Positions 1-64,000 of a stretch of DNA of 64,000 nt are shown here, in pieces; the stretch's first letter is position 1; each line of letters starts with the position of its first letter. Source of the stretch: Argopecten irradians (lineage: Eukaryota > Mollusca > Bivalvia > Pectinida > Pectinidae); the NCBI RefSeq assembly GCF_041381155.1, contig NC_091143.1, forward strand, positions 28,831,331 to 28,895,330, given 5' to 3'. The translations under genes were made by a program, and so were the position numbers. The notes under the pieces are model-generated. The model made no database searches. It was not told where the DNA came from and was given only the letters and a program-made list of their open reading frames with translations.

Positions 1-2770
1 TATGTTTGCCGGCTGGAGTGTTGGTATGGAAGGGTTCTGTCACCATGAGGATGCGGGAGTCAGAATAGGACCTACTGGTTATAGATATGCTGTAATGCAG
101 GTAACAGAATATAGTCGGTAATTCAATGTCATGATGCTCACTTTACCGGCCAGTATGTGGTACAAATGCTGATGTTTCGTGTTTCTTATTGCAATGTCAA
201 ATATTTAATGTTTTTGATTGGTTGCTATTTTTGGTGTGACATAAGATTTGTCTCATAAGTTAGAATAGGTGTTATCCATTGCTGGAAAGATAAGCATGTG
301 TATCAGCTCAGTCAGAACATTAACTTGATATACAAAAATTGTATTGTGTAAATATTGCATATGTATGATTCTTTCTTTTTAAATGTGTGAACTACAGACA
401 TAAGATTTGTCTCATAAGTTAGAATAGGTGGTTATCCATTGCTGGAAAGATAAGCATGTGTATCAGCTCAGTCAGAACATTAACTTGATACAAAAATTGT
501 ATTGTGTAAATATTGCATATGTATGATTCTTTCTTTTTAAATGTGTGAACCTGTAGATGCACTGGAACAACCCGACCAAGGAGCGTGATCAGACTGACAG
601 TTCGGGCATGACTTTGTACTACACCCCCGTGTTACGGCAATACGACCTGGGTAACCTCATGATAGGAGAACATATCTTCCGTATTCCTCCAGGGGAATCT
701 AGTTATACAGTGGAATCAGAATGTAGTTCCAGTAGTTCGGCCAGCTTGATGAACAGTTCTATTTATATCATAAGTGGATTGAACCACATGCATTACATGG
801 GTGAGTTTTTATTTTATCGTGAATTGTAAGGAAGGGATCTTGGGTGTCGGGTATTGTAGTGGTTAAGGCACTCAACATTCACTTAGCCGGCCGGGGTTTA
901 TCCACGGCAAGCTCGTGAAAAGATTACGTGTTAGCTTCCCGATCACTTTAAGACCCTTCGTGTGCTTATATCCAAGTCATCGAAACTGACTTATATAAGT
1001 TATAAACTTGTTTAGTAATCGATGTAAAATGAAGGTTGTTTTTTTTTAATTTTGTAAGGAAAGGTAGTTTGTTTGGGATACTTGATTACTATTTTACTAT
1101 ATGAAACATAACTTGTACAGAAATGTATAAATGGTCTATTATAACTGTTGCCAATGTCAGTTCTTATGCTATGTATTGTAGGTAAATCCATAACGACATA
1201 CCACACCCCAGCAGGAGGTGCTGAACAAGCTATCATGGACGACCCACATTTTAGTTACGATAATCCAGTCACACACACGTAAGCCCACAAGGTTCTAGAG
1301 TCTAACCCCCCAAAACGATACTTGTGACTACTGTAAATGCATCCTAAAAGGTTAAATTTAACATACCGTATTGCTGGTAATTTTCTCTATTTCTCGGGAC
1401 AATAGTGTGATCGCGAAACATTGAGAAATGAGTGAATAATACATATACCGCGAACATAGAAATAATTTGATCTCTTCAAACACTATTAAAATTTTGATTT
1501 TAATCACATGTTAATTAAAAATGAATAAATTCGAATTGGTTTAAGGGAATAAGGTCAACTGTATGAATATTTTCCTCAAATATTCCCACTTATTGTTTCG
1601 AATATTTATGTCGGTAAAATACTTAAAACACTAATCTTTTTTTTACATTTAAATGTTTATAAACTAAAAATAACAAATTATGAATTGGTGCATATATTGT
1701 GTCCTTATCATATAGGTTGATGAATATACTAATTATCTATTAATAGTTATTATACTAATGTTTTTGCAGCTTTCCAAGTCCGTTGAAGGTCAACCCTAGA
1801 GATGCGTTGAGGACAAAATGTACGTTTAGTTCCTTAAGTAAGGATTTGACGACCACTAGCGGAGAGTCGACCTCCCAGGAAATGTGTTATGGGTTTTTAT
1901 TTTACTACCCTAAAACGTCATTCGAGGGAGGAGAATGTACCACTGTCATGGGCCTACCACTGCATTTAGTCAGAGATGACACGAAATTGATCGAAGGATG
2001 CCAGTTAAAATCTTTTCTCGGAAATCTGAACAATTTTAAGGATATGTTTAATAAGGTGAATAGATCACTTTGATTGTCCTTAAACACGCTAAAATTAGCA
2101 TTTAAATTTATTTACTGTAAATAACGCTATTTTTGCGTGTACAATATTTTGCGTCAACGTTATGTTGGACATATTGCCGAGTGCATATAAATTCGGGTTC
2201 AAGAACTTTCAATGTCAATCGTAAATTCGTAAATAAATAGTAGTATAGTAATTCTAATGATATTATATCTTTATTTAAGCGGTTTTGTTTTTATCATATC
2301 GTCGACATTTCATAGCACATTTGATGGAATCTGTCACTGATATCCTATTTACAAACCAAAGGTTTCAGGAGTCAATACTTTTACCATTCCTGGCTAAGAA
2401 ACATTAAAACTTAAAAGGTTTCGCAAATTGTGCATTTGAATACTTAAAATTACTTTACTTTAATTTTTTATTCTGATTTCACTTTCAGCTTACAACGCGA
2501 TGTGAACCTTTCTTCTGTCGGAAGGAGTGTAAAGAGTATTTGATGGAACTGAGACAAAATCCTTGTTTGCAGGGAAAAGTCAAAGCTTATGTTGACTATT
2601 TACTCAATACTAATGGCGCTACCAGTAGTATGGCGCTCTACCACTCCTGTGATACAGAGATAGCGCTGGAGGTTGTCGAACCTTGTGTAAAATACACTGG
2701 AACAGCCGCATCCACCCACAAGTCGTTCTATGTGTTTGTCATCGCTATCATTGTTATATTTACCTTGTAG
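1..2770 (+). CDS. Gene A: temptin/copper type II monooxygenase, 3' part (five exons, 5' cut by window edge)
   Basis: Copper type II, ascorbate-dependent monooxygenase of the DBH/PHM/MOXD superfamily. The visible exons are 1-100 (partial, frame starts at base 2), 557-800, 1182-1278, 1770-2055 and 2489-2770, all with GT-AG borders and a continuous frame of 335 residues plus TAG. The third CuH-site histidine is in HWNNP at the start of exon 557. The CuM ligands are both histidines of NHMHYMG at its end and the Met of QEMCYGFLFYYP in exon 1770. The temptin domain and the HH pair would lie left of the window. Coding sequence is almost identical to gene B, so the two are recent duplicates. The last exon ends in a hydrophobic tail (SFYVFVIAIIVIFTL) with no cytoplasmic part, which suggests GPI anchoring. 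Relative to genes C and D it lacks about ten residues containing the C-x-C motif, in frame. Substrate is unknown: family members hydroxylate phenylethylamines or glycine-extended peptides. Confidence 0.85.
238..556 (+). repeat. 159-bp tandem duplication in gene A intron 5
   Basis: Two near-identical 159-bp units run 238-396 and 397-556, both beginning GACATAAGATTTGTCTC and ending in a pyrimidine-rich stretch followed by GTGTGAAC and CTACAG or CTGTAG. The second unit supplies the 3' splice site of the exon at 557. The first therefore carries a duplicated acceptor at 396. Gene B has a single, more diverged version of this intron end. Confidence 0.85.
838..1014 (+). mobile_element. Degenerate tRNA-derived SINE-like copy in gene A intron 6
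   Basis: Starts with an A-box-like stretch (TAGTGGTTAAGGCACTC) and a weak B-box-like CCGGGGTTTATCC, then a tail reading ATCGAAACTGACTTATATAAG. The same element sits in the same intron of gene B (10424-10560), so the insertion is older than the A/B duplication. RNA polymerase III boxes are degenerate. The family is not identified. Confidence 0.5.
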
Positions 2771-3036
2771 AGTCACATGTTGCTGATAAAGATAACTTTA
2801 ATCCCTTTATGTTGTATTTACCTCAATACATACTATATATTGAAAGTCCCCTGAAGAACGGCAAGAGCTATGAAAGCGCTTGGGAGAAGCTAAACTATTT
2901 ATTGTTGTGTTGTATTCAAGAGTCGAAAAATCCAAAGACTTCCATAGTCATGACTACTGCAATGGCATATAATGATATGAAACGTAACCGAATTTTAACT
3001 TGTGTCAACTGAATGCAGTGCCGATATTTGTGCTGA

Positions 3037-3402
3037 TTAAAGATGCTCCATCGCCGACAGAGCATAAACGACATTCATCATTTGAACAATAATTGGTGTT
3101 TAATCGTGTACTGATATTCCTAATTAACATAAAAAAATAACACAAAATAATTTATTTTGCCTTTGATGCATGCACAATCATTCTTCATTCCATATAGGAT
3201 ATAGTGCCACAGAATTTTTTCGGGATGCAATGAATTATTTTTCATATTTTTAACTTGATAAGTAAAATTAAAAGCTCGAACTTTTCAATGGTGGTAATGG
3301 TGTAAAGTAAGTAACTTTTGTAACGGAAGAAAAATACTAAATCGTCTGCTCCTGTTTTTGATAGTGAAAAAATATCATTTGTCAGCGGTGGAGCATCTTT
3401 AA
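3037..3402. mobile_element. MITE with TTAAAGATGCTCC terminal inverted repeats
   Basis: A 366-bp element whose 23-bp ends pair with two mismatches: TTAAAGATGCTCCATCGCC at the left and GGTGGAGCATCTTTAA at the right. It has no coding capacity. A second copy truncated at its right end lies at 27185-27490, and a fragment on the other strand at about 50792-50846. Both ends read TTAA, which may reflect the target site. Confidence 0.8.
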
Positions 3403-4225
3403 GCAACATTTAGTCTCTGATTGTCATATTCAATATATAGATAATTGTTGTTGATTCAGATTTATGCTCGTCAAAATTGCATTAGGTATCTTCAAATAAG
3501 GTTTTGAGAGTTAGACAATGGAATGTAATATAGTGATGACCAGTTCAACGGCATGTAATGTTATGAAACCGACTTTTATTTGTGTTGACTAAATTGGTAT
3601 ACGATATATGTGCTTAAAAGCGAAATTCAGTCCCTGTTTGTTGCACTCACATCAATATATAGATAGATCCAGATTGTACATACAGATTAAATTTACTTTT
3701 GATACAAAGTAATTTTGTTTTTTAGTTCTTTATGTAGCATAATGGATATTTAGTCAAAAGGGCATTAAACTAGGTCAACATCAACACTATACAGATTTAT
3801 TATTTCTCAATAGTTAAGCGTATCATAGGGCATTTAAAAAAAATAGCATTGTATTTACTGTATAACAGGTAAATGCTTATTTAAGGTATTAGACGACAAA
3901 ACGTTGACTCTTTATCTAGGCGCTACATTTCATGGTGGAAAGATATCATTACACATTGTCTCTGAGTGATGACGAGAAATGGTCAGCACGGTATAAATAT
4001 ACAGTTAAAGTAGTTATGAATATGAGATAAACAAGTTCCCCAATGCATGGCGATTGTTTATCAATAAAAAATGACATTTTTATCTAAACTCTCGTTAGTT
4101 AATTTTCAAAATTTCAAAAGGCACTCCTTAATTCGCATGTCCTTTCAAAATTTGAAAATTGAGTAACTCGACCTTGATTAACACGATAAACAACAGTCAC
4201 TTGTTGGGGAACCTCTATTTAAAAC

Positions 4226-4350
4226 TAGACTGGATTACCTGCCTTAGTACCAATTCTCTCCGCTAGGCCGCGCTCATAGGTACCATAAGTTGTATTTTCG
4301 GAGCGAAGCCTAGCGGAGAGTAGAAAAACTACGGCAGGCAATCCAGTCTA
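4226..4350. mobile_element. 125-bp foldback MITE with 10-bp target site duplication
   Basis: The ends TAGACTGGATTACCTGCC and GGCAGGCAATCCAGTCTA are inverted repeats, and the inner TCTCCGCTAGGC and GCCTAGCGGAGAG also pair, so almost the whole element folds. The 10-bp sequence TATTTAAAAC is present exactly on both sides (4216-4225 and 4351-4360). A duplication of 9-10 bp is typical of Mutator-like elements, so a MULE-derived MITE is my inference. A degenerate copy lies at about 32290-32395 and an end fragment at about 28300-28316. Confidence 0.8.
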
Positions 4351-6077
4351 TATTTAAAACGAACTCTCAGCTCATACTCAATTCAAAATCTAATTACCTC
4401 TATGGTAACAAATTTATTTGATATCAATTTAACGTTAACGCATGCGCCTGTATTCTTCTAACAGTTAAATAGACATTGAATGAAACAGATTCTGATGGAT
4501 TAAATAGTATTTATTCATATTACGATATAGGTACATACAAAACAAAAATTATTTGATAATTGGAAAACAAACTGAAAGCTGACATAAATTAGGGTTGGTC
4601 ATTTATATTAATGACACGTCAACAAACATTTGTGTAGCTACACCTTACAGTTACGACGAAAATCCGTCCTGGTTTAACAGAAATCATTCTTTTTAAATTT
4701 CGAAATTTCCGAGTTAGGTGAGATATAAACTGCTACGCAGGCTGCTGTTGTAAAGTAGTCAGAACTGATCTTTAAGGCATCAACACACAAGGAAAGGGTA
4801 AGTTGGTTTGTTAGCTTTGTAGTTTGCTAATTCTGTATGATTGTTTCGCTAAATAATATGAAGCATACATTTATAGATTATAATTTCAAAGAAACTAGGA
4901 GGTTATACAATCAGAAGGACTAATCTTATGGCAAACTTGTTTGGTTATTATGTATTTGATGGTCATCAGCATATATATTCAATTAAAAATAACTTAATAG
5001 AACTAAATATCACGTTTTTCCGACTGTATAACTTGGTATCGATAATTGAGACAAATGTTGATTAGCCAATTTACAAAACAACAAAATGTGATGAACTATT
5101 AAAAAGAATGCCAAACAGTAAGTAATAAAACAATTCTTGTAAATTATCCAATTAGGGAAGCATGTCGTTATGAATGATATTTTCGATGAGTTATGGTTTG
5201 GTCAAGTTGATATGGTTTATAAGACTTAGTGGTATATCAATCAGCAGCTAGGTGCCACGTTAGGAGGCCTCCCCTGTAATGTGTTGCGGTGTATGTATGC
5301 CTATGTTTTCGGAGATTTTAAACCACATATATAGGGTTTTCCTTGATAAGCTACATATTCATTAATAAAAACACACGTTACTGTTATAATGTTATCAATA
5401 TTTGTTGGAACAGAAATGCTACAAGCTTTCTATGCGTTTTTCGATGCAATGAAATTGTAAATGGTGTAGTTTAATGATTAGGAAAACTTGTTTATATGAA
5501 GTATCAGGACTTTTGTTGCGAGGTTTACTTACTAAATTTAAGAAGATATTTTATTTACTTAGTTCAGTTATACGTGATAATGTTTTAATATTTATTAAAA
5601 TCACAAATACCTTTATTAAAATGAAGTAATTATAGGGAATAACAATCTATAATGCTAATAAATTAAAACCACACAAATTTTTCTGGATGTTATCAAGAAT
5701 AATAGATATAACTTTTGAAATAAATAAACTTTATCAAACGCCGAAAGGTGAAGTTTATATGAATCAGCCAAACGAAGTTTATGAATTGCTGTTTTCATTA
5801 TTAATTATTATGTAACACCTGTGTTCCATGTTACAATTACGTATATCCTGCTACGTGTGTAGTTAGGTAATACCTGACAGGTGTGTACATCGTAATAAGC
5901 CGGAACTCAGCATATGCTAAAGAAGGATAGATGAGGATACAACAATCAATTAATCATCTTTTTAATTAATATTGCAACACACAGTGGTAAATCATCTATG
6001 ACTTATCAGTTATATAATTTAAAATGAACTGAAAACAATACAATACTTTCCAGGAAGCAGCGTGACGATACAAGATA

Positions 6078-9000
6078 ATGAGGAGTGCATGTTTGTTACT
6101 TATTTTGAAAGCAATCGTCTTTTCCTGTATCCATGGATACCCATCTTTTCAATCACTTATTCCAAATGGAAATAAGCTTACTGACCCCTGTAATGGCTCA
6201 ACCCCCTGGCCAGGGGTAGGTCATGAAGCTATGGGAGGTGGTGGACTTCTAAATCCATTTGGACACGACTTCAACATCACTGGGAAGGTACAGTAGTTAT
6301 AATTTTTATACTGTGGAGTGCTTTAAATTCGTGGGGTAAATATTTGGCGGATGCTTATTTATGGGACATATTCTCTGACTTTATTAATTTCTTGGATCAC
6401 TGATTCCTAAAATTCCTGAATTATTCTTACTATATAAGTATGTCAATGAATAATTCGCTGGAGTTTACAAATAAATCTTAACAGAAATATTCATTTATTA
6501 GTATACTTTCCCATTTAGCAAGGACGTCTCACTTATAAATCCTTGCATTTAGAAATCATTTTGACGTCTTACCAGCAAATACAACAGGTCGTTACAAACT
6601 CTAAAAACTGTTTCGTGGTATTTGAAACATATATGTATTTTCATCATTTATCAAAGAATAAATATAGATTATATTTCTATGTAGCCAAACAATTTTCTTA
6701 TGATTTTAATTACGTATTACCGCATTTTACCGAATTAAGCGGACATTAGCGCGTGGACGATGTTTCGCGATTTCGTGGGACAATGCTATCATCATGAAAA
6801 TTCTATCCATGTACTTGTAAGAAATATTAAAAATCATAAATTCCCTGATATCCTAATCACGAAAATTAAAACCCGTTAGAATTTAATGAAGTCTAAAATC
6901 GCGGAAATTTTGACCCGCTTAAATGAGAGGCAGTATCACAGTAATATCATAGTTTGTGTTATATACTCTATCGATATGTTTTCTATTGTTATAGGTATGG
7001 AACACCGCCCTGTGTGAAATGGACTCGGATGGAGACGGAGTCTCCAACGGAGAGGAACTCGGCGACCCAAATTGTGAATGGACACCGGGGTTAAGTCCAG
7101 CCGGTCAACCAACTGGTCATCCAGGTATGTTTCATTCCCTACTGGTCATCCAGTTATGTTTTATTCCATAAATTAGTCAACTTATCTGCTGGACTGGGCA
7201 AAGAGATATTACGCCAACGTGTACACGATTGTGTGAAATATATACAAAATTCAAATTTTGTTTGAGTGACGACTTTATAAAACTGACCATGACTAAAGAC
7301 ACAGGTAAAATGTGTTCAGACAAATTCAGATCTAAATCAAGTCAATTTTATCTTAAAGGAATAACAAATCATGCAGTCGACGTAAACATGATCAGAAATT
7401 ACTTGAAATTGACATAGATTCATCTATGTAAATTGACGATTTTTTGAGATATAGCAAAAAGATTATTTTATAAGTCATAAGACACAGATGACATTGTTGC
7501 TCTACAGGTGTCTGTGAGCCCTGGAGTGACCCTTTATGTCTGCAAAAGAACAGATTCTACCAATGTATGACAGAAAACTTTACATGTGACGCCATCAACG
7601 ATCCAGGTAAGACAAAAAGTTTTATACTAAATCAGTACGGCTAATTTTCACGTAGTTAGCAGGGAATTTGAATTCGCGAGAATTAATCAGGCTCCGTACA
7701 TTTATAACTTGTTTGTCATTCACTTTATTTGTATTTCAGACGTTCGAGATTTGGTTGTTAGGTTCCCGGTTACACAGGTTCCTGTAGAAGAAACAACCTA
7801 CATGTGCATGAATTTTGCCTTACCTGCCGACCAGGATTATCACGTGATCGCAGATAGAGGTTCAATCGATAACCAATTCGTCATACATCATATCATAGTC
7901 CACGGATGTACAGTTGATGGTTTGTACATACATTGAACCTTGTCTTAGGGACCACCTCTGTTTAAAAATTATCTGTGTATCAAGACCACTTGACTATACC
8001 ACCATTTTTGGTCCCTTTTGGTGGTCTTTACAGACATCATAAATGTCATTTGAAACTTTGATAGTAATAATCTTTTACAGAACACGAAAACGCTTACCAT
8101 TGAAATGCGTATGAAGCATAAAAATATAAGATAAGTAGATCGTTATATCATTAGCTCGGTCGGAAAAATGAAATTTTCCTAAAATAATATAGAATAAAGA
8201 AATATTCAAAATGGCGTTTGGTTTCGTTACACATTCCATTTATGTATGAAATAATTTACAAACTAACCTATTTTGCAGTAGTTGATGTTTTCGTTTACAT
8301 TTCAAACGATTAAGTTAATTCAGCAATTTACAATTTTAAAAAACGTTATGTAACGAGTAGCTAAAACATTATTGTAGCCAGCGGCGTAGCTAGGTCTGGA
8401 TAGGCCTGCATGCATGGGGGTGCAGCGTCCAGGGGCGAAGCCCCGGTACGGGGTATGGGGGGCAAAGCCCCGGTACGGGGTATGGGGGGCGAAGCCCCCC
8501 AGAAGCTGACGGGAAATTGTTACAATGTAGTAACCATTTTACTTCTTTGGTAACTTTTAACGTATTTACCAATGGTTAAATGGTGGTCACGATATTTAGG
8601 TGATAACCATGCAAAACTATATACATTGTATACATTCTAGACTCTCGTGACAAGTGCTCGAACAAAAAACACTGATTTTGGCTGTAAATATTAAATTAGT
8701 AAGTAATGGGAGAATTTTGTGTTATTTTAACTGATGAAAAAATAAAAGACAACTATTTCGTGACACCGGAAATCACGGATTAACACGCGTACGCGTTTTA
8801 ACGTGGCGTGAAGTGAACCAAAATTGATCAATTCACTTTTTCGTCACTAAGGCCAAGAACATGTTGCAATTGCTTTAATTAAGTTGTTTTGCTATCACTT
8901 TAAGATGATTATATGTTTTTAGAATATTTCTAACTTTTCATGCGATGTTGTTTATTTTGGTATTCGTTATAAGTGTTTCCCGATTCAAAATCCACAATTG

Positions 9001-12000
9001 CTTGAGGGATTTTGGTAAAGACGTCTTCTTCTTTAGTTTAAATCTAATATTGTCTTCGAAAAAATTCAAACATATTTAACAACTTGCTTGGTAACCGGAA
9101 ATATATAGACTATTCTAATAAATTTCCAGAATGGCCAATCCTCAAGTCTTTCAAATGTGCACAAAGTTATGTCAGGCATACAGTTTGGCATATCATATGT
9201 ATTTATACATAATTCTGCAGCGTTACGTGTATTCAAATGTTGTGTTTTTTTTCTGAATGTAAGTCAGATTATTTTTTGCATGCTTGAGCATGCAAGCATG
9301 CACGGGCGCTACGCCACTGGTAGCTTATCATTTTCGCGAATTCAAATTGCCGCGTAATATGAGATGTTTATCGCACACGGAATGACGTTGATTAAAATTC
9401 TTATTGATCTTCTAACAGATGTAACTGAACTAAACAATCCGTTAATGACTCCCTACGCCTGTGGTATGGCTGGAGAACAGAAATGTCGGGAGATGTTTGC
9501 CGGCTGGAGTGTTGGAATGGAAGGGTTCTGTCACCATGAGGATGCGGGAGTCAGAATAGGACCTACTGGTTATAGATATGCTGTAATGCAGGTAACAGAA
9601 TATAGTCGGTAATTCGAGTTCATGATGTTCACCTTACGAGACACGGGGACGATATGCACATCCATTTATGATTTCTAAATAGTTTTTGTTTTTTGACCAG
9701 TCATAAGTCTAATGAAAGTTATTTCAATGTGAAACGTTAAATATTTTGATTGGTTGCTATTTTTAGACCGGTAAAAATATTACTTTCATATGTCGGTAAT
9801 TCAAGGTCATGATGCTCACCTAACGAGACCAGTGGACAATACACATCCATTTTATTATTAAAAAATGTTTTATCCTGTCGCATTGGGCCAGTCTTTCGTG
9901 TTTCTTATTTCAATGTCAGATATTTAATGTTTTTGATTTGTTGCTATTTTAAGACCACCTGACATAAGATTAGCCACATAATCCACGTGATCTTAAGGAT
10001 TATTTAAAATGACAGGTATTATATTTTGCTGAAAAGATAAGCATATTTATCGGATCAATTAAATCACTTGATACTAAAATCATTTCGTGTTAACGTTGCA
10101 TATGTATGATTCTTTCTTTTTAAATGTGTGTACCTGTAGATGCACTGGAACAACCCGACAAAGGAGCGTGATCAGACTGACAGTTCGGGCATGACTTTGT
10201 ACTACACCCCCGTGTTACGGCAATACGACCTGGGTAACCTCATGATAGGAGAACACATCTTCCGTATTCCTCCAGGGGAATCTAGTTATACAGTGGAATC
10301 AGAATGTAGTTCCAGTAGTTCGGCCAGCTTGATGAACAGTTCTATTTATATCATAAGTGGATTGAACCACATGCATTACATGGGTGAGACTTCTTTTTTT
10401 CTGATTTCCAAGAAAGCGTACTTGGGTGACGGGGTGTAGTGTTTAAGACACTCATCATTCACGTCGGGGTTTCTCAACGCACCTCGGTGTCCTTCCACTT
10501 TAATACCCCTCACACGCTTATGTCCTGGCCATCGAAAGTGATATATATATAAGTTACTTATATTATTTGTTTTGCATGTCTATTTGTATTTGTTTTAAAA
10601 TTCTGATTGGATGCTGCTAGGTTCCGGCGACCAATGAAAACGGGGCTTTTATATGTCTACATGACTGTCAATAACAGCTCCTAGCGAAGGTTTATTACTG
10701 ACTATTTAAAAAAATCAATGTTTTAAATGAAATACTTGGACACAATATGTTAATCTTTGGTATTTTGAATCTGTCGCAAACAACATGCGTGTTTCTGAGG
10801 GCGCTGCCATTTTTCAACCATACATTAAATATGAGGTTTTTAATTGTATAATGGAAGGGGCGCAACTGTGATTATTCAGCAGGTGGCTTCAATTTTGACG
10901 CGAGATCCGCCAAGGGTTACAGCTAGAACCAGTATACGTACCCGGTCTACTATACCTTTCGGACGGGTACGAAATGGTGCCTATGTGTCGTAGTGGAGCA
11001 CTGCCTCAGAATATCATTCGGGCACAATACTTTTTTGTATGTTTTAAGCGTATATATACAATTATATATTACTTTTGTCCACAACTAACATAACGAACTT
11101 TCTTTATATCTATCATACCGCTCACAAGACGTCAAATTCACAATTTGTAGACCTGCCGTATAGTTTTTCTTCGACAGGACCTTTAAATTTATATTTGAAA
11201 AAATGTATCATCTTTGTGAATTTTATATTTTATACAATTTAGTTTTATTACCTAGTAGGTCATTGATATCAAACAAGTACGATATAATATTTATAGACGC
11301 TTTAAGAATGATTTTCACAATCATTTATTTCCTCCATTAGCAGGAATGGGCACTAATTGTAGCTCTAAAGACGACACCATTACCTGTCTAAAGTCTTTTG
11401 AGCTACAATATTGCAGCTAGGTTACAGTGAGAGCATCAGACTGAATACCCTTGGCTAGCGAAGTTGTATCTTACCACATGAAACGTAATTTGTATAGAAA
11501 TGTGTTCAATGGTATTCTATATATTCAAATAGTGTCTTTTACTTATATCAGTTCTTATGTTCGTTTTGTAGGTAAAACCATGACGACATACCACACCCCA
11601 TCAGGAGGTGTTGAACAAGCTATCATGGACGACCCACATTATAGTTACGATAACCCAGTCACACACACGTAAGTCTTAGAGGCTCAAGAGTGTAACTCTC
11701 CAAAATGGTGTTTTTGACAGACATAATAAATTACTGTTAATGCATTTTTGGAAGGTAAATTAAACATTGAAATACCGTATCGCCGGTTATTGTCGCGATT
11801 TGGCAGGACATATATTATGATAATCTGGTGCTTTCTCTCAATTCGTCCGTTATTGTTTAAAAAAAAAAAATCTAAATTTTTAAATTAATGTTGGTTAAAT
11901 ATGATTATAATATGTTTTTGCAGATTTCCCACACCGTTGAAGGTCAACCCTGGAGATGCGTTGAGAACAAAATGTACGTTTAGTTCCTTACGTAAGGCTC

Positions 12001-12840
12001 TGACGACCACCAGCGGCGAGTCGACCTCCCAGGAAATGTGTTATAGCTTTTTATTTTACTACCCTAAAACGTCATTTGAGGAAGGAGAATGTACAACTGT
12101 CATGGGACTACCGCTGCATTTAGTCAGAGATGACACGAAATTGATCGAAGGATGCCAGTTAAAATCTTTTCTCGGAAATCTGACAAATTTTGAGGATATG
12201 TTTAATAAGGTAAATAGATCACTTTGATTGTCCTTAGACACGCTAACATTAACATTTAAATTTATTTACTGTAAATAACGCTATTTTTGCGTACACAATA
12301 TTTCGCGTTATGTTAAACTTATTGGCAAGTGCATATAAATTCGCGTTCAAGAGGTTTCAATGCCAATATTGCAATCGTTAATAGATGGTGGTAGTAATTC
12401 TAATGATATTATATCTTTATTTAAGCGGTTTAGTTTTTATCATATGGTCGACGTTTCATTGCACATTTGGTGGAATTTGTAACTGTTATCTTAATTACAA
12501 ACCAAAGGTTTCAGAAGTCACATGCTTTTATCATTCCTGGCTCAGAAACATAAAACTTCGCAAATTGTACATTTTACTACTTGCAACATTTTTTTAAAAA
12601 TTTATATTTTGATTTCACCTTCAGCTTACAACGCGATGTGAACCTTTCTTCTGTCGAAAGGAGTGTAAAGAGTATTTGATGGAACTGGGACAAAATCCTT
12701 GTTTGCAGGGAAAAGTCAAAGCTTATGTTGACTATTTACTCAATACTAATGGCGCTACCAGTAAAATGGCGCTCTACCACTCCTGTGATACAGAGATAGC
12801 GCTGGAGGGTGTCGAACCCTGTACCTGTACAACTGCCTAA
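6078..12840 (+). CDS. Gene B: temptin-domain copper type II monooxygenase, complete, secreted form
   Basis: Nine coding exons join in frame to 544 residues: 6078-6287, 6995-7124, 7508-7606, 7740-7919, 9419-9591, 10140-10383, 11572-11668, 11924-12209, 12625-12840. All introns are GT-AG. Residues 1-20 are a signal peptide, with likely cleavage before YPSFQ. Residues ~21-130 form a temptin-like Cys domain with a Ca-site-like DSDGDGVSNGEELGDP. Monooxygenase N and C domains follow. The CuH ligands are H196, H197 (FVIHHIIVHGC) and H266 (MHWNNP). The CuM ligands are H341, H343 (NHMHYMG) and M416 (SQEMCYSF). The protein stops at EPCTCTTA, just before the hydrophobic anchor tail seen in A, C and D, so it is probably released. 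An AG at 6052-6053 upstream of the ATG suggests a 5' non-coding exon further left. Substrate is unknown. Confidence 0.9.
8379..9319. mobile_element. TIR element in gene B intron 4, with GC-rich internal repeats
   Basis: Ends read CAGCGGCGTAGC and GCTACGCCACTG, inverted with one mismatch. GTAGC flanks both sides as a 5-bp direct repeat (8374-8378 and 9320-9324). CAGNGGCGTAGC ends recall hAT-type elements, but an 8-bp duplication would be expected and is not seen, so the superfamily is uncertain. Near its left end, 8410-8505, are short repeats of GGGGCGAAGCCCC and GGTACGGGGTATGG, far richer in GC than the surroundings. No transposase frame survives. Confidence 0.7.
10424..10560 (+). mobile_element. 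SINE-like copy in gene B intron 6, orthologous to the one in gene A
   Basis: It matches 838-1014 in order (GTAGTGTTTAAGACACTC, then TCGGGGTTTCTC, then ATCGAAAGTGATATATATA) and occupies the same intron. It therefore predates the A/B duplication. More degenerate than the copy in A. Confidence 0.45.
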
Positions 12841-13780
12841 TTTAGAGTTTGTATATTGGTGAGATTCGCTGTAGTTACATATTTGTCAGATAAATGAATG
12901 CAAACCTCTTTCTTTTTCCATTGCTATTTTTACTCTCACAAAACATAGAGATTCAGTAAAGTGGAATAACCCGTTTATATTTAAGGTTAAATTATCTCTC
13001 CTTGACCATGTAATCTGCATGCACCCATATATCCGTTTTTCAATCAACTTTTACAAGTCGATCATTATGTTATAGGGGGTTACGTGTTTTAAAACTTTGT
13101 TGTCATAGTTTGGACACGGTTGTCTTGGTTGTTTCTGGAGAGGACGAAATGTTTAAAAAAAATCACCAAAATATTTTGCGACTGTTTAATACAGAATCAT
13201 AATATTACAAGAAGCTCGAAAAAATACCAAGATACTTGCCAGATATATTCTTGTTAGTTTAAATACCAAATTATATGGAAAGCATTCTTTGCTTTGGTCA
13301 CAAGTTAACAATGACACTTTATAGTGTTGTTGGTTTGAATTCTATAAAGATGATTCAAAACCATATTAAACGAAATATTTTTTTTCGATGTTTGTTACCA
13401 AAATTTAAACAGTACAAACGCCTCTTCTTGTACAAATTTTCCGCCTGTTGGCCATCCTCAGTTACAGAGTAACATAAACAAGCTATGTAAAGTTAATCTT
13501 GAACTTCTTGTTATCTTGAGTTTGTTACCATATTTTCTCCACTTCTGAAGGAAGTGTTACTTGAAAAATCGGTCGATAAAACAGTATATATTTAATTGCC
13601 TTTTATTACATATGGTTTTAATGTCTGTTGCTGTAAATTTCGTGTATATGTATACCTTTGACAGATCGTCTTCTACTATATCAGCCTCGATACTCCAGGG
13701 ATTATTATCACTGTCGTTATATCCACCCCTGGAATATGTCATATTAGAATGAAGACAGTTTAGGAAAACAAGAGGCCCAT
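12841..13780. other. Intergenic DNA downstream of gene B
   Basis: Similarity to the 3' region of gene A ends abruptly at the gene B stop codon, so this is a breakpoint. At about 13685-13740 is a fragment of the CCTCGATACTCCAGGG MITE family also seen at 33712, 40709, 45245 and 50270. I see nothing else. Confidence 0.55.
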
Positions 13781-13790
13781 GGGCCTTAAC

Positions 13791-15526
13791 GGTCACCTGA
13801 GTTAGAATATATAATTAAAGAAATAATGAAACAAATTAAAGACATATAAACACTATATGCTGGGCCTTGAAGTTGGTCAGTGATTTATAAATTTGACTTT
13901 TTAGACTATGAAGAGTATTTGCCTCCATCAAACCTGTGAATTTAGAGGTATTTTTTTTAAATTTTAATCATTTTGACCCTGTTTGGTCCTGCCCCTCTGG
14001 TCCCCCAGGGGGTCATCGAGGACGGATATGGATGTTAAAATGCTATATCTTAGGCTAATAATTCTAATCAAGTATGACTCATTTCCTACGAAAATTGGGC
14101 AAATAATGTTCACAAATATGTTTTTCCTATATAAACTAAAGTAAACTTGACCCCTCCCTAGGGGGTAAAGTGAGACCCCAAGGTCATATAATTCACAATT
14201 TTTATAAAACATTTTAAGACCTTTCCATCTATAATTATTTGATTCTACTATATCCAGAATTTTAGAAGATTTTTGAAGTTTTAGCCTATTTGACCCTTTT
14301 TTAGACCCGCCTCTATGCCCCCAGGGGGTCGGCCAGGACCAATGTGAATATGATATTTAAATGCTATCTCAGGCTTATAATTCTAACCAAGTTTGGCTCG
14401 TTTCCAATGAAAATTGAGCAAAACATGCTCATAAATGTGTTTTTCCTAAATAAACAATAGTAAACTTGACCCCCTCCCCAAGGGGAAACAGGAGACCCCA
14501 GGATCATATAATTTACAATTTTTATAAACAAACTTTAAGACCTTTTCATCTATAAAGTGTATTTTTTTATACCATTTCCAGAATTTTAAAAGAATATTTT
14601 TGAAGTTTTAGCCTATTTGACCTTTTTTGGCCCCGCCCCACTGCCCCCAGGGGGTCGGCCTGGACCAATATGGATATGATATTAAAATGCTATCTCAGGC
14701 TAATAATTCTAACCAAGTTTGACTCATTTCCAATGAAAATTGAGCAAAACATGCTCATAAATGTTTTTTCCCTATATAAACTATAGTAAACTTGACCCCC
14801 TCCCCAGGGGGAAACGTGAGACCCCAGGGTCATATAATTCACAATTTTTGTAAAGGACCTTCAGACCTTTCTATTTATGAAAAGTATTTGATTCTACCAT
14901 TTCCAGAACTTCAGAAGAAGATTTTTGAAGTTTTAGCCTATTTGACCCCTTTTGACCCCGCCCCTAAGGCCCCTGGGGGTCAGTCATAGAAAATTTGTTA
15001 ATAGGATTAAATGGCCATCTCATACTGATAATTCTGACAACATTTGACTCATTTCCTATTACAAATGACCAAATAATGCGCAAAAATGTGTTTTCCCAAT
15101 ATAAACTATAGTAAACTTAACCCCCTCCCCAGGGGGAAACTTGAGACCCCAGGGTCATATAATTCACAATTTTTGTAAAGGACCTTAAGACCTTTCTATC
15201 TATGAAGAGTATTTGATTCTACCACATCTGTGAGTAGAGAAGAAGATTTTTGAAATTTTACTCAATTTTACCCCTTTTGGCCCCTCCCACAGCCCCCTGG
15301 GGGTGGGGACCATATAATTCACAATTTTGATTGGCCTTATGCCTTAGAAGGTTTGTGCAAAATTTCATTGAAATTGCTTCAGCAGTTTTGGAGAAGAAGT
15401 CGAAAATGTAAATTGTTTACGGACATACGACGGACGACGGACGACGCCCGACGCACGACGGACGACGGACGACGACGGACAAAAGGCGATTAGAATAGGT
15501 CACTTGAGACTTCGTCTCAGGTGACC
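13791..15526. mobile_element. Non-autonomous element with four ~325-bp internal units and terminal hairpin
   Basis: Begins GGTCACCTGAG (13791-13801) and ends CTCAGGTGACC (15516-15526), an exact inverted repeat. Inside are four tandem units starting at 14146, 14465, 14791 and 15116. Each carries CTTGACCCCCTCCCCAGG, then TCATATAATTCACAATTTT, then a TTTGACC..CCGCCCC..CCAGGGGGTC stretch. A (GGACGAC)n tract at about 15420-15480 precedes a hairpin at 15498-15527 made from AGGTCACTTGAGAC and GTCTCAGGTGACCT. No coding frame. Sequences with this kind of end are, from memory, common in bivalve genomes. A truncated 3' end of a relative lies at 25665-25738. Confidence 0.75.
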
Positions 15527-15527
15527 T

Positions 15528-16190
15528 AAAAACTTGTCCAAGCACATGTCTGCAGATACTTTTTTAAAGATGCGCAACTACAAATCCACACAATGCACAT
15601 CAAAGGACCTTACTACCTGCCCATTTGTTGTTGCACACCGACTGACAGTTCATATAATGATGGAGTCTGATATAATTCTACAAAAGGACAAATACAGTAC
15701 ATAGTCTGTTTTTTTCATCAAAACTCTTGTTCATTATGTTATTCGATAATTAACAGATACTCCATTTTTCAATACTGATGTATTCGTATTTGAATAGCTA
15801 CAGTAATAATGTAACCGATATCTTTGATTATGCGTGTGCGTGAAAAATATCAAAACATTTTTTGTATTGAATTTCTCTAATGATTCATAAAAACTGTTTT
15901 CTGACCTCAGACGTTGTCTAAATGCGTAGATATGTCACATTTTCATGTTTTTACAGTTAAGAGGCGACTTACTAAGAACCTGACTAATTACAGGGGTCCT
16001 TTGAACATGACTTAGATCGTGAAACCTCCAGATTGAATTAATATTTTTCTACACCACCATATGTTATATAGAGTACAGTATAACTTGTAGAATCCGGCAT
16101 ATTTGTCTCAATTAATATTGATAGGAACCTTTATAGTCCGGAAATATAACTAAACGGGCCAAATATGCTGGTCCCGGCGACATCCAGTTT
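15528..16190. other. Intergenic, no gene seen
   Basis: AT-rich sequence without a plausible exon. From about 16195 it becomes similar to 28865-29110, the 3' flank of gene C, marking the edge of the duplicated E/C block. Confidence 0.5.
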
Positions 16191-17327
16191 AGACAAGCTG
16201 GGTGACAACAAGTCAGGACATGATAAAAGGCAACATACAATTTAGCTGATTTTAATAGAAAAAAACCTTCATATTTTTATGACGAAACACAGATTAAAAA
16301 TATTGAAAATAATGATACAAAAATAGATTCTGTGGAAAGTTGTACAACGGGTGAAAATGGGATTCATTAAGAACGGAACGTTTGTACAGTATTTTTGTAA
16401 AAATATGTAAATATTATATAAAACGAAAACTTATGCTCAATTCAGAATCTGAACACGTCATGCTTATGACAACACTGCAGTGTAGAAGAGGGTCATTCCA
16501 GGGCTGTCCGTGTGATCACTTCTCTTCGAAAGGTTGTTCCAGTGTATCTACAGTTAATAGTTACAGTTAGTCGTTATCTGTAGTTTGCATTTGTACACTA
16601 AAGATAGATATGTCATTGCGGGTAGGTATCGATTGCTTCGTCAGACTAGTATGAGTTTACAAGCATAACGTCATACTTTTCAGAGAAAATCGATGTACTT
16701 TTCACACAGAAACTAATGACATCACACTATCTAGCTTCCCTCAAGGACAGATAACTCCGTTATAAATCTTATTGAAATTGTTATCAAATTGGCTCCGTAA
16801 TATGCAAGGACGAAATAGTGAAATATTTCGGAAGTTAATTTGAACTCTAGCTTTACAACATGTTGGCACACAATGAACGTTATTAGCTGCATGGAGGCGT
16901 ATTTGTATTCATTGGGTCCTATTTTGAATCCAGCATTTTCATTGTGACAAAAGCCCGGGAGCCAGTTTTGTTGCGTTCATTCATTGTTGATTAGAGTCAG
17001 AAATTAGTTCCATAGTCTCTAGATTATAATTTTATTACCTTTTCACATTTAAATAATCAAACTGTGTAAATTTGCGTAGTTTGCAAACAAAATTTATTTC
17101 ATAACATAATGAAGTTAAAAGATAGTTACATCAATGCTTAAAATTAATTTTTCAGACTAATTGATCACATAAAATACGTTTAGACCTACAATTCCATTTG
17201 ATTTCCAATGGACTATTTTTTTCTAAATCAACACTCGTCATAGTAATAGTAGTATAAAGAAAAAGTATCTGCCAATTATAAAGTCGAATTTAGTATGAAA
17301 ACAAATAAAAATAATCATATGTCTGTG

Positions 17328-17577
17328 CAATCTGATTAAAACCAGCTCTTCAATACGCTTACGCTATGAAGATCTGAGAAAACCCGATAGGAGGTCACGT
17401 CCAGGTGACCTTTTGCAACGGAATATTCAAAAGTGGTATTAGCCAATCAAATTGCAGCTAACAAACGAGACGTCGATTTAGTTTCAAAATGGCGACTGAC
17501 GAGGCGATTGAAAGTGTGTTACGGTTGTTCGAAGTATATGGCGTAAGCGCATTGAAGAGCTGGTTTTAATCAGATTG
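17328..17577. mobile_element. 250-bp MITE with 37-bp inverted repeats, in intron 4 of pseudogene E
   Basis: The left end CAATCTGATTAAAACCAGCT and the matching right end (17541-17577) are inverted over about 37 bp. The core contains AAAATGGCGACTGACGAGG, which opens a 26-codon frame (MATDEAIESVLRLFEVYG...) ending inside the right repeat. That could be a leftover of a parent element's ORF start. Gene C lacks it at this position, so it inserted after the E/C duplication or was lost from C. Confidence 0.8.
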
Positions 17578-17647
17578 ATTTCTGTGGTGATCATTTGTTT
17601 TAATTCCACTCGTCATTTCAACGTCATACTTGGTTAGTTAGGTTGAT

Positions 17648-17765
17648 TTATCAGGTCAACGTCCTATTAACAGCCAAGGACGTTTTCCCGTGTATATGGT
17701 GTCTTGGGTGCATGAAGTGCGAGGTGCGTGGTCTGGGAAACTGCGGTATATTTGTGTTGTATCTT
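17648..17765 (-). mobile_element. SINE 3' tail fragment in intron 4 of E (shared with gene C)
   Basis: The reverse strand carries GGCTGTTAATAGGACGTTG, the same tail as the SINE at 18680-18901. Gene C has the same insertion in the same intron at 34650-34770, so it predates the E/C duplication. Confidence 0.6.
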
Positions 17766-18092
17766 GTATAGTGCTACACAATGTCTAAATAATTCAAATG
17801 AAAGTCCGATGAATACTAACCGTCATTGGGACATCCGTTGACTATAATATGTTGCATGAAAAACACATTGTCAATTAGTCCTCTGTCTGCGATCACGTGA
17901 TTTCTGACAGGTGTGGAATATATTCTTTTCTGAACACTTGGAATCACTCATTGGTTCACAAAAACCTGCAATTGAACACAACATCAGACTATACGTTATT
18001 GTCACGTAAAGGTTAATGACATAAACACAAATACTAATATTGATTTGATTTATAATAAATCATTACGTCGTTAATATAACGAAACATGGCTC

Positions 18093-18262
18093 AGTTTCAC
18101 GAATATTTAAATAATTTTTTAACTTAACTTTTCCATAGCATTATAGATTTTAAGGAAGTTTCCTTAATTTAAGATCGTTTCCTTAACTTCAGTAATGTTT
18201 CCTTATAGGGAATTTTAAGTTAAGGAATTTCTTAAAGTCACAAAATGTTCGTAAAACTGGAC
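18093..18262. mobile_element. Palindromic MITE, CAGTTTCACGAA family
   Basis: Starts CAGTTTCACGAAT and ends ATGTTCGTAAAACTGG, with inner pairing between TTAACTTAA and TTAAGTTAAGG stretches. It is in intron 2 of pseudogene E. Gene C has a copy in the same intron (36283-36430), and an independent copy is at 29209-29397. Confidence 0.65.
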
Positions 18263-18679
18263 GCAGGTTAGATCAGAAATATTGAAGTAATTTTTGTAAA
18301 TGTTAACACAAAATCAAATAAAAACCTACCTGGGTGACCTTTTGAATTATTGGTGGGAGTAGACCCCGGAGTCCATACACAAGTAGGATCGCCAAGCTCC
18401 TCACCATTAGACATACCGTCACCATCAGAGTCCTTCTGACAAATAGTGGCGTTCCATACCTAACACTGTAATCAAGAAAGATGCAGTTGGAATATGAATA
18501 TATTGAAAAGTAGTTTAAACCTTGGTCATTGATCTCATATAATGTAACAATGTTTTTCATAAAAATATTACGTCTCAGAAAGTAATTTTTCGATAAAATA
18601 TTTTGATTTTTTTTTTGCTTTTGTTTAATAAATCCAATTTACGACCAAACCCCCCTTAGTAGTTACGTATGATTAAGGA

Positions 18680-18901
18680 AGGGGCCGCGGTGGCCGAGTG
18701 GTTAAGATGTCCCGACATATTACCACAAGCCCTCCACCTCTGGGATGCGGGTTCGAATCCCATGTGGGGCAGTTGCCAGGTACTGACCGCTGGTCGGTGG
18801 TTTTTCTCCGGGTACTCCGGCTTTCCCCCACCAACAAACCTGGCACGTCCTTATATGACCCTGGCTGTTAATAGGACGTAAAAATAAATAAACTAAAAAA
18901 A
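18680..18901 (+). mobile_element. tRNA-derived SINE with intact 13-bp target site duplication
   Basis: The head resembles a tRNA with a long variable arm: A box TGGCCGAGTGG and B box GGGTTCGAATCCC. A conserved central part follows (GGTACTGACCGCTGGTCGG ... TTTCTCCGGGTACTCC) and a tail ending CTGTTAATAGGACG plus an A-rich end. GTATGATTAAGGA flanks it exactly on both sides (18667-18679 and 18902-18914). It resembles molluscan V-SINE-like families such as RUDI; that assignment is from memory. Gene C has the same intron without this element (near 36850-36875), so it inserted into E after duplication. It is not a functional tRNA gene. Confidence 0.88.
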
Positions 18902-20974
18902 GTATGATTAAGGACCATCTGCTTAATTAAAAAGACCACTTTTATCAGGCTCCCTAAAAGTCAAGTTCAACACAACATATTAACATTTTCACAGTAGTCC
19001 CACTATAGTACATTACCAAACGCAGTTGGCGTTCATCAGTCTATATTTACATTTTCACTACAGACTTATTATATAACCTTACCAAGCGTATTTTGCATTC
19101 GTTAGTCTATGAACGTTCATCCGCTTATTATGACGTCAAGTGATCACGGAAGATGGTTATTCAAGTGGCTGTTTCGTCTTTGACGACAATGAGTTCTTTA
19201 TTTATTATAGATGCAAAGTCTCTCGATAATTCATCGTTTAATTGTTATAAAATGTAAATACAAGCAATGAAATGTATTAAGTTGGCAATTATGGGAGTAT
19301 GAATGCCAAATGGAGAGCGGCAAATTTAAATTGACCCGAGTGTACACTTGGGTATACAGACAGTTTTTTCTTTGTCCCTTGAATGGTCTTCGATAGACAG
19401 GCAAAGGTTTGACTGTACAGGTTTATTGGAGCTACATACCATGCCGTTGTTGTAGAAATCTAATCCAAATGTGTTCCTAGCCCAGTCTCCTCCAATGGCT
19501 TCGTGTCCGACTCCTTGCTATACTGTTACACCATCGCAGGGATCTAGCACTTTATCCCATTAGGGATTCGATTTTGGAAACGTGAATATCCATAGGTCTG
19601 CCATGGGGAGATAGCAAATAACACCAGCAAGCACAACATTGTCGTTGTCGAGATACCAAAATAATGTGTCTGCAATGTAATGATATTAAAGAATAATTTT
19701 AATGGACATAATTCAGAATTTGGTGAACTAAGGAAATAAGTGCTTTCAAATTTGAAGACATAAAAATTAGCAGATTATTGCCTTCTGAAAACAATGGATT
19801 TTCTATTTCTTTGTCTTTTGTGCTCTCTTTTAAGGTTTTCATTCGTAAAATGCTTACGCATAGATAGCATAGGTCTCGTTATGCTTAATATACAGTAAAG
19901 GTGATGCAGACCGTCCGACTATACATTCTTATAGAAATACAAATTTAGTAGCACGTTACAGAAGAACGGTCTCATCCCGGCGTTATATCTTATTAAGCTG
20001 AAAGCTCCGGTTTCAAACTACGCATAAAGAATTACACATCAATTATTGTCCAAAATTGGCACATCCTATATGGGGTATTTCATTGAAGTTACAAACATTA
20101 ATTAGAAATAAATAAACCGAACAAAAATCTGTTCAATATTAGATGTTTGCATTCCTTTTAAAGTTCGCCTCGACCGCAAATGCTAGCTTTACTTGTTGAC
20201 TCAATGGCGCAAATTCAGGCAAAATTATTGAAAAAAGAGTTTACATCGGCATTTGGTAGAAATCTTCAACCTCAAGTAGATCGAAAGAAAATGCATTTTG
20301 GGGCCAAAAATTTTGATATATTGTAAATGTTTTTAATGTAATTACCACATTTTTCACATGCATGAATAAGCGCAGAAATAGGACAAATATCATATTAAGA
20401 TTCAAAATAGTTTGCATATTAATAATATATATAAATACTTTTGTACAGGTATAATATAACCATATTAAGATTTCTATGGAATGCGTTTTAAATCGTATAA
20501 ATATTATGGTGTGCTACCTTTGCAGTCGATCATGACTTTTCTATAATAAATGACGAATCTGTAAAGTAGCAGTGACCGTCTCCTATATTTGGTGCAGGAA
20601 ATCTAGATCTATTTTTTATTCAAATTGAACGAATTTACAGTTATAGCATAAAAGCATATTTGAAAAAAACCCACTAATGCATGACCTGTAGTATGGCCCT
20701 AAATGACCTCAGTTGTCGATGGGCCGTAAAACTCAGACAGACAGACAAACAAACAGATATAAACATAGGCAGTTGCAATATTGCTCCCTGCTTATCACAT
20801 TGATATTCAAAACCGTAATGTACTTCGGATGACCATAACAATATATCAGTAACTACTGTGGCGTAATTTGTTTGAAATTATATACCTGTATATTCATATT
20901 GTATTATGTTCTCCGGATCCCAGTCGCTTTAGTGTATTCCAAGTACAAAGAGTGACACATACCATCGTATGACC

Positions 20975-21054
20975 TCAATCTCTCCCAGGGTCCATTGCGA
21001 TTTTCACATTCATGGTTGAAAATGTGGGAACTGCAATGCACCCTGGGAGAGATT
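20975..21054. repeat. 80-bp foldback repeat
   Basis: CAATCTCTCCCAGGGTCCAT and ATGCACCCTGGGAGAGATTG are inverted repeats, continuing inward through TTTTCACATT and AAAATGTGGG around a short loop. Probably a MITE. The matching upstream region of gene C lacks it. Confidence 0.75.
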
Positions 21055-21451
21055 GATCACATGTCATTTGGTAAGGAAAAAGCATCAACATTATGAATGA
21101 AAACATATTTCATTGAAACCAAATAAAAGAATTGGACACGGATGTTCACAACTCAGTAAGACCACTTCTTGATACATTTTAATAACATAACGAGACACTA
21201 GCAGATCCAGAAACATCTGACTAATACATTGTTATGTGTATATATAATATTTCTATGGAAAAGTCATACAGATATTGTATGAAAGATAACCGAGAAATTA
21301 GAATTTGAAAAAAAACCACATTGTATTTGTATGAATGTGTGTGTGATTGTTGATGTTAAGTCTACAAGTATATATCCAAATACATCATATACAGTGTATG
21401 TAAACTATAGCGCATTTTGTGTCACTGACTGTTAAAACGATAATTCCCGTA

Positions 21452-21551
21452 TTAAACGTTTGTTTGTTTGTTTGATTAATTTAACGTCCTCCTATTAACA
21501 GTTAAGGTCATGTAAGGACGGCCTCCCATGCATGCAGTGTGTAGCGCGTGC
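21452..21551 (-). mobile_element. Truncated SINE, minus orientation, with 10-bp target duplication
   Basis: Begins with a (TTTG)n tail followed by AACGTCCTCCTATTAACAG, the reverse complement of the SINE tail at 18841-18890. AATTCCCGTA flanks it at 21442-21451 and 21552-21561. The upstream region of gene C (about 40425-40445) has a single uninterrupted version of this site, so the insertion followed the E/C duplication. Confidence 0.75.
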
Positions 21552-21561
21552 AATTCCCGTA

Positions 21562-22453
21562 AATACCGTTTTAAAAACAAACGAGTCCCCATCGCACAAA
21601 TAGCATACTCATAATATATCGAGGGCCAATAAATCTGGGGACTGGTAGGTAGACAAGTAAAGAAACGAACACATACATGTCAGAGGGTCACTTATATGCT
21701 GTTATACATTATATAAAGTTCATTTATATGATATAGACTTTAACTATATCCAATATGGGTATTTCGGTACACACTATAGTGAAGCCTCATTCTGGTACTC
21801 GCCCGACTAGCAGCCACAGCAATCTCCATCATCTGTCTTACCGGCCAAACATGATAACATAACATGGTGTCAGAAGATTCAACTACCACGATGATGTGCG
21901 ATAGGACTGTTACCATGAGCTAAATTCATATTAGACATTTCAACCAACTGATCGGATGTGAGAATGAGCAGTGAATGTGAACTCTAACGGGGGTCGTCTC
22001 AAAACATTATTTGTTATTCGTATGATTTTATGAGTTTATATTCACAACCCATTAGCACAACACATGTACAAAAACAGCAGATCGTCATAAAAGACGAGAT
22101 TAGCGGTTCCGCAAATGTATACGTTGACGCGGTTACTAAACGGAAAACTAAGAACCCCAATAAAGCTATTGTGAGTACAAACAGTAATCAGCGTAGACAT
22201 ACACCAGTAAATCGCGGTGAGTCTACTCGCTTAAACCTTGTAAAGTTTTGGTGGGAAAACGACAAAATCGCCATTTTTCAAAGGCCTATATCTCCGCTAT
22301 TTTAGATTAGATGACCTTTAAACTGGTCATTATATATTTCTGAGAGCATGTTCTTTCATATCCAATTTCAAAATCTTTTCTGTTGTAATTTTTTGTCTTT
22401 TGCTGACCCCGTAACGAGCTCTTGACCTTGACTTAATCTCTGATAACATGTAA
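21562..22453. other. End of the E/C duplicated block and unassigned sequence
   Basis: From 21562 to about 21660 the sequence still matches 40440-40555 upstream of gene C. Beyond that I see no further similarity. A 91-codon frame at 22030-22305 has no recognisable domain and no splice or repeat support, so I do not call it a gene. Confidence 0.5.
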
Positions 22454-23245
22454 TGAGAAAAACAACCGCTATGTTAGAATCTACCTGAATAAAGTCATGA
22501 GCGTTTTAAATGTTCATTCAAAAAAGTCGTTTGAGACGTCCGTTACCTTGACCTTGAACGTTATCGTACAAGATCGAACGTGTATGTTTCATGAAACCAT
22601 TTAAGTACATAATGTGTCCAAAGTTGAGCTTCGGACCTTGTTCAGAAAAGACAGGAAAGTGGAAAGAAGACAGACGATCACTTTCATACGTTGTTCCTTC
22701 GCTTGAATGAACGTTCATTCGATTGAATGAACGAACGAAAGAAAGAAATAACTAACGAACGCACAAAAGAAAAATGAGCAAACAATGAACGAACGAAATA
22801 AAGACGATCGGACAAAAAAAATCATGATTATATATTCACCTGCACATAGGTATCCACGTGTCCTTCCTTCTATCTGTCTGTTAATCATTCTATATACACG
22901 CCCTTACGGACAAACAGGATGACGCGCATACTTTCAGATAGATTCCATTAAGTGAGACAAATGAAACAAATAGGCGACCAAACAAATGGACAGACGGACA
23001 GAAGGATGGATGGATGGAAGGATGTACAGGCAGCCACGCACGATATAATCATCACAGTTTGCACACAAGGACAAAGGAACAGTGCTGAAAAAGGAGAAAG
23101 TTATAATAACGATGAAATTATACACATTGGTAACAAAGTAATAAAATACCTAGGATATTTTATTTTTTGTCTGCTTTAAAGGTATCTTAATTCTTAATTA
23201 TGGCTTCACCTCCATGCATGTCACGTGCACTTAGACCTTACGTCG
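22454..23245 (+). repeat. ~0.79-kb dispersed repeat, copy 1
   Basis: Begins GAGAAAAACAACCGCTATG and runs through a (GAAC)n/(GAAA)n tract (22705-22800), a (GGAT)n/(GACA)n tract (22985-23030) and ends near CATGCATGTCACGTG. Copy 2 at 27518-28263 is closely similar throughout in the same orientation. A partial third copy is at 25740-26095. The identity of the family is unknown; no intact frame. Confidence 0.8.
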
Positions 23246-23469
23246 TTCTTGTTCGTCTTGAACTTGAACTTTCGGTGAGTTAAACGTCATTCAGCGGAAT
23301 GATGTCATTTTTACAATATCGAAATTCTCGTATGGCCGTGTAGTCTTTTTCTTGGCTCATGGCAAAGGCATGCATTGTAAAATAGTTCTTTGATGGGTAA
23401 TTATTATTATTTTTTTTAAATTATTTGCATATTGTTTTAGTGATATTATACACTGAATACAATTACTGG

Positions 23470-25640
23470 TACTGTTTGCGAATGCACTTATATATTTCCC
23501 ATGGTAGTAAAAAGGAATAAACTCTCATTCGGTTTAGTGAGTGAATCTTTTTTGTTGATTGCTTCAAAATGTTGTATTCGAAAATGTAAGAAACATTTGA
23601 AACCGTACTGGAATAATGAGTTAAAAGATGTTCACCGTCTGATGACAAGTAAAGTGAAATTGTGGAAAGAACATGGCCAATGTCGAGGTGATGCTGTTTA
23701 TTTTTTAGACTACAAGTCAAGTATGAATGTTTTCAAAAATAAGCTGAAAAAGGCTTTTAATGAGTATATATGATGCATCAATTCGCAAATCAATACAGCA
23801 AACAAGTGATAATGACCATACGCTTTTATGGCAAATATGTAAAAGTAAAGCACGTTAACCCAGATGAAAACAAACTAAGTTGCGTTTTATGGCCACGTCC
23901 TACGTAATCCAGAAGGAGTAGAAAAGACATGGATCGGAGTACGGATGTTTGTAAACTGTTTGATAACGAATCTAATGGCTTGTTTGATGTAGAATTTTTA
24001 AACCAGGTTGAATATAACTTAATAATTATGACAGAAAAAGCTAAGACTAAAGATGTGTTTTTTGATAAACACTTTATTGTTAAAGAGGTTGCTGACCTAC
24101 ATGTATGTAGAAGTCTTAAAACAAAAATGTCTAGTGGTCCTGGCTGTCCCGTATATGAGGATATCAAATAGTGTAATAGTTCATTGATCAATTATATTAC
24201 GTTTCTGTTCAATCTCATTGTAAAACACGAGTATATTCCTAAGTCATGGAAACACTGTAAAATAATTACTCTGTACAAAGGTAATGGGGAACCGAAAGAC
24301 GATCTAAACAGGTAATTGGGTAAACCGTTAATTCCTGTGTTCTTAAATATTTTCGAGACACTTTATCTACCTGTTTGAGTCCAGTACTAGATTTACAAAT
24401 ATTTCCGAACAGACATCAGTCACCAAAAATATGTAGTTTATGTACTTCATTTTATCTCCAGGAAAGCGTGGATTATAATTTAAATAATGGATCTGATATG
24501 TTCGTTGCCTTTCTTGACAGTAATAAAGCCTTCGACCATGTAAAGAAAGCGGGACTGTTCTTTAAACTTTATCATTTTGGAATTAAAGGCAAAGCGTGGA
24601 ATATCATGAAACAAATTTCATATTCTCGAATTACCAGACTAGTAATGTCGTTTTTAATGGTTTTAAGTCTGACAATGTTGTGATGAAACGGGGAATTTAA
24701 CAAGGTGGATCTTTGTTTGCAAAATTATATTTTGTCTTTATTATTGACTTGCTTAATGACGTAGATTTTAGCGGGAAAGATGCAATAGTCCTTTTCTTGC
24801 GAATAAATATGCTTTCACAAGCTGATGATGTATGTATAATCAACAATAATGTCAAAAGTTTACAATATCTACTCACCATATGTGAGACATATAGTAGTAA
24901 GTTGAGGTTTGCATTTTCCTCTACTAAATTTTAAATTGTTTTTTTTTATTAAAAAAAGTCTCACATTCATTGTAATAGAACTGTATATGATAAGACATTA
25001 CCTGTTGTACATAGTATAACTCATGTTGGTGTTTTATCAAACAATATAAATAACAATGTTGAACGTGCACATCCATGTGCGCTGAATCTTTTAACTACAA
25101 GAAAAATCGTTAGTGGCTGTGAAAAGTACATTATGTATGATTGTGGCAGTTAAAGATGAATGATACTTATATGTTAGAAAAAGCACAGAACTTCACTGTG
25201 AAATTAATCCAAGGTTTTGGTGTAAGAATAAGAACATATATGTATACGTCCTTTATTGGTTGTTGAAGTTTATATAAGGGCAATGCTATTTTTGGGAAGA
25301 ATATGTACCATAGAGGTCGTGAAATTCTTATTAAGCGGCTTTTTTAATTCCACTTGTCTCACTTTAGCAGAGGATTTGTTCCTGATATTGTTCATATTTT
25401 ACGAAAGTACAATTTGTATGATGTTCTTGATATATTTTTGAAAAATGATGTTTTTCCTAGTAAATGCGAATGGAAACGTCTAGTCAATAACCATGTTAGA
25501 CGCTATGAACAGTAATATAAATTGTGTGAAAGAATGAATGCTGAAAGTGATATTTTCTCGCTTCATTCTATACACAACCATATACAATATGGAAACTTGC
25601 TGTCAGGATTTCACAGTACAGTATACTTTTCGGTTATTGA
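23470..25640 (+). mobile_element. Decayed non-LTR retrotransposon (reverse transcriptase remnants)
   Basis: Broken frames in order match a jockey/CR1-like reverse transcriptase. At 23580-23773 is the linker before the RT, with HLKPYWNNELKDV. At 23929-24320, LKTKMSSGPG is followed by PKSWKHCKIITLYKGNGEPK. At 24375-24683, FVAFLDSNKAFDHVKKAGL is the RT motif with the first catalytic Asp. At 24713-24934, a FADD-box relative reads SQADDVCII. From 24940 to 25540 further pieces of the C-terminal region follow with many stops and frameshifts. No endonuclease domain is visible upstream. It cannot be active. Confidence 0.8.
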
Positions 25641-25664
25641 GAAGAAATCATTAGAATGAAAAGT

Positions 25665-25738
25665 TTACGCATGGCGGACGGCCGACAGTGCTCAAAGACA
25701 GACGATGCATGATGACAATAGGTCAGATGACCTAAAAA
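25665..25738 (+). mobile_element. Truncated 3' end of the AGGTGACCT element family
   Basis: GGCGGACGGCCGACAG, then AATAGGTCAGATGACCTAAA, matches the last ~70 bases of the element ending at 15526, including the terminal hairpin in degenerate form. Confidence 0.5.
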
Positions 25739-25739
25739 G

Positions 25740-26095
25740 AACAATGAACGAACGAAATAAAGAACTATCGGGCGAATAAAATAATGATTGAATACATCCA
25801 GCTGCACATGGGTATCACATGTTTTTCCTTCTATCTGTCTACACACACCCTTACAAACAGACAGGATGTCGTGCATACTTTCAGATATATTTCATTTAGT
25901 GAAACAAACAAAACCAAGACTTTATTAAACAAATGGACAGATGGATAGAAGGATGGATGGAAAAATGTATAATCATCACAATTTGCACACAAGGACAAAA
26001 GAACAGTGCTGAAAAGGGAGAAAATTAGAACGACAAAATTAATACAGTAAATCCACATTGATAACAAAGTGATAAGATACAAAAGATTTTTTTTC
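25740..26095 (+). repeat. Partial third copy of the 22454/27518 dispersed repeat
   Basis: AACAATGAACGAACGAAATA through ATACTTTCAGATA and GAAGGATGGATGG to TTGATAACAAAGTGATAA follows the same order as the other copies, more diverged and lacking the first ~300 bases. Confidence 0.65.
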
Positions 26096-26099
26096 TTTG

Positions 26100-27180
26100 T
26101 CAAATCGATTGATTTGAACCTTATGACCTTGAATGCGCTTCAATGTCATTCAATTGTAAGCATTATACCAAACATAATGAAGACCCCAGTTGATGTTTCA
26201 AAATAATTGTGTTACTGTAAAATGATATTTGAGCATATTATTCAACATTTTTCATCATGACCTTCAAGAGTGAGATGAGTCATACATTAAAAACGCATTT
26301 TGACATTGGTCTATCATATTACAGATGTAATAGATATTTGCATCAACTAAGCGGATGTGAGAATGAGCTGTGAACGGAGTTGTGTGAATGTGAACTCTAA
26401 TCATCTCTAGATACATTTCACCTATTAAAGATTATTCTTTACGTGCGCGCACTTATTGCTCATTCGACTAGGCATGTGTTCAGTAATTATAAGTTCCCTG
26501 ATTGGGTATTACTTTTATTAAATTGTTTAAAATGAGAATATGAAAACAAAGAATGGATTTATTTATAGTAAAGTACATGTAATATAACACGATCTATACA
26601 TTGTTATGTATGCTATTCTGCATCTTTCATGACTACGATGGCTAAAATTAATACCATATGTAAAGGCGATAAAAATGATGTTTCTAACTACCGTCAGAAA
26701 TAAACTGCTATATTTAAAATTGAAAATATCATATTTACGAAATACTCTTACAATATCAGATATGAAGCCATGCTAACAAGGATTATTCAAAAGGTACAAA
26801 GAAGTCCTTATGATCGTGTAAACAGGTAAACAGTGGCTGTTTCTTTCTGTATAAATTGCACAAAGTGTTGAGATTTTATTCATAGGTATGGTATATCCGG
26901 TAATCGCCACATTGCATCTTAAGCGGTGATCCGTTCAATGCAGACGATGCAATGATGCAGCAGTTTTATTAAAATGTATAAAAAGAAGAAAGCCGTGTAA
27001 GTGACACCATCAACAAAACCCCAAGTATGTGCACTGTCTAGACCTAGTAGATCTTTAAATTGACGGAAAGGTAGTCGGTTATTGTCTACGATTTATGAGT
27101 CAATATGAGAGAAACGTTTTAAAATGGTCCTTTTAAAAAATTCAACTCATTTTATTGTACATTAATCTTTTAAACAGAGG
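26100..27180. other. Intergenic, no gene seen
   Basis: AT-rich DNA with only short frames and no recognisable repeat. Confidence 0.45.
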
Positions 27181-27184
27181 GTTA

Positions 27185-27490
27185 AAGATGCTCCACTGCC
27201 GACAGAGCATAAACGATACTCATCATTTGAACAATAATTGGTGTTTAATCATGTATATGTATATCGAATTAACACAAAAAATTATATGAAACAATGCATT
27301 TTGCTTTTGGTGCATGCGCAATCTCTACTTTATTCCATATATGACATAGTCCCATGGATTTTTTTCGGGACGCAATTAATTGTTTTTAATATTTTTATCT
27401 TGAAAGCTCAAACTGTTCACTGGTGGTAATAGTGTAAAGTAATTTACTTTTGTAAATGAAGAAAAATACAAATTTGTCTGCTCCTTTTTG
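27185..27490. mobile_element. Right-truncated copy of the TTAAAGATGCTCC MITE
   Basis: Starts GTTAAAGATGCTCCACTGCC and follows 3037-3402 to TTTGTCTGCTCCTTTTTGAG, then stops before the right inverted repeat. It directly adjoins copy 2 of the 0.75-kb repeat. Confidence 0.75.
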
Positions 27491-27517
27491 AGTGAGATAA
27501 ATACTGTTAAGATTAAT

Positions 27518-28263
27518 GAGAAAAACAACCGCTATGTTAGAATCTACCTGAATAAGGTCATGAGCGTTTTAAAAGTTCATTAGAAAAAGTAGTTTGAGAC
27601 GTCCGTGACCTTGACCTTGAACGTTATCGTACAAGATCGAAGTATGTTTCATGAAACCATTTAAGTACATAATGTGTCCAAAGTTGAGCATCGAGCCTTG
27701 TTCCGTTCGTGAGAAGACAGAAAAGTGATAAGAAAACAGACGATCGCTTTCATACGTTGTTCCTGCGCTTGAATGAACGTTCATTCGAATGAATGAACGA
27801 ACGAACGAAAGAAAGAAATAACTAACGAACGGACAAAAGAAAAATGAGCAAACAATGAACGAACGAAATAAAGACGATCGGACGAAAAAAATTTATGATT
27901 ATATATCCAGCTGCACATGGGTATCACGTGTTCTTTCTTCTATCTGTCTGTTTATCTGTCTATACTCACGCTCTTACGGACAAACAGGATGACGCGCATA
28001 CTTTCAGATAGATTCCATTAAGTGAGACAAATGAAACAAATAGGTGAACAAACAAATGGACAGACAGGCGGACAGAAGGATGGATGAAAGTATGTACAGG
28101 CAGACACGCACGATATAAACAGTGCTGAAAAAGGAGAAAGTTATAATAACGATGAAATTATACACATTGATAACAAAGTAACAAAATACAGAGGATATTT
28201 TATTTTTTGTCTGCTTTAAAGGTATCATCTTCATAATGGCTTCACCTTCATGCATGTCACGTG
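27518..28263 (+). repeat. ~0.75-kb dispersed repeat, copy 2
   Basis: Close match to 22454-23245 in the same orientation, with small gaps (for example within the (GAAC)n and (GGAT)n tracts). With copy 1 it brackets the decayed retrotransposon. Confidence 0.8.
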
Positions 28264-29200
28264 ACCTTGCATGTGATAATAAGAGCGCAGCTCTTCGTAG
28301 ACTGGATTACCTGTCTTAATAGAAATTTCTTTGAAATATGGATATTTAGGTCCCCTGAATGATGATTTGTCCTTGCTCACAATAACGATCACAAAAGTCG
28401 GGTATACTTTCAATTGCGTCCTGATATTTACGTATCGGGAAGTTTGTAGAGGGTTAAAGAGCTCCTACAACATAGAGATAAGACTTATCACAAAGTCCTT
28501 TGAATAGTGCTATACCATTAAAGCATGATGCCGAAGACACCAAGCAACACACCCCACCCGGTCACATTATACTGACAACGGGCGAACCAGTCGTCCTACT
28601 CCATTAATGCTGAACGCTAAGCAGGTGCAGAAACTACCACTTTTACAGACTTTGGTGTGTCTCGGCCAGGGGACAGAACCAAGAGCCTACCTCACAGGGG
28701 CGAACGCAAAAAGTGAGGCGGTGTCAAGGGAGACGTTTGAAAGTTAACTAGGAAGACGAAAAAATATAATATCTTAAATTTAGTCGCCTTCTACGATCAT
28801 TCAATAGGGGCAGCAGGCACAATTCTAAAGCCGTTACCTGCATGCCACAGTTGATTGTTCATTTGGTGACAACAAGTCTTAAATTAAAGACAAAAAGGCA
28901 ACATTCAACTTAGCTGATTTTAATAGCAAAACTACATGATAACAAAATATTAATACAAAAATAGATTCTGTTGAAATATACGTAATAGGTTTAAATATGG
29001 AATTCATTAAGAACGAAATGTTTGTTCAATATTTTTGTGAAATTATGTAAATATTATATACAAAACTCTCAGCTTATACTCAATTCAAAATTTAAACACC
29101 TCTATGACAACAAATTGATTTGATATCAATACAACGTATGCGCTTGTATTCTTATACCAGTGACAGTTTTATAGACATCGACTGAAACTGAATCCTGACC
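28264..29200. other. 3' flank of gene C and MITE scraps
   Basis: 28300-28316 is an end fragment of the 4226-4350 MITE (AGACTGGATTACCTGTC). From about 28865 to 29110 the DNA matches 16195-16475 beside pseudogene E. 29065-29180 also matches 4360-4480. No gene seen. Confidence 0.55.
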
Positions 29201-29208
29201 CCAGTTTC

Positions 29209-29397
29209 ACGAACATTCCTTGAATATAAGACATTTCTTAACTTAATTCTTAACTTCAAATTCCCCATAGGAAAGCATTGCAAAAAAAACTAAAGGAAAA
29301 TATCTTAGATTACAGAGCCTTCCTTAATATCATTAATGCTTTCCTTTGGAGATTTGGTGGGATTTCTTAAAATTAGGGAACGTTATTGAAACTGGAC
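29209..29397. mobile_element. CAGTTTCACGAA palindromic MITE, independent copy
   Basis: Starts CCAGTTTCACGAACATTCC and ends ACGTTATTGAAACTGGACA, with internal TTAACTTAATT and TTCCTTAA stretches as in 18093-18262. Confidence 0.6.
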
Positions 29398-29992
29398 ACT
29401 GAATGTTAACCGCCATCACATTAACATAAGTATGGTCTACTCTCTGCAATATTGTGTATGCAGTCGACAACACTCACTTTTTATGAGATAGCCATATATT
29501 ATCAAGTGACATAAACTTTCAATATGGTAAATTAAAATGATATAAAAGTTACTCTGGTTAACATAAACAAAATGTTTAAGTTTCATAATAAACTGTATAT
29601 AAAGCCATTAGATAGGATACCGTATAGTGGGTTATTTCCGTTGGTCAAAAGATTCAAGAACTTAACTCAAAACGAGAAGATTTAAATTCAAATTTTCGTA
29701 TCTATGATTTAAAAAGTTCTCAATATTTCGCGAATCATATTTCCGCGATAACAGTAATGTGGCGAAAATATCAGCCCCCGCGAAAATAAGCGACTATATG
29801 GTATCTCAAACGATATCTGGATTTCAGCTTACTCAATATACATTTAGCACTCTAGTCTACCTAGGAAACGTAATGAAATTCCGACTTTGCGACATGGGAA
29901 ACCATGTTGACTTTACAACACTAGTTTATCCGTATATATTTGCGTTTAATTTCCAATATACAATACCATGAAGGTGGCAGAATCGTTTGGTA

Positions 29993-32900
29993 TTACTTTG
30001 CGTATATTGCGACCATGGCAACCAGAAGTAGATACAGCGAAACCTGGAGAGAAGCTCCACTTCCGGTATATTCGACGCATGGCCGTGGATTCGGTGTTGT
30101 ACAGCTACAGGCTTCCCTAGCCTCAAGCGCTATTTCCTTATCACAAGAATGGTAGAGCGCCATCTCATTCACGCCGATAAAGGCGCCGAGAATACGATCC
30201 ACGTAATCTCCAATGGTACCATTAAAACAAGGATGCTGCCTCATTTCCTGGATATATGTTTTACATTCCTTGCGACAGAAGAACTTTTCACACCGAACAG
30301 TAAGCTGAAACAAAAATGCATTTTTCTTAAACTGGTGATTTAATTTGAATTGGTGGTTCGTTCGATAAAGGTCCTTCATAGAATTTGTACAATTTAACCA
30401 TGAATGATATTATCAACTGAACATAATTGTCCCAGAACCAAAAGAAACATAATTTACATTATTGATAATATAAACCGTCTCTACTCCAAATTTTCGGCTA
30501 CAAAGCCTTTGTCAAGGAACCACATTGCAGATTAGTTTTTAATTGACCATCTTGCTACCATCCTGCTTTGAAATTACTCTATTTATCATACTATTATTGG
30601 TTTGGCATTTCGTGGAAAAGAAAAACGTTCACCTACCTCTCCGAATATTTGGGTCCACATGGTTTGGTTATCGAAGAAGGTCTTGAGTTGACAACCGTCC
30701 ACAACAGCGGTGGGATGACTCAAAAGACATGTCTGTAACCCCAAGGCGGTCGTACATTGAACTGTTTGGAATGCTTCTTTGGGGTAGTAGAACAAGAACG
30801 CGAAACACATTTCCTGGGAAGTCGCTTCACCGCTTGTCGTTGTAACAGCTTTGTGAGCGGATGTGAAAGAACATTTGGTGCTCAGCGAATCACCCGGGTG
30901 AAATTCATGTGGAGTTTGGAAGCTGTAAATAATTAAATACAATTAGAAATTCATTTGAAAGCATTTAAAGTTGGAAAGTATGAAAATCGGACAAAGAACG
31001 CATATATCTTAAATTAAAATAATCAAGCTTGATCGTTCAGCGTATTGACATATTGATCTGTAATCAGATCGCATTGATACGAGAACGGGTTTTCGTCTCT
31101 ACTAAAATGCTTATTATATTAGCGCATATAGAAAATTTTCAAAGGTTTAGGTATATGTTGGCGATTTGTAAAGACAGGAAGTCTGGCAGTTACAAAATAT
31201 TCTTATTTTAAAATATACTTTAGTGGATTAGCAGAAATTTTCCCTGAAAATATCTTGAACAAGTAAAATTTTCAAAAATTATTTTTGGCGATGGCAGCAG
31301 ATTAAAATCACCAAAAATAAAACATTTGTTTGTAGATTTACGTTTATTATAGTTAACATTAAACAATTAAAGTTATTTCAATATCTTCACACTGTTTAGA
31401 TATAGCTTGTTGACTCAGTGTAGGGATGTGTCGTTTTGTATATTTCATGAACCTATATCAACTCACGTGTGGACAACAGGGTTGTCGTAACTGTAATGTT
31501 CGTCATGCATGATTGTTTGTCTTTGGCCACCGGCAGGTGTCATGTAGGTCGTCATCTGTCTACCTGAAAAAAATAAACAATAAAAAAATGAAACATTTTT
31601 ACAACAATGTACATTAAGGATGTAGACGTATAACGTGTTTATTTTTAGTTAAAGTTTGATAGACTTCGTTAGGCATCAGTAGTACTACCATGTTACTGAA
31701 GACCATTGTAATAACATACAGCGAGGAAAGAACATGCAATATTTAAACATAACGAAAATACACAATATTTTTCATGTAAGTATCTTGTTTGTTAAAAATA
31801 GCCAGCATTTCCATTGACGCTGCATTTATTTGTGACATGTAAAGTAGATGACAATAACAACGTATATGATATCAATCGAATTCCATCACTCTTCTAAAAC
31901 GTTGAATCGTTTTCCTGCAGAATATATTTACCATGCACGAAACATTTAAGCAACGGAATGCATTTTGGTCAACCTTTTTATGAACAATTACTGATCGATT
32001 AGATCAATCGGAATTCCTCGGATGTATAACATGACCTCGGATGCAAGAGGTGTAAGAATATTTTCTTCACCGGAAAATGTTGATCTTATATAGCCGTATA
32101 TATTAAGAAATTATATGTAACCTTATGTAAACGTATCATAAATGACCTAACGCTTTTCGAGGAGTATTATCGTCGGTGGCAATCATTTTTCAAAAGGTAG
32201 TTCCATAATAAAATGTGGGTGCTCTTGTATCTCATCCGAGGTAAATATACACGACAGTTTCATCCGAGGTGTTCCGATTGCATTAGATAGATTCCATGGA
32301 TTGCCTGCCGTATATACGTAGTTTATTCTACTCTCCGCTCCGAAAGTAAAAAGTATTTATGCGCACATCACAGCGGGGAGAATTGGTACTATGGCAAGTT
32401 AACCAGTTTATTAGATAAACGGACGAATACACGATTATATTTATCAGCACGATATTTTGGTGAACACTTACCCATGTAATGCATGTGGTTCAGGCCACTG
32501 ATAATGTGGACGGAGCCGTTCATGGTGTTTGAAGAACAAAAACTATTGCACTCCGATTCTATAACATATCGGTCTTCGCGCGGAGGAATTTGGAACACAC
32601 TTTCTCCAATCATCAGGTTTCCTAGATTATTTGGTCGTAACACCGGGGTGTAGAAGAGGGTCATTCCAGAACTGTCCGTGTGGTCACTTCTCTTCGAAGG
32701 GTTGTTCCAGTGTATCTGGAGTTTAAATGTATTACTAACTAATCTCTGTCTTTTGTATTTGCATACTATTGAGTTATACGCCGTTGCGAATAGGTATCGA
32801 TTGCTTGTCATGCTAGTCTGTGTTTATAAGCATAACGCCTTACTTCTTTTAGAAAAAACGATGTACTTTTCACACAGAAACTACTGATATCACAATAAAA

Positions 32901-35900
32901 TATAAAATTTATTCAAATGGCAATCAAATTGGCTCTGTAATATGCAAGAACGAGCTACTGAAATACGTCGAAAGTAAATTTCAAATCAAACTTTACAAAT
33001 TGTTGACACACATGTTATTACCTGCATAGAGGCGTATTTATATCCATTGGGTCCTATTCTGAATCCAGCATTTTCATTGTGACAAAAGCCAGGGATACCA
33101 ACACTCCAGATCGCCATGACTTCCTGACAGCGAACTTCTCCGGCCATACCGCAAGCAAAGGGCGTGTTCAAGCCATTGACTAAATCTCCCTCTTCAACTA
33201 CAAAGTATAAGTGTTGACCGATATCGATACTTTTGTATACTGACTATGTATAATAGTACAGGGTGTCCCATAAATTATGCTATACTTTCAAAGTTCAAAT
33301 TTTCTTAAATACCTTAAACAGCTTAACAAACAAATCTAGGTAATCTTAGCAACAATGTTCACAAAAGCCACATTTTTGAAAATGTGGTCAAAAAGACGTT
33401 ATCCTTGAAATTTTAGCAACCTTTGAACACGATCATTAAAATTTTGATCTTATTTTTATAAAACTGATGATATGAAAATGACGTCAATGGTAGAATCAAA
33501 TTATTGTCTTATATTATGCAAACAGTAAATCGGTTGATTGTATGTCTTCATATACCAAAATATCTTTTTTGTTGCTCATGTTTGTCAAAAGTATTATCAT
33601 TTTAAAAGTGTAACTTGATTTATGGGACCCTGTATGTGAGATAGAACCACAAATGTAGGTTACGGTGACCCAGATTTGGAAGAGTCTGGCACAGTGGACC
33701 TACCATCCTTGATACTCCAGGGGTTCCGATCACTTCCGATCTCCCTTGGACTATCCCATAGTAAAATTGGAGACAGCTAAGCGGAAAACATCTGAACAAA
33801 TTACAGGCCTGCAAAATTTTTTTTAAAGACTACAGAAAAAGTGACGTTCAACATCAAAGCCACACAATCAACCACAGTGTACCGTTATATGAGAGAGTCT
33901 AGGAGTGCAGAGATCGTAAGTGATCGGAACCAAGTTTGAAGTTCTGATGCATTACAAACATCGGACACAGATTTGTACTGAAACCGAGGTTAGAGATTCA
34001 AAATATAGGTCACAGTGACGTGCTTTGGGTGCATAACACACACTCTTATCTGGGGATATGATTAAGGAGATAGCAACAGGGCAAGATAATGTTTGACGGA
34101 CGAACGAACGGACGGACACAACCCGAACCTGAAGTCCTCCTGGTTCCAAGTGGGAGACTAATTGTAACCTTACACATTGGACACTATACAATTGTCAACC
34201 GAGGTTGAGGTCAGCATGTGTTATGTTGAGCTAGGGAACCAAATAGTTCAGTCCAAGAGTTTATCATAACACATGTTGACCAAAACCTCAGTCTCAATAC
34301 AAAATATCCTCCTTCATTACACACGCAAGTATCTAAAATATTGGACTCATTTTACAGTAGGTTAGCATAGGGAGTATAAAATAAAGGAATAACAAACATA
34401 TTTTATTTCTGTGTCATTTTCAGAAAATCACATTTTTGCCTTTTCTTTCACCTTTAATCATGTTTATAAAGTCAAGAAATGTTCATCGGGAATTTCAAAT
34501 TCCGATCGGGAGTTACTGGTGGTCAAAATCATTTGTTTTCACGAAATGCTCAATTGAAATAGCAAACTAAGAGCGATTAATTTGGTGTGTTAGCTCTGTG
34601 GCTATTTTTTATTTGTACCGGTCAAGTCAGTCTTAGATGGGTGGTTAGGCTGGTTTATTGAATTGACGTCCTATAAACAGCCAAGGACGGCTTCCCGTAT
34701 ACATGTATGTGGTGTCTTAGATGTGTGAAGTGCGATGTGCGTGGTCTGGGATACTGCGATATATTCAACGTCTTTAGTAATTTAAATGGAAGTCTGGTGT
34801 ATACCAACCGTCATTGGGACATCCGTAGATTAAAATATGGTGCATGACAAACGCATTGTCAATTAGTCCCCTGTCTGCGATCACGTGGTAGTCCTGGTCG
34901 GCAGGCATGGCGAAATTCATACAAATGTAGGTCGTTTCTTCTGCAGGAACAGGTGTTTCAGGAAATCTCACAGCATACTCCATAACATCTAAAACCAAAC
35001 ATAAGACTTTTTTGTTATACATGATGTGTAGACACAGCTATGATGCAATTGATTGTTGCTACGACATTTGCTCCGACATTGAATGTGTGAGCGCAAGTCA
35101 TAGCTACATAATCATTACGTTTAACAATACATCTACAGCACTACTTCTTTTGCTTCTCGAACAGGCGAACTTCCTTATAAAATAGCTATCGCCTGTTTAG
35201 CAAACTAAATTAAAGGTATTCAAAGACAAATTCGGAGTTCAAAACAGATTTTATTTTAAAAATGTAATTGTATAAAGAGTTTCGAAGTTTTGTAAAGTCT
35301 CAAAAGTCATCACGTTAACGTTATCTACACCGAACATTACTTCCAGAACAACAATTTTAAATACATAAATTCAATGTTAATGTCTTAAGCCCAGGTCGTA
35401 TTATGTTTCACGACGTCGTCCTAATTGCATTGCAGTACATGTAGATGATAATCACTACGCTACACCACAAACAGCGAAACGAACCTTTTAGATTTATCAG
35501 CTTGCATTTGTTTGGTGTTGCAGCTTCATCTTAGGTCATTCATATACATTGCAGGTGGTCATACATTATAATTGTTTGTAAAAATCTTTATATTTTGGTT
35601 TCAGAAACGAAGTGGGCCCACTTAAAGGCCCATTACCTTTCCGGAGCAAAACATAAAGGTTTCTTAAAAACATTAATAACATCAGACAATATATACTAAT
35701 GACCTAAGATGAGGTTTCAAAACCAAACGTATATGTAAGATTTCGAGCGTAACATAGAAGACAGTGGTGAGTCATTTCGCTGTTTTGCCGTCTGGCGTAG
35801 TGATAATCAACTACCGCGCGGTATTTAGGACGACGGCGGGAAACATAAGACAACCCGCGTTATGAAAATTCACATTTTATTTATTTCAATTAAATTGTTC

Positions 35901-38900
35901 AGAAGATGATGATAAATGTAGTATTAATGGGAAGTGAATAACTTTTGCGACTTTCGTTTTACATTCTCATTTCAAGAATTAAAAACCGTTTCGGAGAGGT
36001 AGTGGGCCTTTAAAGCACACTTCGGAATTTCTCCTGCATTATACATGAAATATTTGGCCCCTTGAAGGTTAGGGGTTCGTCAGATAATATTGAACCTATT
36101 TTACGTTAGCTGTAAACTTTACCTGGGGCTTTAGTAGCATCACATTGGAAGTCGGGAGTCTGACAGTTGTGGAATGTATTCTTTTCTAAACATATGGGAT
36201 CACTCCATGGTTCACACAAACCTGCAATGGAACACAAAATTTATAACATAAACAAATACCCGTTAACAGAACGAAACATAGTTTTATTTCACGAATAGGA
36301 ACTCATTATAGATTTTAAGGAAGGCTACTTAATTTATGATTGTTTCCGTGACTTCTATAATACTTTCTTACGGGTAATTTTTAAGTTAAGGAATTCCTTA
36401 ACGTCAAAAAATGTTCGTGAAACTGGTCGCAGGTTAGATGAAAAAATATTGAAATAATTCTGGTAAATTTTAACACAAATTAATCAAGTAAATCCCTACC
36501 AGGATGGCCGGTTGGATCCTCAGTCGGAGTAGACCCCGGAGTCCATACACAGGTAGGATCGCCTAGCTCCGCACCATTAGACATACCGTCTCCATCAGAG
36601 TCCTTCTGACAAAGGGTGGCGTTCCATACCTAACATTGTAATCAAGAAAGACGTATTTCTAGACAAAATTATTTCGATTGCTATCAAATGAATATGCTGA
36701 AAAGCATTTTAAGCTTTGATCTAATGCAATCCATATATAATGTAACACTGTTGTCATAAAAACGGTAGGTCTCAGAAAGTATTTTTCGATAAAATATTTC
36801 CCTTTGTTTTTGTTTAATAAATCTAATGTACGACCAAACTCGCCTTAGAGATTACCTCTGACTAAAGACCATCTGCTTAATTAAAAAGACCACTCTTTTT
36901 TCAGGCTCCCCAAAACTACATTTTATCACAATATATTAACATTTTCACTTTAGTCACACTATGACGTATAGCGCGCGATATTGGTAACGTCGTCTCAAAA
37001 TACACATATCCTTTACTTAAAGCGTTACGGTTTTCTTTCCTTTCATACACCTGCATCATAGTATATATCATTGAAAACAGTTTTTAATGAACGTTGATGT
37101 AATGGGTAATATAGGCGAAAAAGCGAATGATAAAAACATGTTGATCGCGTTTAGTTTCTCCAAAATACCAAGATAACGGTATGTAACGCGTAACATTTAC
37201 CGGAGTGTTCGTTTCTATAAATGCTCTTCAATTGCACTAAACATACGCAAAAATAAATAAAAATGATTCAAAGATGCGGTATGATATGTCAAATGACATT
37301 CATAAACTTTCAAATGTGTTAGATGATGTACGATGTGGTAAAACCGTCATTATTCGCCTTTGCCAAAATATAACGCTTAACAAAGAGAAAACGATTTTCA
37401 ATTTCATAGTAATATTGAGAGAAAACTTATTTCAAGTATTTGAAATAATGTACAAAATGTGTTTTTAATAAACTTGTCATACATATGATATAGCCCAGTT
37501 ACAAGTAGAAGTTCACTTAATACAGAGAAAATAAAAAATTCCATTAATTGTCCACCAAGTGATTTTCTATTACTTTTTGCAAATATAGCGATTTTTAGTG
37601 ACATTCATCAGCTTATTAGGAAATATTGAATATAGATGTCAATCATGTCCGCAATATGTCCTAACTGAAAATGGTATAAGTCTTTTTATTTTGAGTGTGT
37701 GATCAATTTTAAAAAGATAACAGCGTATTTCAAAAATTCCGTAAATTGTCCACTTATAAAACGACGTAAGACCAAACGTCACGACGACGCGTTAAGTAAC
37801 GTCAGTTTGAAACATGTCAAATTACATCTAGGTCTAGCTAAAATCGGATTTTATAAAAACAATTACTTAAAATTTGAAGTCAGAATGTTAGATTTATAGA
37901 AGACATACGCGTTTTCATACAAGTACTTCTTTCTTCTATACACAATTATTTCACTTGTAAAGAGATCTAGAATATATGCCAATTAAGTGTAAAATTGACA
38001 CCCGCGTGATGCATGCTGGTTAATGTCCTTGTGACTGCATGTTTAGTGCGACCTAACGGTGTAGTTTGCCAGTGAACATTTATAATAAACATTTATATGG
38101 GTTTATTTTCGATTTTCCGAATGTAAGTGGCCTTGGAAAAGAAGATAAGCCTGAGTGTCAAGAGTTGAAAATTAGAAACGTGTTAAACTCTAGAGAAAGA
38201 TTGGGAACAAAAAGGGTATATGTTAGCGTCCTGTGCATAACACGAGGATCTGAGATATAGTTACAGTGAATACAGATATGTATTCAGACACACCAGAGTG
38301 TTCACACACATTTTAAAATGTGTAGGAGTCTTGCTAATTTTTTTTTAGGAAATTTCATTCTATTCGGCATGTATTATACGAGTGTATTTTTACCTATTTT
38401 TATCTAGATCCATAAAATGTCTGAAAATAATATACTGGCACGCTGTTAGGCCCAAATTGATACATGTATAGTTGTATACACTGTTAGGATAGAAAAATGC
38501 ACCTTCGCTGGAGACGTAGATGATAACCAGGAAAAGAATCACGTGTATATGTGTATCATCATGGCCAACCGGTTGTAGTACAAGTCTACAAAGTGTTGAT
38601 ATTTGTTTATTCAAAGTTATAAACAAACCTCAAATACCGAACAGTTAACTAAACTGAAACCGAATTTTACGGGAACTTTAATGACGACTTTCAAAACTTA
38701 CGACTTTCGCAGATAATGTTCGGTAGGAAACGTTTATAAGAACTTTGTATGTGGTAGTTTTTAACAGCAGGGCCATATAAGAACGTGCCAAATTAAGGAG
38801 ATAGAGTAAATCCGGAGTATCAGGAAAAAACGCCGAAATACGTCAATTGAGTGTCCAAAATAAGAACCGAACTCAGAAATCAGAGGCGATATTACATGTC

Positions 38901-39563
38901 TGTCGGTACACCTTAACTAAGGCCATCGCGGCCTCATATGGTCCAGTAAACCCCAATAAAAATAGTGCACATAGTCATGAGGAAATTCACACCCATATGT
39001 ATAGTCTAGCCTGTAAATTTTCGTTTTTTATAATAATGTACACAAATTTCATGTGAGCGATCACGAAAAATGGCTGTTCAAATTTCTGTTTCGTATTTGT
39101 CGATAATGAATTCTTTATTTATTTTATATGCAAAATCTCTAAATATTTCATCATATGTTTGTTATCAAATGTCAAAATAAGCATTTAACTGTATTTTGTT
39201 GGCAATTATGGTAGTATGAATGCCAACTGGACAGCAACAGATTGAAATTGACCTGGGTATACAGACCACTTAGTGATAAAGAGTTTTTCTTGGTCCCGTG
39301 GGTGGTCATTATAGACATGTTTGGGTATATATATGTTTTTTGGTGCTACATACCTGGCCATTGTTGTGGAAATCCAACCCAAATGGGTTCCTGGGCCCCC
39401 CTCCACCTATGGCCTCGTGTCCCACTCCCTGCCATACTGTAGTGCCATCACAGGGATCGCGCACTTTATCCCCGTTAGGGATTCGTGTTTGGAAAGATGA
39501 ATACCCATATGTCTGCCACGGGGTGATAGCGACCAACACCAGAATGCACAAAGAAGACTTCAT
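29993..39563 (-). CDS. Gene C: temptin-domain copper type II monooxygenase, complete, anchored form
   Basis: Nine coding exons, in gene order: 39354-39563, 36500-36629, 36123-36221, 34809-34988, 33022-33197, 32472-32715, 31467-31563, 30637-30922, 29993-30304. All borders are GT-AG and they join to 577 residues. Residues 1-20 are a signal peptide ending before YSSFQ. A temptin-like domain follows to about residue 130, with DSDGDGMSNGAELGDP. The CuH ligands are H196, H197 (FVMHHILIYGC) and H267 (IHWNNP). The CuM ligands are H342, H344 (NHMHYMG) and M417 (SQEMCFAF). The C-terminus has CSCTT, a small-residue stretch TGSGAS and the hydrophobic tail VSLYLLLVAMVAIYAK, which fits a GPI signal. Exon 5 is one codon longer than in gene B. 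The AG at 39573-39574, just upstream of the ATG, suggests a 5' non-coding exon. Introns contain several MITEs. Substrate is unknown. Confidence 0.9.
32290..32395. mobile_element. Degenerate copy of the 4226-4350 MITE in gene C intron 6
   Basis: CATGGATTGCCTGCCGTA, TTCTACTCTCCGCTCCGAAA and GGGGAGAATTGGTACTATGG match the reverse strand of 4226-4350 in order. The outer ends are lost. Confidence 0.6.
33259..33632. mobile_element. Tc1/mariner-like MITE in gene C intron 4
   Basis: Ends CAGGGTGTCCCATAAATTA and TGATTTATGGGACCCTG are inverted repeats, and TA lies directly outside both ends, the target duplication of Tc1/mariner elements. 374 bp with no coding frame. Absent from pseudogene E. Confidence 0.75.
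33712..33931. mobile_element. MITE of the CCTCGATACTCCAGGGG family
   Basis: ACCATCCTTGATACTCCAGG, then GGTTCCGATCACTTCCGATC, is mirrored by GATCGTAAGTGATCGGAACC at the right end. The body (AACATCAAAGCC..ACACAATC..ACCACAGTGTACCGTTAT) matches 40709-41009. The outermost right-hand repeat is missing. Confidence 0.7.
34650..34770 (-). mobile_element. SINE tail fragment in gene C intron 4, shared with E
   Basis: GACGTCCTATAAACAGCCAA followed by GGACGGCTTCCCGTATAC corresponds to 17648-17765 in the same intron of pseudogene E. Confidence 0.6.
35622..36013. mobile_element. ~390-bp MITE, TTAAAGGCCCA family, in gene C intron 3
   Basis: Ends TTAAAGGCCCATTACCTTTC and GAGAGGTAGTGGGCCTTTAA form a 24-bp inverted repeat with three mismatches. 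A second, incomplete copy is at 59313-59510. No coding frame. Confidence 0.75.
36283..36430. mobile_element. CAGTTTCACGAA-type MITE in gene C intron 2
   Basis: Matches the copy in intron 2 of pseudogene E (18093-18262), including the right end ATGTTCGTGAAACTGG. The shared position shows that insertion predates the duplication. Confidence 0.6.
36630..39353. other. Gene C intron 1 (2.7 kb)
   Basis: No nested gene seen. Parts near 36770-36990 and 39080-39350 match the corresponding intron of pseudogene E. The middle, about 37000-38900, has no counterpart there and shows no recognisable repeat. Confidence 0.6.
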
Positions 39564-39661
39564 TGCCGTTGTCTAAGTACCGAAACTATGTCTCTGTAAT
39601 GCAATTATGTTAAAGAATAATTTTGAATGTACAGAATTCGGAGTTTTGCTGAACTAAGGGG

Positions 39662-39739
39662 CAACTTCGCCAGCCAAAGGTTTTCAGTCCGATAGTCTAT
39701 CTGAATTATCGGACTGAATATCCTTGGCTGGTGAAGTTG
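39662..39739. repeat. Foldback MITE upstream of gene C
   Basis: CAACTTCGCCAGCCAAAGG, then TTCAGTCCGATA, pairs with TATCGGACTGAATA and CCTTGGCTGGTGAAGTTG. A fragment of the same end (CAGACTGAATACCCTTGGC) is in gene B intron 6 at about 11436-11466. Confidence 0.7.
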
Positions 39740-39763
39740 ACATGTATAATGCTCTCAGGACCA

Positions 39764-39887
39764 CAGGGACCTGGCACGATTTTTTAAAACTAACAGTATA
39801 CATATATATATATTAAAACTAACAGTATACATATATATATATGTATACTATTGGTTAAAATTTTTCGTGCCAGGTCCCTGTGCTCAG
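39764..39887. repeat. Foldback MITE with CACAGGGACCTGGCACG ends
   Basis: CACAGGGACCTGGCACGA and TCGTGCCAGGTCCCTGTG are perfect inverted ends. They continue inward through TTTTAAAACTAACAGTATAC and GTATACTATTGGTTAAAAT, with an internal duplication and (AT)n. A relative with CACAGGGACTT ends lies at 41146-41232. Confidence 0.8.
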
Positions 39888-40708
39888 GACCGGATCCCTA
39901 GCCGCTTTAGTTAATACAAAGAGTGACACATATTTTGACCTAGATCACATCTCAGTTTGTATATGGATCCGGATGTTGTCATCAACGTATTGATATTATA
40001 ACCCATCGACATTACATGTTCCATTGAAACCAAACAAAAAGATTGGACACGGATTTTCAAAACTCATTTAGTCGACATTATCAAAATTGGTATCCCATAT
40101 AGATTTTGCAGACCACAAGAAATCTGACGTTTATAAGTATGTGGACAGGTTCAGAAACATCTGACATGTATTATATATATCATATTTGTGTGTGTTGTAA
40201 AAGATTTTTCATCGTACCGAGCTTTCTAACGCTGTACATCATTCTATACTGTAATTACATAGCGCACAAAGATGTTGTTTTAATTAAAATCAGTTTCGAT
40301 TTTAAATCTTATGATCTGTAGTTACAAGAATAGGTCCTAAAACATCATGTATTTAAACTGTAATGAACAAGAAATAAAAACAAAAAATGTATGTTGTGTC
40401 TCTGGTTATTTTTAAACGATAATTGCCGTAAATACCGCTTGCAAACAAGACAGTCCCCTTTCTATCAATAGCATACACTTAGTCGGTCCTTTTCCTAGTA
40501 GTTTGTCGAAGGCCAATAAATTCGGTGACTGGTAAGATGACAAGTAAACATATAGCTATTTGTTCAGGTGTAATTTAAACAAGGTGATTTCGGCCATACC
40601 TGTTAGACCGGTTGAAGTTAACACAAACATGTCCAAGGGTTATTTAAAAAATTAGAGTACCTGCTAGCGAGTGAAATTGATGGGCATTAAAATCAATATA
40701 TGTGGAAA

Positions 40709-41009
40709 CATCCTCGATAATTCAGGGGCTCCGATCACTTATGATCTCATCGTAAAACTGATGGCAGCTGAGAGGAAAAAATCTGAACCAATCACAGGCC
40801 AGCAAAAAATCTGTTGAAGGCTACAGAGAAAGCGACGCCCAACATCAAAGCTTCACACAGTCTACCACAGTGTATCGTTATACGGCCCTTTTGATGTGCA
40901 TTAAAGGACTAAATTACTTGTTTTGTTCTGTTTTGTTGCCTTCAGCTTTAATATGAGATCTATATAGCTCGTAAGTGATTGGAACCCTTGGGGTATCGAT
41001 GATGATGTG
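40709..41009. mobile_element. Near-complete MITE of the CCTCGATACTCCAGGGG family
   Basis: Left end ACATCCTCGATAATTCAGG and right end GGGGTATCGATGATGATGT are inverted, followed inward by CGATCACTTATGATC and CTCGTAAGTGATTGG. The body matches 33712-33931 with extra bases. Confidence 0.7.
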
Positions 41010-41145
41010 GAAACAGCTCGTTGATAAAGTATTAACTAAATGATAAAATGTATACCATGCGTGACAGACAATTTCATATCGATAGGAACAAAAACAAAAT
41101 CACGACATCTTCTTCCACTGGTCGTCAATACTTTATCACAGGGAC

Positions 41146-41232
41146 TTTGAATGTATTTTCTATCCTATACACACCACGGGTAGTTGATATGTAAATAACG
41201 AAAAATGAATATATTCCAAGTCCCTGTGGCAG
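41146..41232. repeat. Small foldback, CACAGGGACTT ends
   Basis: TCACAGGGACTTTGAATGTA is mirrored by TATATTCCAAGTCCCTGTG, leaving about 40 bases of loop. Confidence 0.6.
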
Positions 41233-41851
41233 TTATCAGTCTGCACATTGTGTAATACATATAATTGAAAAGTTGTCTATGGAAAACATGTATACAAGTA
41301 AAGAAAACAAACTTACGTACCTACTCTGTTATCTATCCCGAGTGTTATGAAAATTTTAAATGCTTTTCCCTTTAAACTTTAAAATTATCCCGAAAAATGA
41401 CTAATAGTCCTACCCCAATACAAGTTTATGCGCCTGTGTTTATACAGGGGGCTCAAGTAGTCTCACGTGACATCATTATTGCAAAATATGTCATTGTTCT
41501 GACTAAATCGCGTGTTCGAATTGCAGACACTATTATTGCAAACCAGTTTTCTTATTACAGTACGTATACAATAAGGTTGCGTAATACCGCGTGAAAAACA
41601 GTATTTTAAAATGTATTTTATTTTGACAAACGTACCGAGGTACATGTATTTCAGATTTTGTAAAGCCAAGTGATTAAATTAGAGTACGTGTATCAGTGAT
41701 ATGACCACATGATTTAGAATAAAGCACTCACTAAAGTATATACGATTATGTCAGAAAACACTGTACAATATTGCATACATCTGTTACATTATTTCGACTA
41801 CTGGCAATAATTGATGTTTTACAGAGATCTTTACCAAGCCAACTTCTTTTC

Positions 41852-43406
41852 TTCTCGCTCTGAAACTGTCAAGTGGCTATATACACTGTCGACAATTTAT
41901 TTACTTCCGTTCATACGTCCTTATACGATGAACGTTCTGAATAGACTATTAAAAAGACGGTAACGGATATCCCTTAGTGATATCAAACTGAATACATGTT
42001 ATATAGGGTATACTGTACATGTGTAGAAAACGAAACCTATAAATGGATGAAATAACAGGCTAGGCCTATATAAATCTTCTCCATGGCGGTTTAAAAATCA
42101 TTTGCATCAGTTAAATAATACCCAGTCTCATAAATTCCTAAACATATTTCATCTTATAACCAAAGAAATAATAAGAATAAAAATAACCTGCATCTTTACA
42201 GTACATAACTTTAAGGTTCATGTAAAGGCTTTAACCAGTGACATTGTGCAAGCCTATAACTCATTACTGTGCTGCAATTGAACAAAACTAACTTCATTAA
42301 TTGTTGGTATGTACCCTGGCTAACTGTCAGTCTTACTGTGGATATGTAATTTGTGAAGCTGCTTGTAAATTTCAATAAAATAAGAGAAAAATGTATATTT
42401 CTGGAGAAGATATATAACTCGTGTGAATTGCATTGAAGGAACCAAATAAGCATGCTATCGTGTTCAGTAGTGACTATGCCAGGTACTCCAACAGTTTGTT
42501 TGGCAAAATCGGACCAGCGAATAGCGCAGGAGCCTATTGTTGTAAATGCAAATGGCTGCTTTAAATGGCGGATCACAAATATAGCATATAAGAAGACATT
42601 TTAATTGATACGAGTGCTGTTGTATACACTATAAGGTACTCTGAATATGACAAGAAGACTATTTACGAACAAAAATAGTTAAAATGTGGACTTTGAGGCT
42701 CTTTCCGGAAACTTTCATTTTTCGCCCCAAACAGATCGGTTGAACTATTTTTTTCGTGAAGAGTCTTCTTGTCATGTTCAGAGTACCTTATGGTGTCTTT
42801 AAGAACATTTGTATCAATTGAGATGGCTTCTTATGTGCTATATTTGTGATCCGCCATTTATAGCAGCCATTTGCATTTACTACAATAGGCTCCTGCGCTA
42901 TTTGCTGGTCCGATTTTGCCAAACAAACTGTTGGAGTACCTGGCATATTCACAACTGAACACGATGACATGATTATTTGGTTCCTTCAATGCAATTCACA
43001 CGAGTTATATGTCTTATCCAGAAATATACATTTTTCTCATATTTTACTGAAGTTTACAAGCAGCTTCACAAATTACATATCAACAGTAAGACTGACAGTT
43101 AGCCAGGGTATATACCAACAATTAATGAAATTAGTTCTGTTCAATTGCAGCACAGTAATGAGTTTTAGGCTTGCAAAATATCACTGTTTAAAGCCTTTAC
43201 ATGAACCTTAACTCCATGCATGGCCTCAGCACGTGCATGTACCTGCCAATCGATAAACATCCAATATGGATTTGTGTTTGATTTTTATACAAGTAGCTGC
43301 TTGGAACGTAAGAGCTAGCTTCAATAGTTGTTACTTTAAAATCTAACGCACATTTAAACACTACATGTATACAAAAGCTAAGAACAAAAATGTACTTACA
43401 TTAGCT
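41852..43406. repeat. Unit P, copy 1, containing a ~1-kb inverted repeat
   Basis: Nearly identical to 48245-49800 (period 6,393). Its core is a palindrome: arms 42211-42681 and 42742-43211 are reverse complements around a ~60-bp spacer. Each arm stays open for about 80 codons reading inward (MLIWFLQCNSHELY... ...KPLHEP), and its other strand holds a 60-codon frame (MSSCSVVNMPGTPTVCLAK...). The arms being copies of each other explains why these frames occur repeatedly. I do not recognise the encoded sequence and see no splice or promoter evidence for a gene. Confidence 0.85.
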
Positions 43407-44779
43407 CAGCTACTTGTTATGGAATATTTTTAATAATCTACTTTGATGAAAAAGTTTACATGAAAAACAAACATGTTCACTTCCTTTTTAGTTCTGAAAG
43501 GGTATATAAGTTGAGGCTATATGATTTTTTCGATCTTGTTATAACTCTTGTGGTAAGAAATTGTTTAAAAATGATGCGAGCAATCTATCAAACGGACAAT
43601 AACCGATTAATAAACAATTAAGTCAAGTATATCAGTGTCAGCACATGTGGTATAATTGGAGACAATTCAGTACTTTACAAGGTTCATCTAGTATAATACA
43701 TCTATATTAATACTACAGATAATAATTCGTCCAGCACTGTGGTAAACATGGTGCACATCCAGTTCTATAAAAGTACATCTAGTTTTAATACATTTATTTT
43801 AGACCTAATCATTTAATGCTCGTAATTGGACTTCCTTTGATTACTGTAATATATTTTATGCCTTACATGTTCTGTTTGTCGGATCTAATATAAGGTTGAA
43901 TGACCCTGTTTAAACTAGTGATATTTGTATTCAAACTCTATACCGTCGTTGTCAATGATTACAGAGTATGCTCCCTTGCGGGTCACATTGATCACCTTGT
44001 AACGTCATTATTTTTGTGAGCGCAATTCAACGCTAGTTTTTTCCTACCGAAACTTATTACGTTTACGCTCGCAAACTCATGAACTCACAATCAATACCTA
44101 CCCCAAGGACAGTATAACTCAGTAACATAAAAATTCTGATGTGTTATTGAGTCTACACTAAATGAGACATCAAGTAAGTTGTGAATCCATCCTATGTATG
44201 CTTCGGTGCTAATATTAGACAATTACTGTTTAACATTCGTAGATTTATGTTGCAGTTTCCTAATCACGTACCTAAGCATTACATTTCAGCGAAGCAAATT
44301 CTAAATAGCGTGTTCAGTTCACTGAGATGACAATAACATTACGCTATACTGATTGTTTATGCCCGATAAATATACTGTGTTTTATCGATAAATTTGTGCA
44401 AGTATAGCCCTAAAAGTGCGATATAATCTAGAGCACAAGAACATCACTTGCTTTGTGACAGAAAGCATCCATTAAAATTTATATGATCTTATTCTTCAAC
44501 TTAAACCACTATATAGGCTGATTGTACTATTCTGCTGGCTTTTCAAACTAACTGTTTAGAATCATGTTTTTGAATATCATGTTTATTTTAACCTTAATAT
44601 AAAATGAACATTCAATATCAACAATGTACATGGTACATAGCAACTAGTTTATGCATCCGTAGTGCCATCGATAACTACGTTAAAGTATCGTGATGATTTT
44701 TACAACACAGTGATTTATTTTTAAATGGGTTAGCACAATTTGTACAACAAAAGTGCTATGCTTAGCAATAATGAAATAG
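43407..44779. other. 1.37-kb segment present in copy 1 only, flanked by TAGCT
   Basis: Copy 2 reads straight through ACATTAGCTTGTCCTC at 49795-49809. In copy 1 the same site is split, with TAGCT at both edges of the extra segment. Either an insertion made a 5-bp target duplication or copy 2 lost the segment by recombination between TAGCT repeats. I see no terminal inverted repeats or coding frame inside. Confidence 0.6.
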
Positions 44780-45275
44780 CTTGTCCTCAGCGGGACTGGT
44801 TACCTCACAAATATTACGAAACTACCCCCTGGATCAAAATGGGTGGGTGTTTCACAACCAGTCACGGGATGTTTAAACACTTGTTTGTTAAGGGTTGGTA
44901 ATACCTGGTCAGTGTACATGTATGATCATTGAACCGTATCGTGTCCATTCCACAATAAACATAATAGACCCAATTCTCGTCCACCAACAATGACAATAGA
45001 GAACCAGATTTCGCTACAGGTTAACGAAATCTATTCATGTCACCATTCAATATAGGTAAACACACAGGGATCTGGAAATTAGTTGTACAGTTTATATATC
45101 GTATACAGTTATACAGTTTGGACCTATCAGAGTGTCCAAAGTCCATTCTTGGGCGTTTAAGGGGTTCTATATAAAATAGGTAAAAGCCTATTCTAAATTG
45201 AACTGTACATGGAATGTGTGGTACATGTACAGTGTACCATGTCATCCTCGATACTCCAGGGGTTATTATCATTGG
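44780..45275. repeat. Unit Q, copy 1
   Basis: Matches 49801-50296 closely. It ends with the MITE-end-like CATCCTCGATACTCCAGG, then GGTTATTATCATTGG, after which the two copies diverge. Confidence 0.8.
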
Positions 45276-45283
45276 AATAAACA

Positions 45284-48243
45284 TTAACATTTTTTCAACC
45301 GAAGTAGACAAATGAGGTATCAAAATGACCACATTTAGAACTAAACAAATACATATCAGGACCAAAAAATCCAATATATGTAGTGATTTCTACGCAGGAA
45401 ATGAAAACATCGGATTTTAAGCTCAAAAATGGTGATTTTTCAGCAAATTTTCATATTTTGTTTGACGCAGCAAAAATGTTTCCCAACAAACAATCTATTA
45501 TTTCTAATAAGTTTTTTGACCACTTATCAATCTGTTTACAACAACAACAACAACAACAAAAACCAAATGTTAACATTGTATAGGTTCCGGTTATGACGTC
45601 ATCAAGATGGCCACCATCTCGAATTTCACTTAAAAAATGAAGAATAGTCATAACACTGATATTTTTCAACTAAAGTAGACAAATGTGGTATCAAAATGAC
45701 CACAATAGAACGACAAATACATATCAGGACCAAATAATCCAATATGTGTAGTGATTTGTACGGAAAAAATAAAAAAATAAGCTTTTAAGCTCAAAAATGG
45801 TGATTTTTCAGCAAATTTTTCATACTTGGCTTGACGCAGCAGAATATGTTTCCCAACAACAAATTATTACTCGTAATCAGTTATTTAAAACTCCTATCAA
45901 TCAGTAAAATTAAAAAACATCATCAATAAATATATAGAAATGCAAAAAAAGAATTATTGTTATACTCCTCAATTTTTTAGCAGCGTAGAATTAGCATAGC
46001 GTCATCAAAAATAACACAACACCTACTGATAGCGTAACAAATGTAACCTAAGCTAAGCCATGTGTTTCCGTTAATATCATTAACAGTTCCCAAAGCGTTT
46101 TTTTGTGTCTTTGAAAATGAGCACATTCATGTGTTTATTTCCTATGCATTAGCATAAGCAAAATGTCAGATGGTTACTACAATGTCACTAAATAATATGT
46201 CTTTCACTGGTTCTCAATGATAAAACCATTATCATTGTGCGTGCTTTCTCGCCTCACTGACCTATCCACTGAAGAGACTCGGCATATCTGGTAGCTGGTA
46301 CATGCAGTCCGAATCAGAGTACTCGAGAGATATCAGTATCCAATTCGTCGAAAGCCAGATCGACGTTTTCGATGTCGATGAGCTCATGTGACACTGCATT
46401 ACCAGTGTTGTTCTAGCCTTTTATGACCCATCCATGACCAGAGTTCATATCAAGAACAAACAGGTTCAGGGATGTGGGTTCTCTTTCAGATTCTTAACAT
46501 ATCGTACGTATATGCTGTTTCAGACTTCTCCGGCATAATGGAAATTACACCAGATGCACATTCTTCCAATGGTGGAATTGGTTCTCCTTAGCACATTAAC
46601 TCCATAATTGGTATGAAGTACTTTCATCAATCTTGTGGACCCTCGTGCAACCATAAATGGCACAGGTTGATATCATTGAGGTCATTAATGAGGGCATATA
46701 ATGTTAAATGTTTTTTCATTGGTCTGACTTTCTCCCACTCCCTTGTAAGGTGCTGGTTGTGTCACATCTGGTGTATGCGCAAAGAGACCATTGAAGACTC
46801 TCCAGTAAAAAGTTCTCTAAAGTGCTTTCCAGACTTGGCAAAGAGTGAACTTCACTGCAGACCTCATTGTATGACCTCAAAAAAAGAATCCACCTGTGCC
46901 ACCTATGGTCACTGAGGTTCACAAGAATGAGGAATTGTGCCTTCATTTTATATCAAATTAAGGAGAACCAACTCAATCCTCCGCAGATGTTGATTGGTGT
47001 CTTTGTCCATCATGCCGGCGGAAGTCTGGAACATCCCATATAAATATGTGAATCTAGGTGGAAACTAGGTTGGAAAACAGGGAAGAGGGCTCCCACATAC
47101 CTGAAACCGATGTTTATGATCTTAACTCTGACCATGGACAGTTGACAAGTTAGAACCACGATGGTAACCGGTAATGTAATGTCAATCAGGTCACCGAGGT
47201 CGAAGACGACACTCTGGCGAGAAAGCACGCACAACGAAAATGATTAGCATTAAGAAATAGTGAAAGAAATATGTGGACACTGTAGTAACCATCTTATATT
47301 TCCTTGCGTTATACACAGGAAATAAACAATGGATGTGCTCATTCTAAAAGACACAATATGTTTCGAAAAGTGTCATGGTATTTACGGAACTTTAATTTGA
47401 TACCCTATAGCTATTAGTTAGCGTTTTGCTGTAATAATTAGTTTTTGAGAGGCTACTAGTCTACAAAATTTCGAACATGAAAATGGATTATTTTGAAGTC
47501 CTCCACTTAGATATTCAGCCAACTTTAAATTCAAATTTGTTAAGATATAAATCGTCAATAGCCAATGTTATATTCAGGAAATTCCAAGACACCAGGAAAC
47601 TGTAGTGTTAGCGGTTGGAAAAATAACAATCATATGCCGCATCCGGTGATGTTTTGTAAACCAAATGATGGTATAACAATTCTCTTTTGCATTTCTATAT
47701 ATTTTTTGTTGTTGTTGTTTTAACAGATTGATAAGAGGTTCAAATAACTGATGTGAATAATAATTTGTTGTTGGGAAAACAATTTTGCTGCTGTCAAGCC
47801 AAATTGAAAAAATGCTGAAAAATTACCATTTTTGAGCTTAAATAATTATTTTTTTTTCATTTCCTGCGTTCAAATCACTACATTTATTGGATTATTTGGT
47901 CCTGACATGTATTTGTTGTTCTATTGTGGTCATTTTGATACCTTCATGTGTCTACTTCAGTTGGAAAAATGTCAATGTTATGACTATTTTTTATTTTTTC
48001 AGTGAAATTCGAAGATGGTGGCCATCTTGATGACGTCATAACCGGAACTTTATACGATGTTTAACATTGGTTTTGGATTGTTTTTGTTGCTGAAAACTGA
48101 TTGACAAGTGGTCAAAAAAACTTATAAGAAATTAATAGATTGACTGTTGGGAAACATTTTTGCTGCGTCAAACAAAATATGAAAAATTTGCTGAAAAATC
48201 AACATTTTGAGCTTTAAATCCGATTTTTTTTTCATTTTCCTGC
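45284..48243. mobile_element. Large foldback element with ~0.6-kb inverted arms
   Basis: The left arm, about 45284-45960, contains two tandem ~380-bp units (from 45284 and 45664), each with AGTAGACAAATG, GTATCAAAATGACCACA and GCTCAAAAATGGTGATTTTT. The right arm, about 47690-48243, is the reverse complement of the same sequence, including CGGTTATGACGTCATCAAG and a (CAA)n/(TTG)n tract. About 1.7 kb lies between the arms. It sits exactly at the junction between the two P/Q units. Confidence 0.75.
46260..47235 (-). pseudogene. Possible decayed transposon ORF inside the foldback element
   Basis: The minus strand between the arms shows broken frames. At 46716-46946 the peptide ends YTRCDTTSTLQGSGRKSDQ, which resembles the (T)GCDTxSxxxGxGK motif of a multicopy uncharacterised protein common in cnidarian and mollusc genomes; this comparison is from memory. 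Further on, a piece reads LPPLEECASG in another frame. Several stops and frameshifts. Identity uncertain. Confidence 0.3.
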
Positions 48244-48244
48244 G

Positions 48245-49800
48245 TTCTCGCTCTGAAACTGTCAAGTGGCTATATACACTGTCGACAATTTATTTACTTC
48301 CGTTCATACGTCCTTATACGATGTACGTTCTGAATAAACTATCAAAAAGACGGTAACGGATATCCCTTAGTGATATCAAACTGGATACATGTTTCAAGGG
48401 TATACTGTACATGTGTAGAAAACGAAACCTCACGCAATAAATGGATGAAATAACAGGCTAGGCCTATATAAATCTTCTCCATGGCGGTTTAAAAATCATT
48501 TGCATTAGGTAAATAATACCCAGTCTCATAAATTCCTAAACATATTTCATCTTATAACCAAAGAAATAATAAGAATAAAAATAACCTGCATCTTTACAGT
48601 ACATAACTTTAAGGTTCATGTAAAGGCTTTAACCAGTGACATTGTGCAAGCCTATAACTCATTACTGTGCTGCAATTGAACAAAACTAACTTCATTAATT
48701 GTTGGTATGTACCCTGGCTAACTGTCAGTCTTACTGTGGATATGTAATTTGTGAAGCTGCTTGTAAATTTCAATAAAATAAGAGAAAAATGCATATTTCT
48801 GGAGAAGACATATAACTCGTGTGAATTGCATTGAAGGAACCAAATAAGCATGCTATCGTGTTCAGTAGTGACTATGCCAAGTACTCCAACAGTTTGTTTG
48901 GCAAAATCGGACCAGCGAATAGCGCAGGAGCCTATTGTTGAAATGCAAATGGCTGCTTTAAATGGCGGATCACAAATATAGCATATAAGAAGACATTTTA
49001 ATTGATACAGGTGCTCTTGTATACACTATAAGGTACTCTGAACATGACAAGAAGACTATTTACGAATAAAAATAGTTAAAATGTTGACTTTGAGGCTCTT
49101 TCCGGAAACTTGCATTTTTCGCCCCAAACAGATCGGTTGAACTATTTTTTTCGTGAAGAGTCTTCTTGTCATGTTCAGAGTACCTTATGGTGTCTTTAAG
49201 AACATTTGTATCAATTGAGATGGCTTCTTATGTGCTATATTTGTGATCCGCCATTTATAGCAGCCATTTGCATTTACTACAATAGGCTCCTGCGCTATTT
49301 GCTGGTCCGATTTTGCCAAACAAACTGTTGGAGTACCTGGCATATTCACAACTGGACACGATGACATGATTATTTGGTTCCTTCAATGCAATTAACACGA
49401 GTTATATGTCTTATCCAGAAATATACATTTTTCTCATATTTTACTGAAGTTTACAAGCAGCTTCACAAATTACATATCAACAGTAAGACTGACAGTTAGC
49501 CAGGGTACATACCAACAATTAATGAAATTAGTTCTGTTCAATTGCAGCACAGTAATGAGTTTTAGGCTTGCAAAATATCACTGTTTAAAGCCTTTACATG
49601 AACCTTAACTCCATGCATGGCCTCAGCACGTGCATGTACCTGCCAATCGATAAACATCCAATATGGATTTGTGTTTGATTTTTATACAAGTAGCTGCTTG
49701 GAACGTAAGAGCTAGCTTCAATAGTTGTTACTTTAAAATCTAACGCACATTTAAACACTACATGTATACAAAAGCTAAGAACAAAAATGTACTTACATTA
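48245..49800. repeat. Unit P, copy 2, with the same internal palindrome
   Basis: Near-identical to 41852-43406. The inverted arms here run about 48609-49070 and 49140-49611. Confidence 0.85.
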
Positions 49801-50296
49801 GCTTGTCCTCAGCGGGACTGGTTACCTCACAAATATTACGAAACTACCCCCTGGACAAAATGGGTGGGTGTTTCACAACCAGTCACGGGATGTTTAAACA
49901 CTTATTTGTTAAGGGTTGGTAATACCTGGTCAGAGTACATGTATGATCATTGAACCGTATCGTGTCCATTCCAAAATAAACATAATAGACCCGATTCTCG
50001 TCCACCAACAACGACAATAGAGAACCAGATTTCGCTACAGGTTAACGAAATCTATTCATGTCACCATTCAATATAGGTAAACACACAGGGATCTGGAAAT
50101 TAGTTGTACAGTTTATATATCGTATACTGTTATACAGTTTGGACCTATCAGAGTGTCCAAAGTCCATTCTTGGGCGTTTAAGGGGTTCTATATAAAATAG
50201 GTAAAAGCCTAGCCTAAATTGAACTGTACATGGAATGTGTGGTACATGTACAGTGTACCATGTCATCCTCGATACTCCAGGGGTTATTATCATTGG
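49801..50296. repeat. Unit Q, copy 2, joined directly to unit P
   Basis: Close match to 44780-45275 with no intervening segment. It continues into a short palindromic MITE remnant (CATCCTCGATACTCC at 50270 to ATCGAGGATGG near 50341). Confidence 0.8.
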
Positions 50297-50344
50297 CGTG
50301 GATATTACGTCATTGACAGTTACCATTGGAGAATCGAGGATGGT

Positions 50345-52015
50345 GCCATATTATATATAGAAAACGATTTTACCCATTTTTGATCAAGACCGCTAATCTA
50401 GTGGGTCTATATTGACATAAACTTTAACTAATTCTCAGATCCCTGTGGTACATATATACATGCCTTTCTACACAATGTAGCTGTTGCTGCCTCTAAAGAT
50501 AAAAGTATGAAAGCATACTCAATGGACTCCATAGTGTAAAACTAAAAATATCCAATGACTTTTTAATTATGATCATCAGGTGTCCTCCCCCTGAGCCGTG
50601 GTGACTTGTTGATTAACGGTGTCTTTCTCATGGGAAAAGAAATGTACCTTACCAATATAGGTATATTTATCTTAAGAGTTTTATCTAATTTGAGATACTC
50701 AGATGGGGTTGACAGAATACTTGTTTCGAGCAGCATGAAACATGATTTCAATCTTTATCGATTTACTGAATCCTGAAACTTGGTTACAGTTGTTATACCG
50801 CCGACAAAAAACAATTTTATCTAATTAAAACAGGAGCAGACGAATTATTCTCTCAAACCTACATGTGTAATACTTCCTGGTCTTTGGCAATACAAACATG
50901 TCGCTTGAAGCTGTATTGCATGCATGCAATAAAGCCTCGTGACGTTACAGCGCAAACAAAATTACTATGTTCTAGGTGAAATTTTAACTTTTTTTTTCCA
51001 GGAACTAGGCTGGCTTTATTTTAAAAGATACAAACAACAGGATTTACGTTGGAAATATCACACATTTTCCATCTTTGTAGAATTTACTTGCAGCCACGTT
51101 TTTTCGAATTTGTTTCAAAATGGCAATAATACGTCGAGGTTGGAGAGAAAAATACTCTTTCATACATGGATATGAAGTATTGGGATGTTCTACCATCGGG
51201 ATTAAAAAATGTTGTAACACCCTCGACAAAGCCTCGGGTTTTACAACATTTTGTGACCCTCGGGTAGAATATCCCGTTATAAATCGTTAGTTATCCCGTA
51301 TTATTCGTTAGCACCCCCGCATAATTCGTTAGTACTCTCTTTGTGATCAAACTATTTGCACGGACATCTAACCATCTATAATGTAAGGATAAACCAGTAT
51401 GGCGTCTTACATTAGTTATAAAAATGTAAATAACCCGATCCAACATAAATAGAAAGTCTTTGTGGTCAGATAATGAGTATGGATGAATTTGAAACAATAG
51501 ATCTATTACAGCACCACCGTTTGATTACGTTAAGTCGACACATTCTCCAGCAGGTGGCTCATAACGGACGGGGCAGTACAAACGATGACAGCCTGTCTGA
51601 AATAGATGTAAAAATGCATAATTAAAATGACTTTCATTGAAATTTTGATTATTTTATGAATTGTCAATACATTTAATGATGTGAACGTGTGTCCGTCGGA
51701 CAGACATAAATAATGCATTATACGAAAAGTTACGACTTCTATAGTCTATAGAGGATAATCTTTGTTATTCATCAAGAAACAGGGAATACTTTATTAAATA
51801 CATTTTACGTCTCCATTCTGTTGGTCTAAATCCAATAGAAACAATGCACGTAAAATTATATTTTCATTATGATATTCCAAAAACGGTTTTCCTGTCTAAA
51901 CGAATTTTTCACTGCGAATTCTGTGTTCTGATATGTCAATATCGAGTTAACATATTAAAACCAATATTTTCACTCGGGTGAAAAATACCATGCCTATTCG
52001 GTAACGTGAAGTTAG
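50345..52015. other. Intergenic, MITE scraps only
   Basis: 50792-50846 is a reversed fragment of the 3037-3402 MITE (CAGGAGCAGACGA). 51150-51275 is a foldback with arms around AATGTTGTAACACC and GGTTTTACAACATT, flanked by GGGATGTTCTACCATCGGG and CCCTCGGGTAGAATATCCC. No gene seen. Confidence 0.5.
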
Positions 52016-52019
52016 CCTC

Positions 52020-52375
52020 GGATTCGGGATTCGGGTTTTGAATAACGAATCCGGTGCCAGTACCTTATTCGTTATTCAAGAAGGAACAAATTCTTCGAGA
52101 AATTGCTTTGAGTTTGAATAACGAATCCGGTGCCAACACGTCTTCGTAATTCGGTTTTCAATTTTGAATAAAAAATACGGTGCCAGCACCTTATTTGTAA
52201 TTCAGTAAAACATACATCAATATCACTTCAAGACTTGAAAACCGGAAAACACCTCGCTAGATCGCTTGAAAAACGGTTCCGGGTACCAACACCGTATTCG
52301 TTATTCGGTTTTCAATTAGAAACATCGAATCCGGTGTCAGCACCTTATTTGTTATTCAGTACAACTTATTATTTC
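52020..52375. repeat. Degenerate array of GAATAACGAATCCGGTGCC units
   Basis: At least five spaced units of GAATAACGAATCCGGTGCCA followed by GCACCTTATTCGTTATTC. Each unit is itself an inverted repeat (GAATAACGAA and TTCGTTATTC). A further half unit is at about 52905-52950. Confidence 0.75.
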
Positions 52376-53020
52376 AAGCGGATAGTTATGTTACTCCTCA
52401 ATTTCCTTATTGAGATAGGTATTGGATTGCAATAAAATAAAAGTCAAAATGTCAAAAATTATTGCGTTCTAAATACAAGTGAAGTAATTCAAAATATTAA
52501 CTCATCATCATTTATTGGGGAATATTAATAAAACAAATTGAAATAATAATTAAAATAAGAGGTAATGTCACTTTCCGCCTGCCAGGACCGAGGCCACGCA
52601 CCGCTCTTAGTTTATAAAATATTTTACCAATTACGCTTTTCTCATTTTTCGGTATGACCGGATCGGAGGACTCCAAAACTACATCCCCCAATAAGATCAT
52701 TTATATATCAAGTCTGAAATATGTGCATTTGAACATTATATATTTTGATATTTATTTTTATGTCAAACTGAATAACGAAAAACGATATAAGGAGGTGTTT
52801 TACGTCTAGAACAATTTATCGTGGTATTTATTTTTTTGAGGTTGTGAAATAATGTTTTAATCAGTTTTTAATGTTTTGAAATTTTTATTTATTTGGTTCA
52901 TCTTTTTGAATAACGAATGAGATGCTGACATAGGATTCGTCATTGAAATTCCGAATCACTAATCCCGAATCGATGTGACGTCATGCGGCTTTAGTGCATG
53001 GGTAGCCATGCAATACAGTC
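52376..53020. other. Spacer before the minisatellite
   Basis: AT-rich; no gene seen. Confidence 0.45.
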
Positions 53021-53029
53021 TCGGGCGAC

Positions 53030-56000
53030 TTGAGTGTATTGCCGAAGACCAGCCAATATTACAGCTGTAGGTATAAGAGAAAGCCTCAGGCGACATGAGT
53101 GTATTGCCCAAGACCAGCGAGTATTACACCTGTAGGTATGAGAGACAAGCCAGTATTACACCTGTAGGTATGAGAGACCAGCCAGTATTACACCTGTATT
53201 TATGAGAGACCAGCCAGTATTACACCTGTAGGTATGAGAGACAAGCCAGTATTACACCTGTAGGTATGAGAGACTAGCCAGTATTACACCTGTAGGTATA
53301 AGAGAAAGCCTCAGGCGACATGAGTGTATTGCCCAAGACCAGCGAGTATTACACCTGTAGGTATGAGAGACAAGCCAGTATTACACCTGTAGGTATGAGA
53401 GACCAGCCAGTATTACACCTGTAGGTATGAGAGACCAGTCAGTATTACACCTGTATTTATGAGAGACCAGGCAGTATTACACATGTATTTATGAGAGACA
53501 AGCCAGTATTACACCTGTAGGTATGAGAGACCAGCCAGTATTAAACCTGTAGGTATAAGAGAAAGCCTCAGGCGATATGAGTGTATTGCCCAAGACCAAG
53601 CGAGTACTACACCTGTAGGTATGAGAGACCAGCCAGTATTACACCTGTAGGTATGAGAGACCAGCCAGTATTACACCTGTAGGTATGAGAGATCAACCAG
53701 TATTACACCTGTAATTATGAGAGACCAGCCAGAATTACACCTGTAGGTATTAGAGACCAGCCAGTATTACACCTGTAGGTATGAGAGACCAACCAGTATT
53801 ACACCTGTAGATATGAGAGATCAGCCAGTATTACACCTGTAGGTATGAGAGACCAGCCAGTATTACACCTGTAATTATGAGAGACCAGCCAGTATTACAC
53901 CTGTAGGTATGAGAGACCAGCCAGTATTACACCTGAGGTATGAGAGACCAGCCAGTATTACACCTGTAGGTATGAGAGACCAGCCAGTATTACACCTGTA
54001 GGTATGAGAGACCAGCCAGTATTACACCTGTAGGTATGAGAGACCAGCCAGTATTACACCTGTAGGTATGAGAGACCAGCCAGTATTACACCTGTAGGTA
54101 TGAGAGACCAGCCAGTATTACACCTGTAGGTATGAGAGACCAGCCAGTATTACACCTGTAGGTATGAGAGACCAGCCAGTATTACACCTGTAGGTATGAG
54201 AGACCAGCCAGTATTACACTTGTAGGTATGAGAGACCAGCCAGTATTACACCTGTAGGTATGAGAGACCAGCCAGTATTAATTACACCTGTAGGTATGAG
54301 AGAACCAGCCAGTATTACACCTGTAATTATGAGAGACCAGCCAGTATTACACCTGTAGGTATATGAGAGACCAGCCAGTATTACACCTGAAGGTATGAGA
54401 GACCAGCCAGTATTACACCTGTAGGTATGAGAGACCAGCCAGTATTACACCTGTAGGTATGAGAGACCAGCCAGTATTACACCTGTAGGTATGAGAGACC
54501 AGCCAGTATTACACCTGTAGGTATGAGAGACCAGCCAGTATTACACCTGTAGGTATGAGAGACCAGCCAGTATTACACCTGTAGGTATGAGAGACCAACC
54601 AGTATTACACCTGTAGGTATGAGAGACCAGCCAGTATTTACAGCCAGTATTACACCTGTAGGTATGAGAGACCAGCCAGTATTACACCTGTAGGTATGAG
54701 AGACCAGTCAGTATTACACCTGTAGGTATGAGAGACCAGCCAGTATTACACCTGTATTTATGAGAGACCAGGCAGTATTACACCTGTATTTATGAGAGAC
54801 AAGCCAGTATTACACCTGTAGGTATGAGAGACCAGCCAATATTACATCTTAGGTATGAGAGACCAGCCAGTATTACACCTGTAGGTATAAGAGAAAGCCT
54901 CAGGCGATATGAGTGTATTGCCCAAGACCAGCGAGTATTACACCTGTAGGTATGAGAGACAAGCCAGTATTACACCTGTAGGTATGAGAGACCAGCCAGT
55001 ATTACACCTGTATTTATGAGAGACCAGCCAGTATTACACCTGTATCTATGAGTGTATTGCCCAAGACCAGCGAGAACTCTACACCTGTAGGTATAAGAGA
55101 CAAGCCAGTATTACACCTGTAGGTATGAGAGACCAGCCAGTATTACACCTGTAGGTATGAGAGATCAACCAGTATTACACCTGTAATTATGAGAGACCAG
55201 CCAGTATTACACCTGTAGGTATGAGAGACCAGCCAGTATTACACCTGTAGGTATGAGAGACCAGCCAGTATTACACCTGTAGATATGAGAGATCAGCCAG
55301 TATTACACCAGTAGGTATGAGAGACCAGCCAGTATTACACCTGTAATTATGAGAGACCAGCCAGTATTACACCTGTAGGTATGAGAGACCAGCCAGTATT
55401 ACACCAGAAGGTATGAGAGACCAACCAGTATTACACCTGTAGGTATGAGAGACCAGCAAGTATTACACCTGTAGGTATGAGAGACCAGCCAGTATTACAC
55501 CTGTAGGTATGAGAGACCAGCCAGTATTACACCTGCATTTATGAGAGACCAGCCAGTATTACACCTGTAGGTATGAGAGACCAGCCAGTATTACACCTGT
55601 AGGTATGAGAGACCAGCCAGTATTACACCTGTAGGTATGAGAGACCAGCCAGTATTACACCTGTAGGTATGAGAGACCAGCCAGTATTACACCTGTAGGT
55701 ATGAGAGATCAGCCAGTATTACACCTGTAATTATGAGAGACCAGCCAGTATTACACCTGTAGGTATTAGAGACCAGCCAGTATTACACCTGTAGGTATGA
55801 GAGACCAGCCAGTATTACACCTGTAGGTATGAGAGATCAGCCAGTATTACACCTGTAGGTATGAGAGACCAGCCAGTATTACACCTGTAGGTATGAGAGA
55901 CCAGCCAGTATTACACCTGTAGGTATGAGAGACCAGCCAGTATTACACCGGCATTTATGAGAGACCAGCCAGTATTACACCTGTAGGTGTGAGAGACCAG

Positions 56001-57963
56001 CCAGTATTACACCTGTAGGTATAAGAGACAAGCCAGTATTACACCTGCAGGTATGAGATACCAGCCAGTATTACACCTGTAGGTATGAGAGACCAGCCAG
56101 TATTACACCTGTAGGTATGAGAGACCAGCCAGTATTACACCTGTAGGTATGAGAGACCAGCCAGTATTACACCTGTAGGTATTAGAGACCAGCCAGTATT
56201 ACACCTGTAGGTATGAGAGACCAACCAGTATTACACCTGTAGATATGAGAGATCAGCCATTATTACACCTGTAGGTATGAGAGACCAGCCAGTATTACAC
56301 CTGTAATTATGAGAGACCAACCAGTATTACACCTGTAATTATGAGAGACCAGCCAGTATTACACCTGTAGGTATGAGAGACCAGCCAGTATTACACCTGA
56401 AGGTATGAGAGACCAACCAGTATTACACCTGTAGGTATGAGAGACCAGCCAGTATTACACCTGTAGGTATGAGACACCAACCAGTATTACACCTGTAGGT
56501 ATGAGAGACCAGTCAGTATTACACCTGTATTTATGAGAGACCAGCCAGTATTACACCTGTATTTATGAGAGACCAGCCAGTATTACACCTGTAGGTATGA
56601 GAGACCAGCCAGTATTACATCTGTAGGTATGAGAGACCAGCCAGTATTACACCTGTAGGTATAAGAGAAAGCCTCAGGCGATATGAGAGTGTATTGCCCA
56701 AGGACCAGCCAGTATTACACCTGTAGGTATGAGAGACCAGCCAGTATTACACCTGCATTTATGAGAGACCAGCCAGTATTACACCTGTATTTATGAGAGA
56801 CCAGCCAGTATTACACCTGTATTTATGAGTGTATTGCCAAAGACCAGCGAGAACTACACCTGTAGGTATAAGAGACAAGCCAGTATTACACCTGTAGGTA
56901 TGAGAGACCAGCCAGTATTACACCTGTAGGTATGAGAGATCAACCAGTATTACACCTGTAATTATGAGAGACCAGCCAGAATTACACCTGTAGGTATTAG
57001 AGACCAGCCAGTATTACACCTGTAGGTATGAGAGACCAGCCAGTATTACACCTGTAGGTATGAGAGACCAGCCAGTATTACACCTGTAGGTATGAGAGAC
57101 CAGCCAGTATTACACCTGTAGGTATGAGAGACCAGTCAGTATTACACCTGTAGGTATGAGAGACCAGCCAGTATTACACCTGTAGGTATGAGAGACCAGC
57201 CAGTATTACACCTGTAGGTATGAGAGACCAGCAAGTATTACACCTGTAGGTATGAGAGACCAGTCAGTATTATACCTGTAGGTATGAGAGACCAGTCAGT
57301 ATTATACCTGTAGGTATGAGAGACCAGTCAGTATTACACCTGTAGGTATGAGAGACCAGCCAGTATTACACCTGTAATTATGAGAGACCAGCCAGTATTA
57401 CACCTGTAGGTATAAGAAACAAGCCAGTATTACACCTGTAGGTATGAGGGACCAGCCAGTATTACACCTGTATGTATGAGAGATCAACCAGTATTACACC
57501 TGTAATTATGAGAGACCAGCCAGTATTACACCTGTAGGTATTAGAGACCAGTCAGTATTACACCTGTAGGTATGAGAGACCAGCCAGTATTACACCTGTA
57601 GATATGAGAGATCAGCCAGTATTACACCTGTAGGTATGAGAGACCAGCCAGTATTACACCTGTAATTATAAGAGACCAGCCAGTATTACACCTGTAATTA
57701 TGAGAGACCAGCCAGTATTACACCTGTAGGTATGAGAGACCAGCCAGTATTACACCTGTAGGTATGAGAGACCAGCCAGTATTACACCTGTAGGTATGAG
57801 AGACCAGCCAGTATTACACCTGTAGGTATGAGAGACCAGCCAGTATTACACCTGTAGGTATGAGAGACCAGCCAGTATTACACCTGTAGGTATGAGAGAC
57901 CAGCCAGTATTACACCTGTAGGTATGAGAGACCAGCCAGTATTACACCTGTAGGTATGAGAGA
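53030..57963. repeat. 32-bp minisatellite, about 150 copies
   Basis: Consensus unit TATTACACCTGTAGGTATGA plus GAGACCAGCCAG, with a period of exactly 32 over most of the array. Common variants change GGTATG to ATTATG, TTTATG or GATATG, and CCAGCC to CAAGCC or CCAACC. A longer interruption (AAGCCTCAGGCGACATGAG, then TGTATTGCCCAAGACCAGCG) recurs near 53082, 53305, 53563, 54890 and 56660, so blocks of units were duplicated together. The left end (53030-53110) has the most divergent units. 32 is not a multiple of three and stops occur, so it is not a coding repeat. Confidence 0.97.
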
Positions 57964-58069
57964 AATACTTGTATTTGTTGATCACACTTTATCTATGTTT
58001 AGATTAAGCGACTCTAACAAAACGCTTATGATAAATATCAATAAATATAATAGAATGGAAATGACTCAC

Positions 58070-58410
58070 CTCGTCTGATAAGTGAATTTCTTCATCTTTA
58101 CACTTAGATGTTCGTCTGTGAATTACTAACGAAAATTCTATAAGACTGCTTAGTACATTTCCAATGGAACTGTGCGAAATCAAGACCGCTTTGATACGTT
58201 TGGTATGTTTCAAAGCGTCCCAATAATTCGGACCTGCATCAGCAATAAGGCACTGTAAGTTTCTGAACTTAGATCTGTTCGAGGCTGTGTATACTAGCGT
58301 AACAGGACTAAACACACGGTTATCACAGGTCGAGTTGTCTTCAAGTCCAGAAACATCAGATATGATCGTGTAGTTGAAATCCAGGTAGCAGTAATGTACT
58401 TTGGCATCTT
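58070..58410 (-). CDS. Possible single exon of an unidentified gene
   Basis: An open frame of about 110 codons ends at a good donor (GACGAG then GTGAGT, 58070/58069). It includes ADAGPNYWDALKHTKRIKAV and VLSSLIEFSLVIHRRTSKCK. The frame is closed by a TGA just before 58420 and has no in-frame ATG there, so an acceptor is needed; AG candidates near 58400-58405 are weak. I do not recognise a domain. No further exon is visible to the left, where the minisatellite begins, so the next exon would have to lie beyond it, or the frame is chance. Confidence 0.3.
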
Positions 58411-58421
58411 TAGGTGGCACG

Positions 58422-59310
58422 AATCAGTATCTACAGTAGCTACTCTTGAGTTTTGTCATCACATCCTTGACTATAGAATATGATGATGGAGTGTTTCTCT
58501 CCGCCAAACCGCTTGTCGTGAATAGCCATGGTTTATACCTATGTATATTGTGACATTTTGCACATTGGTGGTTTAAAGGTTAGTGTTAGTATCAACAACA
58601 GGTAAGATGTCACGGATGTTTGTGTAGGAAGGCATCTCACATCCATTCCTGGTATCTATGTCACCATACCATGACTCAGGACAGGAAGATATCATGAACG
58701 CACCCTGAGTCAGGATTCTATATTTCTTAAATGAATTGACTACACATGTTGTCTTTTGAAGGAATTATCTTTGTGTATAAGTTATTTATTCTCGCCTTTC
58801 CTCTGTAATTACTGCAGCATCAACAGTCATCTCGATAAAGACATAAGCTGTCACAGCTATAGAAGATATTCTTTGGTACATTTTTACACGAATGGTATTG
58901 TGCACGATTTTTTTCAAGCTTTTCCAATTCGTCCGTGACGTCACACATACAAAGTGTCATTAAAGTGAAGACAACTTGGCAACATGCAAACCATTTCATT
59001 TTCTTTTCTTTTCGTCTTTTCTTTTTTTCTTTTCAATTTAAATGCTTTGATCGTACGGATGGTGATTTTTCGATACAGATATAACAAAGGTCTCTATGTT
59101 TCTGTAAGATGGAAGTAAATAAAGACAACTCTTACTTGTGCATATCCTTCTCTCACGTATTTGTTTTCCATCATATCACATATCACTCCGATGGAATAAA
59201 CACTCATGAAATGGACAATTAATATGATACTGCCCAGTTAGCGACAACACCAGACATTTTTATTCGTGATGTAAAATCGATTTTTTCGTGGCTTCAATAA
59301 GCCTACGACT
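58422..59310. other. Intergenic, no gene seen
   Basis: Contains a pyrimidine-rich TTTTCTTTTCTTTTC tract at about 59000-59035. No convincing exon. Confidence 0.45.
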
Positions 59311-59312
59311 AT

Positions 59313-59510
59313 TAAAGGCCCACTACCTTTCCGAAACAAAAAATAAAGATTCTTAAAAACATTACTAACATAAGGAGATATATATTGATGGCCTAGGACG
59401 AGGTTACAATACTGGTGTTTTGTTGGAACTGCGATTCTAATAATATACAAACGTTCATTACTTTAAATGCCCACTAGCTTTCCGAAACCGTTTATGATTT
59501 TTAAAATTGA
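59313..59510. mobile_element. Incomplete TTAAAGGCCCA-family MITE
   Basis: ATTAAAGGCCCACTACCTTT, then CTTAAAAACATTACTAACAT, matches the left half of 35622-36013. A second end-like piece (TTTAAATGCCCACTAGCTTT) starts at about 59463. Confidence 0.6.
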
Positions 59511-59972
59511 AATTCAAAACGAGGTTGATAATAATGTAAATTCACAAAAGTTATTGATTTACATTTTTAAAATACTACACGTATCACAACCTACTTAACA
59601 ATTCGATTAAAATAAATAAAAATGTCTTATGTTTCCCGCTAATCATCACACGTTAATTGTTTATCATTGTAGCAAAACAACGAAATGAATCTACACTGTT
59701 AACATAGATTACGTAGGAAATATTGCATTTGTTTGAGGTTGTCACCTCATCATTGGCCATCCATACATATTTTATTATGTTATTTGTTTAAAGAAACTTA
59801 ACTTCTAATGCATTGTCTGTAGCTCGGAACCAAATATTTCCAGAGGTCTTGGATTTGCGGATCGATTCCTCATATAAAGTGTAGATCATAAAAATGGATA
59901 GACATGGATTACCGAAAGGATTGTGATACCATTTGTGACGATACATGGATATGATTATTTCAACCGCATAGT

Positions 59973-60069
59973 CCAAGTACTGACCGCTGGTCGGTGGTGT
60001 TTCTCCGGATACTCAAGTTTTCCTCCAACAACAAACCTGGCACTTCCTTACATGACCCTGGCTGTTGAA
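59973..60069 (+). mobile_element. 5'-truncated SINE
   Basis: CAAGTACTGACCGCTGGTCG through ACCTGGCACTTCCTTACATG to CCTGGCTGTTGA matches the central and tail parts of the SINE at 18680-18901. The tRNA-like head is missing. Confidence 0.75.
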
Positions 60070-60570
60070 AGCTTTTGTGGCTATGTGGTTGAGTGTCGGT
60101 GCCCGTATACCTTTGTTATTCTAGTTATTCGATGGATGACTGCTCTGTTGATTCCAGCTCAGACTTGGCACTTACAGCAGAAGTTTTACAATATTTTGAT
60201 AAAAAAGACATTTTGTTTTGCCATTTTGTAATCCTGTCGTCACGTCATTGTCGATTTTGATGTCACAATGAAAAATGTTGACGAGCACAGTTTGTAAAGA
60301 AACTCAATGTCAACACTTATGGCGAGAAAAAACCCAATTCTATGGTGTAATTTTCCAACCCTGACTTCACAATTAAAAATGTTGCCGAGCAAAGTCGGTA
60401 AAAAATTGTGTCAACACTTTTAGCGATAAATAAAAAAACAAAACAAAAATCGAAGAGTCAAGTCAGTAAAAAAGTCAACACTCATGGCGGGAAATGACAA
60501 AAAAATATTGATTGATCACAGGACGTGGACATATCCAAATCATTCTGAGATCGAAATATTTAAGAATTAA

Positions 60571-60707
60571 CCTCTTACTTTGCTTAGTTTATGAGATGAT
60601 AAACCCAATGGAGCACAAGGTAAATTGCGTAAACGCGAAGCGTTTATGTACAATCTACCGACTGCTGCATTGGGTTTATCATCTCATAAACTAAGCAAAG
60701 TAAGAGG
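60571..60707. repeat. Perfect 40-bp inverted repeat (foldback MITE)
   Basis: Arms 60571-60610 (CCTCTTACTTTGCTTAGTTT...) and 60668-60707 (...CTAAGCAAAGTAAGAGG) are exact reverse complements. The 57-bp centre has a further pair (GTAAACGC and GCGTTTAT). No mismatch in the arms suggests a recent origin. Confidence 0.85.
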
Positions 60708-61409
60708 CTAAATCTTATATTTACAATATTTATCTTAAACGATGAAATCAACAAAAACGTCAGATACAATCATTCGCGGTCAAAATTATACTGCCGTTAT
60801 TTTGATCAAAGCACAACAGCCATTCAAAAAAGCGTGCCGTTGACTGACAGCTTAATCACGCCATTTTTCCATTACGTCACAAAAACTAGTTCTCATATTT
60901 CTGTTTTATTCATGCCAAAATGGCAATAATGCATTCAAAAAAATAAATTTATTTCATTGTAAGTTTCCGATTGTCTCGTACGTTTTGTGGAACGTCAAAG
61001 GAAGTCCTCCAATGTTTACAGGTATTCATACGCACCGAATCGGGTCACGTTCTGCACTCAAGTTATTGGAAAATAAACAGATCTGCACCAACTTAGTTTA
61101 TCGATACAGATATAGTGGCAATTGTAAATATTATGTATTAAAGCATTTCAATGGTATATCTTTATTGGTAGTCTAGGGCTGGTTATCAAACTTCCTTTGT
61201 TCGTATCATGGATTGTCCTAAGAATTGAAGGCTAAAACCATGTTGAGTTGTTTTAGCTGTTCTACTTTAATATGAGAAGTCCGGTTTGAGAAAACAAACA
61301 TTGGTAAATAGATAAATGTATTCATTAATATTTAGATTGATGATTGACAAAAAATGCGAATAATAAAGATTTATTCTCGATGTACAAAAAAATGGGAAAT
61401 CGTTTGCTA
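60708..61409. other. 3' flank of gene D, nothing else seen
   Basis: AT-rich; no exon or repeat recognised. Confidence 0.45.
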
Positions 61410-61712
61410 TCATTTTGCAAAAATTGCGGCCATTGTTACCAGAAGAAGATAAAGCGACACCTGGTGAGAAGTGGCACGTCCGATGTCCTGGACGCATGGT
61501 CGTGTTGTACAGGTACAGGGTTCGATTGCCTCCAGTTTTATCTCAGTATCACACGAGTGGTAGAGTGCCATATCCTCTGCTCCGACGTAGAAGTTAAGAA
61601 CTCGATCTACATACCTTCCAACTTTGTCCATCATACAAGGGTGCAGCCGCAGTTCTTTGATGTATTCTTTGCATTCCTTACGACAGATGAATTTTTCACA
61701 ACGGTTGTGAAG
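61410..61712 (-). CDS. Gene D: last exon of a further temptin/copper monooxygenase gene
   Basis: The exon opens after TTTCAG (acceptor at 61713-61714) and encodes 100 residues ending in TGA. It matches the last exon of gene C throughout: RCEKFICRKECKEYIKEL, then MALYHSCDTEIKLEAIEPC, then CTCTTRPC, and finishes with the hydrophobic tail VSLYLLLVTMAAIFAK, a likely GPI signal. Preceding exons must lie right of the window, because none is found in the 2.3 kb of intron up to 64000. The exon is intact, so this may be a working gene, but the copper-binding parts cannot be checked. Confidence 0.8.
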   Translation of the reverse strand, partial: LHNRCEKFICRKECKEYIKELRLHPCMMDKVGRYVDRVLNFYVGAEDMALYHSCDTEIKLEAIEPCTCTTRPCVQDIGRATSHQVSLYLLLVTMAAIFAK

Positions 61713-64000
61713 CTGAAATGAAAGAAATTGTGCTTGTTATTTTCTTTATCGCAGAATCAACTATTTAACTAGTTGGTCGCATAAGGAAATTGAACTCAAT
61801 TAAGGACGTTCCGAACAGTGATCGAATGCGCCATTCGTTCGGACCTCCTCAGATCAATGAGTGCATTCGGAACTGCACATGAAAATTCTTTTGTGACTAA
61901 GATCATGAAGAATAGCGATCTATATGTTATCCGTCTAACGATATCTTACCATTTAACGTTAAAATCAGGATAGTATAGTCGATAAACGGCGTATTTGTCG
62001 ATATTGTACTTAGTTCGGTTTGCCGAAAGCTTGATACCGGGTGAAAATCAAAGTTTGTACGGTAGGTGTAGGACCTAGTTTCGACAAACTAGATCTTTGA
62101 ATTCGGCTGAGCTAATAAAACATGACGCTACATGTATCTTTTGAGAAGCAAATTACATAACTCATACAAACGGACTGATATGTGCCGATACGATCTCGAG
62201 ATTTCATAACAATCAAGTGATTAAAACATTTTCTGTTCAGTTTAGTTAAACTGTGAACATTTGATACTTAATACACGTGTGTTTTAAGGGAGATGCATCA
62301 TTAAATCAAGATATTCCAATTTTGCCTAGTAATCCTCTAGTAAAAAACTACAGATAGGCCTATAGAAATATTTACATCTCTCCATCGCCCCACCCCTGCT
62401 TTTCGTTCAATTCGTACAAGCTAGTATATTTCATAAATATTGCGTATGTAGATGTCTACATGAATCATGTTTTGCTAATATGATCCTCAATAAGCACTTA
62501 CACGTTCGGGAAACAAGACTTTATTTACTGTATACATGTACGTATTTCCCGTTTTGAGAAAATGCATGGCAGTACTCTGATTCATTTGATTAAAAACTAT
62601 CTTACGAAAATGCACATGTAAGCTAGTGTCAACAACAGTATTATATCTGTGATATAGAAACTAAACATGTAGATGTCGGCATAGACTAGTTATTTTCCTG
62701 TCTGCAGTAATCAGCTGAACGTAGATCGAGGATTCAGAATGAAAGAGTTTTTTCTTAGGCGTACACTTAACGTACAGGTTATATTGAGGATCCAAAAATC
62801 TGTTCTAGTTTACTTCGGATAATAAATATATATATATACATGTATTAGATATGCAGATATCTCCTCAAAAACATACAAAGACATACAGTTGTGTATGATG
62901 AAATCGATTTTATCGACATTATTGTGATCAAGTTGAAGTTATCAACTTCGATCGTTGTCACGTAAACGCTTTAAATCGTTACAAATTTGGCGCAAAATTC
63001 AAATTTATGCTTGAATATCTGCCTCAAACGACTATTGAAGCTAAGATATCTTGACGATGGAAAGATAGAATTTGATAAAATATTTTCCCGCTAAAACAAT
63101 ATAAAATCATGGATTGTCTCAAGGGTAATTGAAGTGCAGGCTTTACACGGAATTTTTTCAGATATTATATCCAGGCAAAATAATGGCTAATTTCTGCCAT
63201 TACTTAGCTTTGTATCACATCAGATCGGTGGCCTCGTGACATTAAATTAACAGTTATAACAATTTTTATTATTAGACTATTACACTTTTAATGCTGAATA
63301 TATAAGATGTTCTTTATAAAAATATTACCGCTCAATTTCGGTCTAATAATATAATTGTGAAAAAAGTCATTTTTAGGGGGTAGGGGTATAGAAAGGCTAA
63401 TTACTCAAAAAATTCCGCGGTTTCTTTTATTCTTTCATCATAACCCAAACAACTGTCCAATTATGTGGACAAAAAAGAAAGAAATTTAAACGACACAATT
63501 TTTTGAAATTAGATATTTAATTTGAAATCCAAATGCGAAAATTGGCCCCTTTTATGCCTCATTTACACGCATTCGCGTGAAAAATTCACAATTAATGTAT
63601 TTTTAAGAGTGGAAACGACATTGAGGTCATTGATAGCCATATAAACTTACATATTAAAGATAAAGAAATTGTGTTGTAATATTTCAGTCAATTACCAAGC
63701 TTTGAAAATGTATGTGTAAACTTGTATTTTGAGAAAAACAGATGGTAAAGTAAGGTTATTGAGAGTACAATATTTCCAAAACCGCACGGTCAAATTCAAA
63801 ATAAAAGCCTTTATAAACAGTTTATCAACCAGTCTTTCAGTGAGCAAATTTTAATGACCTTGACTTGTGGTGTAGAAGCGTTGAGGTAATCACGTTGTCT
63901 GTTTGAGATTGTCCTGTTAGATACATTGTATGTTAATTTTGAAATTGCTCTTATTGTAATAAATTATAGTATGTAAAGATTCAAGCAATAGACATTCAAT
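61713..64000 (-). other. Intron 8 of gene D (at least 2.3 kb)
   Basis: No coding similarity to other members of the cluster and no clear repeat. Confidence 0.5.

Follow-up and report, generated by a model that had tools for sequence, protein, structure and literature searches.

Does a cluster of genes in Argopecten irradians join a temptin domain to a copper type II monooxygenase in one protein, and what would such a protein do? The window, meaning the whole stretch of DNA that was analysed, is 64,000 nucleotides long (contig NC_091143.1, positions 28,831,331 to 28,895,330, forward strand). It holds at least five related loci, here called A to E, with positions counted from the start of the window.

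1 to 2770, plus strand: gene A, truncated by the window edge to its 3' part: exons 6-9 and the last portion of exon 5 (2-100)
557-800, 1182-1278, 1770-2055, 2489-2770, plus strand: gene A exons 6-9
6078 to 12840, plus strand: gene B, complete, 9 exons, 544 aa (exon model, Pfam, tail hydropathy)
6078-6287, 6995-7124, 7508-7606, 7740-7919, 9419-9591, 10140-10383, 11572-11668, 11924-12209, 12625-12840, plus strand: gene B exons
6078 to 7124, plus strand: gene B exons 1-2, encoding the temptin domain (Temptin_C aa 19-115) after a signal-peptide-like start
7508 to 7606, plus strand: gene B exon 3, 99 nt, links the temptin part to the enzyme part and has phase 1 on either side
7740 to 12209, plus strand: gene B exons 4-8, N- and C-terminal copper type II monooxygenase domains
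16470 to 19639 (about), minus strand: E, decayed copy with C as nearest relative
19639-19440, minus strand: E exon 1 remnant with frameshift and stop
18459-18330, minus strand: E exon 2, intact
17963-17904, minus strand: E exon 3 remnant, truncated
17899-17822, minus strand: E exon 4 remnant, truncated
16961-16887, minus strand: E exon 5 remnant, truncated
16547-16470, minus strand: E exon 6 remnant, truncated
29993 to 39563, minus strand: gene C, complete, 9 exons, 577 aa (exon model, Pfam, PDB, tail hydropathy)
39563-39354, 36629-36500, 36221-36123, 34988-34809, 33197-33022, 32715-32472, 31563-31467, 30922-30637, 30304-29993, minus strand: gene C exons
61410 to 61712, minus strand: gene D, exon 9 only, the remainder lying beyond the window

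The first-pass annotation of this DNA had claimed that genes B and C join a temptin-like domain to a complete copper monooxygenase in one frame, and the gene models bear this out. In both genes the temptin exons and a full two-domain copper monooxygenase lie in a single open nine-exon frame. The introns are GT-AG in 16/16 cases, a count that is partly built in because the exon boundaries were set by eye. Exon lengths are equal between B and C in 7/9 exons, the exceptions being exon 5 (173 vs 176 nt) and exon 9 (216 vs 312 nt). Exon 3 of gene C has the same 99 nt length and phase 1 at both ends as exon 3 of gene B. In both genes, exon 3 is predicted to be spliced to exon 4.

Pfam, the check suggested along with that claim, finds Temptin_C and both monooxygenase domains together in B and C. 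Temptin_C (PF24784) was matched at E 6.6e-33 in B and 4.2e-35 in C, with scores of 113.6 and 120.6 bits against a curated cut-off of 27. The E values for Cu2_monooxygen (PF01082) were 2.4e-21 and 1.8e-21, and those for Cu2_monoox_C (PF03712) were 2e-23 and 3.2e-23, for B and C respectively. All of these matches are above the curated cut-offs and far beyond chance. Temptin is N-terminal to both monooxygenase domains in the two predicted proteins, and each has a signal-peptide-like start. Four cysteines in the temptin region (38, 77, 97 and 116) are common to B and C, and aa 80-91 of gene B, in exons 1-2, contain a D-x-D-x-DG stretch that resembles a calcium loop. A PDB search with the temptin part found no relative (best E 1.8). 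The top PDB match over aa 147-436 was human DBH 4zel (1.4e-38), then PHM (~6e-21). The copper ligands of human DBH are H262, H263, H333, H412, H414 and M487 (PMC4846438). These six align to H, H, H, H, H and M in C, and the motifs recur in B.

The temptin part, the linking exon and the enzyme part are all under purifying selection, with synonymous change far above change at other sites. Between B and C, Ka is 0.197 for temptin, 0.276 for the linker (exon 3) and 0.244 for the enzyme, with synonymous sites saturated. Ka/Ks is 0.115 across the enzyme part; the zeros obtained as ratios for temptin and linker, and as lower bounds, are a product of infinite Ks and were disregarded. Only the signal peptide is without sign of constraint. 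The cluster had been suggested to be rapidly evolving, which is not supported for the two domains: fast domain evolution was rejected on Ka of 0.20 for temptin and 0.24 for the enzyme against saturated synonymous sites.

Two separate adjoining genes, one for temptin and one for a monooxygenase, might only appear to be fused. This reading draws on the lack of a named domain in exon 3 and on the fact that the fusion is predicted from DNA. We consider it extremely unlikely, since B and C agree in order, phase and exon lengths, exon 3 is conserved, no start-like break is needed, and the fusion is also present in an annelid EST and an Aplysia protein. The temptin and monooxygenase fusion is therefore supported by the Pfam domains, the common exon structure, purifying selection, the annelid EST, and the Aplysia and Lottia proteins.

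The last three are members of a temptin/mono-oxygenase 'hybrid' reported in 2009, namely Pomatoceros EST GQ381308, Aplysia AAY42041 and Lottia Lotgi1 192843, in which temptin stands in place of the DOMON domain; it was termed a lophotrochozoan synapomorphy (PMC2762978). The architecture is not new, and B and C are further examples of a published gene type. The first-pass annotation knew of no biochemical description, and the parts of the literature searched likewise yielded no report of a substrate or activity for the hybrid; the architecture itself has been in print since 2009. Scans with two short peptide patterns each gave 71 and 76 pattern matches in bacterial/archaeal contigs and 50 and 92 in viral contigs, none of them a relative by tblastn, which is weak evidence of absence.

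Beyond this, the window contributes the clustering of the genes, the decay of the cluster, and forms predicted to be either tethered (A, C, D) or soluble (B). The initial view of at least five tandem loci holds for the five loci and not for the tandem array: A and B are on the plus strand and E, C and D on the minus strand, so the loci do not form a single tandem array. As had been noted, A and D hold just 3' exons, and A is identical to B at 94% of amino acids across 313 codons. E, already recognized as a broken relative, is a pseudogene. Besides the damage to exon 1 and the truncation of exons 3 to 6, its exons 7-9 were unmatched at the locus at E <= 1e-3. Hydropathy reveals a hydrophobic C-terminal tail in A, C and D that is absent from B. 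This tail looks like a GPI-anchor signal, the anchor type being judged by hydropathy alone. Proteins A, C and D would be tethered via the GPI-type tail, and B, which has no tail, would be released.

As to function, we give roughly even chances to a lophotrochozoan hybrid cluster (B and C complete, A and D partial, E a pseudogene) that would encode a secreted or tethered hydroxylase docked by temptin to an extracellular structure. The intact protein is most likely secreted. Its temptin module would be disulfide-bonded, probably calcium-binding, and would occupy the position that DOMON has in DBH. The enzyme part would be a DBH/PHM-class hydroxylase that carries two coppers and depends on ascorbate and O2. 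The temptin module may serve as the dock that keeps the enzyme at a partner protein or some extracellular structure (shell matrix, mucus, cell surface), and the docked enzyme would hydroxylate a small phenolic amine or an aromatic side chain.

Published shell data point both ways. The major nacre proteins of Haliotis laevigata include one named 'similar to tyramine beta-hydroxylase/temptin'; its domain column gives a signal peptide and a disordered C-terminus only, so it may not be the full hybrid. DBH-like and Temptin-1/2 are candidate shell matrix proteins in oyster mantle, but they are separate entries in different groups, which counts against docking. The Pinctada fucata shell protein PU1, a Cu2_monooxygen protein, also counts against it, being basic (pI 9.49) whereas predicted proteins B and C are acidic (pI 4.83 and 5.09); the PU1 paper does not mention temptin. 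Further mollusc data, which favour infection or stress responses over shell, argue in the same direction.

A rival reading is an effector of innate immunity or stress: the protein would be an oxidase on the surface of haemocytes or epithelia, switched on by infection or metal, and temptin would be its adhesive module. Two 'dopamine beta hydroxylase-like' entries rise after bacterial challenge in both families of Crassostrea virginica, one of them matching AAS92605, a temptin accession. DBH-like monooxygenase 1 is a haemocyte cluster marker in the Pacific oyster, temptin is up in mussel haemocytes after LPS-type challenge, and mussel larvae exposed to copper show a rise in both a temptin and a DBH-like monooxygenase. 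However, the induced transcripts were named from best hits and the published passages do not establish a full hybrid; we regard this role as possible, if somewhat unlikely. Signalling, the reading first offered for the cluster, is possible as well, though not favoured over an extracellular matrix role, and we hold it to be unlikely. Temptin would be a water-borne attractant, either set free from the enzyme or presented on it, and the enzyme would make or modify a messenger. Temptin is an attractant in snails (PMC10075465), DBH is the closest solved relative, and 'DBH-like monooxygenase' transcripts shift in infected Biomphalaria, where they were linked to dopamine levels. Yet the linker, read by eye from the translation, has no obvious dibasic cleavage site, the product of A, C and D would be tethered by its tail, temptin-like genes of the zebra mussel are specific to the mantle, and temptin-like genes probably serve other roles, including biomineralisation (PMC10075465).

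A catalytically silent structural protein, its enzyme fold retained for binding, would suit an abalone relative (by name) embedded in nacre and the lack of reported activity in the literature searched. It is very unlikely given the six copper ligands retained in C and B and the Ka/Ks of the enzyme part. Among these readings we prefer the docked hydroxylase. A bolder and quite improbable extension of it is a locally duplicated family in which temptin would be a docking module open to reuse, setting a two-copper hydroxylase on extracellular matrix. In B, an enzyme that was once tethered would have become a released one when the GPI-type tail was lost. Paralogues would thereby act on the surface of mantle or gill as well as in secreted matrix or mucus, and their substrate, for instance aromatic side chains in matrix proteins, would be foreign to known DBH/PHM.

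The hybrid is a lophotrochozoan novelty named since 2009, and little is added here to discovery of the architecture. B and C, paralogues that are both intact and have diverged, differ in whether an anchor is predicted, which makes a small testable set. Knowing their substrate and the partner of their temptin module would show whether temptin serves chiefly as a pheromone or as an adaptor outside the cell.

B and C resemble Aplysia temptin in the Temptin_C domain, in the four cysteines that stand at matching places in B and C and may form the two disulfide bonds conserved in temptin, and in a calcium-loop-like DSDGDG. Aplysia temptin is a stand-alone component of a pheromone complex, whereas temptin in B and C is an N-terminal enzyme module. 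DBH/TBH and DBH-like monooxygenases (MOXD1) share the catalytic core and all six copper ligands with B and C. Unlike DBH/TBH, which combine DOMON with the catalytic core, B and C have no DOMON among their Pfam matches up to E 10. The cysteine-rich C-terminal ~130 aa also set them apart from DBH-type enzymes, the PDB search finding no relative for this part (best E 0.7). PHM belongs to the same fold family. It holds the carboxylate of its peptide substrate with R240, N316 and Y318. In the PDB alignment these places are L, F and F, so peptide amidation, which the first-pass annotation had mentioned, is unlikely and was rejected. The closest counterpart is the lophotrochozoan hybrid, which, compared by its published description, has the same N-terminal temptin followed by PF01082 and PF03712, with DOMON absent (PMC2762978). 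That report describes single genes, whereas the window contains at least five loci, one of them decayed, and forms with and without the hydrophobic tail.

Genes B and C, the two complete temptin-monooxygenase loci, were modelled using a stop-to-stop reading of the window together with the printed sequence, and exons were joined by eye. Every B and C exon was then used as a tblastn query against the window, which identified five loci. The two complete genes and the two partial ones, A and D, are:

Gene A, window start, forward strand: part of exon 5 plus exons 6-9
Gene B, 6078-12840, forward strand: nine exons, 544 aa, complete
Gene C, 39563-29993, reverse strand: nine exons, 577 aa, complete
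Gene D, reverse strand: exon 9 alone within the window

GT-AG ends were present at 16/16 introns of B and C, a count that is partly built in because boundaries were set by eye. Seven of the nine exons are equal in length between B and C (210, 130, 99, 180, 244, 97, 286); exons 5 and 9 are not.

Pfam placed Temptin_C (PF24784) at aa 19-115 in B and aa 19-114 in C, followed in both by Cu2_monooxygen (PF01082) and Cu2_monoox_C (PF03712), all above cut-off. The DSDGDG loop matched a bacterial TSP3 repeat below threshold, and DOMON gave no Pfam match in B or C up to E 10. Gene C matched 14 PDB sequences, the top one being human dopamine beta-hydroxylase (DBH; 4zel, 1.4e-38) and the remaining 13/14 PHM/PAM entries. 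Using the copper ligand numbering found in PMC4846438, with positions counted along the C-DBH alignment, 6/6 DBH copper ligands are identical in C. The copper-ligand motifs of C are also found in B. The residues aligned to PHM R240, N316 and Y318, which we take to hold the peptide carboxylate, are L, F and F in C.

Synonymous sites are saturated between B and C. Ka is 0.197 in the temptin part (95 codons; Ka/Ks upper bootstrap bound 0.15), 0.244 in the enzyme part (288 codons; Ka/Ks 0.115, upper bootstrap bound 0.19) and 0.276 in the linking exon 3 (32 codons; Ka/Ks upper bound 0.50). The C-terminal part is less constrained (Ka/Ks 0.30, upper bound 0.56); no constraint is apparent in the signal peptide (Ka/Ks 1.0 on 19 codons). 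Because Ka is low despite saturated synonymous sites, the temptin and enzyme parts have been retained jointly since the B/C duplication and, less firmly, exon 3 with them. The Pfam domains and the constraint on both parts support the first-pass annotation, which had temptin and monooxygenase in one reading frame.

Hydrophobic C-terminal ends preceded by small residues are present in A, C and D (maximum 16-residue hydropathy 2.37, 2.20 and 1.99, respectively). B terminates ahead of this stretch, with a hydropathy of 0.46 over its last 30 residues, and beyond its stop likeness between A and B was not evident by eye in the stretch inspected. Hydropathy alone predicts A, C and D to be GPI-type anchored and B released; a further B exon is possible.

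The exon survey agreed with the earlier description of A and D as 3' exons only in the window and of E as broken. That description also had at least five tandem loci; five were recovered, but A and B run rightward while E, C and D run leftward. Over 313 codons A and B are 94% identical in amino acids, with a Ks of 0.10, and they stay alike in introns, at about 89-90% across stretches of 948 and 445 bp; A is a recent sister of B. E matches C in three blocks of 496-612 bp (77-79% DNA identity), has a frameshift and a stop in exon 1 and truncated exons 3-6, and shows no trace of its exons 7-9 by tblastn; it is a decayed relative of C.

Exon 6 of A (557-800) and B (10140-10383) differs at 2/244 nt, exon 7 at 6/97 and exon 8 at 21/286; local gene conversion at exon 6 is possible. 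In A, a 158 bp tandem repeat (238-550; two copies, 98% alike) sits in the intron that separates exon 5 from exon 6, and downstream of E lies a 325 bp tandem repeat in four copies (14024-15304). A large minisatellite (53111-57963) with a 32 bp unit (AGACCAGCCAGTATTACACCTGTAGGTATGAG) and higher-order periods of 64 and 96 bp lies where the window is richer in GC. Direct duplications of recent origin, 98% identical (41852-43406/48245-49803 and 44777-45275/49799-50296), enclose an inverted pair (42211-43211/49608-48609, 89%); they are probably a mobile element. Open frames at 23444-24683 resemble, by eye, decayed LINE-type reverse transcriptase pieces.

Published hints on function come first from shell. 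A table of the main shell proteins of Haliotis laevigata lists, from nacre fractions alone, a protein 'similar to tyramine beta-hydroxylase/temptin', for which the domain column names neither a tyramine beta-hydroxylase nor a temptin domain. Candidate oyster shell matrix genes include DBH-like and Temptin-1/2 as separate entries, and zebra mussel temptin-like genes are mantle-specific. A Cu2_monooxygen protein of the Pinctada fucata prismatic layer also belongs with shell, but it is basic, unlike B and C. For immunity or stress, two DBH-like entries of C. virginica, one matched to temptin accession AAS92605, rise on bacterial challenge; DBH-like monooxygenase 1 is a marker of one cluster of oyster haemocytes, and a temptin and a DBH-like monooxygenase both rise in copper-exposed mussel larvae. 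For signalling, temptin is described as a snail attractant (PMC10075465). Taken together, these hints point to extracellular sites and settle none among shell, immunity/stress and signalling. We favour, at even chances with function included, an extracellular matrix or surface hydroxylase, which the temptin module would dock there. The literature consulted on temptin, with or without monooxygenase, names no substrate of the hybrid and reports no assay of its activity.

Taken alone, membership of B and C in the temptin/mono-oxygenase hybrid family is close to certain. Judged by these genes, the window is probably from a mollusc. Short-pattern scans of prokaryote and viral contigs found no relatives, which is weak evidence of absence. 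The sections of PMC2762978 consulted describe the hybrid in a Pomatoceros EST, an Aplysia DBH-like protein and the Lottia genome, with temptin in the place that DOMON occupies in DBH-like proteins; they report no case of it beyond Lophotrochozoa and name it a lophotrochozoan synapomorphy. Because this is the same combination as in B and C, DOMON being replaced by temptin, the architecture is already published and is not new.
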